The notes below the pieces were generated by a model. That model did not search any database. It was not told where the DNA came from and saw only the letters and a program-made list of their open reading frames with translations. The position numbers and the translations under genes are program-made. Shown piece by piece: positions 1 to 64,000 of a DNA stretch of 64,000 nt. Origin of the DNA: Leisingera sp. SS27 (GTDB lineage: Bacteria; Pseudomonadota; Alphaproteobacteria; Rhodobacterales; Rhodobacteraceae); contig NZ_JAQNCY010000002.1 of NCBI RefSeq assembly GCF_028368855.1, forward strand, positions 1 through 64,000, in the 5' to 3' direction. Position 1 is the stretch's first letter, and each line of letters opens with the position of its first letter.

Positions 1-43
1 CCTTGGCCTTGAACTCAGGCGAATGGTTCTTCCGTTTCGACAT
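1..43 (-). CDS. IS3-family transposase OrfA, N-terminal fragment
   Basis: Only 14 codons are inside the window. They read MSKRKNHSPEFKAK, the typical start of IS3-family OrfA (helix-turn-helix subunit of the transposase, normally about 90-100 residues and followed by OrfB through a programmed frameshift). A GAGGAGAT ribosome binding site lies just upstream on the minus strand (about 46-56). The rest is beyond base 1, so it cannot be judged whether the element is intact. Confidence 0.75.
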   Translation of the reverse strand, partial: MSKRKNHSPEFKAK

Positions 44-123
44 CTCTGATCTCCTCTGCGTCGAAGATCAACAGACAGCAAATTGTAGCTTACGTCAGTG
101 TCCGATTTTCGGGGAGTAGCTCA
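1..123 (-). mobile_element. IS3-family insertion sequence, left end, cut by window edge
   Basis: The minus strand reads out of the window as the start of an IS3-type transposase OrfA. The probable terminal sequence, TGAGCTACTCCCCG on the minus strand, begins at about 123 and starts with TG, as IS3-family inverted repeats often do. The terminus is a guess from one end only, since the other end lies outside the window and no target duplication can be seen. Between this end and 253 I see no gene. Confidence 0.5.
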
Positions 124-253
124 CGCCGATGGAAAATGCCTTTGAAACGAGGGCCAGGGAACGCGAGAAATTGCGCGCTCAGGGGCCTTGCGCGCGATTT
201 ACAGGCCCATTCGCGTCAGTACAGCAGGCCAGCCGCTCCTAGCCGCCGGAGGC

Positions 254-457
254 TTAGCAGACGGCAAATGCTGGTTCCAGACCATCCATTTGACGAAAGA
301 GCTTTCTGATCGCAACCGGGGCGTTGTCGATGACCACCTGCTGGTCTTTCTGCATCAAATTCACCCTCAGGCTGGCCTTGGAAACTTCGTATTCAATGAT
401 GCGCTCATGCGCGGATAAAGTTGCAATGCTCACGTTGATATCCTGATCCATGATCAT
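254..457 (-). CDS. small hypothetical protein, 67 aa
   Basis: I do not recognise this protein. It begins MIMDQDINVS and continues with an amphipathic, charged sequence (ERIIEYEVSKASLRVNLMQK) of balanced composition, unlike the arginine- or proline-rich shadow frames in this GC-rich DNA, which is the main reason to call it. The frame stays open upstream to 529, but that part looks non-coding, so a start at 457 (or the ATG at 451) is preferred. An AAGGA stretch lies 12-16 bases upstream. It sits between an insertion sequence and the 3' end of priA. The following stretch 458-709 shows no gene. Confidence 0.4.
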   Translation of the reverse strand: MIMDQDINVSIATLSAHERIIEYEVSKASLRVNLMQKDQQVVIDNAPVAIRKLFRQMDGLEPAFAVC

Positions 458-709
458 GTGCGGCCGCGAAGGTCCTTCTGCCGTTCGGATCGCAGGACAT
501 ATGGCGCGGCGGGTGGGGAGATATTTCACAACTGCAATGTCACAAGCTTCAGGTCTTCCTAGGGGCCGCGCGCCGCCAGTTCACCGGATGACCACCCGGA
601 ACCTAGACCGCCCCCAATCTTACTCAGGACAATTCAACTGCAAGGACAAGCACATAATCTTGGGGTTGCGCACCAAAGGGGTCGAGGGTGCAAAGCCCTC
701 TGCCCGGTC

Positions 710-2905
710 TCAGAAAAAGCTCTGCGGGTCGATGTCGATGCTGAGGCGCAAGTCGCCCCTGAGGCGCAGCGGTGCGGTCCAGCGAGCAAGCGCCTCCTGC
801 AGCGGCACGCCTTTCGGCGCCTTGACCAGCAGCCGCACCCGGTGGCGGCCGCGGACCCGGGCAATGGGCGCAGGCGCCGGACCGAACAGCTGGGCGCCGA
901 TCTGGCGCAGCGGGCCGTCATTGCGGGCCATGGCGTTGCCCAGATCAAAAACCGCTGCCAGATCGGGTCCGGACAGGATGATCCCGGCCATCCGGCCATA
1001 AGGCGGCACCCCTGCCGCCTGGCGTTCGGCAGCTTCGGCTTTCCAGAAGCTTTCCTCATCGCCTGACAGGATCGCGCGGATCACCGGGTGCTCCGGCTGG
1101 AAGGTCTGCATCAAGGCTTCGCCCGGGCGCTCAGCGCGGCCTGCCCGCCCCGCCACCTGGCGCATCAGCTGGAAAGTCCGCTCTGCCGCACGCAGGTCGG
1201 AGCCTTGCAGGCCAAGGTCAGCGTCAATCACCCCAACCAGCGTCAGCAACGGGAAGTTGTGGCCCTTGGCGACCAGCTGGGTGCCAAGGATGATGTCCGC
1301 CTCGCCCGCGGCAATCTCCTCAATCCGCTGCTTCAGGGCGCGGGCAGAGCCGAACAGGTCGGAGCTGAGAACCGCGATGCGTGCCTCCGGGAACAGGGCG
1401 GTGGCTTCCTCTGCCAGCCGCTCGATTCCGGGTCCGACGGGGGCCATCTTGCCCTCCACCTCGCAGGAGGGGCAGGCCTCCGGCACCGGTTTGGTCTCGC
1501 CGCACTGGTGGCACATCAGCCGTTTCATGAAGCGGTGCTCCACCATCCGCGCATCGCAATGGTCGCAGGCAACCTGCGCGCCGCAGGCGCGGCAGATGGT
1601 GACCGGGGCAAAGCCGCGCCTGTTCAGGAACAGGAGCGACTGCTCGCCGCGTTCCATCCTGAGTTTCATTGCCTGTTTCAGGGTCGGCGAGATCCAGGTG
1701 GAGGGCAGCAGATCTTCGGACCGCATATCCACAGCGCGCATGTCCGGCAGCACCGAAGCACCGAAGCGGGAGGTGAGGTTCAGCCGGTTGTATTTGCCGG
1801 CCTCGGCGTTGGCCCAGGTTTCAAGCGAGGGCGTGGCCGAGGCAAGCACCACCTGCGCCGAGCACATCGCCGCGCGCAGCACCGCCATGTCGCGGGCGTT
1901 GTATAGAACCCCGTCCTCCTGCTTGTAGGAGGTGTCGTGTTCCTCATCGACGATGATCAGGCCGAGATCGCGGAACGGCAGGAACAGCGAGGACCGCGCA
2001 CCGATTACCAGTTGCGCCGCGCCCTGCCCGACCATCTTCCAGACCCGGCGGCGTTCGGTCATGGTCGCGCCGGAGTGCCACTCGGCGGGCTTGGCCCCGA
2101 ACCGGGCCTCAACGCGGGTGAGGAACTCCGCCGTCAGCGCGATCTCCGGCAAGAGCACCAGCGCCTGCCGCCCGGCGCGCAGGGCGGCAGCGACGGCCTC
2201 CAGATAGACCTCGGTCTTGCCGGAGCCGGTGACGCCTTTCAGCAGCGTAGTGCCATATCGCCCGCTGTGGACACCTTCGGCCAGCGCGGCGGCAGCCTTG
2301 GCCTGGTCCTCGGTCAGCTGCTTGGAGGGCAGTTCCGGGTCCAGATGCGGATAAGGGGTGTCGCGGGGGGCTTCCTCCTCGCGCAGGGCGCCCTGTTTCA
2401 CCAGCCCCTTCACCACCGACGGCGTGACATCGGCCATATCGGCAAGTTCCTTTGGCGTGAAGGCGAGGCCGCCGAACTCCTCCAGCACCTCCAGCACGCG
2501 GGTGCGGGCATCTGTCATCCGGTCCGGCACACCGTCGCCACGGCGCAGGATCTTGCGCATCGATGGCGGATCTGAAAGCCCCGGCGCACGGGTCGCCAGC
2601 CGCAGCATCGCGGGCATGGGTGTCAGGGTGTAATCGGCAGCCTTGCCGAGGAATTGACGCATCTCGGCCCGCATCGGTGCCACGTCCAGAACCCGGATCA
2701 CTGAGCGCAGCTTGGCCGAATCGAAATCACCCGCACCCGGTCCCCAGACCACGCCCAGCACCTTGCGCGGGCCCAGCGGCACCTCGACATAGGCGCCGAG
2801 GAAACAGCCGCCTTCCGGCGCGCGGTAATCCAGAAGACGGTCAAGGGGTTGCGTGGTCAGAACCCCAACCCGTTCGCCTGCCTGAAAGAACTCCTGCCCG
2901 CTCAT
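710..2905 (-). CDS. priA: Primosomal protein N' (replication restart helicase PriA)
   Basis: PriA is a 3'-5' superfamily 2 DNA helicase that recognises stalled forks and starts reassembly of the replisome in the cytoplasm. The 731-residue product has an N-terminal DNA-binding region (starting MSGQEFFQAGERV), a Walker A box (GVTGSGKTEVYLE), a DEEH Walker B box (IIVDEEHDTSYKQ) and the zinc-binding cysteine cluster between the helicase lobes (CRACG, CDHC, CHQCG and CPSC). Length fits the family. The frame remains open to 3664, but that extension is antisense to fsa and has no family similarity, so the ATG at 2905 was chosen. It is divergent from fsa, leaving an 81-bp shared promoter region. Confidence 0.95.
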   Translation of the reverse strand: MSGQEFFQAGERVGVLTTQPLDRLLDYRAPEGGCFLGAYVEVPLGPRKVLGVVWGPGAGDFDSAKLRSVIRVLDVAPMRAEMRQFLGKAADYTLTPMPAMLRLATRAPGLSDPPSMRKILRRGDGVPDRMTDARTRVLEVLEEFGGLAFTPKELADMADVTPSVVKGLVKQGALREEEAPRDTPYPHLDPELPSKQLTEDQAKAAAALAEGVHSGRYGTTLLKGVTGSGKTEVYLEAVAAALRAGRQALVLLPEIALTAEFLTRVEARFGAKPAEWHSGATMTERRRVWKMVGQGAAQLVIGARSSLFLPFRDLGLIIVDEEHDTSYKQEDGVLYNARDMAVLRAAMCSAQVVLASATPSLETWANAEAGKYNRLNLTSRFGASVLPDMRAVDMRSEDLLPSTWISPTLKQAMKLRMERGEQSLLFLNRRGFAPVTICRACGAQVACDHCDARMVEHRFMKRLMCHQCGETKPVPEACPSCEVEGKMAPVGPGIERLAEEATALFPEARIAVLSSDLFGSARALKQRIEEIAAGEADIILGTQLVAKGHNFPLLTLVGVIDADLGLQGSDLRAAERTFQLMRQVAGRAGRAERPGEALMQTFQPEHPVIRAILSGDEESFWKAEAAERQAAGVPPYGRMAGIILSGPDLAAVFDLGNAMARNDGPLRQIGAQLFGPAPAPIARVRGRHRVRLLVKAPKGVPLQEALARWTAPLRLRGDLRLSIDIDPQSFF

Positions 2906-2986
2906 GCTGCTGCCTATGTTGCCGCCCGTAATCCCATGAGGTAAAGGCAGAAGCGACCGAGGCCAACCCATCCAAAGGACTGCCCC

Positions 2987-3640
2987 ATGAAATTCTTCGT
3001 AGATACTGCCGAGATCGACGCCATTGCCGAGCTGAACGATCTGGGCATGGTGGACGGTGTCACCACCAACCCGTCGCTGATCAAGAAATCCGGCCGCGAC
3101 ATCATCGAGGTCACCAAGGAGATCTGCGATCTGGTCGACGGCCCAGTGTCGGCGGAAGTGACCGCCACAGATGCGGAAACCATGATCGCCGAAGGCCGCA
3201 AGCTGGTGGAGATCGCCGAGAACATCGCCGTGAAGGTGCCGTTGACCTGGGACGGCCTGAAGGCCTGCAAAACCCTGAGCGACGACGGCCACATGGTGAA
3301 TGTGACTCTGTGCTTCTCCGCCAACCAGGCGCTGCTGGCCGCCAAGGCGGGCGCGACCTTCATATCTCCGTTCATCGGGCGTCTGGATGACATCAACCTG
3401 GACGGCATGGAGCTGATCGAGGACATCCGCACCATCTATGACAACTACGGGTTTGAGACCCAGATCCTGGCCGCCTCGATCCGGTCTGTGAACCATGTGC
3501 TGGACTCGGCCCGCATCGGTGCCGACGTGATCACCGCGCCGCCCGCCGTGATCAAGGCGATGGTGAACCACCCGCTGACCGACAACGGCCTGGATGCCTT
3601 CCTGGCCGACATCAAGGCGGCAGAGATCAAGATCCTCTGA
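2987..3640 (+). CDS. fsa: Transaldolase-like fructose-6-phosphate aldolase
   Basis: The 217-residue protein belongs to the small transaldolase/FSA group (class I aldolase TIM barrel, about 215-220 residues). It either transfers a dihydroxyacetone unit in the pentose phosphate pathway or cleaves fructose 6-phosphate; sequence alone does not separate these. Visible family signatures are the start [29 protein letters not shown], the Schiff-base lysine in [11 protein letters not shown] (about residue 85) and the C-terminal region ending AAEIKIL. The gene is monocistronic, with a strong intrinsic terminator directly behind it. Confidence 0.92.
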
Positions 3641-3665
3641 TCCGGCGGCGCAAGACTCACTCACG

Positions 3666-3696
3666 AAGGGCGCCCGGAACCGGGCGCCCTTTTTTG
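3666..3696 (+). terminator. Rho-independent terminator of fsa
   Basis: A perfect 10-bp stem AAGGGCGCCC / GGGCGCCCTT encloses a 6-base loop (GGAACC) and is followed by a run of T, beginning 26 bases after the fsa stop codon. Confidence 0.9.
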
Positions 3697-3782
3697 TTGC
3701 GGCAGGTTTCTTTTTGGCAGGGGCCTCCCGCGCCTCTCTGCACCCCGGCTGCCGCCGGGGGGCATCGCAACTTGGGCCTGGC

Positions 3783-3898
3783 AGCGCGCCTCACGGCGCG
3801 CTGAGGCGGCGTTTCACACCGCCGGCGCCGGGCCTTGGGCCCGGCGCCACGCCCAACGGGAGCGGGGCATGAAAATGCACCGGCGACGGGCGGGAGCC
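3783..3898. repeat. Dispersed GC-rich hairpin repeat, copy 1
   Basis: The 315-bp gap between the fsa terminator and the DUF484 gene holds no gene but several hairpins: 3783-3790/3795-3802 (8 bp), an 11-bp stem GGCGCCGGGCC/GGCCCGGCGCC at 3824-3848 with a 3-base loop, and the GCAT-gaaa-ATGC dyad near 3868-3879. The segment 3847-3896 is closely matched by 57102-57153 (CACGCCCAA, GGGAGCGG, then CCGGCGACGGGCGGGAG), where the flanking stems are also kept although their bases differ. This looks like an intergenic repeat family rather than chance. Confidence 0.75.
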
Positions 3899-4011
3899 TT
3901 CCCCTTTACAGCAAATTCCACCCCCCCCGCATTTTTCGGCAGCATTGCCAAATTCCCGTGTTATACACGTCAGCAAACCCGTCAGAGGTCCGGAGCCGCA
4001 AGAGTTCACGC

Positions 4012-4719
4012 ATGAGCAGTTCAAGCAATACAGTCAGCCTGGAAGACCAGTTGCGCGAGGCGATTCTCGCCAAACCCGACGCGGTGCTGGAGGACCAGCA
4101 CCTGATGAATGCCCTGGTTGCCGCCAATGAGCGGGCGATGGGCTCCAACGTCGTTGACCTGCGCGGCATCGCGATGGAGCGGATGGCGGCACGGCTGGAC
4201 CGGCTGGAGGATACCCACCGCTCGGTGATTGCCGCGGCTTATGACAACCTGGCCGGCACCAACCTCATTCACCGCGCCGTGCTGCGGCTGCTGGAGCCGC
4301 GCGATTTCACCGCCTTCCTGGCCTGCCTGGAGCAGGACATGCCGGACATCCTGCGCGTTAATGCGCTGGCACTGGTGCTGGAAACCGCCCAGCCCGGCGG
4401 CGCCGAAGTGGAGCGCAAGTCCGGCGCGCTGAAGCTCGCTGGCCCCGGCTTCACCGAAAGCTATGCCGGGCAGCCCGGCAGCGAACGCCCCGTGACCCTG
4501 CGCCAGACCCAGGGCGGCAGCCCGCGCGTCTATGGCCAGAAGGCAGAATGGATCCGCTCCGAGGCCTGCCTGATGCTGGATCTGGGCGAGGGCCGCCTGC
4601 CCGGTATGCTGGTAATGGGATCGGAAGACCCGCATCAGTTCTCGCCGATGCAGGGAACAGACCTCCTGACCTTCTTCGGCGGAGTGTTTGAACGCTCGAT
4701 GCGCTGCTGGCTGTCATGA
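4012..4719 (+). CDS. DUF484 family protein
   Basis: The 235-residue protein fits DUF484, a GAF-like family of unknown function, commonly encoded directly upstream of xerC in proteobacteria (yigA-xerC in E. coli). It starts MSSSSNTVSLEDQLREAIL, has an N-terminal helical region with ALVAANERAMGSNVVDLR, and a C-terminal GAF-like half containing CLMLDLGEGRLPGMLVMGSE. The ATG at 4012 was chosen because the frame upstream is repeat DNA. Its TGA overlaps the xerC start by 4 bp (ATGA), so the two are probably translated together. Confidence 0.85.
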   Translation: MSSSSNTVSLEDQLREAILAKPDAVLEDQHLMNALVAANERAMGSNVVDLRGIAMERMAARLDRLEDTHRSVIAAAYDNLAGTNLIHRAVLRLLEPRDFTAFLACLEQDMPDILRVNALALVLETAQPGGAEVERKSGALKLAGPGFTESYAGQPGSERPVTLRQTQGGSPRVYGQKAEWIRSEACLMLDLGEGRLPGMLVMGSEDPHQFSPMQGTDLLTFFGGVFERSMRCWLS

Positions 4720-5636
4720 CGCTGATCTCTCCCGCCTGCCGGGATGCGCTGCAGCTGTGGCTGGAGCGCTTAAACGGGCTGGAAGATGCTTCGGACAACA
4801 CTCTCACCGCCTACCGCGGCGATGTCACTGCCTTTCTGGCCTTCATGACACAGCACAGCGGCGGGCCGCAGGGGCTGGGCGCACTGGCACGGATCACCAC
4901 ATCTGACATGCGGGCTTGGATGGCATCCGAACGCAACGGCGGCACCGGCGCGCGGTCGCTGGCCCGCAAGCTGTCGGCGGTCAAGAATTTCTACCGCTGG
5001 CTGGCGGAACGCGAAGGGTTTGAGCCGGCCGCGGTGCTGCTGGCCCGCTCGCCCAAGTTCCAGAAGAAGCTGCCGCGCCCGCTGGCCCCGGAGGCCGCCA
5101 AGGCCGTTCTCGAAACCGTTGAGCTGCAGTCGCAGCAGGACTGGGTCGCGGCCAGGGACGTCGCGGTGGTGACGCTGCTGTACGGCTGCGGGCTGCGGAT
5201 TTCCGAGGCGCTGGGGCTGACCGGCGCAGACGCGCCGCTGCCGCCGGTCTTGCGGATCCTGGGCAAGGGCCGGAAGGAGCGGGTGGTGCCGGTGCTGCCT
5301 GCCGCCCGCGATGCGGTAGAGCGCTACCTGTCCCTCTGCCCGCATCCGCAAGAGGCGGACGCCCCCCTGTTTCGCGGCGTGCGCGGCGGTGCGCTGAACC
5401 CGCGCCAGATCCAGGGGGTGATGGCCAGCACCCGTGCCCAGCTGGGCCTGCCGGCCACCGCCACCCCGCACGCGCTGCGCCACAGCTTTGCCACCCATCT
5501 GCTGGAGGCAGGCGGCGACCTGCGCGCCATTCAGGAGCTCTTGGGCCACGCGTCGCTCTCGACCACTCAGGCCTATACGGCGGTGGACACCACCCATCTG
5601 CTGGAAGTCTATAACAATGCCCACCCGAAAGCGTGA
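4716..5636 (+). CDS. xerC: Tyrosine recombinase XerC
   Basis: XerC acts with XerD at the chromosomal dif site to resolve chromosome dimers before division. The 306-residue protein has the SAM-like N-terminal core-binding domain (about 1-100) and a C-terminal catalytic domain with the expected residues: Arg in GCGLRISEAL, His and Arg in HALRHSFATHLLEAGGD, His in LLGHASLSTTQ and the nucleophile Tyr in TQAYTAVD. Length is typical. Start is the ATG overlapping the DUF484 stop codon. A housekeeping gene; nothing suggests an integrase of a mobile element. Confidence 0.93.
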   Translation: MTLISPACRDALQLWLERLNGLEDASDNTLTAYRGDVTAFLAFMTQHSGGPQGLGALARITTSDMRAWMASERNGGTGARSLARKLSAVKNFYRWLAEREGFEPAAVLLARSPKFQKKLPRPLAPEAAKAVLETVELQSQQDWVAARDVAVVTLLYGCGLRISEALGLTGADAPLPPVLRILGKGRKERVVPVLPAARDAVERYLSLCPHPQEADAPLFRGVRGGALNPRQIQGVMASTRAQLGLPATATPHALRHSFATHLLEAGGDLRAIQELLGHASLSTTQAYTAVDTTHLLEVYNNAHPKA

Positions 5637-5687
5637 CTTGACCGCGCCTGCCGTGCCGGCCTTTGCTGTCAGCAGGAGGGTCTGCCC

Positions 5688-5915
5688 ATGCCCGATGAAC
5701 ATTCCGCGCCGGTGGAACTGACCAGCATCCTGACTTGCCCTGCCTGCGGGCATAAAGCGGCTGAGAAGATGCCGCAGGACGCCTGCCAATGGTTCCACGA
5801 GTGCCCCGCCTGCAAGACCCTGTTGCGGCCAAAGCCCGGCGATTGCTGTGTTTTCTGCTCCTACGGGACCATACCCTGCCCGCCGATGCAGGCTGGAGGC
5901 AGCTGCTGCGGGTGA
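5688..5915 (+). CDS. Small cysteine-rich GDCC-motif protein
   Basis: This 75-residue protein has two CPAC-like pairs (TCPACGHK and ECPACKTLL) as in a zinc ribbon, followed by GDCCVFCSYGTIPCPP, a motif I know from small conserved proteins of unknown function in many proteobacteria. Nine or more cysteines in 75 residues point to metal binding. It ends GGSCCG. A GTG/TTG start further upstream is possible, but the ATG at 5688 lies 8 bases behind an AGGAGG-like site (AGCAGGAGGG, 5672-5681). It follows xerC by 51 bases on the same strand and may be cotranscribed. Confidence 0.75.
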   Translation: MPDEHSAPVELTSILTCPACGHKAAEKMPQDACQWFHECPACKTLLRPKPGDCCVFCSYGTIPCPPMQAGGSCCG

Positions 5916-5996
5916 CCGGCAAGCGGCCCGGTTAAATAAAATGCGCGCTATTATTCGCAGCTGGCAGCAAGCCTCTGTTAAGCCGGCGCAGGCCAG

Positions 5997-6030
5997 ATGG
6001 CAGAAACCGATCCAGAAAGGATTCTGCCAT
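5997..6030. other. Inverted repeat in a gene-free interval
   Basis: The interval 5916-6274 contains no convincing gene; the one frame that is open (6029-6235) is proline-rich and unlike a protein. The only structure seen is a perfect 9-bp inverted repeat ATGGCAGAA/TTCTGCCAT with a 16-base loop. It has no T-run, so terminator function is uncertain. Confidence 0.4.
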
Positions 6031-6274
6031 GACCAGTGCCGGCTTTGCCGTTTTGTTCTCCGATGGTGCCCCTGCCGCTCCTGCCCCGCCGCCCGGCGTT
6101 CAGCCTTGGGAGCGTGACCGGCCCGCTCACTCCCCCTCCTCCTCTCCCGCGATCACCGACCCGGCCCCCCATGGCCGCCGCATGGCCCGTATTCTGCTAC
6201 CTGCAGGCACGGATTTCCGCCCAAATTTGCACTGAACGGTTGCGGCTCAGGGGCAAATTCGTCATCACGGTCGG

Positions 6275-6985
6275 ATGACACCTCAGATCCGCGCCCTCTC
6301 CGTTCATCTGCTGACTGCCACCGGTGCGGTCTTTGCCATGCTGGCCATGCTGGCCGCGGCCGAAGGCAAGTGGAGCCTGATGTTCCTGTGGCTGGTGGTG
6401 GCCTTTGCCGTCGATGGCATCGACGGGCCGCTGGCGCGGCACTACCACGTCAAGCGCTATTCGCCGGAGTTCGACGGGGTGCTGCTAGACCTGATCATCG
6501 ACTACCTGACCTATGTCTTCATCCCTGCCTTTGCCCTGTTCCAGTCCGGGCTGATGTCGGGTTGGACCGGCTGGTTCGCAATCATCGTGATTACCTTTGG
6601 CAGTGCGATGTACTATGCCGACACCAGGATGAAGACCAAGGACAATTCCTTCTCCGGCTATCCCGGCGTCTGGAACATGCCGGTGCTGGTGATCTTTGCG
6701 CTGGAGCCCAGCCACTGGACAAGTCTCGTGCTGGTTACCCTGCTGTCGGCAGCGATGTTCCTGCCGCTGAAATTCATCCACCCCGTGCGCACAGAGCGCT
6801 GGCGCAAGGTTTCACTGCCAATGGCGCTGGCCTGGACCTTTTTTGCCGGCTGGGCCGCCTGGGTCGACTTCCACCCGGCCAGCTGGGCCCATTGGGGGCT
6901 GGTGGTGACATCGGTCTACCTGCTGTTTGTTGGTATCGCCCAGCAAATCGTTCCGGAAAAACGCCGCACGTCTTCCGCAGCCTGA
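6275..6985 (+). CDS. pcs: Phosphatidylcholine synthase (CDP-diacylglycerol-choline O-phosphatidyltransferase)
   Basis: Pcs condenses CDP-diacylglycerol directly with choline to make phosphatidylcholine in the inner membrane, a pathway typical of alphaproteobacteria such as rhizobia and roseobacters. The 236-residue protein has about six to eight hydrophobic helices and the CDP-alcohol phosphotransferase motif in the spaced form of Pcs: DG-x2-AR-x12-G-x3-D-x3-D (beginning DGIDGPLARHYHVK at about residue 47). The beginning VHLLTATGAVFAML also matches the family. Start is the ATG at 6275. It is flanked by a terminator and probably transcribed alone. Confidence 0.93.
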   Translation: MTPQIRALSVHLLTATGAVFAMLAMLAAAEGKWSLMFLWLVVAFAVDGIDGPLARHYHVKRYSPEFDGVLLDLIIDYLTYVFIPAFALFQSGLMSGWTGWFAIIVITFGSAMYYADTRMKTKDNSFSGYPGVWNMPVLVIFALEPSHWTSLVLVTLLSAAMFLPLKFIHPVRTERWRKVSLPMALAWTFFAGWAAWVDFHPASWAHWGLVVTSVYLLFVGIAQQIVPEKRRTSSAA

Positions 6986-6986
6986 C

Positions 6987-7008
6987 AGCCGCGGGCGGCT
7001 TTGCTTTT
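6987..7008 (+). terminator. Probable intrinsic terminator of pcs
   Basis: AGCCG-cggg-CGGCT stem of 5 bp followed by TTTGCTTTT, directly behind the pcs stop codon. The stem is short and the T-run is interrupted by GC, so the call is moderate. Confidence 0.45.
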
Positions 7009-7067
7009 GCGGCATCCTTGATTTCCGCGGTCCTGAAAACGCTGGCCGCCGGATCCGGCCTGGCGTT

Positions 7068-7520
7068 TCAGATCAGCAGGCTGGCGGCCCCTTCGTGTTT
7101 CAGCAGCGCCACTTTGGTCTCCACCCCGCCCTTGCCGGAAAACCCGCCCAGCCCGGAAGCACCGAGCACCCGGTGGCACGGGATGATCACCGGGATCGGG
7201 TTGCCGCCGCAGGCATTGCCCACCGGCTGCGGCGGGGCGCCCAGCTCCCGGGCAATGTCGCCGTAGGTGCGGGTTTCGCCAAAGGGGATCGCCAGCATCG
7301 CATCGCAGACCGCACGCTGAAAGTCCGACCCCTCCACATGCAGCGGCAGGTCGAATGCCGTCAGCTCCCCCGCAAAATAGGCTTGCAGCTGCTCCAGCGC
7401 CCGGGTCAGCAGCGCTGTCTGCCTGCTGGCCTCAGCCGTCCAGTCCAGCCGCACGATGGCGCCGTCCCGCTCGGACACGCTGAGCGGTCCAACAGGGGTC
7501 TCAAGGCTTGCTGAAATCAT
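7068..7520 (-). CDS. ogt: Methylated-DNA-[protein]-cysteine S-methyltransferase
   Basis: The protein removes alkyl groups from O6-alkylguanine by transferring them to its own cysteine in a suicide reaction. The 150-residue product carries the active-site motif IIPCHRVLG (Cys115), preceded by the helix-turn-helix region with VGNACGGNPIPV, and an N-terminal lobe starting MISASLETPVGPLSVSE. Its size fits the Ogt/MGMT class without an Ada domain. The ATG at 7520 is preferred over the one at 7577 because GGAGGAGAAAG lies immediately upstream. It is convergent with pcs. Confidence 0.92.
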   Translation of the reverse strand: MISASLETPVGPLSVSERDGAIVRLDWTAEASRQTALLTRALEQLQAYFAGELTAFDLPLHVEGSDFQRAVCDAMLAIPFGETRTYGDIARELGAPPQPVGNACGGNPIPVIIPCHRVLGASGLGGFSGKGGVETKVALLKHEGAASLLI

Positions 7521-7605
7521 CTTTCTCCTCCGGCCTGCCGGCGGCTGCATTGTCAGGCGCTGCCGCCTGGAGTGCAAGCGCAGACGCGACGGCGGCAGCA
7601 GAGCA

Positions 7606-7621
7606 TTAACGCCTCGTTAAC
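7606..7621 (+). promoter_or_regulatory. Putative CtrA box (TTAA-N7-TTAAC)
   Basis: TTAACGCCTCGTTAAC matches the full CtrA recognition motif known from Caulobacter and other alphaproteobacteria. It lies 79 bases upstream of the ATG of the small gene at 7700. An overlapping near-match (TTAA-N7-TAAA) follows. CtrA control is inferred from the motif only. Confidence 0.6.
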
Positions 7622-7699
7622 CAGTGCTAAAGCTTTCCCACCAGATTGCCTCAAATTCTACTAAAGTGAAATTCAAGAGAGGAACTAAAGGTCAGTCCG

Positions 7700-8074
7700 A
7701 TGATTACAGCAACTTCCAGCACCGCCGGTCTTTACAACGGCATGAAGCAGCTTAAGGCATTCCGCCAGCTGGTGCTGCCTGCTGCAACTGCGGATGGCGC
7801 CAATGCGGATGCCTCACTGAATTATGCCGCGCCCCAGACGGGCGGGCGCAACGCTCCGGCGGCTGACAGTTCCGCGGACATCCTGGCCACCGGCTACATC
7901 GGCCCGGCACGCGATGCCGCCAGAAAAGAGGCGCTGGAGCCGCGCCCCGGGAAAGGCTTCGACATGGATGCCTATTTTCAGGATCTGATGAATGGCTGCC
8001 AGGCCGGCCCCAAGCCGGTCAGCCACATGGCCGCGGAAGCGAACTATGCCAAGGTTCAGAAAATCATTTCCTGA
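7700..8074 (+). CDS. Hypothetical protein, 124 aa, downstream of a CtrA box
   Basis: I do not recognise this protein. It starts MITATSSTAGLYNGMKQLKAF, has a central low-complexity Ala/Pro/Gly linker (about residues 30-60), and ends with a more ordered charged part (GKGFDMDAYFQDLMNGCQAG to AEANYAKVQKIIS). No signal peptide or membrane helix is visible, so it is probably cytoplasmic. A GAGAGGAACTAAAGG ribosome binding region precedes the ATG. The upstream TTAA-N7-TTAA box and the similar arrangement of the next gene suggest that both belong to a CtrA-controlled set, for example motility or surface functions; that is inference. Confidence 0.65.
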   Translation: MITATSSTAGLYNGMKQLKAFRQLVLPAATADGANADASLNYAAPQTGGRNAPAADSSADILATGYIGPARDAARKEALEPRPGKGFDMDAYFQDLMNGCQAGPKPVSHMAAEANYAKVQKIIS

Positions 8075-8125
8075 GCGGCGGCGCCCGGCTGACTGCGCTG
8101 CACCGGCTTCCGCTCTCGGTAGCCG

Positions 8126-8140
8126 TTAACCGGCTGTTAA
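8126..8140 (+). promoter_or_regulatory. Putative CtrA box upstream of the 8201 gene (distal)
   Basis: TTAACCGGCTGTTAA fits TTAA-N7-TTAA. It is one of two such boxes whose starts are 25 bp apart, ahead of the small gene at 8201. Confidence 0.55.
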
Positions 8141-8150
8141 GCCTGTTGTG

Positions 8151-8165
8151 TTAAAACCGTTTTAA
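8151..8165 (+). promoter_or_regulatory. Putative CtrA box upstream of the 8201 gene (proximal)
   Basis: TTAAAACCGTTTTAA fits TTAA-N7-TTAA and is itself a near palindrome. It ends 35 bases upstream of the ATG at 8201, close to where a promoter would be expected. Confidence 0.55.
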
Positions 8166-8200
8166 GATCGGTTCAATGCCTCTGCGAAGGACCCTCTGTT

Positions 8201-8551
8201 ATGTTTATACCAGTTTCGGGACGTATAGATCCTATCAAGCCGAACCGCGGTTTCCTGACCGCCCGGCCCGTTGTCCGCTCTGACGATCCGGACAAAAGCG
8301 AATCCGCCGACAATACGCCGCGCGGCCAGGAAGAGCACGCACAGGACGCCCTGCATCCGGAGAGCGGCGATCTCATCTGGGATACTTCCGGGCATGAGCC
8401 GCCGGGCTGCGCCGAAGAGCTGTTTCACGAAAATGCTGTGCTGGCAGAGCACCTGCTTATGCAGCGCGCCTGGCCCGCAGACCGGGCCACCCCGGGAGAG
8501 GTCAAGGCTGCCTTTCACGGCTACAAGGAGGCCAGGTCTCTGACAGCCTGA
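8201..8551 (+). CDS. Hypothetical protein, 116 aa, downstream of two CtrA boxes
   Basis: This protein is not recognised. It begins MFIPVSGRIDPIKPNRGFLT, is hydrophilic and acidic in the middle (DDPDKSESADNTPRGQEEHAQ), and has a C-terminal helical part (ELFHENAVLAEHLLMQ, then VKAAFHGYKEARSLTA). No signal peptide or membrane segment is seen. AAGGA lies 8-12 bases before the ATG. Like its neighbour at 7700 it is a short soluble protein behind TTAA-N7-TTAA boxes. It ends 18 bases before the convergent LysM gene, with no obvious terminator between. Confidence 0.65.
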   Translation: MFIPVSGRIDPIKPNRGFLTARPVVRSDDPDKSESADNTPRGQEEHAQDALHPESGDLIWDTSGHEPPGCAEELFHENAVLAEHLLMQRAWPADRATPGEVKAAFHGYKEARSLTA

Positions 8552-8569
8552 CCCCGCTCTGCCGCTACC

Positions 8570-9592
8570 TTACTGCAGCTGCGCCCAGAAAAGTTCCAGG
8601 TGGCGCGACATGATCTCCTCGAACCGGCCGCTTTCCCGCAGTTTCTGCAGGCCTGCGTTGATCCGGTAAAGATGGGTGGTGCCGCGCCAGTGCCGCTTGG
8701 AAATCACCACATGCAGGCCTTCTTCCGACAACGGTTTTTCCAAAGGCACCACGGTGTCCCGCAGATCTTCGGCAACGATCGTATTGGCACCAAGGAACAG
8801 GTTTACCGCCGCGGCATCAACCTGGCCCTCAGCCACCATGCGAAAACAATCCGCCGGGGTTTCGGGCTGGATCAGTGAGATCTTTTCCTCTGCCAGCCAG
8901 CGCCGGCCGGGGCGGTTCAGGTCATGGGTGAAATACCCCGCCGGGCGGCACAGGGTCTTGCCTTCGACATCAGTGTCTGCGGTGTATTCAAACCCGCCAC
9001 CGGCCCGCACAAACAGCATGATCGGCATTGTCATGACCGGCTCGGAGAAGTGGAAATTGACACAGCGCTCGTTGCCCGGTTCAGCCGCGCAATCAGGCTT
9101 GAGCCAGGGAAATCCCATGTCGAACTCTTTCTTGTCCAGCATCGGGAACAGGTGTTTGGACCAGTCGTCCTCCCAGCTGACGGAGTAGCTGACCGGCGCG
9201 GGGGCCAGTTCCAGCGCAGCGTTGATCAGCTCCGTCACCATCCCCTGCCCGGGCAAGCTGCGGTCGGTGAAGGGGCCATAGCCGCTGCCCGTGAGCAGCG
9301 TCAGCTCTGCCTTTTCCTGGCGCAGCGGCGTGGCATCCGGCGCGGTGGCGCCGGTGATGCAGGGGATGAACAGCTTGCGCCCCGGCAGCACGGTCGCCCC
9401 GGCAAGCAGCTTCTGGTTGGCGTAGTAGACCATGGTCCAGCGGTTGCGGTCGCCATAGTGGGCCTCCGCAATTGTAAACAGCGAGTCGCCGGGCTGCGCC
9501 ACATAGTCCACGTCGCAAATCGCCCAGGCTGCCGCCGGCGCCATGGTGAACAGGGCGGCCAGTTGTAGGAGGTGTGAGAAAAACCGTCTCAT
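8570..9592 (-). CDS. LysM domain / family 3 solute-binding protein (copy A)
   Basis: The 340-residue protein has a signal peptide (MRRFFSHLLQLAALFTMAPAAAWA), a LysM domain (about 28-75: YVAQPGDSLFTIAEAHYGDR, ending at GRKLFIP), and a periplasmic type 3 extracellular solute-binding domain (about 95-335) starting LTLLTGSGYGPFTD. LysM usually binds peptidoglycan, so this would tether an amino-acid-type binding domain at the cell wall. No permease or ATPase genes are nearby, so transport is doubtful and a sensor or adaptor role is possible. It is a clear paralogue of the gene 14 bases upstream (shared FDMGFPWLKPDC/LDLGFPWYKPDC and VEGKTLCRPAGY). GGGAGG lies ahead of the ATG. Confidence 0.85.
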   Translation of the reverse strand: MRRFFSHLLQLAALFTMAPAAAWAICDVDYVAQPGDSLFTIAEAHYGDRNRWTMVYYANQKLLAGATVLPGRKLFIPCITGATAPDATPLRQEKAELTLLTGSGYGPFTDRSLPGQGMVTELINAALELAPAPVSYSVSWEDDWSKHLFPMLDKKEFDMGFPWLKPDCAAEPGNERCVNFHFSEPVMTMPIMLFVRAGGGFEYTADTDVEGKTLCRPAGYFTHDLNRPGRRWLAEEKISLIQPETPADCFRMVAEGQVDAAAVNLFLGANTIVAEDLRDTVVPLEKPLSEEGLHVVISKRHWRGTTHLYRINAGLQKLRESGRFEEIMSRHLELFWAQLQ

Positions 9593-9606
9593 ACAGGCAT
9601 CCTCCC

Positions 9607-10686
9607 TCAGAACCCGGCCCAGATCCGGGCCATGTGGTCTTCGACGATGGTCTGGTAGCTGCCGTCCTCCTGGATCGAGCGCAGGCCCTTGTTGATCATC
9701 GAAAGCATTTCATCCGCCCGCGGATGGGTCTTGTGCACCACCACGTAGATACCCAGCACCGACAGCGGCTGCGGCAGCACGGTGAATTGATCGGCGATGC
9801 CCGCCTCCTTCATTACGCTGCGGCCGGTGAATTCATTGATCGCCACCGCGTCCGCCTCACCAGCGGCGACCATGTCGAAACAGTCCTTCACCTTGTGCGG
9901 CTGCTTCAGGGTGATCTTCTTCTCCGCAATCCAGTTGCGGCCGCGCTCATCCAGATCGAAGGTCAGGTAACCAGCGGGGCGGCACAGGGTCTTGCCTTCG
10001 ATGTCGCTGTCGCTGGTGAACGCAAACGGCCGGTCCTTGTGCGCAAACAACAGCATCAGGGTTTCGAACATCGGCTCGGAGAAGTGGAAGTTCTGGCAGC
10101 GGTAGCTGTCCGGCATCGTCTCGCAATCCGGCTTGTACCAGGGAAAGCCCAGATCCAGCAGCGCGTTGGAGAGCAGCGGGTCAAAATGCGAGGACCAGTC
10201 GTTGACCCAGTGGATCGCGTAGCCCTCCGCCGGAGCAGCCTGTGTCATTGCTGCATTCACCACCTCGGTGATCAGGCCGCCGTTGTGCGACGCCTTGGAG
10301 GTAAAGGGCGCATAATCGTCGCCGGTCAGAAGGTTGATTTTCTGGCGCACCGCCGCGTTGCCCGGCGCGACCTTGACCGGCACTGCGGATGCAGGGGCGG
10401 CGGCGGAGATGTCCTTGCCGCCAGGCAGGCCCAGCGGCAGCCCCTCAAGGCAGGCCAGCGAGAGCTTCATGCCGACCCGGATCGCGCCCGGCTTGGGGCC
10501 GATCTGGTCGATGTTGCGGTTGTGGATGGCGCTCCACTTGCCCGCATCCTTGTAGAGCTTGTCGGCAATCACCGACAGGCTGTCACCGGACTGCACGGTA
10601 TAGATACCGCCGCAGGTTTCTGCAGCGGCGGCGGTGGCAAACAGGCCGGACAGCCCGACGGCGGCGGCGGCAAAGAAGGTTTTCAT
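9607..10686 (-). CDS. LysM domain / family 3 solute-binding protein (copy B)
   Basis: This 359-residue tandem paralogue of the next gene has a signal peptide (MKTFFAAAAVGLSGLFATAAAA), a LysM domain with YTVQSGDSLSVIADKLYKD (about 28-80), a short Ala/Pro linker, and a solute-binding domain from about 118 (INLLTGDDYAPFTSKASHNG). The paired cysteines around the FPWYKPDC and RCQNFHFSEPMF segments recur in both copies and may form a disulfide. GGGGGG lies 5 bases before the ATG. It is the second gene of a probable three-gene minus-strand operon whose promoter region holds a CtrA box. Ligand unknown. Confidence 0.85.
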   Translation of the reverse strand: MKTFFAAAAVGLSGLFATAAAAETCGGIYTVQSGDSLSVIADKLYKDAGKWSAIHNRNIDQIGPKPGAIRVGMKLSLACLEGLPLGLPGGKDISAAAPASAVPVKVAPGNAAVRQKINLLTGDDYAPFTSKASHNGGLITEVVNAAMTQAAPAEGYAIHWVNDWSSHFDPLLSNALLDLGFPWYKPDCETMPDSYRCQNFHFSEPMFETLMLLFAHKDRPFAFTSDSDIEGKTLCRPAGYLTFDLDERGRNWIAEKKITLKQPHKVKDCFDMVAAGEADAVAINEFTGRSVMKEAGIADQFTVLPQPLSVLGIYVVVHKTHPRADEMLSMINKGLRSIQEDGSYQTIVEDHMARIWAGF

Positions 10687-10821
10687 GGTTCCCCCCGGAA
10701 ATGTGCAGCGCCTGATCCGCTGAATTGGCGGGCGGCGCTTGTTGTTTTGTTGCTGATTGAGGTCCGCGGGCGTGCTGCAGCCCGCGCGGCGGCGCCATTC
10801 TGGCGCCGCAGCCGATGGGTC

Positions 10822-11583
10822 TTAGTTGCCGACGAACAGTGCCAGCAGCGTTGCGGTGTCCACCCGCCCGTCAGCGCCGATCAGACTGGCCGGAACGGTG
10901 ATCTCCTGACGCTCGTAGGCGCCGTTCACCAGCTGGTCGATATAGGCTGCGGACTGTCCCTGCGCGGCGGCGGTCGCCACCATCTTGTAAAGCGCCGAAC
11001 CCTCGGCGGCCGCAGCGGGCGCCTCCGGGACCGCCGCGGCGGGCTGTGCCTGCTTGCTGCGCAAGGCGGCCAGTGTGCCTTCGGTGATGCGGGCGACCAG
11101 CGCATCCTCGCCGCTGGCCGCAGAGCCTTCGAGGCCCGCTGCCGCTGCGGCCCCTGCGGGCAGCTCTGCCGCGGCCTGCACTGGCTGCAGAGACGCCGCC
11201 GGCTGATCCGCTGCTGGCGCACTGCCGCCGAACTGGAAGTAGAGCAGCATTGCTGCAGCCACTGCCAGCCCTGCAGCGGCGAGGCCGAGCTTCGGCAGCG
11301 CAGACGCGCCCTCTTCCCGCAAGGAAGCAAACTGCTGTGGTTCCATGGCCGGTTCCGGCTTCGCCGGGGCCCGTGCCGGTGCCGCAGTGCTGACCGGACT
11401 GGCCGGCTTGGCGTCTTTTGCCGTTCCGCCAGCCGCAGGCTTTGCCTTGACCGGACCCGTGCTTGTGGCGACCAAACCGATTTTGATATTCTTTGGCGCT
11501 GACACCCCGTCAATCCGGATTGCCGCGCCGTGCGCTTTGCCTGACTCAGCCGCCTTCTGCGCATCCGCTTTCAGCTTCAGCAT
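10822..11583 (-). CDS. Hypothetical membrane-anchored Ala-rich protein, first gene of LysM operon
   Basis: The 253-residue product is not a family I recognise. It has a basic, Ala/Pro/Lys-rich N-terminal region (about 1-100), one transmembrane segment (LPKLGLAAAGLAVAAAMLLYF, about 107-127), an Ala-rich linker, and a C-terminal helical domain (about 165-253: ALVARITEGTLAALRSKQ to TATLLALFVGN). The topology is probably cytoplasmic N terminus with periplasmic C terminus. Start at 11583 (MLKLKADAQK) is chosen because GCAGGGGGC precedes it; the ATG at 11610 has no such site. It lies 135 bp upstream of the two LysM genes on the same strand. Confidence 0.65.
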   Translation of the reverse strand: MLKLKADAQKAAESGKAHGAAIRIDGVSAPKNIKIGLVATSTGPVKAKPAAGGTAKDAKPASPVSTAAPARAPAKPEPAMEPQQFASLREEGASALPKLGLAAAGLAVAAAMLLYFQFGGSAPAADQPAASLQPVQAAAELPAGAAAAAGLEGSAASGEDALVARITEGTLAALRSKQAQPAAAVPEAPAAAAEGSALYKMVATAAAQGQSAAYIDQLVNGAYERQEITVPASLIGADGRVDTATLLALFVGN

Positions 11584-11641
11584 TGAAAATTGCCCCCTGC
11601 CCCATGCCATCTTTTGAAATGACGTAAAAATCTACATGGAA

Positions 11642-11657
11642 TTAACGAATTCTTAAC
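11642..11657 (-). promoter_or_regulatory. Putative CtrA box of the LysM operon
   Basis: Read on the minus strand the sequence is GTTAAGAATTCGTTAA, a full TTAA-N7-TTAA motif, about 60 bases upstream of the start at 11583. It is the fourth such box in 4 kb. CtrA binding is inferred. Confidence 0.55.
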
Positions 11658-11754
11658 CAATTGTGGAAAACCGGTCAACATCTAGGGGAGGCAGTGGCCA
11701 GGGAACACAAGGCATTTCTCGGATAGCGTGTGCAAAATGACGCAGAAAGAACGT

Positions 11755-11790
11755 AAAAAAGACAACGCCCGGCGCTGTGGTCGGGCGTTG
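11755..11790 (-). terminator. Intrinsic terminator of ileS
   Basis: On the minus strand a 9-bp stem CAACGCCCG/CGGGCGTTG with a 10-base loop is followed by TCTTTTTT, 27 bases behind the ileS stop codon. Confidence 0.85.
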
Positions 11791-11816
11791 CATGCAATTC
11801 AAGGGTGAGATGCGGA

Positions 11817-14759
11817 TTATCCCAGCGCGCTGTCGCAGCGGCCGCAGACGCCCTCATGCCCGTGGCTGCCGACATCCGGCAGGATCTTCCAGCAGCGCTG
11901 GCATTTGCCGCCGTCGGCCTTTTCAAACACCACCGACACGCCGTCGACTTCCGGCATCCGGAAGGCTTCCGCCGGGGCCGGATCGTTGGTCAGCGCGATG
12001 TCCGAGGTGATGCAGACATCTGCGAAGTTCACCGACTTCAGCGCCTCCAGCGCTTCACCGTCACGCACATGCACAACCGGCGCGGCCTCCAGCGAGGCAC
12101 CGATTACCTTGTCGGTCCGCTGAACCTCCAGCGCCGCAGTCACCACCCGGCGGGCCTGGCGGATCTTGGACCACTTGGCGGCCAGCGGCTCATTCAGCCA
12201 GTCGGCGGGTGTCACCGGGATGTCCTGCAAATGCACGGAGCTGCCCTCGCCCGGGTATTTCTCCAGCCAGACCTCTTCCATGGTGAAAACCAGGATCGGC
12301 GCCAGCCAGGTGGTCAGGCGGTGGAACAGGATGTCCAGCACGGTGCGGGCTGCACGGGCGTTCAGCGTGTCGCCGTCGCAGTAGAGCGCATCCTTGCGGA
12401 TGTCGAAGTAGAAGGCCGACAGGTCCACGGTGGCAAAGTTGAACACTGCCGAGAACACGCCCTGGAAATCAAAAGTCTGATAGCCGGTGCGGACCTTGTG
12501 GTCGAGCTCGGCCAGGCGGTGCAGCACCCACTGTTCCAGCTCCGGCATATTTGCCGGGTCAACCCGCTGATCCTCGCTGAAATCACCCAAGCTGCCCAGC
12601 ATGAAGCGCATGGTGTTGCGCAGGCGGCGGTAACTGTCGGCGGTGCCTTTCAGGATTTCCGGCCCGATCCGCTGGTCGGCGGTGTAATCGGTCTGGGCCA
12701 CCCACAGGCGCAGGATGTCGGCGCCGTACTGCTTGACGACCTCCTCCGGCACGATGGTGTTGCCGAGCGACTTGGACATCTTCATGCCCTTCTCGTCCAG
12801 CGTGAAGCCGTGGGTCACCACGTTGCGGTAGGGTGCGCGGCCTTTGGTGCCGCAGGCCTGCAGCAGCGAGGAGTGGAACCAGCCGCGGTGCTGATCGGTG
12901 CCTTCCATGTAGACATCAGCGATGCCGTCCTCGGTGCCGTCCTCGCGGTCGCGCAGCACAAAGGCATGGGTCGAGCCGCTGTCGAACCACACGTCCAGCA
13001 CGTCGAACACCTGGTCGTAGTCATCCGGGTCCACGGAGTTACCCAGCACCCGCGCTTTGAAACCATCCTCGTACCAGACGTCGGCGCCGTGCGCGTCGAA
13101 CTCGGCCACGATGCGCTTGTTCACCTCTTCATTGCGCAAGAGGAAGTCCGCATCGGTCGGCAACGCACCTTTCTTGGTGAAGCAGGTGAGCGGCACGCCC
13201 CAGGCGCGCTGGCGGCTCAGCACCCAGTCGGGACGGCTTTCGATCATCGAATGCAGGCGGTTGCGGCCGGTTTGCGGCCACCATTTCACCAGTTCGTCGA
13301 TCGAGCGCAGGGCACGTTCACGGATGGTATCGCCCATCTCATCCATGCCGTCGTCCATCTTGCGGTCGACAGAGGCAAACCACTGCGGCGTGTTGCGGTA
13401 GATGATCGGCGCCTTGGAGCGCCAGGAATGCGGGTAGCTGTGCTTGATCTTGCCGCGCGCCAAGAGGCCGCCAACCTCAACCAGCTTGTCGATGATCTTC
13501 TTGTTGGCATCGCCCTCGCCGCCCTTGCGGTTCAGGATGTAGGTGCCGCCGAAGAAGGGCAGATCGGCGCGGAAACCGCCGTCGTCCATCACGTTATAAG
13601 TGATCATCTGCTCCAGCATGCCAAGGTCGCGGTAGAGCTCGAATTCCTCCATACCATGCGACGGCGCGCAGTGGACAAAGCCGGTGCCTTCGGTGTCGGT
13701 CACAAAGGGCGCCGCGCGGAAGTCGCGGATATCGTCCCATTCACCGTTGGAGCCTTCGGTACCGTGCAGCGGGTGGGTCAGGCCCACACCTTCCAGATCG
13801 GCGACCGGCACATCGGCAACCCGGGTATACTGGTCCTCGCTCAGACGTGCGCGCTTGAAAAGCTCAGCCGCCAGATTGTCCGCCAGGATGTATTTGTCAC
13901 CCACGGCGGCCCAGCATTCATCCGGGGTGCCGGTGACCTCATAAAGGCCATAGGCAATCTCCGCGCCATAGACCACCGCCTTGTTCGACGGGATGGTCCA
14001 GGGAGTAGTGGTCCAGATCACCACCTGCGCGCCGGCCAGCTTGTGATCACCAGGTTCAGCGACCTTGAACTTTACCCAGATGGTGAAGCTTTCCTTGTCG
14101 TGATACTCGACCTCGGCCTCGGCGAGCGCAGTCTTTTCGACCGGCGACCACATCACGGGCTTGGAGCCCTGATAGAGCGTGCCGTTCATCAGGAAGGTCA
14201 TGAACTCATCGGCAATCACAGCCTCGGCGTGGTAGTTCATAGTCAGATACGGGTCATCCCAGTTGCCGGTGATGCCCAGGCGCTTGAACTCCTCGCGCTG
14301 GATATCGACCCAGCTGTCGGCAAAGGCGCGGCATTCCTGGCGGAATTCGACAACCGGGACGGCGTCCTTGTTCTTGCCCTTCTTGCGGTACTGCTCCTCG
14401 ATCTTCCATTCGATCGGCAGGCCGTGGCAGTCCCAGCCCGGCACGTAACGGCTGTCAAAGCCCATCATCTGATGGGAGCGGACGATCATGTCCTTGATGG
14501 TCTTGTTCAGCGCGTGGCCGATGTGCAGGTGGCCGTTGGCGTAGGGCGGGCCATCGTGCAGAGTGAAGGGCTTGCGCTCCGCATCGCCGCCCTTGGCTGC
14601 GGCAGCCTTCTCGCGGAGCTTGTCGTAGACGCCGATCTCGGCCCAGCGTTCCAGCCAGGCAGGTTCGCGCTTGGGCAGGCCTGCGCGCATCGGGAATTCG
14701 GTTTTCGGCAGGTTCAGGGTGTCTTTGTAGTCAGGCGTCTGGGGTGTGTCGGCGCACAT
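11817..14759 (-). CDS. ileS: Isoleucine-tRNA ligase
   Basis: Class I aminoacyl-tRNA synthetase that charges tRNA-Ile and edits mischarged valine. The 980-residue protein shows the HIGH signature in [16 protein letters not shown], the KMSKS loop in [17 protein letters not shown], the CP1 editing insertion between them, and the C-terminal zinc-binding cysteines (CQRCW and CGRCDSALG). Start at 14759 ([18 protein letters not shown]) is preferred over 14783 because AAAGGA lies 8 bases upstream. The long open frame on the opposite strand (11805-14870) is a shadow. The gap to 14995 holds its promoter region but no other gene. Confidence 0.96.
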
Positions 14760-14994
14760 CGGGGGCGTCCTTTGGATGATCAAGGTCGGAAATTGGGATA
14801 TTCGGTTCGGCGCGATGGCTCAAGCGCCTTTGCCCGGCGGCTCAATGGTTTCAGAGCGCCGGGGATATAATTCGAATAATGATGGCCGCGAATAGGGACA
14901 TGAAGCGCCTTATAGGACGGGCGTGCAGCAGGGTAAAGCGGCAGATGTGCCGCCTTGGGAGGGGAAGACAGTGGGCGGTATCGCCCATCCTGCG

Positions 14995-15483
14995 TCACCG
15001 TACCAGCCAGACGCCAAGATCCGGGCGTGCCAGCATCAGCCAGAGGATTGCCAGAACCGCAGCGAAGGCCGGGATGCCGCAGGCAAACCAGATCGCAAAC
15101 AGGCAGTGGTAACGGGCGGGCAGTGCCTCTCCCGTCTCTGCCGCCGCCCGCGCCAGATTGCGCAGCCGCAGCTGGATCCAGACCACCGGCAGCCAGAACA
15201 GCCCGGTCAGCACATAAAGCCCCAGCGACAGCGCCAGCCAGCCGGCGCTTAGCGGCCAGCCCAGCCGCCAGGCCAGCAGCCCGCCGGTGATTGGCTGCGC
15301 AATCACGGCTGTGGCGGTGAACAGGAGATCGGCCACCACCACCACGCTTGCAGTATGGGCAATCAGCGCCGCGTCCCGTGTCCGGTGCGCCATCATCATA
15401 AAGAAGGCGATGCCCGCGCCGGTTCCCAGCAGCACGCAGGCGCCAATCACATGCAGCCACCGCAGGATCAGGTCTGCATCCAT
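14995..15483 (-). CDS. DUF2269 family integral membrane protein
   Basis: The 162-residue protein has four predicted transmembrane helices (about 8-30, 47-68, 78-104 and 130-152) and the features of DUF2269: LRWLHVIGACVLLGTGAGIAFFM at the start and QPITGGLLAW in the second helix. Function is unknown; many members sit beside DoxX-type or NAD(P)-dependent epimerase genes. Here the start codon lies one base behind the stop codon of the upstream SDR-DoxX gene, so the two are cotranscribed and probably work together in the membrane. Confidence 0.8.
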   Translation of the reverse strand: MDADLILRWLHVIGACVLLGTGAGIAFFMMMAHRTRDAALIAHTASVVVVADLLFTATAVIAQPITGGLLAWRLGWPLSAGWLALSLGLYVLTGLFWLPVVWIQLRLRNLARAAAETGEALPARYHCLFAIWFACGIPAFAAVLAILWLMLARPDLGVWLVR

Positions 15484-15484
15484 C

Positions 15485-16792
15485 TCAGCGCTCCTGCAGC
15501 AGCTGATGGGTGATCAGCGCCAGCAGCAGGCCCGGCAGCACCTTGACCAGCGGTCCCAGCGGATCCGCCCACATGTGCGGTGTGACAGCGGTGGCTGCAG
15601 CCAGGTAGATCAGCGAGACCGCTGCCATCCCCAAACAAGCGCGCGCCGCCCAGGGCCGCCACAGGATGGCCAGTCCCAGGGCGATGTCGTCCAGCGACCA
15701 GAAGGCAACGCTGGTCTTCGCCGGCAGGCTGCCCCAGCCTGAGTCCGTAAGCACCGTTGCAGCCTCCTCCAGCTGCCAAAGACCGATCAAACCGGAGGCC
15801 AGCCAGAACTGGCATAGCACCGCGACGGCGACCGGCATCAGCAGTGCCAGCCGCGCGTCCAGCCGCTGGGCACGCCCCGAAGGCAGCGGCTGATAGATGG
15901 CCTTGAGCGGTGCAATCCCCTGCCCTATGGCGGCCCGGTACGGTGCGGGATCGCCGCACACGCCGCTCTGGATTTCGGCCATTGCGGTGGTGCGCAGCGG
16001 CGACCGCCAGCCCAGCCTTCCCAAAGCGTCGGCACATTGCGCCACCGGCGGCAGCAGCCAGCCCGGCAGACGCAGCAGCCAGCGCGCCGGAGCAAACCCC
16101 AGCCACGCCCGGGTCTCTGCCAGCACCTCCGCCAGCGTCTGCGGATTGTCCTCCACCAGGTCATAGGTGCCCTGCGGCAGATCTTCCTGCAGCGCCGCAG
16201 CAACCGCCGCGGCAAGATCGGCCATACCGATGCATTGAACCGGCGCGTCTGCCAGCGCCACCGGCTGCACCAGCGGCACCGCCGCCAGCATCCGCAGCAG
16301 TCCTGTTCCGCCATAGGCATTTTGCCCGATCACCAGCCCCGGCTTCAGGATACACAGCGGTGCGCCAGCGGCCCGCAAGGCTGCATCCCCCCGCCCCTTG
16401 CTGCGCATGAACTCTGTCCCGGCATCCGGCCCTGCCCCGGCCGCTGAAATCTGCACCACGGCGATACCCTGCTCTGCACAGGCTGCCCCCAAGGCTGCGA
16501 TGGCCGTGTGGTGCACCATCTCCAGCTCGCCCGGTGCCATATCCTGCAGAACCCCCGCGCAATTGACCACGGCGTCCGCATCCTGCAGCAGCGGCGCCCA
16601 ATCCTCAGGCCGCAACAGCCGCAGCAAGTCACCCTGCACAAAGGAAACCCCAGGCAGCACCCGCGCTGCCTGCGCAGCGCTGCGGCCCAGGCCGGTCACA
16701 TGCATTCCAGCAACCCGCAAGGCACGCACGACCTCGGCCCCGATAAACCCGTAGGCGCCCAGAACCAGCACCCTCTTTGCGCTCTCCGCCAT
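15485..16792 (-). CDS. SDR NAD-binding protein fused to a DoxX-like membrane domain
   Basis: The 435-residue protein has two parts. The N-terminal half (about 1-290) is an atypical short-chain dehydrogenase/NmrA-like fold with the nucleotide-binding loop VLVLGAYGFIGAEVVRAL and the conserved NCAGVLQD strand, but no obvious Tyr-x3-Lys active site, as in complex I assembly-like SDRs. The C-terminal part (about 310-430) has four hydrophobic helices of the DoxX type (ARLALLMPVAVAVLCQFW to LPGLLLALITHQLL). Such fusions are known; substrate unknown. The ATG at 16792 is preferred over the TTG one codon before. It is divergent from the haemoglobin gene. Confidence 0.82.
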   Translation of the reverse strand: MAESAKRVLVLGAYGFIGAEVVRALRVAGMHVTGLGRSAAQAARVLPGVSFVQGDLLRLLRPEDWAPLLQDADAVVNCAGVLQDMAPGELEMVHHTAIAALGAACAEQGIAVVQISAAGAGPDAGTEFMRSKGRGDAALRAAGAPLCILKPGLVIGQNAYGGTGLLRMLAAVPLVQPVALADAPVQCIGMADLAAAVAAALQEDLPQGTYDLVEDNPQTLAEVLAETRAWLGFAPARWLLRLPGWLLPPVAQCADALGRLGWRSPLRTTAMAEIQSGVCGDPAPYRAAIGQGIAPLKAIYQPLPSGRAQRLDARLALLMPVAVAVLCQFWLASGLIGLWQLEEAATVLTDSGWGSLPAKTSVAFWSLDDIALGLAILWRPWAARACLGMAAVSLIYLAAATAVTPHMWADPLGPLVKVLPGLLLALITHQLLQER

Positions 16793-16950
16793 CAATGAAT
16801 GCCTTTTTTGCCAAATCTCCCGCTCACCATAACGGCAGCAGCCGCAGGCGCCAGCGCTGCCGCAAGCTCAGATTGCGGCAGATGCGCCTTTGCCCTTCCG
16901 CTCAGCCTGGCTTCCACTTATCAACAGGCCAAATCAGGCCGGAGCAGACA

Positions 16951-17373
16951 ATGACCGACACCGGAACACAGAACCCGCTGGCGCGGTTCGAGATCACCGC
17001 CGAGGAGATTTCCCGCGTGGTTGCCGTGTTTTACATGCAGGTGCGTGCGGACGACGTGCTGGGGCCGGTCTTTGCCGCCCATGTCACCGACTGGCCGGGA
17101 CATGAGGAAAATATCGCGGGCTTCTGGCGCAATGCGATCCTGCGCGAGCGCAGCTACAGCGGCAATCCGATGCGGGTGCACGTAAGCCGCCCCGACGTGA
17201 AGGCAGAGCATTTCCCGCTGTGGCTGGGCCTGTTCCATCAGGTGCTGCGGGCGGAGCTGCCGGAACGCACCGCGCTGCAATGGGGCGCCCTGGCGGACCG
17301 TATCGGCGAAGGTTTCCGCACCGGCGTGGTGGCCATGCGCCAGCCCAAGGACCAGCCCCCGAAACTGTTCTGA
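16951..17373 (+). CDS. Group III truncated haemoglobin
   Basis: The 140-residue protein fits the group III (P-type) truncated haemoglobins, small haem proteins linked to oxygen or NO chemistry. Visible family features are the E-helix region with PGHEENIAGFWRNAILRE, the SGNPMRVH segment and the proximal histidine in FPLWLGLFHQVLRAEL (about residue 96). Start at 16951 follows GGAGCAGACA. It is convergent with the next gene (gap of 6 bases) and divergent from the SDR-DoxX gene. I see no FNR-type TTGAT-N4-ATCAA site ahead of it. Confidence 0.88.
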   Translation: MTDTGTQNPLARFEITAEEISRVVAVFYMQVRADDVLGPVFAAHVTDWPGHEENIAGFWRNAILRERSYSGNPMRVHVSRPDVKAEHFPLWLGLFHQVLRAELPERTALQWGALADRIGEGFRTGVVAMRQPKDQPPKLF

Positions 17374-17379
17374 CGGCGT

Positions 17380-18369
17380 CTATTTTTCTTTTGAAAACAA
17401 ACCCGTCAACGCCCGTTGCACCACCTTGCGGGTGCTGGGTTTGTGCTGCGCGGAGAACGGCATCGGGCGGCAAACCTCCATCGCGGCGATGCCAACGCGG
17501 GCGGACAGGGCACCGTTGACCAGCCCCTCGCCGAAACGGCGGGAGAGCTTGGACAGCACCGACCCGCCCAGCACCGGCTCCAACAGGTCATCGCCTGCGG
17601 CCACTGCGCCGGTGGCGGCCAGATGCGCCAGCACCGCGCGGGTCAGCCTCCAGGAGCTGAAGAAACCCGGCCGGCCGCCATAAATCCCGGCCACACGCCG
17701 GATCATGCGCAGCGAAGAAACCAGCGCGGTCAGGATATCCGCCAGCGCCATCGGCACCAGCGCGGTCACCGTGGCGACCTGGCGGGCCGCCGCCTCCACC
17801 TCGCGCAAGGCAATGGCGTCCAGCGGCACCAGCAGTTCTTCCTCTGCCAGCAGCAGCAGCGCGTCGCCGTCCATCACCTCCGCCTGCCGCTCTGCCAGCC
17901 TTGCCTGATGCCAGCTGAGATCCTCGCGCCCGTTGTAGTAAGCCTCCAGCCGGGTGGTGAAGGCGCGGGCGTCGGTCAGATCCACGACCTCCGTTGCCTG
18001 ATGGCGCAAGGCATCGACCCGGCGCAGCCGGGAGAGCGCGGCCAGTTCGCGCAAGGCCATCGCCAGCGCCAGCAGCAGGAGCAGCCCCAGACCAGCGGTA
18101 ACGGCCCAGCCCAGCACCGGCACCCGCGCGACCAGGCCTGCGGCAAAATCCCAGGCCGCAACGGAGGCCATGGCGCCAATGAGGGCAACCAGCAGTGCCC
18201 AGAACCAGCGGGCCAGCCGCGAGGGGTGGCGCGCCGCGATGCGGGCGGCCTGCTCCATGGCCGTTGGCGGGACTGCCAACGGAGCGGGATCGGGCACCGG
18301 CGGCGCCTCGGCCACGGGCGGCGCGGCGCCATCTTCCTCCAGATCAAACAGGACCGGCTTGTTGCTCAT
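17380..18369 (-). CDS. YcjF-like DUF697 membrane protein (TIGR01620 type)
   Basis: The 329-residue protein has an acidic N-terminal tail (MSNKPVLFDLEEDG), two central hydrophobic helices (about 65-115: RWFWALLVALIGAMASVAAW and GWAVTAGLGLLLLLALAMAL) and a C-terminal DUF697 domain. YcjF proteins are usually encoded next to YcjX ATPases, as here, with a GNAT gene in between. The function is not established; in enterobacteria the pair is in the phage-shock region. The ATG at 18369 follows GGAGG and overlaps the GNAT stop codon (ATGA), indicating coupled translation. Confidence 0.85.
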   Translation of the reverse strand: MSNKPVLFDLEEDGAAPPVAEAPPVPDPAPLAVPPTAMEQAARIAARHPSRLARWFWALLVALIGAMASVAAWDFAAGLVARVPVLGWAVTAGLGLLLLLALAMALRELAALSRLRRVDALRHQATEVVDLTDARAFTTRLEAYYNGREDLSWHQARLAERQAEVMDGDALLLLAEEELLVPLDAIALREVEAAARQVATVTALVPMALADILTALVSSLRMIRRVAGIYGGRPGFFSSWRLTRAVLAHLAATGAVAAGDDLLEPVLGGSVLSKLSRRFGEGLVNGALSARVGIAAMEVCRPMPFSAQHKPSTRKVVQRALTGLFSKEK

Positions 18370-18821
18370 GCCGCGGCCTCCGGGGCGGTGCGCCATTCAT
18401 AAGCGATATCGGGCAAGCCTTCCTCGTTGTTCAGGCCATCGCCCCGTCCGGTCTCAGTGAACCCTTCGCGCTGGTAGAACCGCTGCGCACGGCCGTTGGC
18501 CGTGAAGGTGCGCAAGGAGAGCCGCGGGGATGCAGCCTTGGCGGCATCCAGCAGCATCTTGCCGGCGCCCTGCCCGCAGGCGCCGGGAGCAAGGTAGAGA
18601 GAGCAGACCTCCTCCTCCTTGCGGGCGAGAAACCCGAGGATTGCTCCGTCCCGCTCTGCCACCGTGACCCAGCCGCGGTCGATCATGACACCGCAGAAAA
18701 AGATAACCTCGGCAGAGGAGTAAAGCTTGGGCATCCAGGCGGTATCCTGCTGAAACCGGTAGAGAATTTCACCAACTGTTCCGGCATCCAAAGGCGTGGC
18801 TGGGCGCAGGGAGAGGGTCAC
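18366..18821 (-). CDS. GNAT family N-acetyltransferase
   Basis: The 151-residue protein has the GNAT fold: N-terminal LRPATPLDAGTVGEILYRF, the central strand VCSLYLAPGACGQGAGKML with the acetyl-CoA pyrophosphate loop (GACGQGAGK), and the C-terminal FYQREGFTETGRG motif. The acyl acceptor is unknown. It starts with GTG at 18821, which overlaps the stop codon of the upstream YcjX gene (GTGA) and is preceded by GGAG, and its own stop overlaps the next start. It is thus the middle gene of a tight three-gene operon. Confidence 0.85.
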   Translation of the reverse strand: MTLSLRPATPLDAGTVGEILYRFQQDTAWMPKLYSSAEVIFFCGVMIDRGWVTVAERDGAILGFLARKEEEVCSLYLAPGACGQGAGKMLLDAAKAASPRLSLRTFTANGRAQRFYQREGFTETGRGDGLNNEEGLPDIAYEWRTAPEAAA

Positions 18822-20230
18822 AGGGCATCTCCGATCAGGAAGTCTGCGGCGCGGTCCAGGCGGATATGCGGCGGCCCGCTGCCGTGTTTCAGGGTGAGCG
18901 GCGCGGGCGCAAAGGCCATCGCTTGGTAGTCGCCCTCCAGCCAGCGTTCGGCGCCTTGCCGCGCCGGGGTCAGCAGCTGGGCCGGGTCCTGCGGCAATGC
19001 GCCGGGGTAGAAGGCCGCTTGTTTGCCGCTCTCCAGCAAGCTGCCGCGCACGCAGGGCAGCTCAGCACCGTTGTGCAGGCGCATTTCTTCCGTTGTGGTG
19101 CGCAGGGAGGCCATCGCCAGCGCCGCAGTATCCGCCCCGGCAAAGCGGGCGCGGTCCTGCGCCTCACGGGTCAGGGCCTCGATGATCGCGGTCATCTTGG
19201 GATGCTGGGCATGGTGCAAGTGGTCGGCCTTGGTGGCGGCAAACAGGATTTTCTCCACCCGCTTGCCGCCCAGAAGCCGGGTCAGGAAATGGTTGCGGCC
19301 CGGTTTGAAGGCGCTGAGGATATCCGTCATCGCATGGCGCAGATCCTCCACCGCCTGCGGCCCGGAATGGATCGCCGAGAGCGCATCCACAAGCACCACC
19401 TGCCGGTCGATACGGGCGAAGTGGTCGCGGAAGAAGGGTTTGACGACCTTGGATTTATAGGCCTCGTAGCGGCGCTCCATCTCGCGCCAGAGGCTGCCGC
19501 GCGGGGCGCTGGCCTCTGGTGGCAGCGGGGCGAAGGTCAGCACTGGCGAGCCTTCCAGATCGCCCGGCAGCAGGAAACGGCCAGGGGTGCAGTCGTAGAA
19601 GCCAGCCGCGCGGGCGGCGGCCAAGTATTCAGTGAAGGCGGCGGCAAGCGCCTGCGCCTGCAACTCGTCATGCGTCCTTGCGGGGACAGCCTTGGATTGT
19701 TCTGCCAGGAAGCGGTCCGCCTGCGGACGGCTGGCAATGCGGGACAGCACATCTGCAGACCACTCGGCGTAGGTCTTGTCCAGCAAAGCCAGATCCAGCA
19801 GCCATTCGCCGGGATAGTCGACAATATCCAAATGCAGTGTGCGCGGCCCCTGCAGGCCTGCCAGGAGGCCGGCGGGCCGCACCTTCAGGCTGAGACGCAG
19901 CTCGGAAACCGCCCTTGTGCTGTCCGGCCAATGAGGTGACGGCCCGGTCAGCGCCGCGAGGTGGTTTTCATAGTCGAACCGCGGCACGGTGTCGTCGGGC
20001 TGGGGCTGCAGGAAGGCGGCCTCGATCCGGCCCTCGCGCGCGGCGCCGAGCTGCAGCATCCGGCCCCGGTCCATCAGGTTGGCGACCAGCGAGGTGATGA
20101 ATACCGTCTTGCCGGAACGCGCCAGCCCGGTGACCCCCAGCCGGACCGGCCGGTCGAACAGCGCCGCGGAAAGGCCGCTGGCGGCGCTCTCCACCCCGCT
20201 CATCACCCCGTCTGCAAGGGAGGTTATCAC
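18818..20230 (-). CDS. YcjX-like P-loop ATPase (DUF463)
   Basis: The protein (about 470 residues from the GTG at 20230) has the YcjX pattern: TSLADGVMSGVESAASGLSA at the start, Walker A in GVTGLARSGKTVFITSLVAN, LHLDIVDYPGEWLLDLALL (switch-like region) and QVVLVDALSAI. It is predicted to be a cytoplasmic or membrane-associated nucleotidase of unknown role, working with the DUF697 protein encoded downstream. The start is uncertain: TTG at 20233, GTG at 20230 and ATG at 20203 are all possible; the family usually keeps the TSLADG segment. The frame upstream of 20233 overlaps the divergent truA start and is unlikely to be translated. Confidence 0.85.
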   Translation of the reverse strand: MITSLADGVMSGVESAASGLSAALFDRPVRLGVTGLARSGKTVFITSLVANLMDRGRMLQLGAAREGRIEAAFLQPQPDDTVPRFDYENHLAALTGPSPHWPDSTRAVSELRLSLKVRPAGLLAGLQGPRTLHLDIVDYPGEWLLDLALLDKTYAEWSADVLSRIASRPQADRFLAEQSKAVPARTHDELQAQALAAAFTEYLAAARAAGFYDCTPGRFLLPGDLEGSPVLTFAPLPPEASAPRGSLWREMERRYEAYKSKVVKPFFRDHFARIDRQVVLVDALSAIHSGPQAVEDLRHAMTDILSAFKPGRNHFLTRLLGGKRVEKILFAATKADHLHHAQHPKMTAIIEALTREAQDRARFAGADTAALAMASLRTTTEEMRLHNGAELPCVRGSLLESGKQAAFYPGALPQDPAQLLTPARQGAERWLEGDYQAMAFAPAPLTLKHGSGPPHIRLDRAADFLIGDAL

Positions 20231-20345
20231 CAAGGCCCTGATCCTGCTCTGTTCTTGCTGCTGACAAGATAGGCAGCATCCCGCCCGGATACCAGAGCGC
20301 ACACGGGGCTTGCCCCGGCCCGGCGCTGTTGCTACTTGCCCGGCC

Positions 20346-21113
20346 ATGCCGCGTTTTGCTTTGAAAGTCGAATATCACGGGAAGCCTTTTGCCGGCTGGC
20401 AAAGGCAGAAGGACCTGCCGTCGGTGCAGGGGGCGATCGAGGCTGCGCTGGCGCGGCTGGAGCCTGGGGAGCACACCATCGCTGCGGCCGGGCGCACAGA
20501 TACCGGCGTGCACGGGCTGGGACAGGTTGCCCATTGCGACATGGCCAAGGAGTGGGACCCGTTCCGCCTGTCGGAAGCGCTGAATTACCATCTGAAGCCC
20601 GATCCGGTCGCCATCGTGGACTGCGCCCGGGTGGAGGGGGACTGGCACGCGCGGTTTTCAGCCCTGGAGCGGCAGTATCTGTTCCGCATCCTGATCCGCC
20701 GCGCACCAGCCACCCATGACGCGGGCCAGGTCTGGCAGATCAGCCATGATCTGGATGCAGACGCCATGCAGGATGCCGCCAACCATCTGATTGGAAACCA
20801 TGATTTCACCACCTTCCGCTCTTCGATCTGCCAGGCGGCGAGCCCGGTCAAGACGCTGGATGAGCTGCGGGTGGAGCGGGTGCAGGGCTTTTCCGGGCCG
20901 GAAATCCATTTCCATGTGCGCGCCCGCAGCTTTCTGCATAATCAGGTGCGCAGCTTTGTCGGCACCCTGGAACGTGTGGGCGCCGGGGCCTGGGAACCGG
21001 AGGATGTGAAGTCCGCGCTGGAGGCCTGCGACCGGGCGGCCTGCGGGCCGGTCTGCCCGGGGCATGGCCTCTATCTGGCGCGGGTGGGATATCCGGACGA
21101 TCCCTTTGCCTGA
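20346..21113 (+). CDS. truA: tRNA pseudouridine(38-40) synthase
   Basis: TruA converts uridines 38-40 in the anticodon stem-loop to pseudouridine. The 255-residue product begins [19 protein letters not shown], carries the catalytic aspartate in [15 protein letters not shown], and has the [19 protein letters not shown] motif of the C-terminal half. Length fits the family. The ATG at 20346 is chosen over 20310 because the first residues then match the family. The gene is divergent from the YcjX operon with a short shared regulatory region of about 115 bp. Confidence 0.95.
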
Positions 21114-21316
21114 GCCCGGAAATGGGGGGTGACATCCGTACACCCCCTGTGCACCGCTTGTGCACCCCCAAGACAGCACCCATCTGACCGGCGGGCCGTC
21201 CGGCCGCCATTTAATCGCCACAACACCCGTTCATACTTGCCGGAACACCGGCAGCCCCCTGCGGCGGTATTGAGCACCGCTGCGGCAATCAGAAACAAAA
21301 AAGGCAGAGCACCCGA

Positions 21317-22051
21317 ATGGCAACAGCAACCAAACCACCGCTTCTGGCCGTCCTGATCGACGCCGACAATATCTCTGCCAAATACGCCGAGGCGATGTTC
21401 GAGGAGATCGCCTCCTTTGGCGAGGCCAGCATCCGGCGCATCTATGGCGACTTTGCCGGCGGGGGCCCCCAGGGCTGGAACAAGGAGAAGCTGGCGTCGC
21501 TGGCGATTGTGCCGCACCAGCAGTTTGCCAATACCACCGGCAAGAACGCCTCAGACATTGCGCTGGTGATCGACGCAATGGACATCCTGCATTCCGGCCG
21601 TTTCGACGGGTTCGTGCTGATCTCTTCGGACAGCGATTTCACCCGGCTGGCCAGCCGTATCCGCGAACAGGGGGTGGATGTGTTCGGCATGGGCATGCGC
21701 AAGACGCCGGCCGCCTTTGTGCAGGCGTGCAAGCGCTTCATCTATGTGGAGAACCTGCTGGAGGAGCCTGCAAAGGCGAAGGCCAAGCCCAAGAAGGAAG
21801 AGGGCAACGGCAACGCGCCATCGGAGCTCGCGGACCCGACCAAGCTGGTTGTGCGGGCGATGGATGCGATCGGTCAGGAGGACGAATGGTTCACCCTGGG
21901 CCAGATCGGCCAGTACATCACCGCAGCGTTTCCGGACTTCGACACCCGCAGCTATGGCCAGCGCAAGCTGAGCGACCTGATTGCCACGCTGAAACTGTTT
22001 GAGACCAAGCGCGGCGAGGGCAACCAGATCCTGGTGCGGCGGCTGGACTAA
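21317..22051 (+). CDS. NYN domain / OST-HTH (LOTUS) protein
   Basis: The 244-residue protein combines a PIN-like NYN ribonuclease domain (about 8-150) with a C-terminal winged-helix OST-HTH/LOTUS domain (about 170-244). The acidic active-site residues are visible in LAVLIDADNIS, KNASDIALVIDAMDIL and VLISSDSDFTRLA. A Lys-rich linker (AKAKAKPKKEEGNGN) joins the two. The family is thought to cleave or bind RNA; targets are unknown. AAAGG precedes the ATG at distance 11. The 200-bp gap before it has direct repeats of TGTGCACC (21148-21176) but no gene. Confidence 0.88.
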   Translation: MATATKPPLLAVLIDADNISAKYAEAMFEEIASFGEASIRRIYGDFAGGGPQGWNKEKLASLAIVPHQQFANTTGKNASDIALVIDAMDILHSGRFDGFVLISSDSDFTRLASRIREQGVDVFGMGMRKTPAAFVQACKRFIYVENLLEEPAKAKAKPKKEEGNGNAPSELADPTKLVVRAMDAIGQEDEWFTLGQIGQYITAAFPDFDTRSYGQRKLSDLIATLKLFETKRGEGNQILVRRLD

Positions 22052-22131
22052 GGCTGCGGTTTCCATCTTTCGTTTGCGCGCAATCCGTGGCTTAGTCCCG
22101 CAAAGGGACGCGGCGGCGGGGAGGAACGCGC

Positions 22132-23067
22132 ATGGCAATGCTGATCAGTATCGGCCACGACGGCTGGTACACCGAGGAACAGCTGGCGGAGGAACTGCAG
22201 GCAATGGCGCCCGGCGCCGATATCCGGCCCGTCTCTGCCCCCGGCAACCTGGATGAGATCACGGTGCTGGCCGTTTCCGCGCTGAAAGGCGATCTGCCCG
22301 CGCATTTGCCAAACCTGAAGCTGGTGCAGAAACTTGGCGCCGGGGTGGATACCATCGTGGCGCACCCCAGCCTGGCACCGCATGTGCGCGTCGCCCGGCT
22401 GAGACCGCTGGAACCTGCGCATGAGATCGCGGAGTTCTGCCTGGCCTATGTGCTGCGCGATCAGCGCAACATGCGGGCGCACGCAGCCTCGCAGACCCGC
22501 AGCGCCTGGGAACCGCTGGCGCCCCAACGCCCGCAGGAGACCACGGTGGGCATTCTTGGCCTCGGCCATATCGGCGGCATGACGGCGCGGCTGATGCGCG
22601 ACCTGCGGTTCCGGGTGCTGGGCTGGAGCCGCTCGCCCAAGGAGATCGACGGCGTGGACTGCCGCCATGGCAAAGCGGCGTTGCCGCAGATGCTGGGCGA
22701 ATGCGATTATGTCTGTGCGATCCTGCCCTCCACCCCCGCCACCCGGCAGCTGATGAATGCAGAAATGCTGGCAGCGATGAAGCCGGGCGCGGTGCTGATC
22801 AACGCAGGCCGAGGCGATCTGGTGGATGAACCGGCCCTGCTGGCGGCGCTGGACGCGGGCACACCCGGCCATGCGGTGCTGGATGTGGTGAGCAAGGAAC
22901 CCCTGCCCGCGGACAGCCCGCTGTGGGCGCATCCGAAGGTCACCCTCACTCCGCATGTGTCGGGCTGGCACCTGGGGGATGCGCTGAAAGACGTGGTGGA
23001 GAACCTGCAGCGGCTGGAGGCAGGTGAAGACCTGCTGCACGAAGTGGATCGTGAGCGGGGGTATTGA
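22132..23067 (+). CDS. D-2-hydroxyacid dehydrogenase (glyoxylate/hydroxypyruvate reductase A-like)
   Basis: The 311-residue protein is an NAD(P)-dependent D-isomer-specific 2-hydroxyacid dehydrogenase. The Rossmann loop is VGILGLGHIGGMTARLM, and the catalytic triad is seen as Arg in LINAGRGDLVDE, Glu in VVSKEPLPADSPLW and His in LTPHVSGWH. The GhrA-like pattern PLWAHPKVTLTPHVSGW suggests reduction of glyoxylate or hydroxypyruvate, but the substrate cannot be fixed by eye. GGGAGGAACGCGC precedes the ATG. It follows the NYN gene by 80 bp and ends 13 bases before the convergent GFA gene. Confidence 0.88.
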   Translation: MAMLISIGHDGWYTEEQLAEELQAMAPGADIRPVSAPGNLDEITVLAVSALKGDLPAHLPNLKLVQKLGAGVDTIVAHPSLAPHVRVARLRPLEPAHEIAEFCLAYVLRDQRNMRAHAASQTRSAWEPLAPQRPQETTVGILGLGHIGGMTARLMRDLRFRVLGWSRSPKEIDGVDCRHGKAALPQMLGECDYVCAILPSTPATRQLMNAEMLAAMKPGAVLINAGRGDLVDEPALLAALDAGTPGHAVLDVVSKEPLPADSPLWAHPKVTLTPHVSGWHLGDALKDVVENLQRLEAGEDLLHEVDRERGY

Positions 23068-23080
23068 ACGGCAGTTGCCC

Positions 23081-23521
23081 TTAGACGCCGCCGCGATCCA
23101 GATACTCAGCCATAAGGGTTTCCAGTTCTGCCGCCGTTTCCGGGAACCGGGCATAACTATGCGTGGCAGGCACATTTGACCACGGCAGCTTCTCCTCTGT
23201 CATCAGTTCGACAAAGGGTTCAAACCTGGCGAGATCAGCGAACAGAGCCGTACGCAGATTGACACGGCTCTCCGCGCCCTGAATGCGGGTAAAAACAAAA
23301 TTCAGGCAGTCACGGCAAAAGTTATGCTCCCGCTGCCCGGACCTGAGGCGCCCTGCCAGCAGCCTGCCAGTGACAGAAAAAGACTCTGCCGCAAACATAG
23401 CGGTCAAGGAGAAGGCGCTCGCACAGAGCTTCTGGCAGTCGCGGCAGTGGCACGCAAGCGTCAGAAGGGGCGGTGCGGTCACACAGACTTGCACTTGGCC
23501 GCACAGGCACGCGCCTTTCAT
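23081..23521 (-). CDS. GFA family zinc protein (glutathione-dependent formaldehyde-activating-like)
   Basis: The 146-residue product shows the GFA/CENP-V fold metal ligands: GACLCGQVQV at the N terminus, LACHCRDCQKLCASAFS, and the second pair in EHNFCRDCLNFVF. Members bind zinc; a few are glutathione-dependent formaldehyde-handling enzymes, but most have unknown substrates, so the enzymatic name should not be taken literally. No formaldehyde dehydrogenase gene is near. The start is the ATG at 23521. It is probably transcribed alone. Confidence 0.85.
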   Translation of the reverse strand: MKGACLCGQVQVCVTAPPLLTLACHCRDCQKLCASAFSLTAMFAAESFSVTGRLLAGRLRSGQREHNFCRDCLNFVFTRIQGAESRVNLRTALFADLARFEPFVELMTEEKLPWSNVPATHSYARFPETAAELETLMAEYLDRGGV

Positions 23522-23669
23522 CGGGAGCTGAAGAAAAGCCCTCGGAATCTTCCGGTTGAGAATGCGCGCGCCCGGGGCCAGGGGTCATTGTTTTCCGCGC
23601 CACCGGCCCCAAAACCGCAAAACTTCAGTGGCTTGCCCCGCGCACGCCCGGTGCCGCAGGGCAGCCCGG

Positions 23670-24029
23670 TCAGCCGATAAAATCTTTGTAGCCGGCCTCA
23701 TCCATGTAATCGTCCATCGGCGACAGGTCCGACGGTTTGATCTTGAAGAACCAGGCGTCACCCTCGGCGTCCTCGTTCACCTTGCCGGGATCGTCGGCCA
23801 GCGCTTCGTTCACCTCGACGATCTCACCGTCCAGCGGCGCGAGGATGTCGGAGGCGGCCTTGACCGATTCAATCACCACGATCTCGTCATCCTTGGAGAC
23901 TTCGGTGCCCGGCTCGGGCAGTTCGACATAGACCACCTCGCCCAGCTGCTCGGCGGCGTGGGCGGTGATGCCGACGGTGATCAGGTCGCCCTCGGGCAGC
24001 AGCCACTCGTGTTCCTCGGTGTATTTCAT
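23670..24029 (-). CDS. gcvH: Glycine cleavage system H protein
   Basis: GcvH carries the aminomethyl intermediate on a lipoyl arm between the P, T and L proteins of glycine cleavage. The 119-residue protein starts MKYTEEHEWLLPEGD, has the lipoyl-lysine motif VVIESVKAASDILAPLDGE (Lys at about 62) and ends DYMDEAGYKDFIG, all typical. The ATG at 24029 follows AAGGA at a somewhat long spacing (11). gcvT and gcvP, often in the same operon, are not in the window on either side, and no glycine riboswitch was recognised upstream. Confidence 0.93.
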   Translation of the reverse strand: MKYTEEHEWLLPEGDLITVGITAHAAEQLGEVVYVELPEPGTEVSKDDEIVVIESVKAASDILAPLDGEIVEVNEALADDPGKVNEDAEGDAWFFKIKPSDLSPMDDYMDEAGYKDFIG

Positions 24030-24203
24030 GGGGGTGTTTTCCTTCGAAGAGGCGTGGGTTTCAATGTCTCTGGCCGCCGGAAATGGCGCCGCGGATGGCA
24101 AGGGCACAGCCCCCGCATACGCGGGTATACGGTATCAACGGGCGGGGCTGGCGATCAAGACGGCAAATCACCCGGCGGCTAGATTTTGCAGCCCTCTGGC
24201 GCC

Positions 24204-25652
24204 TCAGAACAGGTTGAAATACTCCGCCTGCTCCCATTCGCTGACGGTATCGAGGTAGCGTTCCCACTCAAAGGTCTTGAGCTGCAGCAGGTAGTCTGCG
24301 GTCTCCGCGCCGAGCACCTCGCGGCACAGGGTTGAGCCTGCGAACCCTTCCAGCGCCTGGCCCAGCGAGCGCGGCAGGCGGTCCGCGTCTTCGCTGTAGG
24401 GCGACAGGGTGGGTTTCGGGGCTTCCAGCCCTTCGCGGATGCCCGCGGCGCCGGCGATAATCTGGGCGGCCAGCGCGTAATAGGGGTTGGCGGTGCTGTC
24501 CGGGGCGCGGTTCTCGATCCGGCTGGCGGGGTCATCGGGCTGCATCAGCGCCCGCAGCATGGCGCCGCGGTTGTCCTCGCCCCAGCCGATGCGGCTGGGG
24601 GCCAATTGGAACGGCAGGTAGCGTTTGTAGCTGTTCACCGTGGGAGCGATCAGCAGCGAGGTCTCAGCCGCGTATTTCAAGAGGCCGGCCATCCAGGCGC
24701 TGGCGGGCGGTGCCAGCATCCCCGCAGTTTCCGGCATGAACAGGTTGCGCCCGGTGGCGAGGTCCTGCAGCGACTGGTGGACATGCCAGCCGTTGGCCAT
24801 GGCATTGTCCAGCCGCGGCTTGGCCATGAAGCTGGCGTGCAGGCCATTGCGGGCGCAGATCTCCTTGACCATGGTGCGGAACATCACCATCGCGTCTGCC
24901 TGCGCCATGGCGCTGCCGGGGGCAAAGGTGAATTCGACCTGGCTGGGGCCCATCTCGATCTCGACCGAGCGTACCGCCAGGCCCAGTTTCTGGGCGTTGC
25001 GGCGCAACAGGTCAAGGATGCCCTCAACCTCGCCATAGCGGGTTTCGGTCAGATACTGATAGCCCTGCGTCAGGTTGCGGGTTTGCACCGGGGAACCGGG
25101 GCGGGTCGCCTGTGTATGGGCGGCGGATTTGTCGGCCAGCTCAAACAGGTGGAACTCCACCTCCAGCCCGAAGGTGGCGGCCATGCCCTGCGCCGCCAGC
25201 ATCTCCACCTGCCGCTGCAGCACCGCGCAGGGGGCAAAGGGGATGGGCCGGCCGTCCGGGTAGACCGGGGTGCAGAAGATCCAGGCGGAATGACCCGACC
25301 AGGGCAGCGCGCGCCAAGTGTCCAGGCGCGGCACCAGCAGCACGTCGCCTGCCCCCTGCATCGGGCCGGCCAGATCCGCGCCCTCCTCCCAAACCGGAAA
25401 GGCGGTGCGGTGCGACGTGTCCTTGAGCAGCAGGGTTGCAGGCACGTTGAGGCCGCGATCGAAGACGGAGGCGAAGGCGTCCGCCATCACCGTCTTGCCG
25501 CGCAGCAGCCCGTGCTGATCGGGGAACAGCACCCGCACCGTTTCGATCCCGTCGAACCGGGCGCGCGATGTGATCTCCGCCGCCTTGCGGCAGTCCTCGG
25601 GAGTCAGCAGCCCCAGGCGGGCCAGATTGCCGGATGTGAAATCTTCTGCCAT
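24204..25652 (-). CDS. Glutamine synthetase family protein (glutamate-amide/amine ligase)
   Basis: The 482-residue protein is a GS-fold ligase rather than a housekeeping GlnA. Features: beta-grasp N-terminal domain, FGLEVEFHLFELAD (metal ligand Glu), GPSQVEFTFAPG, NGWHVHQSLQD (ATP/ammonia region) and the SRIENRAPDSTANPYYALAA motif, close to the gamma-glutamylputrescine synthetase/GlnT-like branch. It probably attaches glutamate to an amine in amine or amino-acid catabolism. Start at 25652 (MAEDFTSGN) follows GAGG at spacing 9; the longer frame to 26090 runs antisense through the divergent regulator. The divergent IclR gene is its likely regulator. Confidence 0.87.
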   Translation of the reverse strand: MAEDFTSGNLARLGLLTPEDCRKAAEITSRARFDGIETVRVLFPDQHGLLRGKTVMADAFASVFDRGLNVPATLLLKDTSHRTAFPVWEEGADLAGPMQGAGDVLLVPRLDTWRALPWSGHSAWIFCTPVYPDGRPIPFAPCAVLQRQVEMLAAQGMAATFGLEVEFHLFELADKSAAHTQATRPGSPVQTRNLTQGYQYLTETRYGEVEGILDLLRRNAQKLGLAVRSVEIEMGPSQVEFTFAPGSAMAQADAMVMFRTMVKEICARNGLHASFMAKPRLDNAMANGWHVHQSLQDLATGRNLFMPETAGMLAPPASAWMAGLLKYAAETSLLIAPTVNSYKRYLPFQLAPSRIGWGEDNRGAMLRALMQPDDPASRIENRAPDSTANPYYALAAQIIAGAAGIREGLEAPKPTLSPYSEDADRLPRSLGQALEGFAGSTLCREVLGAETADYLLQLKTFEWERYLDTVSEWEQAEYFNLF

Positions 25653-25778
25653 GGGCGGCCTCGTCATGCGGAGTTGTTTGAAATTGCACTGGAAATGCCG
25701 TGCCGTCCAGCCGGCAGCCGCATTTACCGCAACCCGTTGCGCTATCTGGATATTGCGGAGGTTTTGCGCCTTGACAGC

Positions 25779-25793
25779 GTTCGCAAAGCGAAC
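25779..25793. promoter_or_regulatory. Putative IclR-type operator in the divergent promoter
   Basis: GTTCGCAAAGCGAAC is a perfect 6-bp inverted repeat with a 3-base centre. It sits directly behind TTGACA (25771-25776) and ahead of ATTGAT (25794-25799), that is, in the 17-bp spacer of a candidate plus-strand promoter for the IclR gene. Binding here would repress the regulator and could also act on the divergent glutamine synthetase-like gene. Confidence 0.5.
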
Positions 25794-25864
25794 ATTGATG
25801 CCGGTATCCGCACAATGCCCGGCCGGGCAGCGGCACGACGGGAACAGAACGGGACGGCCAGGTG

Positions 25865-26641
25865 ATGACAACGGCAGAACAGGACAGGAATATTTCGTCA
25901 AGCTTTGCCAAGGGGCTGGCGGTTCTGGCGGTGTTTGACGCGGAGACCCCCAGCATGACTCTGGCCGAGATTGCCCGGCGCAGCGGCCAGGACCGGGCCA
26001 CCGCCCGCAGGGGGGCGCTGACGCTGGTGCAGGCAGGCTATCTGCGCCAGGACGGGCGGATGCTGTCGCTGACGCCGCGGGTGCTGGCACTGGCAGGCGG
26101 GTTCCTGCAGGCCAATCAGTTCGGCCGCAGGGTGCAGCCGGTGCTGAACCGCCACGCCCGGCAGATGGAAATTGAGGTGACGCTGGCGATGCTGGATCAG
26201 GGCCGGGTTCTGCTGCTGGCGCAATCCACTGTCGAGCACGGCCATATCACCTATGGCTTTACCGCCGGTTCCCACATTCCGCTGGCGCATACCAGCCTGG
26301 GGCGGATGCTGCTGGCCGGGCTGCCCGCGGAACATGCCGCCAAGCTTCTGGCGGAAACGGACCTCCCGCGCCACACAGAGGCCTCCCTGACCGATCCCGC
26401 CGCCATTCTGGAGCGCGTCGCTGACGCCCGCACGCAAGGCTACTGCCTGACGGACAGCGAATTCGAGTCCGGGATCACTGGCTACGCGGTGCCTGTGTCG
26501 CGGCCCGGCCAGACGCCAATCGTGGCGGGGTGCTCTGCGCCGCGGGGCCAGCAGCCGGAGGCGGATGCCGAGCGGCTGCTGCGCGGCCTGCAGCTGTGCG
26601 CGGCAGAGCTGCGCCAGGCGGAAGCGGTGGATCACCTTTAG
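25865..26641 (+). CDS. IclR family transcriptional regulator
   Basis: The 258-residue protein has the IclR layout: N-terminal winged helix (about 12-75, SSFAKGLAVLAVFDAETPSM then LAEIARRSGQDRATARRGAL) and C-terminal effector-binding GAF-like domain (about 90-255) with HTSLGRMLLAGLP and GYCLTDSEFESGITGYAVPV. It is likely to control the divergent glutamine synthetase-like gene in response to a small acid or amine. The ATG at 25865 is preferred to the GTG one codon earlier. Both would leave a roughly 210-bp regulatory region that contains the palindrome at 25779-25793. Confidence 0.9.
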   Translation: MTTAEQDRNISSSFAKGLAVLAVFDAETPSMTLAEIARRSGQDRATARRGALTLVQAGYLRQDGRMLSLTPRVLALAGGFLQANQFGRRVQPVLNRHARQMEIEVTLAMLDQGRVLLLAQSTVEHGHITYGFTAGSHIPLAHTSLGRMLLAGLPAEHAAKLLAETDLPRHTEASLTDPAAILERVADARTQGYCLTDSEFESGITGYAVPVSRPGQTPIVAGCSAPRGQQPEADAERLLRGLQLCAAELRQAEAVDHL

Positions 26642-26721
26642 GGTCAGGACCCTAAGCAGCACCTTGCAAAGACCCTGCCCTGCGCTAGGCTGAGGCCAGT
26701 GATTACCGCAGGAGCATTTCG

Positions 26722-27036
26722 ATGATGAAACAGACTGCATTGGCAGCGGCCCTTTGCGCCGTGCTGGCCCCGGCTGCAGGGGCCAAGGGCGTGGAAGGCA
26801 AGCAGGTCACCGTGCTGGGCCGCGACTGGGTGGTGGCCCCGGTGGAGGACGCCCCGGGCCGCTACAGCGCCACCCGGATGAACCTGGAGCATCTGGCCTT
26901 CCGCCCGCCCGCGGTGCTGACCGCGCGCCAGGCGGTCCGCGCCATCCGCACCGCCACCGGCTGCCGCGTCAACCTGGACACGATGGTGCGCAACATCACC
27001 GGCACGTACTACGCCCAGGTGATCTGCCGCAATTAG
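26722..27036 (+). CDS. Small secreted hypothetical protein, 104 aa
   Basis: The protein has a signal peptide (MMKQTALAAALCAVLAPAAGAKG) and a compact mature part of about 82 residues with two cysteines (GCRVNLDTM and AQVICRN) that could form a disulfide in the periplasm. The segment LTARQAVRAIRTATGCRVN is probably helical. No family was recognised. GCAGGAGC lies 6 bases upstream of the ATG. It stands alone between the IclR and GAPDH genes; the next gene begins 121 bases downstream. Confidence 0.7.
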   Translation: MMKQTALAAALCAVLAPAAGAKGVEGKQVTVLGRDWVVAPVEDAPGRYSATRMNLEHLAFRPPAVLTARQAVRAIRTATGCRVNLDTMVRNITGTYYAQVICRN

Positions 27037-27157
27037 GCACGCGCCTGACGCTTACGCGGTTTGGCAGGGTTTTTCTGAAACATCCTCTTGGGAAATGTGA
27101 TCATTTTCCGGGAGTCCATGGATTGAGCGGTGCCGGAGCGCCTGCCATAGATTGCGC

Positions 27158-28141
27158 ATGAAACTTGCTATCAACGGATTCGGCCGCATCGGCCGCGCCA
27201 TCCTGCGCCAGATTCTGACCACGTCGCGCGGAGACGGCATCGAGGTGGTGCGGATCAATGATATCGCACCCTTGGACATGTGCGCCTATCTGTTTCAATA
27301 CGACAGCACCTTTGGCCCCTTTGCCCATCCGGTGGAGCACGGCGGCGATGCGCTGCAGGTGATGGGGCGCACCATCCCCGTGAGCCATGAACCGGATCTG
27401 ACCAAGGTGGACCTCAGCGGGGTTGATCTGGTGCTGGAGTGCACAGGCATTGCGCGGACGTCCGATGTGGCCGAGCGCGGGCTGAAGGCGGGGGCTGCCA
27501 AGGTGCTGATCTCCGGCCCCTCCCCCGCGGCTGAGCTGACCGTTGTGCTGGGTGCAAACGAGGAGACCCTGGGCGATGCGCGGATCGTCTCCAATGCTTC
27601 CTGCACCACCAACGGGCTGACGCCGCTGGTCAAGCTGCTGGATGGCATCGCAGGCATCGACACCGCGCATATGACCACCATTCACTGCTATACCAACTCG
27701 CAGCCGATGGTGGACGCGCCGCGCGGCGATTTTGCGCGCTCGCGCGGCGGAGCACAGTCGATGGTGCCGACGACCACCTCCGCCATGCATCTGATCGACG
27801 AGGTGCTGCCGCATCTGAAGGGCCGGGTCAGCGGTGCCGCGGTGCGGGTGCCGACGGCGAGTGTCTCTGCCATTGATCTGGTCGCACACCTGAAATCCCC
27901 GATGAACGAGGCGGAATTTGGTGCAGCCCTGCGCGAAGGCGTTGCAGCGTCGAAAGTGCTGGGCTGGACCGACAGGCCGCTGGTCTCCTCCGACCTGCGG
28001 GCGCGCCCGGAATCGCTGGTGATTGCCGGGCCGGAAACCCGGATGGCCGGGGACGCCCAGGTGCGGGTGTTCGGCTGGTATGACAACGAATGGGGATTTT
28101 CGGCGCGGATGCTGGATGTGGCGCGGCTGATGGCGGGCTGA
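27158..28141 (+). CDS. gap: Type I glyceraldehyde-3-phosphate dehydrogenase
   Basis: The 327-residue protein has the Rossmann start KLAINGFGRIGRAILRQI, the NAD-selecting IND strand end (VVRINDIAPLDM), the catalytic SNASCTTNGLTP (Cys149), the histidine in MTTIHCYTNSQ and GWYDNEWGFSARML at the end. The usual AD phosphate-site segments are somewhat changed (SGPSPAAELTVVLGAN instead of SAPSKDD). It may be a second, specialised GAPDH (gluconeogenic or erythrose-4-phosphate type) rather than the glycolytic one. The ATG at 27158 is preferred to the TTG at 27152. No glycolytic neighbours (pgk, tkt) are present. Confidence 0.88.
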   Translation: MKLAINGFGRIGRAILRQILTTSRGDGIEVVRINDIAPLDMCAYLFQYDSTFGPFAHPVEHGGDALQVMGRTIPVSHEPDLTKVDLSGVDLVLECTGIARTSDVAERGLKAGAAKVLISGPSPAAELTVVLGANEETLGDARIVSNASCTTNGLTPLVKLLDGIAGIDTAHMTTIHCYTNSQPMVDAPRGDFARSRGGAQSMVPTTTSAMHLIDEVLPHLKGRVSGAAVRVPTASVSAIDLVAHLKSPMNEAEFGAALREGVAASKVLGWTDRPLVSSDLRARPESLVIAGPETRMAGDAQVRVFGWYDNEWGFSARMLDVARLMAG

Positions 28142-28192
28142 GACCCGCCGCCGCCCTCTGCCGTGACCGCAAGCCCGCCGGCGGCGGTCTTT
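28142..28192 (+). terminator. Possible terminator behind gap
   Basis: GACC-c-GCCGCC pairs with GGCGGCGGTC with one bulged C and is followed by TTTG. The loop is long (about 27 bases), so this is a moderate candidate. It lies between convergent genes. Confidence 0.4.
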
Positions 28193-28193
28193 G

Positions 28194-28802
28194 CTATTCC
28201 TGCGGGCAGCGCCGCTTGCCGGCCAGGCGCAGCCAGCGGAAGATCAGCGTCAGCGCCAGCATGCAGACAGCAAGGCCGAGCAGATCGCCGGCGGCATAGA
28301 CCGCCATCACCGGCAGTTGATCGCCGGGAAAGATGAGGCCGGAGAACACAACCGATTGCCCCGCAGAATTGATCAGGGATGCCAGCGCGCCAACCGCCAG
28401 AAGACTGTTCCAGGATATCCGCCGCGACTGGCCGGCATAAAGGTTCCGGCCGAACAGCCCCGCAATTTCAAATGCCGCATAGGCTGAGACAGCACCAACA
28501 GCAATCGATTGCAGCAGCACCGGTTCCATCACCTGCCGCACGCCGGCTTCGGTGAAAATCAGCTCCGACAGGAAGGCGCCTGCCGCCAGCGGCAGCACCG
28601 CACGCCAGCCCAGAAGCCAGACCGCCAGAATGCGCACCCCATGCGGCAGGTAGACCAGGCTGGCAAAGACCGTGATCTCTGGCAGGAAGATCCCCTGCAC
28701 AGGTGTAACCACCCAGGCGGTCAGCCCGTGGCAGATGATATAGGCGGCCGTGATCACCGCAAAACTTTGAAGGCCAGCAAACAGCTGCAAAACTCGTCTC
28801 AT
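28194..28802 (-). CDS. Integral membrane protein, possibly MASE1-like
   Basis: The 202-residue protein has about six hydrophobic helices and little else; it begins MRRVLQLFAGLQSFAVITAAY and ends with a basic tail KRRCPQE. The segment VYLPHGVRILAVWLLGWRAV resembles the MASE1 sensor membrane module (helix with PxGxR), but here there is no attached GGDEF, EAL or kinase domain, so it would be a stand-alone membrane part. The ATG at 28802 follows GGGAGCGG; the longer frame to 28838 overlaps a hairpin and is less likely. Function unknown. Confidence 0.6.
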   Translation of the reverse strand: MRRVLQLFAGLQSFAVITAAYIICHGLTAWVVTPVQGIFLPEITVFASLVYLPHGVRILAVWLLGWRAVLPLAAGAFLSELIFTEAGVRQVMEPVLLQSIAVGAVSAYAAFEIAGLFGRNLYAGQSRRISWNSLLAVGALASLINSAGQSVVFSGLIFPGDQLPVMAVYAAGDLLGLAVCMLALTLIFRWLRLAGKRRCPQE

Positions 28803-28803
28803 G

Positions 28804-28826
28804 CCGCTCCCATTAAACGGGAGCGG
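28804..28826 (-). promoter_or_regulatory. Hairpin that contains the ribosome binding site of the 28194-28802 gene
   Basis: A perfect 8-bp stem CCGCTCCC/GGGAGCGG with a 7-base A/T-rich loop ends one base before the start codon. The right arm, read on the minus strand, contains the GGGAG Shine-Dalgarno sequence, so folding would hide it. This may be translational control or chance. Confidence 0.4.
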
Positions 28827-28868
28827 AGAAACCTGCAATCCGCGGAATGTATGGTCGGCGCGGCGCCG

Positions 28869-29171
28869 TCACTTTGCCGCAGGATTGAAACTCACCACGT
28901 AATGCTTGGCCTTGCTGCCGCCGGCCCGTTTGATCAGCCCCAGCTCCAGCAGCGACTTAAGCGTGCGGTGGAATGTGGCCTGGGCCAGCCCCTTGACCAG
29001 CCGGTGATTGCGGATCTGTTCGGATTGCACCGCCTCGCCGGGCGTTTTTGTCAGCGAATTTGCCGCCAAAAGCACATCCCGCTCTGACCGGCTCAGGCGG
29101 TCCAGGCCAAGATCACGCTCCATCTGGTGAAGCATGTCGCGAAGTTCGAAAATTGGTCTCAACCGGTCCAA
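28869..29171 (-). CDS. Small winged-helix (MarR-like) DNA-binding protein
   Basis: The 100-residue protein reads as a single winged-helix domain: helix 1 (RPIFELRDMLHQMERDL), RSERDVLLAANSLTK, the recognition part GLAQATFHRTLKSLLELGLI, and a basic wing KRAGGSKAKHYVVSF. It resembles a MarR-type or replication-like HTH without the dimerisation helices. Start is TTG at 29171, supported by GGGAG at spacing 7. The membrane gene lies 66 bp downstream on the same strand, so they may be cotranscribed. Target unknown. Confidence 0.65.
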   Translation of the reverse strand: MDRLRPIFELRDMLHQMERDLGLDRLSRSERDVLLAANSLTKTPGEAVQSEQIRNHRLVKGLAQATFHRTLKSLLELGLIKRAGGSKAKHYVVSFNPAAK

Positions 29172-29224
29172 AACCGTTCTCCCGGATCCTCATAAACTGC
29201 GCCCCGGCAAGGGGCCAGGGTGAA

Positions 29225-29359
29225 ATGACACCACGCAAGTTTATCAAACTGACAATTATATGGACAGTAAAATCATGCGTGGTATCATTCCAGTCAGGCT
29301 GGCTGCGTTGTGAGTGGTGGCTGCGCCTGACGTTGCTCTTGTTCTTTGTTAATCAGTGA
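29225..29359 (+). CDS. Possible small hydrophobic peptide, 44 aa
   Basis: An ATG behind CCAGGGTGAA opens a 44-codon frame (MTPRKFIKLTIIWTVKSC to LTLLLFFVNQ) with a basic start and two hydrophobic stretches. Its TGA ends at the base before a perfect 10-bp hairpin. The combination of ribosome binding site, membrane-like composition and hairpin directly behind it suggests a real small membrane peptide, but no homologue is known to me and base composition is lower in GC than flanking genes. The rest of the 29172-29608 gap holds no gene. Confidence 0.3.
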   Translation: MTPRKFIKLTIIWTVKSCVVSFQSGWLRCEWWLRLTLLLFFVNQ

Positions 29360-29395
29360 CAGCTCCGGCGGGAAATTCTGCCGGAGCTGATTTAA
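29360..29395 (+). terminator. Strong hairpin, probable terminator
   Basis: Perfect 10-bp stem CAGCTCCGGC/GCCGGAGCTG with a 10-base loop, followed by ATTTAAA. The T-run is short; the stem could act in both directions. Confidence 0.6.
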
Positions 29396-29608
29396 ACTAT
29401 CACATACCCTGTTCCGCTTTCCAATGTTCATTAAATTTTGCCATCACTCCGCAGCGTCATGCGCGGCAATCCGCCGCTGCCGGACGCCGGCGGATTGCCG
29501 CCGCTTTGCCGGTTCCATCCCGCATTTTTCCCGTGCTAGGCTTGCTTTGGAACGCCTGAGCCTTTGCCTGGATCAGGCGGCAATATTACGCCCGCTGCCG
29601 GAGCAGAC

Positions 29609-31411
29609 ATGAATTTTCCCATACGCCCGCGCCGTCTGGCGTGCGCCCTAGCCTTCAGTCTTTTGACCCTGCCGGTGCTGCCGGGCAATGCCGCCGAGAC
29701 AATCTTGCAAGCTCCCGGTGCGGACGCGGCCCTTGCGGAGAAGCTGCGTGGCGCGTCGGCTTCGGTTGCTGCCAGCGGCGAGACCAACGTGCAGGAGCTG
29801 CTGGCGGCTGCGCTGTCGGATTACCGGACGCTGGTGCAGGTGCTTTATGACGCCGGGCATTTCTCGCCGGTTGTGAACATCCGCCTGGATGGGCGCGAAG
29901 CCGCGCAGATCCAGCCGTTGAACCCGCCGAAGACCGTAAACAAGGTGGAAATCACCGTAAAACCCGGCCCGCAGTTTGTATTTGGCCGGGCAGAGCTGGC
30001 GCCGTTCCCGCAAATCAGTGATGTGGAGATCCCCGAGGGATTCGCCCCCGGCAAGCCGGCCGGAACCGGAGTGATCCGCGACGCAGCCATTGCCGGTGTC
30101 CGCGCCTGGCGCCGCAGCGGCCATGCCAAGGCAGACGTGTCGGAGCAGAACATCACCGCCAACCACCTGCAGGCCCGGCTCGACGCACAGCTGCGGCTGG
30201 CGCCGGGGCCGAAACTGCGGTTCGGGCAGATGCGCGTCACTGGCGATACCGCCGTGACCGAAGACGCCATCCGCCGCATCGCGGGCTTCCCGGCAGGAGA
30301 AGCGTTCCACCCTGATCTGATCGCAAAATCTGCCACCAGGCTGCGCCGCACCGGCACGTTCTCCAGCGTTGTCCTGCGCGAGGCAGAGCAGCCGAACCCG
30401 GATGGCACACTGGATTTCGTGGCCCAGGTTGAGGACCTTCCGCCGCGCCGCCTGACCTTTGGTGCCGAGGTCAGCTCCTCCGACGGGCTGGAGCTGTCGG
30501 GCAGCTGGATGCACCGCAACCTGTTCGGCAATGCCGAGAAACTGCGGATCGAGGCGCGTGTCAGCGGCATCGGCAGCAGCAACGACATCGACGGCCGCAT
30601 CGCGGTGCGGCTGGACCGGCCTGCCAAGCTGGGTCCGGATGACCTGATTTTCTATCTGGCAGAGGCCGAACGGCTGGACGAGGAGCACTACACCGCGACC
30701 CGCGTCTATGGCGCCATCGGCGCCCGGCGGACGTTTTCGGAGATGTTTTTTGCCGAGGCCGCGCTGGGGGTATCCTCCACCTTGGCAGAGGACGTCTTCG
30801 GCAAGCGCCGGTTCAAATACGTGGCTGGCAGGTTCCGCGCCGAGTATGACGCCCGCGACAGCCGGGTGAACCCGGCCTCGGGCTATTTCCTGCAAGGGTC
30901 CGCCACACCGTTCATCGGGTTTGACGGCAGCAAGTCGGGCCTGCAGATGAAAGGCGACGGGCGCGCCTATTACGGGCTGGGCGCGGAGGACCGGATCGTG
31001 CTGGCAGGCCGTGTGCAGCTGGGTTCCGTCGTGGGCCCGTCGCTTAGCGAAATCTCCCCCACGCTTTTGTTCTTCTCCGGCGGTGCGGGCACGGTGCGCG
31101 GGCATGAATACCAGTCGCTGGGCGTGCCGTCCAACGGCGGCACCGCGGGCGGGCGCAGCTTTGCATCCCTGTCCGCCGAAGTGCGCGGCAAGATCACCGA
31201 CAAGATCTCGCTGGTTGGTTTCTACGACCTGGGCTTTGTCGATGCGGACAGTTTCGTCTCCGGCTCTTCCGCGCGCCATGCGGGTGCGGGCATTGGTGTG
31301 CGCTATGATGTGGCCGGCATCGGCCCGATCCGGCTGGACCTCGCCTATCCGGTGGACGGCGGGTCCGAGGACGGGCTGCAATTCTATATCGGGATAGGAC
31401 AGGCGTTTTGA
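29609..31411 (+). CDS. tamA: Translocation and assembly module protein TamA
   Basis: TamA is an Omp85-family outer membrane barrel that, with TamB, helps insert or export certain outer-membrane proteins and lipids. The 600-residue protein has a signal peptide (MNFPIRPRRLACALAFSLL), three POTRA-like repeats (about 50-260; for example KVEITVKPGPQFVFGRAEL and LRFGQMRVTGDTAVTEDAI) and a C-terminal 16-strand barrel with the Omp85 signature FFSGGAGTVRGHEYQSLG and a terminal Phe (YIGIGQAF). The ATG at 29609 is chosen (GGAG upstream and signal peptide) over 29564. Its stop overlaps tamB. Confidence 0.92.
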   Translation: MNFPIRPRRLACALAFSLLTLPVLPGNAAETILQAPGADAALAEKLRGASASVAASGETNVQELLAAALSDYRTLVQVLYDAGHFSPVVNIRLDGREAAQIQPLNPPKTVNKVEITVKPGPQFVFGRAELAPFPQISDVEIPEGFAPGKPAGTGVIRDAAIAGVRAWRRSGHAKADVSEQNITANHLQARLDAQLRLAPGPKLRFGQMRVTGDTAVTEDAIRRIAGFPAGEAFHPDLIAKSATRLRRTGTFSSVVLREAEQPNPDGTLDFVAQVEDLPPRRLTFGAEVSSSDGLELSGSWMHRNLFGNAEKLRIEARVSGIGSSNDIDGRIAVRLDRPAKLGPDDLIFYLAEAERLDEEHYTATRVYGAIGARRTFSEMFFAEAALGVSSTLAEDVFGKRRFKYVAGRFRAEYDARDSRVNPASGYFLQGSATPFIGFDGSKSGLQMKGDGRAYYGLGAEDRIVLAGRVQLGSVVGPSLSEISPTLLFFSGGAGTVRGHEYQSLGVPSNGGTAGGRSFASLSAEVRGKITDKISLVGFYDLGFVDADSFVSGSSARHAGAGIGVRYDVAGIGPIRLDLAYPVDGGSEDGLQFYIGIGQAF

Positions 31412-34400
31412 GACAGGTTCTTGGCTATACGCTCGCACTGGGCCTGACCGTGGCGCCGGTTGCGGCGCAGGAAACCACAGAGGAGGACGCCAGCGGGCTG
31501 CTGGTTGATTTCCTGGAGGACACTCTGTCAGGCGACAGCCGCTATATCAGCGTGTCGGGCCTGGAGGGCGCGTTCTCCTCTGAGGCCAAGATCAAGAAGA
31601 TCACCGTGGCGGACGAGGACGGCATCTGGCTGACCATCGAGGGCGCGGTGCTGGACTGGAACCGGCTGGATTTGCTGCGCGGGCGGTTCTCGGTCAATGA
31701 ACTGTCAGCCGAGCGCATCGCCGTGGAGCGCGCGCCAGAGCCGCTGCCGCCGGACCCGGAACTGCCGGAGGCCGAAACCACGCCTTTTGCCCTGCCGGAG
31801 CTGCCGGTGGCCATCGAACTGGGTCAGATCAAGGCCGCCCGGATTGAATTGGGAGAGGAACTGGCGGGCAGCGCAGCCACACTGCGGGTTGAGGGCACGC
31901 TGAAACTGGCAGACGGCGCGCTGGACACCAAGCTGGAGGCTGCACGGCTGGACAAGCCCGGCGACCACATCCGGCTGGAGGCCGCCTATGCCAATGAAAC
32001 CCAGCAGATCACCCTGGATCTGTCGGTGGATGAGGCTGCAGGCGGGCTGATTTCGCGCGGGCTGGACCTGCCGGGCAACCCCGATCTGCAGCTGACCGCC
32101 AAGGGCAGCGGACCGGTAACGGATTTCACCGCCGATATCGCCTTCAGCACCAATGGCACCGAGCGGCTGGGCGGCCAGGTGGTGCTGGCAGCCCGTCCCC
32201 TGCCTGCAGATGCCGCGCCGGAAACGCCGCGCGACATCGGGTTTTCCGCCGATCTGGGCGGCAACATCGACGTGCTGCTGCCGCCGGTGCACCGGCCGTT
32301 CTTCGGCCCCGGCCTGCGCCTGAACGTCAAAGGCCTGCGCGAGGGCAGCGGCGCTGTAACGCTGGATACGCTGGTCCTGCGCACCAACGCCCTGCGGATC
32401 ACCGGCGCCGCAGCGCTGGATGCGGGCGGCAAGCTGGCCACCGCCAACCTGAAGACCGCGATCTCCCCGCCCGCAGGCCAGGCTGCGGTTACGCTGCCGA
32501 CCAGCGACGGCCAGACCACGCTGGCCAAGGCCGACCTGCAGTTGCAGAAAACTCTCGAAGGCCGCTGGGTGCTGGACGGGGTTCTGAACCAGCTGAGCCA
32601 CCCCGGCGCACTGGTGGATACGGCTGAAATCGCCGGCCGCGGCACCCTGGACCAGACCAGCGGCTTTGCGCTGGAGGGCCGGCTGAGCGCCGGCCTCAGC
32701 GGGTTCCAGCCGCGCGACCCGGCACTGGCCAAGGCCACCGGCAATGAGATCCGGTTTGAAGGCACGCTCAGCACCGACGGCCCCGGCGCGCTGCGCATCA
32801 CCGGTATGGAGCTGCGCGGCAGCGACTATCAGGCCGCGGGCGATGTCGCCTTTGACGGTCTGGAAGAAGGGCTGAAAGTTACCGCTGACCTTACGGCGGA
32901 GGCTCAGGATCTTGGCCGTTTTTCCGATCTGGCAGGCCGCCCGCTGGGCGGCGCGGTTCAGGCTGTGGTCACGGGATCCTTCATCCCGCTGACCGGCGGG
33001 TTCGACACCGATCTTTCACTGCAGGCGCAGGACCTGTCCGCGGGCATTGCCCAGGCGGACGAACTGCTGGCTGGCACCACAACCGTCGCTCTGACGGCGG
33101 CACGGGATGAGGACGGCATAACCATAGACAGGTTTGACCTGTCCGGCAGCGCGCTGGCCGCCAACGCCAAGGGCACGCTGAACAACCAGGCAGGCCAGCT
33201 GGACATCACCGCCCGCCTGAACCGGCTGGAGGTGCTGGTGCCGCAGGCGCCCGGCACACTGGAGCTGGCCACAACCCTCAGCCGCACCGGCGATACCTTC
33301 AGCGGTGTCGCGGAGCTGAAGGGGCCGCATACCTCCAGCGCCAAGCTGGACGGATCGGTGACGCTTCAGGGCGACGCGGATTTCACCTTTGCTGCCGCCT
33401 GGAACGAGCTGGAACGCTTTGTGCCGCAACTGGCAGGCAAGCTGAGTGCTGAGGGTGCGGCGGAACGGCGCAATGGCGAATGGCAGGCGACTGTTCAAGC
33501 CGCTGGCCCTGCGGGGATATCCGTGGAGACCGAGGCCCGTTTCACCGAAAGCAACGGCAGCACCGATCTGAAATTCGACGCTGTGATGGCAGAGCTGCAG
33601 CGGTTGGTGCCCGACCTGCCCGGGCGGCTGGCAGCCGCAGGCACCGCCACCCGGCGCGACGGCACCTGGACCGTGGACAGCACTGCCAGCGGCCCGGCTG
33701 GAATCGACAGCCGCATCGCCGGCAGCTGGAACGAAGCCAAAGGCACCGCTGATGTGACCGCCAAGGGCACACTGCGGCTGGAGGGGCTTAATCCGTTCCT
33801 GACCCCGAACCTGATCCAGGGGCCCGCGAATTTCGACATGGCCCTGCGCGGTGTTCCGGCGCTCGATGGGGTCAGCGGCACCATCTCAATCCCCGGCGCC
33901 TCGCTGGCGATCCCGGCCGCGGCGCAGCGGGTGGATGACATCAACGCGACGGTCTCCATCGCCCGGTCAAATGCACAGGTGCAAGTCTCTGCCCGCCCCC
34001 GCGACGGTGGCACGGTGCGGATCAGCGGTCCGGTCGGGCTGCTGCCGCCGTTCAACGGCACCCTGCAGATCGCCATCGGCGACGTGGTTGTGACCGACCA
34101 CCTGTCTTATGAGTCCCTGCTGAACGGCAGCCTGGAAATGTCCGGCGCCATGGCCGGGAACAACAGGATTGCCGGCCAGATCAATGTGGGTGAAACCAAT
34201 ATCAACCTGAACACGGCAGGCGGTTCGGTCTCCTCTGCTCCGATCCCGCCAATCCGCCACGTTGGGGCACCGCGCGAAGTGCGCCGGACACTTGCCCGCG
34301 CCGGACTGACTGGCAGCAGCAGCGGCAGCGCAGGCGGTTCCGGCAGGACCGACCTGGATATCATGATCAGCGCGCCGTCGCGGATTTTTGCCCGCGGCCG

Positions 34401-35037
34401 TGGCCTGCGCTCGGAACTGGGCGGCCAGATCCATCTGCGCGGCACCACCGCGCGGCCCTCGCCCTCCGGCCAGATCAGCCTGATCCGCGGCACCTTTGAT
34501 ATCCTCGGCCGGCGGCTGGAACTTGATGAGGGCCGGATCACCCTCCTGGGCGACCTGAAACCCTATCTGGAGTTCAAATCATCGGCGGCCACGGAACAGG
34601 GCACCGCAACGCTGGAAATCTCCGGCCGGGTCGATGCGCCGGAAATCAAGGTGACCTCGGATCCTCCGCGGCCAAGCGAGGAAGCGCTGGCAATGCTGCT
34701 GTTCGGCGACAACATCGGGGATATCTCACCCTTGGCGCTGGCACGGCTGGCAGGCTCTGCCCTCACGCTCAGCGGCCGCGGCGGCGGCGCCCAGAGCAAG
34801 GTGCGCGACGCCACCGGTGCGGCGGATGTTGACATTGGCACCGACAACCTGGGCGCCGGGCAACTGGGGCTGGGCGGATATGTGGCAGAAAACGTCTATA
34901 CCGATTTCAACGTCAACACCCAGGGCGACAGCGAGCTGAGCATCAATCTGGATGTCACCAAAAGCCTGACGGTTCAGGGCACCGTGGACAGCGAGGGGGA
35001 AACCGGCGTCGGCCTGTTCTTTAAGCGGGACTACTGA
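31408..35037 (+). CDS. tamB: Translocation and assembly module protein TamB
   Basis: TamB is a long periplasm-spanning beta-helical protein of the AsmA/VPS13-like bridge group, anchored in the inner membrane and bound to TamA. The 1209-residue protein has an N-terminal signal anchor (VLGYTLALGLTVAPVAAQ), a very long repetitive beta-rich region of amphipathic strands, and the conserved C-terminal DUF490 domain (about 850-1209) with IRGTFDILGRRLELDEGRIT and RPSEEALAMLLFG. It ends GEGETGVGLFFKRDY-like with a terminal aromatic residue. It starts with TTG, overlapping the tamA stop by 4 bases (TTGA), so translation is probably coupled. Confidence 0.92.
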   Translation: MRQVLGYTLALGLTVAPVAAQETTEEDASGLLVDFLEDTLSGDSRYISVSGLEGAFSSEAKIKKITVADEDGIWLTIEGAVLDWNRLDLLRGRFSVNELSAERIAVERAPEPLPPDPELPEAETTPFALPELPVAIELGQIKAARIELGEELAGSAATLRVEGTLKLADGALDTKLEAARLDKPGDHIRLEAAYANETQQITLDLSVDEAAGGLISRGLDLPGNPDLQLTAKGSGPVTDFTADIAFSTNGTERLGGQVVLAARPLPADAAPETPRDIGFSADLGGNIDVLLPPVHRPFFGPGLRLNVKGLREGSGAVTLDTLVLRTNALRITGAAALDAGGKLATANLKTAISPPAGQAAVTLPTSDGQTTLAKADLQLQKTLEGRWVLDGVLNQLSHPGALVDTAEIAGRGTLDQTSGFALEGRLSAGLSGFQPRDPALAKATGNEIRFEGTLSTDGPGALRITGMELRGSDYQAAGDVAFDGLEEGLKVTADLTAEAQDLGRFSDLAGRPLGGAVQAVVTGSFIPLTGGFDTDLSLQAQDLSAGIAQADELLAGTTTVALTAARDEDGITIDRFDLSGSALAANAKGTLNNQAGQLDITARLNRLEVLVPQAPGTLELATTLSRTGDTFSGVAELKGPHTSSAKLDGSVTLQGDADFTFAAAWNELERFVPQLAGKLSAEGAAERRNGEWQATVQAAGPAGISVETEARFTESNGSTDLKFDAVMAELQRLVPDLPGRLAAAGTATRRDGTWTVDSTASGPAGIDSRIAGSWNEAKGTADVTAKGTLRLEGLNPFLTPNLIQGPANFDMALRGVPALDGVSGTISIPGASLAIPAAAQRVDDINATVSIARSNAQVQVSARPRDGGTVRISGPVGLLPPFNGTLQIAIGDVVVTDHLSYESLLNGSLEMSGAMAGNNRIAGQINVGETNINLNTAGGSVSSAPIPPIRHVGAPREVRRTLARAGLTGSSSGSAGGSGRTDLDIMISAPSRIFARGRGLRSELGGQIHLRGTTARPSPSGQISLIRGTFDILGRRLELDEGRITLLGDLKPYLEFKSSAATEQGTATLEISGRVDAPEIKVTSDPPRPSEEALAMLLFGDNIGDISPLALARLAGSALTLSGRGGGAQSKVRDATGAADVDIGTDNLGAGQLGLGGYVAENVYTDFNVNTQGDSELSINLDVTKSLTVQGTVDSEGETGVGLFFKRDY

Positions 35038-35049
35038 CCCCCTGACAAC

Positions 35050-35119
35050 CGTTTTCCGGCGCGGAAAACGGGCCGGAAATCATATGATTTCCGAGCCGGA
35101 ATTCTGGCAGAATTCCGGC
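35050..35119. repeat. Cluster of three adjacent palindromes between tamB and the polysaccharide genes
   Basis: Within 70 bases stand CGTTTTCC-ggcgc-GGAAAACG (35050-35070), the perfect 18-base palindrome GGAAATCATATGATTTCC (35075-35092) and a 12-bp inverted repeat GCCGGAATTCTG-g-CAGAATTCCGGC (35095-35119). The remaining sequence to 35189 holds further GGAATTCCGG-like and GCAAGCTGCAAGC elements but no gene. They could end tamAB transcription or bind regulators. Confidence 0.65.
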
Positions 35120-35189
35120 CTCTTGCGAACAGGACCGGAAGCCTGCAAGCTGCAAGCGGAATTCCGGGCAACCGCAGATCGGGGACGCT

Positions 35190-36227
35190 GTGGGAAAGAC
35201 ATTCACCCAGAAGCTGGCAGGCCGTGCCGGCCGTATCGCGCACCGCGCCAGATTCCGCGCCTCGTTGCGCCATCTGCACGGGCCGGCGCACCGCTCTGCC
35301 GCTCCGGATCAGGTGGTGCTGATCGCCCTGGTGCGCGACGGAGCCTATTACCTTGATGTGTTCTTTGACCACTACCGCAGGCTGGGGGTCTCTGCCTTTG
35401 TGTTCTTTGACAACGGTTCTGCCGACGGCACCATAGACCGCATCCGGCAGGAACCGGACACAGCGGTGCTGCAATCCGCCCTGCCATGGCTGCAATACGA
35501 AAACACATTCCGCGCCTATGCAGCGGACCGGTATGGCCGGGACCGCTGGTGCCTGTTTGCAGACATGGATGAACTGTTCGACTTTGAGGGCAGCGCCGCA
35601 GTGGGGCTGGGCGGGCTGACACGCTACCTGACGCAGCAAGGATTCACGGCACTGCAAGCCGAAATGCTGGAGATGTTCCCCGACGGTCCGCTGTCCGCTG
35701 CCCGCGGGCTGACTTACGCAGAAGCGGTGCAGAGCTTCCGGTTTTCTGACATCAGCACGTTACAAACGGTGGATTATGCGTCCGAAGACACGGGCTTTGC
35801 CTATTATCTTCGCCAGAACACCCTGCCGCCCGGCGGCGCGCAGATGCTGTTCGGCGGAGTGCGCGGTAAGGTCTTTGGCGAAACCTGCTGCCTCAGCAAG
35901 CACCCGCTGGTGTTCAACGGGCCGGGTGTCCAGTCAGCGGTGCATCCGCACGCCTCTGCAGGCGTGCAGTTGGCAGACATGGAAGGGCTGATCCGCCACT
36001 ACAAATTTGCCGGCGACAGCCTGGCGCGGGATCTGCAAGTCCAGGCCGAGACCGTTTCCGCGCATGGTGAAGACCGCCAGCGCAGCGGCGTGATGCAGGC
36101 GCAGCCGGACCTCAGCCTGTGGTCACCCGAGGCAATCAAGGACGCGGAAATTGCGGATCTGCAGCGCCGGGGCTTCCTGCGCGGCTCGTCTGCATACAGG
36201 GATTTTCTTGCCGGAGAGGCGGCATGA
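35190..36227 (+). CDS. Glycosyltransferase family 2-like protein
   Basis: The 345-residue protein belongs to the glycosyltransferase group with a GT-A fold seen in LPS and capsule loci (Glyco_tranf_2_4 type). Key segments: VLIALVRDGAYYLDVFFDHY, FFDNGSADGTIDRIRQ, the metal-binding WCLFADMDELFDFEG (DxD) and a distal HPHASAGVQ region. No membrane helix is visible. It starts with GTG at 35190, preceded by GGGGA. Its stop overlaps the next glycosyltransferase (ATGA). It opens the polysaccharide locus; donor and acceptor sugars are unknown. Confidence 0.82.
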   Translation: MGKTFTQKLAGRAGRIAHRARFRASLRHLHGPAHRSAAPDQVVLIALVRDGAYYLDVFFDHYRRLGVSAFVFFDNGSADGTIDRIRQEPDTAVLQSALPWLQYENTFRAYAADRYGRDRWCLFADMDELFDFEGSAAVGLGGLTRYLTQQGFTALQAEMLEMFPDGPLSAARGLTYAEAVQSFRFSDISTLQTVDYASEDTGFAYYLRQNTLPPGGAQMLFGGVRGKVFGETCCLSKHPLVFNGPGVQSAVHPHASAGVQLADMEGLIRHYKFAGDSLARDLQVQAETVSAHGEDRQRSGVMQAQPDLSLWSPEAIKDAEIADLQRRGFLRGSSAYRDFLAGEAA

Positions 36228-37174
36228 GCGCGGCTGCCATCGCCGCTGTGGTCATCGGCCGCAACGAGGGAGAACGGCTGATCCGCTGCCTGCGCTCCCT
36301 GCAAGGCCAGGTGCAGCAGCTGGTCTATGTCGACAGCGGCTCCACGGACGGGTCGGCAGCGGCGGCGCGGGAATTGGGCGCCTTGGTGGTGGATCTGGAT
36401 CTCAGCCAGCCGTTCACTGCCGCCCGCGCCCGAAACGCCGGGCTGGCGGAGCTGGAGCCCGGGATCGAATTTGTGCAATTCGTGGATGGCGATTGCGAGG
36501 TGAACCCGGACTGGATCGCCACCGCCGCCGATTTCATGCAGGCACACCCGAAGGCGGCAGTTGCCTGCGGGCGGCGGCGGGAGCGGTTTCCTGAGGTGTC
36601 CGTTTACAACCGTCTGTGCGATGCGGAATGGGACACGCCCGCTGGCGAGGCCAAGGCCTGCGGCGGCGACGCGCTGATGCGGGTGGCGGCGGTCTATACC
36701 GCGGGCGGCTACCGCGAGGGGCTGATCGCGGGTGAGGAGCCGGAATTGTGCCTGCGCCTGCGCCGGGCGGGCTGGCAGGTCTGGCGGCTGGAGGCTGAGA
36801 TGACCCTGCATGACGCGCAGATGCTGCGCTTCACCCAATGGTGGAACCGCAGCCGCCGCGCAGGCCACGCCTTTGCCGAAGGCGCCGCCTTGCACGGCAC
36901 CGGGCCGGAGCGGCACTGGGTGGCCGAGACCCGCCGCGCGCTCCTGTGGGGCGCTGCCCTGCCCGCCGGTATTGCCTCGGCAGCACTGGCACATCCCTTA
37001 CTGCTGATGATTGCGCTGATCTACCCGGCGCAGGTTTTGCGCCTGTCCCGCCGCACGGGGTTTGAACAGGCGCTGTTCACGGTGCTCGGAAAGTTCGCCG
37101 AAGCCGCAGGCGCGCTGGAATTTTACTGGCGCCGCTGGCGTGGCTCTGCGCGCGGGATACTGGAATACAAGTAA
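36224..37174 (+). CDS. Glycosyltransferase family 2 with C-terminal membrane helices
   Basis: The 316-residue GT2 protein has the classic N-terminal nucleotide-sugar site (AAVVIGRNEGERLIRCLRSL, YVDSGSTDGSAAAAREL), the DxD-type motif QFVDGDCEVNPDW and the distal EEPELCLRLRRAGWQVWRL (acid/base and acceptor region). A hydrophobic region near 245-285 (LWGAALPAGIASAALAHPLL, LLMIALIYPAQVLRL) anchors it in the membrane. Translation is coupled to the preceding gene through an ATGA overlap. A role in building the repeat unit on undecaprenyl phosphate is likely. Confidence 0.88.
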   Translation: MSAAAIAAVVIGRNEGERLIRCLRSLQGQVQQLVYVDSGSTDGSAAAARELGALVVDLDLSQPFTAARARNAGLAELEPGIEFVQFVDGDCEVNPDWIATAADFMQAHPKAAVACGRRRERFPEVSVYNRLCDAEWDTPAGEAKACGGDALMRVAAVYTAGGYREGLIAGEEPELCLRLRRAGWQVWRLEAEMTLHDAQMLRFTQWWNRSRRAGHAFAEGAALHGTGPERHWVAETRRALLWGAALPAGIASAALAHPLLLMIALIYPAQVLRLSRRTGFEQALFTVLGKFAEAAGALEFYWRRWRGSARGILEYK

Positions 37175-37182
37175 GCCGGTTT

Positions 37183-37315
37183 CATCCGGGGCTTTGCCCC
37201 TCTTGGCCTTCCGGCCAATTCACCCCAGGATATTTACAGCCAGATGAAAACCGGATCCGTTCTTCTGGCTCCAAATATCCCGGAGCGCGAGGCAGAGCCT
37301 CGCAAAATATCCAGT
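37183..37315. repeat. Pair of inverted intergenic repeats (GGATATTT...GCCAGAwGAA)
   Basis: The 155-bp gap between convergent genes holds two copies of an element in opposite orientation: CCAGGATATTTACAGCCAGA at 37225-37250 on the plus strand and CCGGGATATTTGGAGCCAGA at 37283-37259 on the minus strand. Each is preceded by a GC hairpin (GGGGCTTTGCCCC near 37187-37199; GCGAGGCTCTGCCTCGC, minus strand, near 37301-37285). A third shorter GGATATTTT copy lies at about 37313-37305. Such strings are frequent behind genes in Rhodobacterales, from my memory of that group. Confidence 0.6.
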
Positions 37316-37329
37316 TGAAATCTGTCGCG

Positions 37330-38082
37330 TCAGCGCGCCCGGATGCGCCAGGCCGCGAGGGCAAGCCCGGGCAGGATCGCCAGGCATTTGACATAGCGCG
37401 GCAGCAGCCGGCCGGGGCTGGACAGCGCTCGCCACAGCCATTCCATCGCAACTGCGCGCACCCAGGCGGGGGCACGTTTCTGGTGGCCGCCCAGAAAATC
37501 CAGCCCGGCCCCGACAGAGGCAAAACCGGCCGCAGGCGCCAGCTTGCGGCCGCGCTGGGCGAACCGCTCCTGCTTGGGGGCGCCCAGCGCCAGGAAACAC
37601 AGGCAGGGGCCTGTGGCGTCCAGCCGGTGAAGGATCTGATCTGCCTCCTGCCCTTCCGGATCAAACCGGCCGGAGGGGGCGTGGGTCCAGGCAACCTCCA
37701 GCCCAGGCACCGCATCCGTCAGCGCCTCTTCGGCATCCAGCAACGCCTCCTCCGTGCTGCCCGCCAGCACCACCGGCACCTTGGCCTCAGCGGCCAGGCG
37801 GCACAGCGGCAGCACCATGTCAGAGCCCGGCATCAGCTCCACCGGGCGGCGGGCAAGACGTGACAGCCAGACTATGGGTCGCCCGTCCGCAACCACCATG
37901 TCCTGCGCCTGATAGGCAGACAGGAACTCCGATGACGCCGCCATCTTCACCAAGTGGTCCAGATTCACTGTCGCCAGCGCAAAACCCTGTCCCGCCTTGA
38001 AACGGGCGCGGATCTCGGCTTCCAGCCCGGCGCGGGCGGCCGTGTTCACCGCAACCCGGCGGCCGTGGAATTCAAAAAACAT
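37330..38082 (-). CDS. WecG/TagA/CpsF family glycosyltransferase
   Basis: The 250-residue protein fits the GT26 family, which adds the second sugar (for example N-acetylmannosaminuronic acid in WecG, ManNAc in TagA) to a lipid-linked first sugar. Motifs: LATVNLDHLVKM, VVADGRPIVWLSRL, GSDMVLPLCRLAAE and LALGAPKQERFA, with SVGAGLDFLGGHQKRAP near the end. The ATG at 38082 follows GGGGAC. It is encoded against its neighbours but clearly part of the same locus. Just the size and motifs are clear; the sugar is not. Confidence 0.88.
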   Translation of the reverse strand: MFFEFHGRRVAVNTAARAGLEAEIRARFKAGQGFALATVNLDHLVKMAASSEFLSAYQAQDMVVADGRPIVWLSRLARRPVELMPGSDMVLPLCRLAAEAKVPVVLAGSTEEALLDAEEALTDAVPGLEVAWTHAPSGRFDPEGQEADQILHRLDATGPCLCFLALGAPKQERFAQRGRKLAPAAGFASVGAGLDFLGGHQKRAPAWVRAVAMEWLWRALSSPGRLLPRYVKCLAILPGLALAAWRIRAR

Positions 38083-38274
38083 GGGCGTCCCCGGTTCTGC
38101 TCTGCCCTGTGATACCGCCGCCGCCGCCGCCCGGCCAGTGTGAAGGGCGCGGCGCTGCTGCCAGCGTGGCAAAGCTGCACCCCGTTAACCCGTTGTTGCA
38201 AATCCGCGCGACAGCGCGGCCCGCAACAGGTAAACTTTGATGCAAATACCGGGGAACTGAGGGAGCACGGGGCT

Positions 38275-39738
38275 TTGCCCAACGCTTTGGCCTATCTGAT
38301 GCTGCTGGCCTGGCCGCTGGCCAGCCTGATCCTGTTCCGGCGCTTGCCGCTGGAGCGGGCCATCCTGTGGTGCATCATTGCCGGCTACCTGCTGCTGCCG
38401 CCGCTGGCCGAGTTCGACCTGCCGCTGGTGCCGGATATGGACAAGTTCGCCATCCCCTCGGTGATGGCCTTTGTGCTGTGCGTATTTCTGCTGCGCAAAC
38501 CGGTGCCGCTGCTGCCGCGGCACCCGGCGGTGCGGGTGCTGGTGCTGCTGTTCGTGTTCGGGGTCATTCCCACCGTGCTGACCAATGGCGAGCCGATCCT
38601 GTTCCGCAAGATCGCCAATTCCGACCCGATCATCTTTCTGACCGATCAGCTGCCCGGCCTGCGCTGGCGCGACCTGGGCTCGGTGATCATCAACCAGGTG
38701 ATTGTGCTGATCCCCTTCCTGCTGGCCCGCCGGTATCTGTCCACCCCGGAGGCCCAGCGCGATCTGCTGCTGGCGCTGATGATTGGCGGCCTCGCCTATA
38801 CAGTCCCTTCGCTGATCGAAATCCGCTTCAGTCCGCAGATCAACGTCTGGATCTACGGCTTCTTCCAGCACGACTTCAGCCAGATGATGCGCCAGGGCGG
38901 CTTCCGTCCCATCGTGTTCCTGCCGCATGCGCTGTGGCTGGCATTCTTCATGCTGTCGGCGCTGCTGGCAGCCACCGCGCTGGCCCGCCCCGCAGTTGGC
39001 GGGGACCGTATCCGGCTGGCACTGGCCGCAGGTTACCTGTTTGCGGTGCTGGTGCTGTGCAAAAGCCTCGCCTCGCTGGCCTATGCGCTGGCCTTTGTGC
39101 CGGTGGTGGCGCTGGCGCCGCTGCGCTGGCAGCTGCGTGCGGCCCTGCTGCTGGCGCTGATTGCGGTGGTCTACCCGATGCTGCGCAACACCGGGCTGGT
39201 CCCGACCGAGGAACTGGTGGCCCAGGCCGGCACCATCAGCGCCGAACGGGCGCATTCGCTGAACTACCGGTTCGAGAACGAGGCGCAGCTGCTGGCCCGC
39301 GCCGCCGAAAAACCCTGGTTCGGCTGGGGCGGATGGGGCCGCAATCTGGTGCGGCACGAAGAAACCGGGCAGATCCTGTCGATCCCGGACGGACGCTGGA
39401 TCATCGTTTTCGGCACCTTCGGCTGGCTGGGGTACATCGCCGAGATGGGGCTGCTGGCGGCACCGCTGATGCTGCTGGCCGCGGCGGCGGCGCGCGCGCC
39501 GCGGGGCAGCGTGTCGCCCTATGCCGCTCCGATCGCGCTGATCCTGGCAGCCACCATGGTGGACATGCTGCTGAATGCCACGCTCATTCCAATCACCTGG
39601 ATGTGCGCCGGATCCGTGCTGGGCTATGCCGAGAGGCTGCTCTACCCGGGCTTGTTCCAGAAGAAACCTGCGCTATTTGGCGGAGCGCAGGCGCTGATGC
39701 CTGACACCGGACGGCCTGAGCGGCGCAGCATCCTGTGA
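38275..39738 (+). CDS. O-antigen ligase/polymerase-like membrane protein (Wzy-like)
   Basis: The 487-residue product has 10-12 hydrophobic helices and a long periplasmic loop (about 335-380) with NYRFENEAQLLARAAEKPWFGWG, similar to the loop of Wzy/WaaL proteins that polymerise or ligate lipid-linked repeat units. The start is a problem: the frame is open from 38140, but the first part is basic and non-homologous; TTG at 38275 behind AGGGAG was chosen, giving LPNALAYLMLLAWPLASLIL as the first helix. The next gene is the PKS, 261 bp away on the same strand. Confidence 0.8.
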   Translation: MPNALAYLMLLAWPLASLILFRRLPLERAILWCIIAGYLLLPPLAEFDLPLVPDMDKFAIPSVMAFVLCVFLLRKPVPLLPRHPAVRVLVLLFVFGVIPTVLTNGEPILFRKIANSDPIIFLTDQLPGLRWRDLGSVIINQVIVLIPFLLARRYLSTPEAQRDLLLALMIGGLAYTVPSLIEIRFSPQINVWIYGFFQHDFSQMMRQGGFRPIVFLPHALWLAFFMLSALLAATALARPAVGGDRIRLALAAGYLFAVLVLCKSLASLAYALAFVPVVALAPLRWQLRAALLLALIAVVYPMLRNTGLVPTEELVAQAGTISAERAHSLNYRFENEAQLLARAAEKPWFGWGGWGRNLVRHEETGQILSIPDGRWIIVFGTFGWLGYIAEMGLLAAPLMLLAAAAARAPRGSVSPYAAPIALILAATMVDMLLNATLIPITWMCAGSVLGYAERLLYPGLFQKKPALFGGAQALMPDTGRPERRSIL

Positions 39739-39877
39739 TGCCGCAATGTTTCCGTTTTTCCGGCCGAAATTGACACAATGCGTCCACAGGACAGCCGCAT
39801 GGATTGACGAAAGTAAATTTGAGTTCACCCGGCCCCGCGGAACAGATGGGGATCCAAGCCGCAAGGCCGGGCCAGCA

Positions 39878-39895
39878 GCCGGGGAGAACCCCGGC
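39878..39895 (+). other. Hairpin upstream of the PKS operon
   Basis: GCCGGGG-agaa-CCCCGGC is a 7-bp stem with a tetraloop, followed by ACCCGAAAATAAA. It may be a weak terminator of the Wzy-like gene or part of the PKS leader. Confidence 0.4.
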
Positions 39896-39930
39896 ACCCG
39901 AAAATAAACCCGTCCGGCGGGCCCTGCCAT

Positions 39931-39975
39931 CTTCGCAAAGCGGATTGGCTGCGGCGTGCCGGGTTGTTTGCGAAG
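39931..39975 (+). promoter_or_regulatory. Inverted repeat just upstream of the PKS start
   Basis: CTTCGCAAA (39931-39939) and TTTGCGAAG (39967-39975) are perfect 9-bp arms separated by 27 bases, ending 24 bases before the ATG. The left arm with its next bases, TTCGCAAAGCG, is identical to 11 bases of the palindrome at 25779-25793. A dimeric regulator site or an RNA stem in the leader are both possible. Confidence 0.4.
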
Positions 39976-39999
39976 GGCTAGTGGGGTCAGGTATTGACG

Positions 40000-42900
40000 A
40001 TGCAGGATGGGACATCCGCAGCGGGGGGCGCTGCAAAACAGACAAGGCCCGGTGACATTGCCATTGTCGGGCTGTCGGTAACAGTGCCGGGCGCTGGGTC
40101 TGCCGAAGCGTTCTGGCAGAACCTGCGCGCAGGCATTGAATCGATTGAGGTGCTGGACCGCGAAACGCTGCTGGAAAACGGCGAGCGTGCATCGGTCATG
40201 GCCGACCCGAACTATGTGCCCGCCTCGGCCCGGCTGCAGGAATTTGACGAGTTTGACGCCGAATTCTTCGGCTTCAGCCCCAAGGAAGCCGCGATCCTGG
40301 ACCCGCAGCACCGCAAGTTCCTGGAGGTGGCCTGGGGGGCGATGGAAAACGCAGGCCATCCGCCCGAAAGCATCAATGGCCCCATCGGTGTTTACGCGGG
40401 CTGCGGCATGGGCAGCTATTTCTACTTCAATATCTGCTCCAACCCGGGCCTGGTCGATGACGTGGGCATGTTCCTGCTGCGCCACACCGGCAACGACAAG
40501 GATTTCCTGTCGACCCGCGTGAGCCATGTCTTTGACCTGCATGGCCCTTCGGTCAACGTGCAGACCGCCTGCTCCACATCGCTGGTGGCGGTGCATTACG
40601 CCTGTAAAGCCCTGCGCGAAGGCGAGTGCGATATGGCGCTGGCGGGAGGTGTTACCATCGAACTGCCGCAGGGCCGCGGCTATCTTTACAAGGAAAACGA
40701 GATCCTTAGTCCGGATGGCCACTGCCACGCGTTCGACCACCGGGCGCAAGGCACGGTCTTCGGCTCCGGTGCCGGCGCTGTGGCGCTCCGGCGGCTGGAG
40801 GATGCGATTGCCGATGGCGACCACATCTGGGCGGTCATCAAGGGTTCGGCCATCAACAACGACGGCGCGGACAAGGCCGGCTATCTGGCCCCCTCGGTGG
40901 GCGGCCAGTCGGCAGCGGTGCAAATGGCGCTGGACGCAGCCGGCACCCCGGCGGAGACCATCGACTATGTGGAATGCCACGGCACCGGCACCTATCTGGG
41001 CGACCCGATTGAGGTTTCGGCCCTGACCGACGCCTACCGCGCCACCACCAGTGACACGGGCTATTGCCGCATCGGCTCCGTCAAGACCAACATCGGCCAT
41101 CTGGACACCGCGGCGGGCGTTGCCAGCCTCACCAAGACCGCGCTGGCGCTGCATCACAAGGAAATTCCGCCTTCGCTGGGGTACGAGGCGCCGAACCCGG
41201 CGATTGATTTTGAGACCTCGCCGTTCCGCGTGAACGCCGCCCTCACCCCGTGGACACCGCACAAGGGGCCGCGGCGCGCCGGCATCAACTCGCTGGGGGT
41301 GGGCGGCACCAATGCACATGTGATCCTGGAGGAAGCCCCGGAACGCGCAGCCTCGGAAGAAAGCGACTTTCCATTCCAGATCCTTTGTGTTTCCGGACAG
41401 TCCAAGGCGGCGCTGGACGCCAACACTCAAGGATTGGCGGACTATTTGAAATCCAATCCCGCGGCCGATCTGGCCGATGTGGCCTATACCCTCAAGGAGG
41501 GCCGCCGCGGCTTTGCCAAGCGGCGGGTTCTGGTGGCGGAAACCGCTGCCGAAGCCATTGAGCTGATTGAGGAAAACGATCCCCGCAAGGTCTTCACCCA
41601 TGACCGGCTGGGCAACGCGCCCGAGGTGGTGTTCATGTTCCCCGGCGGCGGTGCGCAATATGCGGGCATGGCGCGGGATCTATACGAGACCGAACCGGTC
41701 TTTGCCGAGTGGATGGACCGCGGGCTGGACCATCTGCAGCAGAGCCTCGACTACGATATCCGCGCCATCTGGCTGCCTGAAGAAGGCGAGGAGGATGCGG
41801 CCAACGCCAAGCTGCAGCAGCCCTCGGTGCAGCTGCCGCTGATCATGATCGTCGAATACGCGCTGGCGCAGCTGTGGATCAGCTGGGGCGTGAAGCCCGC
41901 CGCGCTGGTCGGCCACTCAATGGGCGAGAACACCGCCGCCTGCCTGGCCGGCGTAATGTCCTTTGAGGACTGCATTGATCTAGTCCTCTTGCGCGGGCGG
42001 CTGTTTGACACCGTGCCCGCAGGCGGCATGCTGTCGATTGCCCTGCCCCTGGCCGAGGTTGAGGCCATCATCGGCTATGATCTGGATATCGCCAGCGTGA
42101 ATGCGCCCTCGCTCACCGCCGTCTCCGGCCCGCAGGAGGCGCTGGACAGGCTGTCGGCAGAGCTGACCGTCCGCGAGGCCGAACACCAGCGCATCCCCAT
42201 CGACATCGCCGCCCACTCGCGGATGCTGGACGGCATCCTGCAGGACTATGGCGATTTCATCCGCAATCTGACCCTGTCGGCGCCCGGCCTGCCGGTTATT
42301 TCGAACCGCATCGGGACCGCCCTGACCGCTGAACAGGCCACCAGCGCGGACTACTGGACCGGCCAGCTGCGCAACACCGTGCGCTATGCCGACTGCATCG
42401 AGACCCTTGCCAAGACCCCGGACCGGGTGTTCCTGGAGGTCGGCCCCGGCAAGGCCCTCAGCGCCTTGGCGCAGATGTCGCCTGCGGTGAAGCAGGGACA
42501 GGTGCTCAGCTCCTTGCGCCACCCCGATCAGGACGTGATGGACGACAGCTATTTCTTTGGCGTCATCGGCCGGCTCTGGGCCTGCGGGGTGGAGGCCGAC
42601 TGGCCGCAGATCTGGGGCGAGGCGCGCCGCAACCGCCTGCCTTTGCCGGGCTATGCCTTCCAGCGCAGCCGCTATTTCATCGAGCCCGGCAAACCAGCCG
42701 CTGAGAGCGAGGGCGACGCCCCGTCCCGTCACGATGATCCGGGCAAATGGGGCTACCGCCCGGCCTGGCGTCCGCGGCTGGCCGATTGCGCGCTGGATGC
42801 GGGGCAAGAGCTGGCGCAGGAACCGCACAACTGGCTCATTTTCGAGGATGAGGCGGGCCACGCCGCCCGCATTGCCGAAAGGCTGGAGGCTGCAAACCAC

Positions 42901-45900
42901 AGCGTTGTCCGTGTCCGCGCAGGCGACACCTATGCGCAGCTTTCACCCGCCTCCTATATCCTGCCGCCGGAGCAGGGCCGCGCCGCCTATGGCGCGCTGC
43001 TGGCGGATCTGGCAGAGGCCGGGCGACTGCCGGACCGCATCGCGCATTTCTGGCTGGTGACCGAGAGCGAAAGCTTCCGCCCCGGTTCCTCCTTCTTTGA
43101 CCGCAACCTTGAGATGGGATTCCATTCCCTGACCGCCCTGGCGCAGGAACTGGGCAATGCAGATCTGCCCGGCCCGGCGCATCTGACGGTCTTTACCACC
43201 GGTGCCGCGCAGGTCCGGGATGAGGCGCTGCCCTATCCGGAAAAGGCCATGATCGCAGGGCCGCTGGGGGTGATCCCGCGGGAACTGCCGGGATTGACCT
43301 GCTCGGCGGTGGACATTGAACTGCCGCAGGCTCCGCAGGGCCTCTTTGCCCGCCGCAACCCGGCGGCGCAGACGGATATTACCCGCCGCCTTCTCGAAGA
43401 AGTGATGGCGGAACCGGCAAACCTCTCCGCCGCCTGGCGCGGCGACAAGCGATTTGAACTCAGCTGGCGCCCGCAGCCGCTGCCCGAGCCGGAAACCCCG
43501 CCCTTCAAACAGGGCGGCCACTACCTGATCACCGGCGGCTATGGCGGCATCGGCCTGACCATTGCGGCCCACCTGATGCGCGGCTACGGCGCCAGGGTCT
43601 CGCTGATCTCCCGCGACGGTCTGCCGGCGCGCGAGACCTGGGAGCGGTATCTGGCCAGCCACAGCCCAGTGAACCGCACCGCCCAGCGCATCCGTGCCGT
43701 CATGGCGCTGGAGGCGGACGGCAAGGGTGCTGTGCTGCCGCTCTCTGCCGACGTTTGCAACAGTGGCGACCTGCGCGCGGCACGGGAGCAGGCCGAGGCG
43801 GCCTTTGGCCCTGTCACCGGGGTGATCCATGGGGCCGGTGTCATCAATGATGGCCCGCTGCTGGCCAAGGACGACGACCAGATCGCCCGGGTCCTGGCCC
43901 CCAAGGTCAGCGGACTGCGGGCGCTCGATACCGTGTTCCCGGACGGCAGCCTGGAACTGATGGTGCTGTTCTCCTCCTCTTCCACCGCGACCCGGCCCGC
44001 GGGTCAGGTGGATTACATCGCCGCCAATGAGTACCTCAACGCCTGGGCCAAGCACCGCGCGGGCGGTCAGACGCGGGTGATTGCCGTGGATTGGGGCGTC
44101 TGGGCGGATACCGGCATGGCCGCTGACGCCATGGCGGGCCGCAACGCCAACGCAGGCGCCAGCACACCGGAACCCTGCCCGCAGCCGCTGCTGCAGCAGC
44201 AGGCGTTTGATGCCGCGGGCAACCGCATCTTCACCCCCAGTTTCAGCACGGCCGACTGGCTGCTGGATGAGCACCGCACCAGGTATGGCACCGCACTGGT
44301 GCCCGGCACCGGCTATGTCGAAATGGCCGCCGAGGCGCTGTCTGCCATAGGCGTGGAAGATCCCTTCGAGATCCGGGACCTCTACTTCCTGCGCCCGCTG
44401 ATTGCGGAAGAAGGCCGCACGCGCGAGGCACTGGTAAAGTTAGAAGCTAATGAAAATGGTTATGAACTGTTTGTTTACTCGGGATTTACAAATGGTTACC
44501 GTTTGAATTGTCAGGCAATGCTGGCCTTAACGGCGGCGGCAGAACGCCCCGCCCCCCTCCCCCTCCAGACGATTTTCACCCGATGCCCGGAGGAGCAGGC
44601 GCCTGCGCGCGGGCGCCTGCGTTCCCCGCAGGAGGCGCATCTGAATTTCGGCCCGCGCTGGCATGTGCTGGACCGCGCAGCCCTGGGCGACGGCGAAGGG
44701 ATTGCCGCCCTGTCGCTGCCGGATGCGGCGGCTGGCGACGGCTGCCTGCTGCACCCCGGCCTGCTGGATCTGGCCACCGGCTGGGCGATGCAGCTGATCC
44801 CCGGGTATGACGCCACGACGCTGTGGGTGCCGGTCTCCTACGGCACCATCCGGGTCTATGCGCCGCTGACCCCGCAAGTCTTCAGCCACATGCGCCTCGC
44901 CAGCAGTGATGCCAATGGCTCAGCCGCTTTCGACGTGACCCTGACCGGCCCTGATGGCGCCGTGCTGGTGGAAATCGAGGGTTTCCGGATGCAGCGTCTG
45001 GCAGGCGGTTTCGATGCGGCAGCAGAACAAGGCGAGGCAGATGCAACAGCCGCCCAGCTGGGGCTGGAACCCGCCAGCAGCCCGCAGCCGCTGTCGCCCG
45101 AGGAGCGCCGCTTGCAGCTGAACATCTCAAACGGCATCAAGGCAGAGGAAGGCGGCGAGGCTCTGGCCCGCGCCCTGGCCGCTGGCTTGCCGCAGGTGGT
45201 GGTTTCCTCGCTGGACTTGCCAGCCCTGATCGCCCAAGCGGAGCAAAGCACACCGGCTGAGGCGGAGGCCCAGACATTTGACCGGCCGCAGCTCGACACC
45301 GACTATGTCGCTCCGCGCAACCCGGTGGAAGAGCAGCTGGCAAAGCTGTTTGCCTCGCTCCTGGGGGTCAGCCAGGTCGGTATAGAAGACAGTTTTTTTG
45401 ACCTCGGCGGTCACTCCCTGATTGCGGTGCGGCTGTTTGCGCAGGTGAAACGCGCCTTTGATGTGGAATTCCCGCTGTCGGTTCTGTTCGAGGCGCCCAG
45501 CGTTGCCGCGCTGGCGGAACGGATCATTGAACGCACCGGCGGCGGAGTTGCTGAGGAGCCGGGCGGCGGCACGCAGGCTGCCGAAGAGAAGCCGCAGTTC
45601 ACCCATCTGGTGCAGCTGCACCCCGGCGACGGCACCGGGCGGCGGCCTTTCTTCCTGGTTGCAGGCATGTTCGGCAACGTGCTGAACCTGCGGCATCTGG
45701 CGCTGCTGGTGGGCAAGGACCGCCCGGTCTATGGCCTGCAAGCCAAGGGGCTGGTGGGCAGCGATGCGCCGCATGACAGGATTGAGGATGCCGCCCGCAG
45801 CTGCCTGGAAGAAATCCGCCGGATCCAGCCCGACGGCCCCTATCTGCTGGGCGGCTTCTCCGGCGGCGGCATTACCGCCTATGAGATGGCGCAGCAGTTG

Positions 45901-46455
45901 AAGCAGCAGGGCCAGGACACCGCGGCGCTGATCCTGCTGGATACGCCGCTGCCTGTGCGCCCCGCCCTGTCGCGTCAGGACAAGGCATTGATCAAGCTGG
46001 AAGAACTGCGCAGAAAGGGACTGGGCTACCTGAGCGAATGGGCCAGGAACCGGATCGCCTGGGAGTTTGAAAAACGCCGCGCCAGACCGGCAGAAACCGG
46101 CGCCTTGCCCGAGTTCAACAACCGCAAGATCGAATTGGCCTTCCGCGCCGCGGTGGAGACGTATGATCTCAAACCCTGGCACGGCCCGTTGACGCTGTTC
46201 CGCCCGCCCTTGGACCGCAAATGGAAGGTCAGCGGCGGCCATTGGGTCAGCAGCGAACGCGAGTATGTGTTCGCCGACAACGACTGGACCCGCTGGGCGC
46301 CCGCCGTCGAGGTGGACGAAGTGCCGGGCGACCATGACAGCATGGTGCTGGTGCCGAACGTCAGCGTGCTGGCCGCCGGCGTCAAAACGCGGCTCGATGC
46401 CGCAGACCGGGCAGCAGCCTCCAGCCCGTCCCGCTCCATCCGGGCGGCGGAGTAA
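40000..46455 (+). CDS. Type I polyketide synthase, KS-AT-KR-DH-ACP-TE
   Basis: A 2151-residue single-module PKS. KS about 18-440 with active Cys191 (QTACSTSL), His327 (ECHGTGTYLGDP) and His367 (KTNIGHLD); AT about 540-850 with Ser640 (GHSMGENTA) and AAHSRML, which leaves malonyl versus other extender open; KR about 1165-1390 with GGYGGIGLTIA and Tyr1339 (DYIAANEYLNAWA); DH about 1405-1680 with His1425; ACP with Ser1806 (DLGGHSLIAV); TE with Ser1954 (GGFSGGG) and His2112 (PGDHDSM). KR precedes DH, opposite to the usual order, and both DH motifs are altered. No ER or methyltransferase. ATG at 40000 follows AGG; TTG at 39994 is an alternative. A glycosyltransferase gene follows after 5 bases. 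Confidence 0.92.
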   Translation: MQDGTSAAGGAAKQTRPGDIAIVGLSVTVPGAGSAEAFWQNLRAGIESIEVLDRETLLENGERASVMADPNYVPASARLQEFDEFDAEFFGFSPKEAAILDPQHRKFLEVAWGAMENAGHPPESINGPIGVYAGCGMGSYFYFNICSNPGLVDDVGMFLLRHTGNDKDFLSTRVSHVFDLHGPSVNVQTACSTSLVAVHYACKALREGECDMALAGGVTIELPQGRGYLYKENEILSPDGHCHAFDHRAQGTVFGSGAGAVALRRLEDAIADGDHIWAVIKGSAINNDGADKAGYLAPSVGGQSAAVQMALDAAGTPAETIDYVECHGTGTYLGDPIEVSALTDAYRATTSDTGYCRIGSVKTNIGHLDTAAGVASLTKTALALHHKEIPPSLGYEAPNPAIDFETSPFRVNAALTPWTPHKGPRRAGINSLGVGGTNAHVILEEAPERAASEESDFPFQILCVSGQSKAALDANTQGLADYLKSNPAADLADVAYTLKEGRRGFAKRRVLVAETAAEAIELIEENDPRKVFTHDRLGNAPEVVFMFPGGGAQYAGMARDLYETEPVFAEWMDRGLDHLQQSLDYDIRAIWLPEEGEEDAANAKLQQPSVQLPLIMIVEYALAQLWISWGVKPAALVGHSMGENTAACLAGVMSFEDCIDLVLLRGRLFDTVPAGGMLSIALPLAEVEAIIGYDLDIASVNAPSLTAVSGPQEALDRLSAELTVREAEHQRIPIDIAAHSRMLDGILQDYGDFIRNLTLSAPGLPVISNRIGTALTAEQATSADYWTGQLRNTVRYADCIETLAKTPDRVFLEVGPGKALSALAQMSPAVKQGQVLSSLRHPDQDVMDDSYFFGVIGRLWACGVEADWPQIWGEARRNRLPLPGYAFQRSRYFIEPGKPAAESEGDAPSRHDDPGKWGYRPAWRPRLADCALDAGQELAQEPHNWLIFEDEAGHAARIAERLEAANHSVVRVRAGDTYAQLSPASYILPPEQGRAAYGALLADLAEAGRLPDRIAHFWLVTESESFRPGSSFFDRNLEMGFHSLTALAQELGNADLPGPAHLTVFTTGAAQVRDEALPYPEKAMIAGPLGVIPRELPGLTCSAVDIELPQAPQGLFARRNPAAQTDITRRLLEEVMAEPANLSAAWRGDKRFELSWRPQPLPEPETPPFKQGGHYLITGGYGGIGLTIAAHLMRGYGARVSLISRDGLPARETWERYLASHSPVNRTAQRIRAVMALEADGKGAVLPLSADVCNSGDLRAAREQAEAAFGPVTGVIHGAGVINDGPLLAKDDDQIARVLAPKVSGLRALDTVFPDGSLELMVLFSSSSTATRPAGQVDYIAANEYLNAWAKHRAGGQTRVIAVDWGVWADTGMAADAMAGRNANAGASTPEPCPQPLLQQQAFDAAGNRIFTPSFSTADWLLDEHRTRYGTALVPGTGYVEMAAEALSAIGVEDPFEIRDLYFLRPLIAEEGRTREALVKLEANENGYELFVYSGFTNGYRLNCQAMLALTAAAERPAPLPLQTIFTRCPEEQAPARGRLRSPQEAHLNFGPRWHVLDRAALGDGEGIAALSLPDAAAGDGCLLHPGLLDLATGWAMQLIPGYDATTLWVPVSYGTIRVYAPLTPQVFSHMRLASSDANGSAAFDVTLTGPDGAVLVEIEGFRMQRLAGGFDAAAEQGEADATAAQLGLEPASSPQPLSPEERRLQLNISNGIKAEEGGEALARALAAGLPQVVVSSLDLPALIAQAEQSTPAEAEAQTFDRPQLDTDYVAPRNPVEEQLAKLFASLLGVSQVGIEDSFFDLGGHSLIAVRLFAQVKRAFDVEFPLSVLFEAPSVAALAERIIERTGGGVAEEPGGGTQAAEEKPQFTHLVQLHPGDGTGRRPFFLVAGMFGNVLNLRHLALLVGKDRPVYGLQAKGLVGSDAPHDRIEDAARSCLEEIRRIQPDGPYLLGGFSGGGITAYEMAQQLKQQGQDTAALILLDTPLPVRPALSRQDKALIKLEELRRKGLGYLSEWARNRIAWEFEKRRARPAETGALPEFNNRKIELAFRAAVETYDLKPWHGPLTLFRPPLDRKWKVSGGHWVSSEREYVFADNDWTRWAPAVEVDEVPGDHDSMVLVPNVSVLAAGVKTRLDAADRAAASSPSRSIRAAE

Positions 46456-46460
46456 CCATC

Positions 46461-47477
46461 ATGGCCCAACAGCGCATCCTCATCATTCTTCTGAATTTCC
46501 GCACCCCGGAGATGACAGTGCAGGCCGCTGAAACGGCGCTGTGCGAGCTGGAAGACCTGCCGGGAGAGCTGCTGATCATCGACAATGGCTCCGGCGACGG
46601 CTCCTTTGACCAGATCCGGGCGGCTGCCCGGGCACGCGGCTGGCTGGACAGCAACCGGGTGCGGGTGATCGCCTCGCCGGTGAACGGCGGCTTTGGCGCA
46701 GGCATGAACATCGGCCTCGGCACCGGCCTCGCGGACGGCAGCGCGCCGGAGTTCTACTATCTCCTGAACTCCGACGCATTTGTGCAGGGGGACACCATCC
46801 GCACCCTTCGCGATTTCCTGCTGGAGCGTCCAGGCGCGGGCCTTGCAGGGTCTTATGTGCGCGGCACGGACGGGGCGCCGCACCGCACCGCCTTCCGCTT
46901 TCCCTCCATCGCGGGCGAATTCGAGGCCAGCGTGCGGACCGGCATCTTCACCCGGCTGCTGAAACCCTGGGTCGTCGCCATGGAGATGCCGCAGGCAGAG
47001 GTGCAGGTCGACTGGACTGCCGGCGCCAGCCTGATGATCCGCCGCGAGGCGATTGAGGCCGCTGGCGGTTTTGACGAGACCTTCTTCCTTTACTTTGAAG
47101 AGACTGACCTCTGCCGCCGGGCCGCACGGGCGGGCTGGCGCACCCACTATGTGCCCGCCAGCGAAGTGGCGCATATCGGCTCCGCCTCGACCGGCATGAA
47201 GGGCTGGCAGCGCACGCCGCGCTACTGGTTCGACTCGCGCCTGCACTACTTCGTCAAGAACCACGGCCGCGCCTATGCCGCCGCCGCCACGCTGGCCCGC
47301 ATCTCCGGCAGCCTGATCTATGGCCTGCGCCGCCTGATCCAGAACAAGCCGCAGGCCGATCCGCCGCATTTCCTGCGCGATCTCTGCCTGCACAGCCTGC
47401 GCGCGCCGTTTGCGCCGCGCCACCACCCCACTTCGGAAACGCGCCTCCCTTCTCCGCTTGCAAAGGAGCAGAAATGA
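46461..47477 (+). CDS. Glycosyltransferase family 2 (rhamnosyltransferase-like) inside the PKS-NRPS operon
   Basis: The 338-residue protein starts MAQQRILIILLNFRTPEMTV and shows GT2 features: LLIIDNGSGDGSFDQI, the substrate-loop VNGGFGAGMNIGL, the DxD-type YYLLNSDAFVQGD and FDETFFLYFEETDLCRRAA, as in rhamnosyltransferase-type enzymes. It is soluble or loosely membrane-bound. It starts 6 bases after the PKS stop and its own stop overlaps the NRPS start (ATGA), so it is made together with both megaenzymes. It may glycosylate the PKS-NRPS product or link it to a glycan; the sugar is unknown. Confidence 0.88.
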   Translation: MAQQRILIILLNFRTPEMTVQAAETALCELEDLPGELLIIDNGSGDGSFDQIRAAARARGWLDSNRVRVIASPVNGGFGAGMNIGLGTGLADGSAPEFYYLLNSDAFVQGDTIRTLRDFLLERPGAGLAGSYVRGTDGAPHRTAFRFPSIAGEFEASVRTGIFTRLLKPWVVAMEMPQAEVQVDWTAGASLMIRREAIEAAGGFDETFFLYFEETDLCRRAARAGWRTHYVPASEVAHIGSASTGMKGWQRTPRYWFDSRLHYFVKNHGRAYAAAATLARISGSLIYGLRRLIQNKPQADPPHFLRDLCLHSLRAPFAPRHHPTSETRLPSPLAKEQK

Positions 47478-50400
47478 CCGCATTCACCTGTGCCCTGATT
47501 GGCAATGAATCCCTTCTGATCGGCTGCGCCGAGGCGCTGCTGGCCCGCGGCCACCAGATCCGGGCGGTGGTATCGCAGGATGCCGGCATCCGCGCCTGGG
47601 CCGCGGACAAGGGGCTGGACATTCTGAACACTCCCGCAGAGCTCAATGGCGGCTTTGACTGGCTGCTGTCGATCGCCAACCTGACGGTGATCCCGGATGC
47701 GGTGCTGGCGCAGGCCGCCAAGGGCGCAGTTAATTTCCACGACGGCCCGCTGCCCCATTACGCAGGTCTCAACACACCGAACTGGGCCCTGATCAATGGC
47801 GAGGCGCAGCATGGCATCACCTGGCACCTGATTGAGGGCGGCGTGGATGAGGGCGATATCCTGGCCCAGCGGCTTTTTGATGTCGCTGAGGATGAAACCG
47901 CCTTCAGCCTCAACTCCAAATGCTATGCCGCGGCGATGGACAGTTTCGGCGAGGTCGTCTCCCAGCTGGAAACCGGTGAGTTGAACCGTCAACCGCAAGA
48001 CCTGAGCCAGCGCCGCCTGTTCAGGAAGTCCGACCGTCCAGAGGCAGGCGGGATGCTGGACGTCTCCCGCCCGGCAGCGGAACTGGCCCGGCTGGTGCAG
48101 GCGCTGGACACCGGCGGCTACTGGAACCCGCTGTGCGCCGCCAAGCTGCGTCTTGGCGGGAACGTCGTGCTGGCCGGAGCCGCGGATGCTGCTGAGGGCA
48201 GCGGCGCGCCGGGCACCGTGCTGGAGGTCAGCAAGTCCACCGTAAAAGTCGCAACCGGCAGCGGCGCCCTCACACTGTCCCGCCTGACCACACCCGCAGG
48301 CCAGGTGCTGGACGTTACCAAACTGACCGCACCCGGAGATCAGGTTCCCTCCCTGACCGCAGCAGAGACCGGGGCACTCACTGCCCGTCTTGCTGCGGTC
48401 CAAGGGGGTGAAAGCCACTGGCGCCAGCGGCTCGCCGCAATGCAGCCGGTGCAGATGCCGCTGGCCTCAGGCCGCTGCAGCAGTGAATACAGCCGCCGGG
48501 ACATCGCCCTGCCCGTCGGTCTGAGTGAAGAGCAAGCCGCCGCAGCCGTCCTCGCCTTTGCCCTGCTCAGCAGCGGCGCGGAAACCGGTGATATTGCGCT
48601 TTCCGCTGTAGGCGCGGAGGGCTTGCCCGGCTTGATTTCCGCTTGGGTGCCGCTGCAGGCGCAGCGGCAGGATAGTGTTGCGGCCCTGGCGGATCGCACC
48701 GCACAAAATATTGATAAAACACGGAAATTTGGCGGCTTTGCAGAGGATCTGGTGGCCCGCGCACCGGAGATTTCCGCACAGGCCCAGCCCGCCATCGGCC
48801 TGATGCTGGGCGATGATGCGGCGGTTGCGGGCTGTGCCGTCACGGTCTCCCTGAACGCTGGCGCCCTGGCACTGCACTGCGACGCGGCCGCCCTGACGCC
48901 AGACGCTGCGGACCTGCTCGCCGCGCGGCTGGACCTGGTTTTGAACGCCATTGCAGAGGACAGCAGCAGAACCGTGGCAGAGCTGCCAATCCTGCCCGAA
49001 TCCGAGCGCAAGATGCTGCTGGAGGACTGGAACCAGACCGCTGCGGACGTCCCGGCCGGCCTGACAATCCACGCAGCCTTCGAGGCGCAGGCTGCAAAGA
49101 CCCCGGATGCCACCGCACTGGTGTTCGAGGACCAGAGCTTCACCTACGCTGAGGTCAACATGCGCGCCAAAGCGGTGGCCGGGCGCCTGCGTGAAATGAA
49201 CGTGAAACCGGGCGTACATGTGGGTCTCCACATCCGCCGCGCGCCGGAGCTGGTGTTTGCCGCGCTTGGGGTGATGAAGGCCGGCGGCGCCTATGTGCCG
49301 CTGGATCCCGCCTACCCCGCCGATCGCATCGCGCACTACATCACCGACAGCCAGGCGCAGGTGATCGTGACCCAGGGCGCGCTGGCCGCAAGCCTGCCGC
49401 CGTCGGATGCGCAGGTGCTGAAAATTGAGGACGTCCCTGCGGGGACAGAGGGTGAAAACACTGATGGCGGCGCCACCGGCAGCGATCTGGCCTATCTGAT
49501 CTACACTTCCGGCTCCACTGGCTTGCCCAAGGGGGTGATGGTCACCCACGACAATGCCGCGAACTTCTTTACCGGTATGGACCAGCGCATCCCGCACCAG
49601 CCCGGCGATGCCTGGCTGGCGGTGACCAGCCTCAGCTTTGACATCTCGGTTCTGGAGCTGTTCTGGACGCTCTCGCGCGGGCTGAAGCTGGTGCTTTCCA
49701 GCGACGAAAGCCGGCTGGAGCTGTCCAAGGGGCCGGTGGCCCTCAGCGATCGCAAGATGGATTTCAACCTGTTCTACTGGGGCAATGACGACGGGCCGGG
49801 GCCGCAGAAATACCACCTGCTGCTGGAAGGCGCCAAGTTTGTCGACCGGCACGGCTTCAATGCGGTCTGGACGCCGGAGCGTCATTTCCACGCCTTTGGC
49901 GGGCCCTACCCGAACCCGTCCGTCACTGGTGCCGCCGTTGCTGCGGTGACGCAGAACATCGGTGTGCGTTCCGGCTCCTGCGTCGCGCCCTTGCACCACC
50001 CCGCGCGGATTGCCGAGGAATGGGCGGTGATCGACAATCTGACCGCGGGGGGCGCCGGCATCGGCTTTGCCTCCGGCTGGCAGCCGGATGACTTCATCCT
50101 GCGCCCCGAAAACACCCCGCCCGCCAATAAGCCCGCACTGTTTGAAACCATCGAAACCGTGCGCAAGCTGTGGCGCGGCGAGGAAGTGGCCTTTCCCCGC
50201 AAGGACGGCGGGGAGCACAGCGTCCTGACCCAGCCCCGCCCGGTGTCCAAGGAATTGCCGGTCTGGGTGACGACCGCGGGCAACCCGGAAACCTGGCGCG
50301 AAGCGGGGTCGATCGGGGCAAACGTGCTGACCCATCTTCTGGGCCAGAGCATTGATGAAGTCGCGGGCAAGATCCGCATCTACCATGACGCCCTGCGCGC

Positions 50401-52039
50401 GGCCGGCCATGATCCTGCGGATTTCAAGGTCACGTTGATGCTGCACAGCTATCTGGCGGAAACCCGCGAGGAAGCCCGCCGCGTCGCGCGGGAGCCGATG
50501 AAGGACTACCTGCGGTCTGCCGCCGGGCTGATCAAGCAATACGCCTGGGCCTTCCCCGCCTTCAAGAAACCCGAAGGCGTGAAGAACCCCTTCGAGATGG
50601 ACCTGGGAATGCTGTCGGAGGAGGAACTGGAAGCCATCCTCGATTTCGCCTTTGAGCGCTATTTCGAGGACTCCGGGTTGTTCGGCACCATCCAGGATGC
50701 CTGCCAGCGGGTGGAGCAGCTGAAGCGCATCGGCGTCGATGAGATCGCCTGCCTGATCGACTACGGCATCGCGCCGGACGTGGTGCTGGAGGGGCTGAAG
50801 CCGCTGGCTGAGGTGCTGCGCCTGTCGAACGCGCCGCAGGAGCTGGCGGCGGATGATTTCTCGCTGGCGGCACAGATCGTGCGCCATGGCGTCAGCCACA
50901 TGCAATGCACGCCATCAATGGCGCGGATGATTGCCGCAGACGGGGATGCCAGCGCCTGTCTGGGCCAGCTGCAGCATCTGCTGGTGGGCGGCGAGGCGCT
51001 GCCGGGTGATCTGGTGCAGGCGCTGCGCGCGGCCACACGCGCGGACATCCACAACATGTACGGGCCGACCGAGACGACGATCTGGTCGACGGTGGAGAAA
51101 ATCAGCACCGTCCCTGCGGGGACAGCCGGGATTGGAACGCCGGTTGCCAATACACAGGTTTACGTGCTGGACGGGAAGCAATCGCCTGTGCCCGCAGGGG
51201 CTCCAGGTGAATTGTATATCGGCGGCGCGGGAGTCACCGCCGGCTACTGGCAGCGGCCGGAATTGACGGCTGAACGCTTCGTAAAGGCACCGTTCGCTGC
51301 AACGCCCCTCTACCGCACCGGCGATCTGGTGCGCTGGAGCGAAACGGGCAGTCTCATCTTTCTGGGCCGCACCGATCATCAGGTGAAGATCCGCGGCCAG
51401 CGGATTGAGCTGGGGGAGATCGAGGCCGCGCTGACGGCGCAGCCCGGTGTGACCGGCGCCGTGGCGGTCCCGCGCGGCGACGCCGGCGCAGAACAGCTGG
51501 TTGCCTATGTCACCGTTTCTGCACCTGTATCCGGAGACGCCCTGAAACAGGCGCTGGCAACCCGGCTGGCTGAGGTCATGGTGCCTGCGCATATCGTCAC
51601 CCTGGACGCTTTCCCGCTGACCCCGAACAAGAAAATCGACCGCAAGGCGCTGCCGGATCCGCAGCCCGCGCAGGCCAAGGCCGCCCCGGCAGTGGCACTG
51701 GACGCAGGCGCGCAAGCCCGGATTGCCACGGTCTGGAGCCGCATTCTGGGGGTCAGCGGCATCGGCGCGCAGGACAACTTCTTTGCCCTTGGCGGCCATT
51801 CCCTGCTGGCGGTGCAGGCGCACCGGGAACTGCGCGCGGAACTGGGCACCAGCGCCCTGTCGATCACCGACATTTTCCGCTTTCCGACCCTGGCCGGACT
51901 GGCCGCGCACATCGAAGGGCTTGCAGGGACCCCGGCAAATACGGAACAACAGCCTGAGGCAGCCGCAGCCCCGGACCGCAGCGACATGATGTCGAAACGG
52001 CGGGCGATGCGGGCAAACCGCAGGACAAGGACCGGATGA
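47474..52039 (+). CDS. NRPS: formyltransferase - partial C - A interrupted by luciferase-like monooxygenase - PCP
   Basis: The 1521-residue protein has an N-terminal formyltransferase (about 1-290) with Asn87, His89 (NFHDGPLPHYAGLN) and Asp125 (GGVDEGDIL); a region about 310-515 like the C-terminal lobe of a condensation domain without HHxxxDG; an adenylation domain from about 532 (YTSGSTGLPKGV, A5 NMYGPTETTIWST, A10 NKKIDRKAL); within it, between A4 and A5, a luciferase-like FMN monooxygenase (about 760-1105, starting MDFNLFYWGNDDGPGP) of the MupA/Atu3671 type; and a PCP with Ser at about 1442 (ALGGHSLLAVQ). The code read by eye is D-I-L-Q-L-G-M-I-W-K, near the glycine code. There is no TE. 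An N-terminal formyltransferase suggests an initiation module. Confidence 0.92.
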   Translation: MTAFTCALIGNESLLIGCAEALLARGHQIRAVVSQDAGIRAWAADKGLDILNTPAELNGGFDWLLSIANLTVIPDAVLAQAAKGAVNFHDGPLPHYAGLNTPNWALINGEAQHGITWHLIEGGVDEGDILAQRLFDVAEDETAFSLNSKCYAAAMDSFGEVVSQLETGELNRQPQDLSQRRLFRKSDRPEAGGMLDVSRPAAELARLVQALDTGGYWNPLCAAKLRLGGNVVLAGAADAAEGSGAPGTVLEVSKSTVKVATGSGALTLSRLTTPAGQVLDVTKLTAPGDQVPSLTAAETGALTARLAAVQGGESHWRQRLAAMQPVQMPLASGRCSSEYSRRDIALPVGLSEEQAAAAVLAFALLSSGAETGDIALSAVGAEGLPGLISAWVPLQAQRQDSVAALADRTAQNIDKTRKFGGFAEDLVARAPEISAQAQPAIGLMLGDDAAVAGCAVTVSLNAGALALHCDAAALTPDAADLLAARLDLVLNAIAEDSSRTVAELPILPESERKMLLEDWNQTAADVPAGLTIHAAFEAQAAKTPDATALVFEDQSFTYAEVNMRAKAVAGRLREMNVKPGVHVGLHIRRAPELVFAALGVMKAGGAYVPLDPAYPADRIAHYITDSQAQVIVTQGALAASLPPSDAQVLKIEDVPAGTEGENTDGGATGSDLAYLIYTSGSTGLPKGVMVTHDNAANFFTGMDQRIPHQPGDAWLAVTSLSFDISVLELFWTLSRGLKLVLSSDESRLELSKGPVALSDRKMDFNLFYWGNDDGPGPQKYHLLLEGAKFVDRHGFNAVWTPERHFHAFGGPYPNPSVTGAAVAAVTQNIGVRSGSCVAPLHHPARIAEEWAVIDNLTAGGAGIGFASGWQPDDFILRPENTPPANKPALFETIETVRKLWRGEEVAFPRKDGGEHSVLTQPRPVSKELPVWVTTAGNPETWREAGSIGANVLTHLLGQSIDEVAGKIRIYHDALRAAGHDPADFKVTLMLHSYLAETREEARRVAREPMKDYLRSAAGLIKQYAWAFPAFKKPEGVKNPFEMDLGMLSEEELEAILDFAFERYFEDSGLFGTIQDACQRVEQLKRIGVDEIACLIDYGIAPDVVLEGLKPLAEVLRLSNAPQELAADDFSLAAQIVRHGVSHMQCTPSMARMIAADGDASACLGQLQHLLVGGEALPGDLVQALRAATRADIHNMYGPTETTIWSTVEKISTVPAGTAGIGTPVANTQVYVLDGKQSPVPAGAPGELYIGGAGVTAGYWQRPELTAERFVKAPFAATPLYRTGDLVRWSETGSLIFLGRTDHQVKIRGQRIELGEIEAALTAQPGVTGAVAVPRGDAGAEQLVAYVTVSAPVSGDALKQALATRLAEVMVPAHIVTLDAFPLTPNKKIDRKALPDPQPAQAKAAPAVALDAGAQARIATVWSRILGVSGIGAQDNFFALGGHSLLAVQAHRELRAELGTSALSITDIFRFPTLAGLAAHIEGLAGTPANTEQQPEAAAAPDRSDMMSKRRAMRANRRTRTG

Positions 52040-52725
52040 CGGACAGCAACAGCAGACTGGCAGAGCGGCTGGCCCTGGTCCGGCCGCTTTTTGCCGCCGA
52101 TGTGGCTCTGGCCGGGGCGGATCCGCTGGGTAGGCCTCCGGCGCCGCTGGCAGAGGAGGCCGCCGGTCTGTCGCCCAATGCTGTTGCGAAACGGCGCAAC
52201 GAGTTTGCCGCAGGCCGTGACGCCGTGCATCTGGCGATGCGGCAGCTGGGCGTGCCCCCCGTCCCGGTGCAGGTCGGCAGCGACCGGGCGCCGGTCTGGC
52301 CTGAGGGGCTGGTGGGCTCCATCACCCATACCAAGAGCTGCGCCATGGCGGTGCTGGCGCATTCCGGAGTGGTGCAAGGGCTGGGCATCGACGTCGAGGA
52401 AGACACCCCGCTGAAGAATGAGCTGCTGCCCGCAATCTGCTCTGACCGGGAGCAGGCCTGGCTGAAACGGCAGGACAATCCTGGCCAGATGGCCAAGGTG
52501 ATCTTTTCCGCCAAGGAGGCGGCCTATAAGGCGCAGTACGGCTTGAGCCGGGCGTTTTACGGCTTTGACGGGATGGAGCTGGAGTTTGATCTGGCCGCAA
52601 GCGCCTATCAGGCGTTTTTCACCGCCGACCGGACGCCTTTCAAGCGCGGCGAGGCGGTGGGCGGGCGCTTTGCCATTGGTGCGGGCCTCATCATGACCAC
52701 TGCGGAAATCCGGGGGCGCGGATGA
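52036..52725 (+). CDS. 4'-phosphopantetheinyl transferase (Sfp type)
   Basis: The 229-residue protein activates carrier domains by moving phosphopantetheine from CoA to the conserved serine. It has the Sfp/EntD motifs: SITHTKSCAMAVLA, LGIDVEED (Asp119, Glu121) and FSAKEAAYKAQYG (Glu161, Lys165). It has no signal peptide. The gene overlaps the NRPS stop (ATGA) and is overlapped by the next gene, so it is the dedicated partner of the ACP at Ser1806 of the PKS and the PCP of the NRPS. Confidence 0.93.
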   Translation: MTDSNSRLAERLALVRPLFAADVALAGADPLGRPPAPLAEEAAGLSPNAVAKRRNEFAAGRDAVHLAMRQLGVPPVPVQVGSDRAPVWPEGLVGSITHTKSCAMAVLAHSGVVQGLGIDVEEDTPLKNELLPAICSDREQAWLKRQDNPGQMAKVIFSAKEAAYKAQYGLSRAFYGFDGMELEFDLAASAYQAFFTADRTPFKRGEAVGGRFAIGAGLIMTTAEIRGRG

Positions 52726-53660
52726 TGGGGCGGCGCGGGCTTCTGGCCGCGGGCGCAGCCGCCGCCACGCTGGGGCTGATGGTGTTTGCCACCCGCAGCC
52801 GGTCCGTGCCGGTGCCGCCGCCGCTGGCCCCGCCTGAAGGGCCGCTGAAGGTGTTTCACCTCGGCCATTCGCTGGTCGGGCCGGACATGCCGCACATGCT
52901 GATGCAGCTGGCGCCTGAAGGGCACGCCTATAACAGCCAGCTGGGATCGGGCACTTCGCTGCGGGCGCATTGGGAGCCGGACGAGGCGATCCTTGATTTT
53001 GAGACCGCCAATCAAGCGCCTGCCTACCGTGATGCGAAGGAGGCAATCGGGTCCGGCGGTTACGGCGCGGTGGTGCTGACCGAAATGGTAGAACTGCGTG
53101 ATGCGCTCAAGTATTTCGATTCGGCCAAGCACCTGGGGAAATGGGCGGATCTGGCGCGGCAGGCCTCGCCGCAGACGCGCCTGTATCTCTATGAAACCTG
53201 GCACCGGCTGGATGATCCGGATGGCTGGCTGCAGCGGATTGACGGGGACCTGGACGCTCTGTGGACACGTCAGCTGCTGGGCACGGACAGCCGCCGCAAC
53301 CCGCAGAAGCCGGTGTATCTGATCCCCGGCGGGCAGGTTCTGGCAGCGGTTGCGCGTTCAGCGGAGGCCGGGGAAATCCCCGGGCTGGTGTCACGTGAAG
53401 CGTTGTTTGCCCGCACGCCTGAAGGGGAACTGGACAGGATCCACATCAACGATCTGGGCGCCTATGTCGTGGCCCTGACCCACTATGCGGTGCTGTATCA
53501 GCGCCCCCCCATAGGCCTGCCGCATCAGCTGAGCCGCGCGGATGGCAGCCCTGCTGAGGCCTTCAGCGCCGCGGCCGCAGCCAGGGTGCAGCAGATCGTC
53601 TGGGAGACCGTGCGCGCCCTGCCCCGCACCGGCATTGCCGCCGCCGGAGCGCCGGCATGA
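52722..53660 (+). CDS. SGNH/GDSL-like hydrolase with N-terminal export signal
   Basis: The 312-residue protein has a hydrophobic signal with a twin arginine (MGRRGLLAAGAAAATLGLMV), then an SGNH-like catalytic domain: FHLGHSLVGPDM (Ser50 in GHSL) and a distal DRIHINDLGAYV with the Asp-x-x-His pair. Such enzymes act as esterases or, in AlgX/AlgJ-like cases, transfer acyl groups to polysaccharide. The export signal and the position in a polysaccharide/PKS operon fit modification of a surface glycan. It is related to the N-terminal half of the next protein (shared ETWH, LPHxLS, GHSL). Confidence 0.8.
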   Translation: MMGRRGLLAAGAAAATLGLMVFATRSRSVPVPPPLAPPEGPLKVFHLGHSLVGPDMPHMLMQLAPEGHAYNSQLGSGTSLRAHWEPDEAILDFETANQAPAYRDAKEAIGSGGYGAVVLTEMVELRDALKYFDSAKHLGKWADLARQASPQTRLYLYETWHRLDDPDGWLQRIDGDLDALWTRQLLGTDSRRNPQKPVYLIPGGQVLAAVARSAEAGEIPGLVSREALFARTPEGELDRIHINDLGAYVVALTHYAVLYQRPPIGLPHQLSRADGSPAEAFSAAAAARVQQIVWETVRALPRTGIAAAGAPA

Positions 53661-56167
53661 AGCTGGAGGCGCTGATCACATCCGTTGTGATGATCGGCCA
53701 TTCGCTGTTCGGGCCGGACAACCCGCAGATGCTGGAGCAGCTGCTGGACACCCAGGCAGAAGCCCGGGTCGAAGCACAGATCATTAACGGCGCGCCTCTC
53801 AGCTACAATTGGCAGCACAGCAGCAGCGCCGAAGGTGTTGATTCACGCGAAAGACTGCGCGCACCTGCCGATGCGGTGATCGTGACGGAGGCGATCCCGC
53901 TGGCCAATCATCTGGAATGGAGCGGCACGGAGCAGGCGGTCGCGCAGTTTTATGAACTCGCGCGCGCTGCCAACCCGGATGTGCACTTCTATCTGCAGGA
54001 AACCTGGCACAGCCTGGACAGCGGCTCCGGCACCGATGTGCCGTTTGACAAAGGGGCCGGAGTGCCCTGGCGGATGCGGCTGGAGCAGGACCTGCCGCGC
54101 TGGCAGGCGGTGGTGGCAGAGGTGAACACGGCCACTGGCGGCACCGTGAAACTGCTGCCAGCAGGCCAGGCCATGGCGCGGCTGGATGATGAGATCCAGG
54201 CAGGCACCATGCCGGGGCTTTCCAGTATCCGCGATGTCTTTGCCGATGATATCCACCCCAATGCAACCGGCTTCTACTTTCTGGCGCTGCTGCAATATGC
54301 GGTGCTGACGGGCAAGGACCCCGCCGGGCTGCCGCACCGGCTGTCGGACCGCTGGGGCACGCCCTATCCTGCGCCGCCCCGTGAATTGGCCGCCCGCCTG
54401 CAAGCCGTTGCCTGGGAGGCCGCGCAGGGAGGCCGCGCGCGCGCTTCGGCCTTGCCTGCGGACCCGCCGCCGCTGCCGCAGGATCCGCCCGTGCCTGTGC
54501 TGAACGCTTCTGTACTGGAGGCCGCTCCCGCTGCCGCACCGCCTCCAGCCGCAGCTCGCCAGCCCATTGCCATCAACCTTGCGGGCATTGCCGACTGGAG
54601 CACCCAGGCGCCGTTTCTTGATCATTTTAAAACCGCCCGCCCCTGGATCGGCCATGTACCCGGGCAATGGGGTGGTGTGGATCATGCCACCCTGATGGAC
54701 GCCGGTTATCTGGACCCGGCTGGCTGGCCCACCGCGATCCCGCCGGAGCTGAGCTCAATCGGCACGGTGATACTGACCGACCTACCGGAGACAGCCGTTT
54801 CACTCGCGGGCCGCTACGTCCTGCGCTTCGAAGGTGAGGGCATCGTTGAGGTTCTGGGCAGGGCAGAAAACGTCCGCTATGGCAAAGGCGAGGTGCGTTT
54901 TGACTACACCCCCGGCCCCGGCCCGGTGGAGATCCGCATCCAGCGGATGGGCCGCGGCGGCCGGTACGTGCGCAACATCACCGTGGTGCGGGAAGAGCAT
55001 CTGGAAGCGTTTGACAGCGGCGCGCTGTTCAATCCGCTGTGGCTGGAGCGGCTGGAAGGTTTTGCCGCGCTGCGGTTCATGGACTGGATGGCCACCAATG
55101 ACTCTGAGCAGACCGGCTGGGAAGGCCGGCCGCTGACGTCGGACTACACTTGGGCGCTGAAGGGGGTTCCGGCGGAAGTGATGCTGGCATTGGCCAATAA
55201 GCTGGATGCCGATCCCTGGTTCAACATGCCCCATATGGCAGATGACACATATGTGCGGCGCTTCGCGCAGCTGGCGGAGCGCGGATTGGATTCAGGCCTG
55301 CGCGCCTATGTGGAATACTCCAACGAGGTCTGGAACTGGCAGTTTCAGCAGGCCGCCTGGGCCGATGGCCAGGCCCGGGCGCGCTGGGAGGGCGAGGGAT
55401 TGTGGATGCAGTTCTACGGCGGCCGCGCAGCGGAAGTGGCACAGATCTGGACCGGTGTGTTCGGCGAAGACGGCACACGGCTGGTAAGGGTGATTTCGTC
55501 TCAAACCGGCTGGCTGGGGCTGGAAGAACAAGTGCTGACGGCACCCCTGTGGACGGCTGAACAGACCGGGCGGCTGGAACCTGCTGCCTATTTTGATGCC
55601 TATGCAGTCACGGGGTATTTCGGCGGCGTGCTGGGCCTGGAAGACCGCTCTGGCGTGGTGCGCGCCTGGATCGATGACAGCCGCGCGCAGGCACTGGCAC
55701 TGGCAGCAGAGCGCGGGCTGACAGGCACTGCAGCAGCTCAGTTTGCAAGACGGCATCAATACGACGCCGCCAGCGTCCGGGCCGGGGCGGAGTTGCGTGG
55801 CGGACAGGTCTCCGGCAATCCCGCCGACACGCTGGCGGATCTGCTTGGCCGCGTGCTGCCCTATCACGCGGGTGCCGCGCAAACACACGGGCTGGATCTG
55901 ATCATGTATGAGGGCGGCAGCCATGTGGTGGGTATCGGCCCGATGGTGGAAGACGCGGAGCTGACAGGCTTTTTTACCCATTTCAACTACACGGATGAGA
56001 TGGGCGGGCTGTACCGCGAGCTGCTGGCCGGCTGGCAGGCGCTTGGCGGCAGCCTGTTCACCGCCTATGCCGACGTCGGCGCACCCGGAAAATGGGGCAG
56101 CTGGGGGGCATTGCGCACCCTGAGCGATCAGAACCCGCGCTGGGACGCACTGGAGGCGGTGAAATGA
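53657..56167 (+). CDS. Fusion of SGNH-like hydrolase and glycoside-hydrolase-like domain
   Basis: The 836-residue protein has an N-terminal SGNH-like domain (about 8-255; MIGHSLFGPDNPQML with Ser16, and DDIHPNATGFY with Asp197/His200), a Pro/Ala linker (about 260-305), and a C-terminal part like clan A glycoside hydrolases: a beta-sandwich (about 310-450), then a barrel with RFMDWMATNDSE, YVEYSNEVWNWQF (Glu557, likely acid/base) and MYEGGSHVVG (Glu752, likely nucleophile). No clear signal peptide is visible. It would both deacylate (or acylate) and cut or remodel a polysaccharide. ATGA overlaps tie it to both neighbours. Confidence 0.8.
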   Translation: MKLEALITSVVMIGHSLFGPDNPQMLEQLLDTQAEARVEAQIINGAPLSYNWQHSSSAEGVDSRERLRAPADAVIVTEAIPLANHLEWSGTEQAVAQFYELARAANPDVHFYLQETWHSLDSGSGTDVPFDKGAGVPWRMRLEQDLPRWQAVVAEVNTATGGTVKLLPAGQAMARLDDEIQAGTMPGLSSIRDVFADDIHPNATGFYFLALLQYAVLTGKDPAGLPHRLSDRWGTPYPAPPRELAARLQAVAWEAAQGGRARASALPADPPPLPQDPPVPVLNASVLEAAPAAAPPPAAARQPIAINLAGIADWSTQAPFLDHFKTARPWIGHVPGQWGGVDHATLMDAGYLDPAGWPTAIPPELSSIGTVILTDLPETAVSLAGRYVLRFEGEGIVEVLGRAENVRYGKGEVRFDYTPGPGPVEIRIQRMGRGGRYVRNITVVREEHLEAFDSGALFNPLWLERLEGFAALRFMDWMATNDSEQTGWEGRPLTSDYTWALKGVPAEVMLALANKLDADPWFNMPHMADDTYVRRFAQLAERGLDSGLRAYVEYSNEVWNWQFQQAAWADGQARARWEGEGLWMQFYGGRAAEVAQIWTGVFGEDGTRLVRVISSQTGWLGLEEQVLTAPLWTAEQTGRLEPAAYFDAYAVTGYFGGVLGLEDRSGVVRAWIDDSRAQALALAAERGLTGTAAAQFARRHQYDAASVRAGAELRGGQVSGNPADTLADLLGRVLPYHAGAAQTHGLDLIMYEGGSHVVGIGPMVEDAELTGFFTHFNYTDEMGGLYRELLAGWQALGGSLFTAYADVGAPGKWGSWGALRTLSDQNPRWDALEAVK

Positions 56168-57000
56168 CCCCGCGGCTCTCCGTTCTGATCCCGGCCCATA
56201 ACGAGGCGGACTATATCAGAAGCTGCCTGCAGGCAGTCTTTGCGTCAGATCCGCTGCCCGCGGGCATGACGGCAGAGGTGCTGGTGCTGGCCAATGGCTG
56301 CACCGATGCCACCGCCGCGCACGCCCGCAGGACTGCCGTTCCGATAAGCTGGGAGCTGCAGGTTCTGGAGCTGCCGGAGGGCGGCAAGCTCGGCGCGCTG
56401 AATGCCGGTGACGCCGCTGCGCGCGGAGATATCCTGATCTATCTGGATGCCGATGTGCAGATCTCCCCGGAGCTGATCACGCAGATCGCAGCGGCCTTGG
56501 ATAGCGGCGCACCGGGCTATGCCAGCGGCCGCCCGCGGGTTTCCCCGGCCCGCAGCCTGGTGACCCGCGCCTATGCGCGGTTCTGGATGCGGCTGCCGTT
56601 CTTCTCAAGCGGCGTGCCGGGGTTCGGTATTTTTGCCATGAACCGTGCCGGGCGCCAGCGCTGGGGCGGCTGGCCGGATATCATCGCCGACGACATCTTT
56701 GCGCGGTTGAACTTCACTCCGCAGGAGCGCGTGCAGGTGGCGGCATCCTACAGCTGGCCGATGGTGGAGGGGTTCCGCAATCTGGTGAAAGTGCGGCGGC
56801 GGCAGAATGCCGGAGTGGCGGAAGTGGCAAAAATCTACCCGCATTTGATGCTGAACGAGGACACCCCCCGCGTTGGTGCAAGCAGGGTTCTTCGCCTGCT
56901 GCTGCGCGACCCGGCCGGGTTCCTGGCCTATGCCGCGGTTGCGCTGGCGGTGAAAACGCCGCTGTTTGCCTCCCGCACCCGCTGGACCCGCGGCCGCTGA
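56164..57000 (+). CDS. Glycosyltransferase family 2, last gene of the PKS-NRPS operon
   Basis: The 278-residue protein is a compact GT2 enzyme: LSVLIPAHNEADYIRSCLQA, LVLANGCTDATAAHAR, the DxD motif ILIYLDADVQISPELI, and the acceptor region WPDIIADDIFARLNF (D-D catalytic base). A hydrophobic C-terminal stretch (FLAYAAVALAVKTPLF) may sit at the membrane. The start is an ATG overlapping the preceding stop by 4 bases. It is convergent with the next glycosyltransferase; the hairpin repeat at 57071-57153 probably ends transcription. Confidence 0.87.
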   Translation: MTPRLSVLIPAHNEADYIRSCLQAVFASDPLPAGMTAEVLVLANGCTDATAAHARRTAVPISWELQVLELPEGGKLGALNAGDAAARGDILIYLDADVQISPELITQIAAALDSGAPGYASGRPRVSPARSLVTRAYARFWMRLPFFSSGVPGFGIFAMNRAGRQRWGGWPDIIADDIFARLNFTPQERVQVAASYSWPMVEGFRNLVKVRRRQNAGVAEVAKIYPHLMLNEDTPRVGASRVLRLLLRDPAGFLAYAAVALAVKTPLFASRTRWTRGR

Positions 57001-57070
57001 CGGCCCGCCGCTTTACGCGGCTCTCCCGCGCCCGCGGAATGTCCTGGCTGCGCCAGGACACACCTGGCGG

Positions 57071-57153
57071 CCTTGGGCGTGGCCCGGCGCCCTGCGCCGG
57101 GCCACGCCCAAGGGGAGCGGTGCATCTGCAGATGCGCCGGCGACGGGCGGGAG
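57071..57153. repeat. Dispersed GC-rich hairpin repeat, copy 2
   Basis: A perfect 20-bp stem (57071-57090 with 57094-57113, loop CCT) is followed by GGGGAGCGG, the palindrome GCATCTGCAGATGC (57122-57135) and CCGGCGACGGGCGGGAG. The part 57102-57153 matches 3847-3896 of copy 1. It lies between convergent genes and would also work as a two-way terminator. Confidence 0.75.
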
Positions 57154-57163
57154 GGCACGACTG

Positions 57164-58372
57164 CTATTTGTCGATGGCTTCGCGGAAATACCCAGCCAGG
57201 CGGGCTGCTTCTTCGGCACTGTCATGCCGCGCCAGCACCCTGATGCGGCCGGTCTGGCCCATTTCGGCAAGTTTCTCCCCAGGAGTATGCGACAGTTCCA
57301 GAACGGCTTGTGCCAGCGCCGTTTCATCGCCGGCAGGCACCAGCCAGCCAGTCTTGCCCGGCTGCACCAGTTCCGGCGTGCCCGCAACATAGGTGGCGAT
57401 GACCGGCCGGGCGGCGGCCATTGCCTCCATCACCACCATCGGCAGTCCCTCGGCAAAGGAAGGCATCATTAGCGCATGGGCGCGGCCCAGTTCCTGCCGC
57501 ACGCTGTCCTCTGCCAGCCAGCCGGTCAGCGTGATATTCCGCTGCAGCCCAAGTTCGGCAATGGCCGTTTCCAGCTCCGGACGCATTTCCCCGTCACCGA
57601 TCAAAGCCAGCTGCGCATCCGGGACCTGCGCCACTATCTGTGCCATGGCCCGGACCAGTACCATTTGCCCCTTCTGCTCGACAAACCGTCCGATGGCGGC
57701 AAGCCGCAGCGTGCCGCCGGGCAACGGCAAAGGGCTGGCAAAGCGGGCCGGTTCGATGCCGCAGTGCACCACTTTCAGGCTGTCCCACTTTGCAAACGCC
57801 GACCAGCGGCTCAGCTGGCTCCTTCCGAAACTGCTGACCCCCACGGTGAAGGCAGCGCGGCGGATCTTCTCTCTCAGAGACAGCGCATGGGGGGCATCGA
57901 ATTCTTCCGGCCCGTGCACGGTGAAACTGTAGGCGGGACCGCCCAGCACATGCGCCAGCATCGCCACCGCCGCCGAGTTGGTACCGAAATGCGCGTGCAT
58001 ATGCTGCACGCCTTCCGCCGCGCAGCGCTGTTTCACATGGGCCGCTTCAGCCAGATAGATCAGGTGGCGCAGCGCCCCCTTGTCCGAGGCGCGTGCCAGT
58101 TGAAGCGCAAGCGCCAGCGCCTTTGAAAAACGGCGCGGCGCCGCCAGTCCCTCCCGCACCAGCGCCGTCAGGAGGCGGCTTGGGCCAGCCTTCAGCACAT
58201 ATTCGGTGCGCGCGGCCTCTGACTGATCGCCAGGATCGGCCAGAGGGGCATCAGAGGGGCGCATTGCCAGGCGCAATACCTCCACGCCCTGCTGCTCCAG
58301 CGCCTGCAGCTCGCGGCGGATGAAGCTGTGCGAGGGCTGCGGGTAAGTGTTCAGGACATAGGCGATCTTCAA
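57164..58372 (-). CDS. Glycosyltransferase family 4 (GT-B)
   Basis: The 402-residue protein is a retaining GT-B enzyme: the N-terminal part starts MKIAYVLNTYPQPSHSFI (typical of exopolysaccharide GT4 proteins), MHAHFGTNSAAVAMLAHVLG follows, the linker begins KVVHCGIEPARF, and the C-terminal nucleotide site holds LIGDGEMRPEL and the EX7E-type MMPSFAEGLPMVVMEAMAA. It starts with TTG at 58372, preceded by AGGA. It is encoded on the opposite strand to the PKS operon, but its family fits assembly of the same repeat unit. Confidence 0.9.
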   Translation of the reverse strand: MKIAYVLNTYPQPSHSFIRRELQALEQQGVEVLRLAMRPSDAPLADPGDQSEAARTEYVLKAGPSRLLTALVREGLAAPRRFSKALALALQLARASDKGALRHLIYLAEAAHVKQRCAAEGVQHMHAHFGTNSAAVAMLAHVLGGPAYSFTVHGPEEFDAPHALSLREKIRRAAFTVGVSSFGRSQLSRWSAFAKWDSLKVVHCGIEPARFASPLPLPGGTLRLAAIGRFVEQKGQMVLVRAMAQIVAQVPDAQLALIGDGEMRPELETAIAELGLQRNITLTGWLAEDSVRQELGRAHALMMPSFAEGLPMVVMEAMAAARPVIATYVAGTPELVQPGKTGWLVPAGDETALAQAVLELSHTPGEKLAEMGQTGRIRVLARHDSAEEAARLAGYFREAIDK

Positions 58373-58607
58373 CGCGGCGGCTTCCTGGCAGGTGCATGTA
58401 TCCGTGGCAGGTTAACGGTGGTTTGGCAGCTTGCCCAGCGCCGCATGCAGCTTGTCTCGAGGGCGTGGAGAATGCAGCACAGGCGCCGGAATTGTTGCTG
58501 CATTTCAGCCGCTTGAACATCTCCCGGCTGCCGTTGCCCCTGCAAGATTGACGCCCCTGCCCCGCCCGCCTAGCCTGCAGCATACGGGTTTAGGGGATTT
58601 CGCAGGA

Positions 58608-59978
58608 ATGCAGCGGGTGGCTTCGCTTTTTGCCGGTCAGGGGATGATTGCGCGGGTGCTGCGCTCGGCCTCCTGGCTAATGATCGGGTATGGCGGCAGC
58701 CAGGCATTGCGGCTGGCCTCGAACCTGATCCTGACGCGCATCCTGTTTCCCGAGGCCTTTGGCCTGATGGCGCTGGTCACGGTGGTGACAGTGGGGTTGT
58801 CGCTGTTCTCGGACGTCGGTATCGGGCCGTCGATTGCCCAGAACAAGCGCGGCGACGATCCGGATTTTCTGGACACTGCCTGGACCATCCAGGTGATCCG
58901 GGGCTTCGGCCTGTGGCTGCTGACCGCACTCCTGGCGTGGCCCGCAGCCGCGTTCTATGGCGCTCCGGAGCTGCTGCTGTATCTGCCCATCGCAGGGGCA
59001 GGTCTGGCCATTGCAGGTTTCAACCCGACACGGATCGAAACCGCGCACCGGCATCTGCTGGCAGGGCGGGTCACGGCACTGGACCTGGCGGGCCAGGCCA
59101 TCGGGCTGGCGGCAATGGTTGGCCTGGCGCTGGCAACGCAATCCGTTATCGCCCTGGTGCTGGGCGGGGTCATTCAGGCTGCGGCCAAACTGGCCCTGTG
59201 CCATTATGGCCTGCCGAGCGCCGCCAACCGGTTCCGCTGGGAGAGAGCGGCGGCGCGGGAGCTGATCCATTTCGGCAAGTGGATCTTCCTCTCTACAGCC
59301 TTCTGGTTCCTGACCTCGCAGGGAGACCGGGCGATCCTTGGGAAATTCGTCTCCCTGGAAGTATTGGGGGTCTATAACATCGGTTATTTTCTGGCGAGTT
59401 TTCCGATGCTCCTGGGCCATGCGGTCAACCAGCGGCTGATGATCCCGGTCTACCGCGACAAGCCTGCGCGAGAGGCACCTGAGAACCTGCGGCGGCAACG
59501 GCAGCTGCGCTGCGGGCTGACGGGCGGCGTTCTCAGTTTGTTGCTAATTATGGCCTGGGCGGGGCCGTGGCTGGTGCAACTGCTCTATGATGACCGTTAC
59601 CTGCAGGCCGGGCCGATGATCGTGCTGATTACCCTGGCACTGGCACCTGCGGTGATCACCATGACTTATGATCAGGCAGCACTGGCAGCGGGCGACAGCC
59701 GCGGATTCTTTGTGTTTTCTGCCGCGCGGGCCTGCCTGCAGACGGGGCTGTTCTTAGGCGGTGTGGCCTGGTTCGGGCTGGCAGGCGGAATTGCGGCACT
59801 GGGCCTGTCGATGCTGGCAGCCTATCCGGTGCTGGTGCGGCTGGCGCGCAGGCATCACGTCTGGGATCCTGTGCATGACGCCGGTTATGCACTTCTGAGC
59901 AGCGCGGCTGGCGGCGCGGCACTCAGCTGGCATTGGACGGAAATCACTGAGATGGCAGCGGCTCTGGGGATGCCTTAG
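58608..59978 (+). CDS. Polysaccharide flippase (Wzx-like, MOP superfamily)
   Basis: The 456-residue membrane protein has about 12-14 transmembrane helices and the Polysacc_synt pattern of Wzx/MurJ-like exporters: VLRSASWLMIGYGGSQALRL, LILTRILFPEAFGLMALVTV and DVGIGPSIAQNKRGDDPDFL near the start, and the mid-protein FLTSQGDRAILGKFVSLEVLG. It is expected to flip undecaprenyl-linked repeat units across the inner membrane. The ATG at 58608 is chosen (AGGGG upstream at 11 bases); the frame is open further upstream to 58431 but that part looks non-coding. Gap 58373-58607 holds divergent promoters only. Confidence 0.87.
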   Translation: MQRVASLFAGQGMIARVLRSASWLMIGYGGSQALRLASNLILTRILFPEAFGLMALVTVVTVGLSLFSDVGIGPSIAQNKRGDDPDFLDTAWTIQVIRGFGLWLLTALLAWPAAAFYGAPELLLYLPIAGAGLAIAGFNPTRIETAHRHLLAGRVTALDLAGQAIGLAAMVGLALATQSVIALVLGGVIQAAAKLALCHYGLPSAANRFRWERAAARELIHFGKWIFLSTAFWFLTSQGDRAILGKFVSLEVLGVYNIGYFLASFPMLLGHAVNQRLMIPVYRDKPAREAPENLRRQRQLRCGLTGGVLSLLLIMAWAGPWLVQLLYDDRYLQAGPMIVLITLALAPAVITMTYDQAALAAGDSRGFFVFSAARACLQTGLFLGGVAWFGLAGGIAALGLSMLAAYPVLVRLARRHHVWDPVHDAGYALLSSAAGGAALSWHWTEITEMAAALGMP

Positions 59979-60084
59979 GCATAGCCTGCAAGCCTACCTG
60001 GATTATTGCCCGAAGATGGGGACAGCCTTGGGCGGAAGCGGCGCCCTCTGCAGGTTTACCGCCGGGGCAGACACCCAACAACGT

Positions 60085-61326
60085 CTAGGCCTTGCGCCGG
60101 AACCACCCGCGGCGCGGCGGGCGGGTGTCCATCACCGGGATGGAAACCACGGGCATCAGGCCGGTTTCACGCTCCATCTGCGCGGCGGTGCGCAGCACCG
60201 GGTGGCGCAGCTCCAGCAGGAAGGCTGCCAGTAAGGCCAGAACGGCACTGGCCGCGGCCCCCATCAGCGCCTTGGTTTTGCGGGCGCCGGTCACCGGGTA
60301 GTCCGGCAGCGGCGCCGGTTCGATCACTGTCAGGCGCTCTGCCTGATGGCTGGCCTCCAGCCGGAAACCGACCTCCGCCTCATTGCGGCGCGCAGTCATC
60401 TGCGCCAGTTCGCCCTGCAATTGCTCCAGCCGGCGGTCATATGCTCCGAGCTGACGCTCGACTTCCGGGGTTGTCTGCAAGGAAGCCTCCAGCCCGGCTC
60501 TGCGCCGTGTCAGCAACGCCTCTTGCGCGTCCAGCGTCGCAAGCTGCTGTTCGGCCTCCTCCTGCAGACGGCGGGCAGTGGCAGCGCGCTCTGTCGACTG
60601 GGCACGGTCGGCTGCACGGCGGATCTCGATCCGCTCGCGGGCAATTTCCAGAAGGCCCTCGTTCATCGCGGCAATCTCAGCCCTGCGGAACTCGATGGTT
60701 CCGGGCAGGGTCACGTCGTTTGCGTTGCGGTAAGCGGCAATCTCATCCTCCAGCGCCGCAACCTGATCCGCCAAGGCCGCTTCCTTCTGAACAAAGAATC
60801 TGAGGGTTTCCCGGGCCTGGTCAATGCGGGTTGACATGCTGAGTTCAACCGTGCGGCGGCCGAACTCGCTGGCAACCTGCTGCGCCTGTTCCGCTGTGGG
60901 CATCCGGGCAGTGATGGTCAGCACCGAAATTGTACCGTCATCGGCGAAGCCTTCGCGGGCGGCCGCAACACCGGTGATCTGCACTGCTGTCCGCAGCTGC
61001 ACCACTTTCTGCAATTCAGTCAGGGAGTCCTGATCCGCATACAGGCCGAATTTCCCGATTATTTCCAGCAATGTCCCACGGGCCATCAGCCGCTGCTCAA
61101 TCAGCTGCATGCGCCGCGCCGAGGAGCCTTCGACCGTGGATTTGGCCAATTCTCCAGCGATTTGCGGCTGGGTGATCTGAAGCACCTCTGCTGTTTCGTA
61201 TTCATGCTGCTGGCTGGCGGCGAACCACAGTGACATCAGACAGCCGAAGACAAACACGCAAAAGATGGTGAACAGCCTGCGCCGCACCATGTCGAGAAAA
61301 TCGCCCAGTGAGTAGATCGGCCCCAT
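60085..61326 (-). CDS. Polysaccharide co-polymerase (Wzz/chain-length determinant-like)
   Basis: The 413-residue protein has the PCP topology: N-terminal helix (FTIFCVFVFGCLMSLWFAAS, about 19-38), a long periplasmic coiled-coil domain (about 175-325, many Glu/Ala/Arg heptads) and a second helix with the proline-rich YPVTGARKTKALMGAAASAV, ending in the cytoplasm with TRPPRRGWFRRKA. It controls length of the polymer made by the Wzy-like protein. It lacks a fused kinase; the separate CpsD-like gene upstream (61445-62371) would be its partner. Its 3' end faces the flippase gene. Confidence 0.88.
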   Translation of the reverse strand: MGPIYSLGDFLDMVRRRLFTIFCVFVFGCLMSLWFAASQQHEYETAEVLQITQPQIAGELAKSTVEGSSARRMQLIEQRLMARGTLLEIIGKFGLYADQDSLTELQKVVQLRTAVQITGVAAAREGFADDGTISVLTITARMPTAEQAQQVASEFGRRTVELSMSTRIDQARETLRFFVQKEAALADQVAALEDEIAAYRNANDVTLPGTIEFRRAEIAAMNEGLLEIARERIEIRRAADRAQSTERAATARRLQEEAEQQLATLDAQEALLTRRRAGLEASLQTTPEVERQLGAYDRRLEQLQGELAQMTARRNEAEVGFRLEASHQAERLTVIEPAPLPDYPVTGARKTKALMGAAASAVLALLAAFLLELRHPVLRTAAQMERETGLMPVVSIPVMDTRPPRRGWFRRKA

Positions 61327-61444
61327 CTGTCTGCTCTCATGCCGCCGGGATCCCCGGCCGTTCCAATTAGATCAAGCCGCACAGGATGCTGCCATGCCTG
61401 ATCTTACACCATAGCAACCGGGCGAAACTATGGCGTATCAGCGC

Positions 61445-62371
61445 TCAGTTCAGCGGGCTTTCCGACTTGCGCGCGCGGTTCAGAACCACGCCCAGCAGCT
61501 CGGTATGGCCAGCAAGCATCTTCTCGCAGGCGGCCAAATGCGCCGCAGTGCTGCTGGTGCCGTCAGAAATCAGCAGCACGCCGTCCACCTGAGGCAGAAA
61601 GGCGGCGGTATCGTCATGCTCCAGCACCGGGGGCAGGTCGAATAGCGCGGTGTCAGCACCGCTGCGCAGCATCAAGTCGTCCACCGCTGCGCTGCAGCTT
61701 CGGCTGTGCAGGATTTCGGCTGCATCCTGATCCTTGGCGCTGTTCAGTCCGACAGCCAGCGACGGCAGAGGGCGCAGCAGCTGATCTTCCATTTGAATGT
61801 CACCGGACAGAAACGCCCCCATGTCAGCAGCGGCCTGGATCCCCATGGCCTGTGCAACCCCAGGGTGCCGGAAGTTCAGATCCATCAGCACGGTGCGGCT
61901 GCCGGGAACCCGGGCCAGGCTGAGCGCGAGGTTGACGGCAGAGAAGGTGCTGCCGCAACCCGACAGCGGGGCGGTCACCGCAACCCGTTTCCACCCGCGT
62001 GCCCGCAGAGTGTGCGAAAGCCGGGTGCGGAGCAGATCAAAGGATTTGGCAGCAGGCGCAGAGCGAAAGCGGCTGACAAGCGGCAACCGCAGCTTTTGTT
62101 CCGCAGTGTTCAGGAATGGAACTTGCCGGATTCGCTCCCAGGGTTCCGGCAAAGTGGCAGGCAGTTGAGCGGTACCAGCCGAAACGGGCGCTTCCAAGGG
62201 GCGCTGCCGCGGCTCACCGGAAGCCGCGGGTGCAGCTTCCGCCGGGGCACGGCGGCGGCGGAACCTCTTGAACCCTTGCTCGCTCATGCCGTTCTCGTCA
62301 TCCTTCTCCAACTTCCGGGTGCCACGCACCGGACTGGCGGTGATGGCCCCTGACACAGCAAAATGCTTCAT
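61445..62371 (-). CDS. CpsD/CapB-like tyrosine kinase-fold protein with degenerate P-loop
   Basis: The 308-residue protein has the BY-kinase ATPase fold: SFDLLRTRLSHTLRARGWKR, the Walker A region VTAPLSGCGSTFSAVNLALS, Walker A' VLMDLNFRHPGVAQAMG and Walker B DTALFDLPPVLEHDD. The lysine normally following the glycine in the P-loop (GxGKT) is replaced by serine (GCGST), and the usual Tyr-rich tail is missing (ends ARKSESPLN). It may be a non-catalytic partner of the Wzz-like protein. Start at 62371 follows GGGAG; the ATG at 62287 is a good alternative, since the first 28 residues are basic and unconserved. Confidence 0.82.
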   Translation of the reverse strand: MKHFAVSGAITASPVRGTRKLEKDDENGMSEQGFKRFRRRRAPAEAAPAASGEPRQRPLEAPVSAGTAQLPATLPEPWERIRQVPFLNTAEQKLRLPLVSRFRSAPAAKSFDLLRTRLSHTLRARGWKRVAVTAPLSGCGSTFSAVNLALSLARVPGSRTVLMDLNFRHPGVAQAMGIQAAADMGAFLSGDIQMEDQLLRPLPSLAVGLNSAKDQDAAEILHSRSCSAAVDDLMLRSGADTALFDLPPVLEHDDTAAFLPQVDGVLLISDGTSSTAAHLAACEKMLAGHTELLGVVLNRARKSESPLN

Positions 62372-62445
62372 AACCGTGCTCCCTGCAATGGCCGGACAGT
62401 CTGATGCCAGCAGGCGGGACGCCGACACAGCATACCAGAAAGGTG

Positions 62446-63240
62446 TTAATACCCCGTCCCCTTCAGCACCACTCCGGCTGTTCGCCAGATCAGCACCAGA
62501 TCCCCGGCAAGCGACAGGCCGCGCCGGTAATCTGCATCCGCCCGGGCACGGCTTGCGAAACTGCCTTCGTTGCGCACGGACACCTGCCAGACGCCCGTAA
62601 TTCCCGGCCGCAGGTCAAAATAGGCACGCGCATCACCATAAAGCGGAAGCTGGTCTGGCATCATTGGGCGCGGGCCGACCAGGCTCATGTCACCCTTCGC
62701 GACGTTCCACAGCTGCGGCAGTTCGTCCAGCGACGTTGCGCGCAGAAAACGGCCGACACGGGTGATCCGCGGATCGTTCTTAAGCTTTTGGGTCTCGTCC
62801 CATTCCTGGCGCAGCGCCGGATCCGTGTCGAGGTAGTGCTGCAGCAGCTGATCGGCATCGCGCACCATGGTGCGCAGCTTCAAGATGCAGAACCTCTGTC
62901 CGCCGCGGCCAAGCCGGGCCTGAGTGTAAAACGGTCTCCCGCCCTCAAGCCAAAGCGCCGCTGCACACACGGCAATAAGCGGAAGGACTACCGGCAGGCT
63001 CAACAGCACCATCAATAGGTCAAGGACCCGCTTGCCGCTTGCTGTGTAGGCCCCGCCTGTGCGCCCCTCTGCGCTCCAGCCGGCCTGACCCGCCGGCGCA
63101 AAACTGTTCAAGGCAGAATTCACATTTGCCGGCTGCATGTGCAGCGGACGGAGGAAAGCGACGGCCTTCGACGCCAGCCTTCCCTCGACCTCAACCCGCA
63201 CAAAGGACAGCCCCGCCCCTCCGGAAGCCGCATCTCTCAT
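62446..63240 (-). CDS. Undecaprenyl-phosphate sugar-1-phosphate transferase (initiating, WcaJ/WbaP type)
   Basis: The 264-residue protein starts polysaccharide assembly by moving a sugar 1-phosphate onto undecaprenyl phosphate. It has one membrane helix ([20 protein letters not shown], about 72-92) and the PHPT catalytic region: [13 protein letters not shown] (Asp-Glu site follows), [36 protein letters not shown] and [17 protein letters not shown]. The first 60 residues carry no known domain. The ATG at 63240 follows AGGGG at 7 bases. It is the first gene of a minus-strand set continuing with the CpsD-like and Wzz-like genes. Confidence 0.9.
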
Positions 63241-63935
63241 TCCACATCCCCTCACTCCAGCCAGTCCCCACGGCCGGGCCGCCGCTTGAAACGGCGGGCT
63301 TGCACAATTCACCCAGACAGTCCGCGAACCTGAAGCCGCGGATTGCCGTTACTGATTTTCAGGTTCGAAACGGGGCGCGCCCCCACGCGCCCGCGCCTTT
63401 TTCTTTCGGCAGCCTCAAATAAACGGCTGCGGTGCAATCCTGCACTCCGCCTTAATTAGGACATATTTAGACAATTGCGCGCAAAATTTTCATTTCACCG
63501 CAAAATGTACCGGAAACACGTGTTCCGCCGGGAAAACGAGGAAACGATTGCTGAAAAATATGCGGATTGTTTCCCCGGCAAGGGAAGTCTTTCGGGAATC
63601 AAAGCACTGCCTCACGCAAGCTTTCTTTACGCAACAGCACCGGAATGCCTGTTAAATGGCAAGGCTTTGCAAAGACAGGTCCGAAGAATGGACTTTCCAT
63701 TTCATAGACAATTGCCCGTGCAGCCCGCAATTCCCTAGAAATGGGGACACGGCGTTCGTGCGTTCCTCACCTTAGTTTCAGCATTTCGCGTGACCGCGGG
63801 CATTTGGGTTCACGGGCAGCCCGCGCGCCTTTACATCTCTGCCCCCTGCCTCTGCCTCTGCCTGGCGGCGCACTTGCCCGATTCCGGTTTCGCGGCCATA
63901 AGCTTTGGCACAGGGGTAATAGAGGACGTAGGGTG
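63241..63935. other. Long gene-free interval at the right end of the polysaccharide locus
   Basis: About 700 bases without a convincing gene. It is richer in A/T than the coding parts (63440-63560 especially) and so probably holds promoters for the minus-strand transferase operon and the gene that begins at 63936. I note the palindrome TTGCGCGCAA at 63475-63484 and the small dyad GTGCA-atcc-TGCAC near 63432. The frame 63778-63996 on the minus strand is not convincing. No terminator, tRNA or repeat seen. Confidence 0.4.
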
Positions 63936-64000
63936 ATGATTCAGCCTGCCGGCAAGGGCGCCAAGTGGCTGGCCGCCAATCTGGACGGAACAGCACTGAC
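63936..64000 (+). CDS. Possible gene start running off the window
   Basis: An ATG behind GAGGACGTAGGGTG opens a frame reading MIQPAGKGAKWLAANLDGT before the window ends. Only 21 codons are available, no family can be named, and the frame could close just outside. The call rests on the ribosome-binding-like sequence and on the clean composition of the short peptide. Confidence 0.35.
   Translation, partial: MIQPAGKGAKWLAANLDGTAL

What the first reader, a model, noticed from the sequence alone, without database searches (positions are those of the whole stretch)
40000..57000. Seven-gene operon couples a PKS-NRPS assembly line to polysaccharide enzymes
Seen: PKS, glycosyltransferase, NRPS, phosphopantetheinyl transferase, SGNH hydrolase, SGNH/glycoside-hydrolase fusion and glycosyltransferase are in one direction; junctions at 47474, 52036, 52722, 53657 and 56164 are ATGA overlaps and the PKS/GT gap is 5 bases. 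The operon sits inside a Wzx/Wzy-type polysaccharide locus. Known: overlaps of this kind mean cotranslation and usually joint function. Inference: the small acid made by the assembly line is attached to, or made together with, a surface glycan or glycolipid; the SGNH proteins may transfer or trim the acyl group. I know of no described roseobacter product of this kind.
Basis: partly seen in the sequence, partly recalled or inferred. Interest (0 to 1): 0.88.

Follow-up and report, generated by a model that had tools for sequence, protein, structure and literature searches.

The report
Two-step acid factory in sugar-coat genes
Many marine bacteria of one family keep a tiny two-enzyme assembly line, predicted to build a small acid from glycine and malonate, inside the genes that build their surface sugar coat, which suggests the coat carries an undescribed chemical tag.

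Summary
In detail: seven same-strand genes (40000-57000) meet at the stated ATGA overlaps and 5-base gap, inside a Wzx-type polysaccharide locus.

The conserved unit is four genes: PKS, GT2, NRPS, PPTase. PKS-GT-NRPS is colinear in 78 of 80 named relatives; all seven in order occur in 14 of 80 and 8 of 20 further loci. Homologues of the window's polysaccharide genes flank 74 of 80 and 17 of 20 further loci, against 0 of 20 control stretches. An NRPS match at E<=1e-250 is in 53 of 150 genomes of the family.

The NRPS is formyltransferase, unassigned region, adenylation domain with inserted luciferase-like oxygenase, carrier; its code DILQLGMIWK is that of published glycine/MOX domains. The PKS is one module, KS-AT-KR-DH-ACP-TE. 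I infer a C4 acid from glycine plus malonate, with an oxime or N-formyl-hemiaminal end, placed on the glycan. Attachment is not shown. A distant clade keeps the pair without detected glycan genes in four of six groups. I found no published account of the glycan link.

The parts
40000..46455 (+). Type I PKS, one module: KS 40054-41184, AT 41629-42465, KR 43516-44109, DH 44185-45003, ACP 45331-45525, TE from 45724 (KR precedes DH). Alternative TTG start 39994.
   Evidence: Pfam domains (numbering from 39994); catalytic positions kept in 72-73 of 73 rows, the DH glycine in 68, one KR position S in 36 and T in 36
46461..47477 (+). GT2 glycosyltransferase lying between PKS and NRPS (GT_A), part of the conserved core
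   Evidence: homologue between PKS and NRPS in 78 of 80 relatives
47474..52039 (+). NRPS: formyltransferase 47474-48322, unassigned ~250-aa region 48323-49078, adenylation N part 49079-49717, luciferase-like oxygenase (TIGR04020) 49763-50815, adenylation C part 50795-51652, PCP 51719-51913; code DILQLGMIWK
   Evidence: A1; catalytic positions in 110 rows
52036..52725 (+). 4'-phosphopantetheinyl transferase (Sfp type)
   Evidence: PF17837, PF01648
52722..53660 (+). SGNH-type protein with an N-terminal helix/signal-like segment; GHS50 and D238-x-x-H241
   Evidence: A5, model pLDDT 92.5, best PDB match 4i8i DUF4886 E 1.7e-6; CE3 and CE2 esterases only at E 6e-3 to 9e-3
53657..56167 (+). Fusion of a second SGNH domain with a clan GH-A type glycoside hydrolase domain (YSNEVWN motif)
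   Evidence: A4, model, PDB matches 4i8i, beta-1,4-galactanase, GH51, GH10
56164..57000 (+). GT2 glycosyltransferase (GT_B)
   Evidence: PF00535
38140..39738 (+). O-antigen ligase/Wzy-like membrane protein, upstream
   Evidence: PF04932 E 2.7e-5, below its curated cut-off; homologue in 46 of 80 relatives
36119..37174 (+). GT2 glycosyltransferase of the polysaccharide locus
   Evidence: PF00535
57164..58372 (-). GT4 glycosyltransferase of the polysaccharide locus
   Evidence: PF13692
58431..59978 (+). Wzx-type flippase
   Evidence: PF13440 7.7e-43
60085..61326 (-). Possible chain-length (Wzz/PCP-like) protein; no Pfam hit
   Evidence: position next to the CpsD-like gene as in L009; inference
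61445..62428 (-). CpsD/CapB-like kinase
   Evidence: 65% identical to a gene annotated CpsD/CapB in L009; weak CbiA hit
62446..63312 (-). Initiating sugar transferase (polyprenyl phosphate)
   Evidence: PF02397 1.8e-56

Best explanation
The PKS-GT-NRPS-PPTase core is a tailoring module of a Wzx/Wzy-type polysaccharide pathway. The PPTase activates the carriers. The NRPS loads glycine, N-formylates and/or oxidises it on the carrier, and hands it to the single PKS module, which adds one malonate, reduces and dehydrates. The thioesterase releases a four-carbon unsaturated acid with a masked aldehyde end (glyoxylate-type oxime or N-formyl hemiaminal), either onto a sugar of the lipid-linked repeat or as free acid for transfer. 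The partner GT2 probably adds the sugar that carries it. The repeat is flipped by Wzx and polymerised; where present, the periplasmic SGNH and SGNH/GH proteins trim acyl groups and chains. Shown: domain order, glycine code, conserved catalytic residues, conserved linkage. Inferred: substrate order, oxime or hemiaminal, attachment to the glycan, role of GT and SGNH.
For: Glycine: code DILQLGMIWK in the window, DILQ[LMAFC]GMIWK in 13 of 13 aligned; identical to four published Gly/MOX domains (PMC12283262, section read). Formyltransferase N/H/D in 109, 106 and 109 of 110 rows. PKS catalytic residues kept in 72-73 of 73 rows. Linkage: 78 of 80 colinear; polysaccharide homologues in 74 of 80; of the six others, four have glycan-type genes by Pfam: a WecG-type GT in L043, a mannose-1-phosphate guanylyltransferase-type protein and acyltransferase in L058, Wzz in L089 and L092. 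In 20 further loci 17, in 20 control stretches 0. Different arrangements, same company: Aminobacter and Shinella, Methylobacterium-type G386 with Wzz, GT4, DegT, epimerase, Deinococcus. Precedent for a glycine primer with oxygenase and dehydratase assigned to an oxime: necroximes (PMC7318616 passages). Precedent for type I PKS in capsule loci: RkpA/WcbR (PMC3908369 passages).
Against: No biochemical data. The distant clade keeps NRPS and PKS without detected glycan genes in Aliiroseovarius, G437 and G749 and G130 (homology only). Within the main group, L085 shows none and has a respiratory-type oxidoreductase gene instead, and 3 of 20 further loci (L148, L155 = G130, L165) show none in 20 kb. 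GT_A does not sit next to the pair in Hyphomicrobiales. The 80 named loci are the best of 569 and so biased to close relatives. Synteny within one family is not independent evidence. The best solved match of the oxygenase is PuwE, and luciferase-like oxygenases in such lines are mostly reported as hydroxylases, so an oxime is not assured.
Confidence: 0.58

Rival explanations
1. The assembly line makes a free small metabolite (signal, antibiotic or metallophore) and merely shares a locus and regulation with biofilm polysaccharide genes.
For: Roseobacter PKS/NRPS genes are discussed in print as secondary-metabolite or antibacterial potential (PMC4062626 and PMC5583230 passages). The distant clade stands alone in four of six groups. 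The terminal TE can release a free acid.
Against: Linkage to glycan genes recurs with different arrangements; a GT sits between the two synthases in 78 of 80; among the seven overlapping genes Pfam shows no exporter, receptor or resistance gene.
Confidence: 0.22
2. The product acylates a glycolipid or forms the lipid/reducing-end anchor of the polysaccharide, in the way discussed for RkpA/WcbR PKSs (anchor role recalled).
For: RkpA/WcbR are type I PKSs in capsule loci (PMC3908369 passages).
Against: One module primed by glycine gives too short an acid for a membrane anchor unless it iterates; the locus is Wzx-type. Iteration is not excluded.
Confidence: 0.12
3. Chance or ancestral co-location: the block was inherited in one island and has no functional tie to the glycan.
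For: Most evidence is from one family; the three tree groups (94, 7 and 9 rows) are each monophyletic, so linkage may have few origins.
Against: Close or overlapping junctions kept in most relatives; rearranged yet still linked in Hyphomicrobiales, where the PKS is divergent, and in Methylobacterium-type and Deinococcus loci.
Confidence: 0.08

Closest known systems
Oxime-loading NRPS-PKS modules of necroxime/oximidine/lobatamide
   Same: Glycine primer, on-line oxygenase, dehydratase (model in PMC7318616 passages)
   Different: Those are long trans-AT lines making cytotoxic macrolactones, with a methyltransferase; here one cis-AT module ends in a TE, no methyltransferase, glycan context. Whether their oxygenase belongs to the same family was not checked
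A(Gly)-MOX domains (myxothiazol/melithiazol MtaG/MelG type; names recalled)
   Same: Oxygenase with a glycine A domain and identical code DILQLGMIWK
   Different: There MOX cleaves the glycine backbone (text; at chain end, recalled); here the module appears to start the chain and carries a formyltransferase
Linear gramicidin synthase LgrA initiation module (formyltransferase-A-PCP)
   Same: Formyltransferase at the N terminus of an NRPS; best solved match of the whole protein
   Different: Extra ~250-aa region between FT and A, inserted oxygenase, glycine instead of valine (valine recalled)
RkpA/WcbR capsule PKSs
   Same: Type I PKS encoded in a capsular polysaccharide locus
   Different: No NRPS partner mentioned in the passages seen
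Roseobacter PKS/NRPS of Phaeobacter inhibens (Inhi_1972 / Inhi_1974)
   Same: Numbering fits PKS-gene-NRPS in a related genus; possibly the same locus, not checked by sequence
   Different: Reported only as PKS/NRPS genes in a secondary-metabolism discussion in the passages seen

Membership tests
Hybrid NRPS-PKS assembly line | A-PCP and KS-AT-ACP modules with TE and a PPTase | tested here: met
A(Gly)-MOX domain | TIGR04020 oxygenase inserted inside an A domain | tested here: met
A(Gly)-MOX domain | Code DILQLGMIWK | tested here: met
   window identical; positions 299 and 330 vary in relatives; PMC12283262
A(Gly)-MOX domain | Cleavage of glycine | not testable with these tools
   needs assay
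FT-A-PCP initiation module (LgrA type) | Formyltransferase with catalytic N/H/D (triad recalled) | tested here: met
FT-A-PCP initiation module (LgrA type) | FT followed directly by A | tested here: not met
   ~250 aa between them; one of five proteins gives a sub-threshold hit to the C-terminal half of Condensation, E 0.29
Oxime-loading module (necroxime/lobatamide) | Glycine primer plus oxygenase plus dehydrating PKS | tested here: met
   comparison text
Oxime-loading module (necroxime/lobatamide) | trans-AT architecture with methyltransferase | tested here: not met
   cis AT present, no methyltransferase domain
RkpA/WcbR capsule PKS | PKS in a capsule/EPS locus | tested here: met
RkpA/WcbR capsule PKS | Sequence membership in the RkpA/WcbR clade | not tested
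   no RkpA or WcbR sequence was fetched
Wzx/Wzy polysaccharide pathway | Flippase and polyprenyl-phosphate sugar transferase | tested here: met
   PF13440, PF02397
Wzx/Wzy polysaccharide pathway | Wzy polymerase | tested here: inconclusive
   PF04932 24.4 bits, below cut-off 31.7

The most novel reading that the evidence does not exclude
A widespread class of bacterial surface polysaccharide carries an on-line-made oxime or N-formyl-hemiaminal C4 acyl group, that is a masked aldehyde tag built by a two-protein NRPS-PKS dedicated to glycan decoration, in about a third of the genera sampled in this family.
Probability: 0.3. Interest if true: 0.87.

Novelty: new variant of a known kind. Interest (0 to 1): 0.68.

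Why it matters
Assembly-line enzymes are usually read as makers of free metabolites. If this one decorates a polysaccharide, many 'orphan' roseobacter PKS-NRPS clusters gain a function, glycan chemistry gains a glycine/malonate-derived group that I did not find in the papers searched, and surface colonisation by an abundant marine family gains a testable chemical basis. The masked aldehyde could also serve as a crosslinking or adhesion handle (speculation).

Tried and rejected
Rejected: the seven genes as the conserved unit (14 of 80 and 8 of 20 keep all in order). Flanks are cut in some loci, so these are lower bounds. Rejected: a canonical condensation domain in the 250-aa region (Pfam at E<=10 gives one weak Condensation hit in 1 of 5 proteins).

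Led nowhere: PDB sequence search for the SGNH and SGNH/GH proteins. All ten literature searches listed no paper that by title or start of abstract describes the glycan link; several listings were partial (15 of 495, 25 of 284, 15 of 177, 25 of 41). Passages of PMC12971057, PMC4359443, PMC12016528 and PMC7347517 were seen and gave nothing on this. Minas et al. on oxime formation, Vinnik et al. on fabrubactin and Newton et al. on roseobacters are not held, so what I say of lobatamide beyond one search is recalled.

Selection to note: the 80 named loci are the best of 569. The 20 further loci were picked by me for having enough flank, 19 from the 53 genomes and one; none matches any of the 80 at 90% DNA identity. 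The 20 control stretches sit at round coordinates in 12 of the same genomes. In one search, 6 of 115 extracted NRPS frames shorter than 1300 aa were dropped; its 110 rows hold duplicates (L109/L117, L111/L119, and L114/L053), and L019 and G386 are 99.6% alike in the one ORF compared. One search measured only junctions where both genes were found in order, preferred a 4-base overlap where a start codon allowed one, and used the 72 relatives with a PKS frame over 1900 aa plus the window. An earlier count said the distant clade has no glycan context, made later, corrects this for G386, and L019 is taken as the same locus.
Full report
What is there. The seven genes, their strand, the 5-base PKS/GT gap and five ATGA overlaps were confirmed. 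The block lies in a polysaccharide locus running roughly from the GT2 at 36119 to the sugar transferase at 63312, with a Wzx-type flippase, a Wzy-like protein (sub-threshold), GT4, a CpsD-like kinase and a polyprenyl-phosphate sugar transferase. Eight ORFs scanned in the following 15 kb include an ABC transport set and no glycosyltransferase.

Anatomy of the assembly line. The PKS has KS, AT, KR, DH, ACP and TE domains. In 73 rows (72 relatives and the window) the KS C/H/H, AT S/H, KR Y/N, DH H/D and ACP S are invariant; TE S/D/H are kept in 72 of 73 each. One KR position varies S/T and the DH glycine is kept in 68 of 73. KR lies before DH. The NRPS has a formyltransferase, a region Pfam cannot name, an adenylation domain interrupted by a TIGR04020 luciferase-like oxygenase, and a PCP. 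The unnamed region gave a weak hit to the C-terminal half of a condensation domain in 1 of 5 proteins (E 0.29), so it may be a remnant; this is inconclusive. The best solved match of the whole is LgrA and of the oxygenase PuwE, 6ket.

Substrate. The ten-residue code is DILQLGMIWK; the 13 sequences of alignment A1 differ from it at most at position 299. In 110 rows, eight of the nine other positions are invariant and 330 is I in 103 and V in 7. PMC12283262 (section read) reports that four glycine-activating domains with MOX all have exactly this code. I therefore take glycine as the substrate with good confidence. No functional condensation domain was found, so the module should start a chain. 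The PKS then adds one malonate unit; KR and DH would leave a 2,3-double bond, and the TE releases the product.

Oxygenase chemistry is open. Luciferase-like oxygenases in PKS lines are mostly reported as hydroxylases (palmerolide paper, PMC8739492 passages). In the necroximes a glycine primer, an oxygenase and a dehydratase are assigned to the oxime side chain, and related clusters for oximidine and lobatamide are named (PMC7318616 passages). The domain order here resembles that, but with a formyltransferase and a TE. I recall, without a source at hand, that the lobatamide side chain is a 4-oximino-butenoyl group. The product here would be that acid or an N-formyl hemiaminal version.

Distribution. 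At E<=1e-250 the NRPS matches in 53 of 150 genomes of the family, one per genus and the window's own included; four of those matches cover only 61-92% of the query. At E<=1e-200 it is in 9 of 387 genomes of the class and 16 of 299 of the phylum sample, own genome included; the latter has two partial matches without the formyltransferase. A tree of 110 rows splits into a window-containing group (94), a Hyphomicrobiales-type group (7) and a distant group (9), each monophyletic under midpoint rooting, support 0.99 or more.

Neighbourhood. In the 80 named loci PKS-GT-NRPS is colinear in 78, a PPTase homologue is present in 71, and at least one homologue of six polysaccharide genes of the window is in the held flank of 74. 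The six exceptions are L024 (only 9.9 kb held) and L043, L058, L085, L089, L092. By Pfam, L043 has a WecG-type GT, L058 a mannose-1-phosphate guanylyltransferase-type protein, an acyltransferase and a kinase-type ATPase, and L089 and L092 each a Wzz; L085 has a respiratory-type oxidoreductase gene, and no glycan gene was traced to it. In 20 further loci the count is 17 of 20 (L148, L155 and L165 show none); in 20 control stretches of 12 of the same genomes it is 0 of 20. Hyphomicrobiales loci have the PKS divergent from NRPS-PPTase and again flippase, GT and, in most, sugar transferase neighbours.

Against. The distant group (42-46% identity) is mixed. Methylobacterium bullatum (L019) and the near-identical G386 have Wzz, GT4, DegT aminotransferase and epimerase nearby (Pfam run on the G386 stretch), and Deinococcus has annotated polysaccharide genes. 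Aliiroseovarius, G437 and G749 and G130 (homology only) show no glycan gene among what was tested. That is four of six groups, which may not be independent: Aliiroseovarius and G749 both have a PKS-bearing protein of about 3080 aa, and these two and G437 share an alpha/beta hydrolase near it. The pooled Pfam list shows 25 of 74 families, and one UDP-glucose/GDP-mannose dehydrogenase in it was not traced to a locus. The pair can thus exist without a glycan locus, and the glycan tie may be a later capture or a lost one.

The extra genes. SGNH, SGNH/GH (or GH alone) and the second GT follow the core in order in 14 of 80 and 8 of 20 loci. SGNH1 folds with pLDDT 92.5 and matches a DUF4886 protein, 4i8i (E 1.7e-6); it is the only match below 0.001, and CE3 and CE2 esterases come at 6e-3 to 9e-3 among unrelated folds. 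S50, D238 and H241 are invariant in 24 rows. The second protein is SGNH plus a GH-A-type barrel; in several relatives the GH part stands alone. They read best as periplasmic trimming or acyl-handling enzymes, not as part of the assembly line; this is inference.

Known versus new. PKS genes in capsule loci are known (RkpA/WcbR, PMC3908369 passages). A PKS and an NRPS numbered Inhi_1972 and Inhi_1974 in Phaeobacter inhibens are reported as confirming earlier work on secondary-metabolite potential (PMC4062626 passages). The ten literature searches listed no paper that describes the glycan link or a product by title or start of abstract; subscription journals are mostly absent from the library. 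I rate it a new variant of a known kind: a minimal hybrid line apparently recruited to glycan decoration, with a sharp and testable product prediction.

Noticed in passing
L043 (Hydrogenophaga pseudoflava NBRC 102511 contig): A Rhodobacteraceae-like PKS-GT-NRPS locus (57% identity) in a record named as a betaproteobacterium; transfer or contamination.
   Followed up: no
L119, L124, L015 near the PKS: An alpha/beta hydrolase (44-47% identical to the L119 copy) accompanies the distant NRPS-PKS pair where no glycan genes were found.
   Followed up: partly
L019 25893-26744 and L116 10552-11403: A 284-aa ORF next to the distant-type PKS in Methylobacterium-type genomes looks like an FkbM-type methyltransferase by eye; no family search was run.
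   Followed up: no
L010, L015, L021: XrtD exosortase (VPLPA-CTERM sorting) genes lie near several of these loci.
   Followed up: no
L011 19662-19895: In Ruegeria sp. SCSIO 43209 only a 234-bp ORF is annotated after the NRPS where the PPTase is expected, with a transposase fragment just downstream.
   Followed up: no
window 29564-35037: TamA/TamB-like pair upstream of the polysaccharide locus.
   Followed up: no
L072, L083 (SGNH1 N termini): Lipobox-like LSAC suggests SGNH1 is a lipoprotein in some relatives.
   Followed up: no
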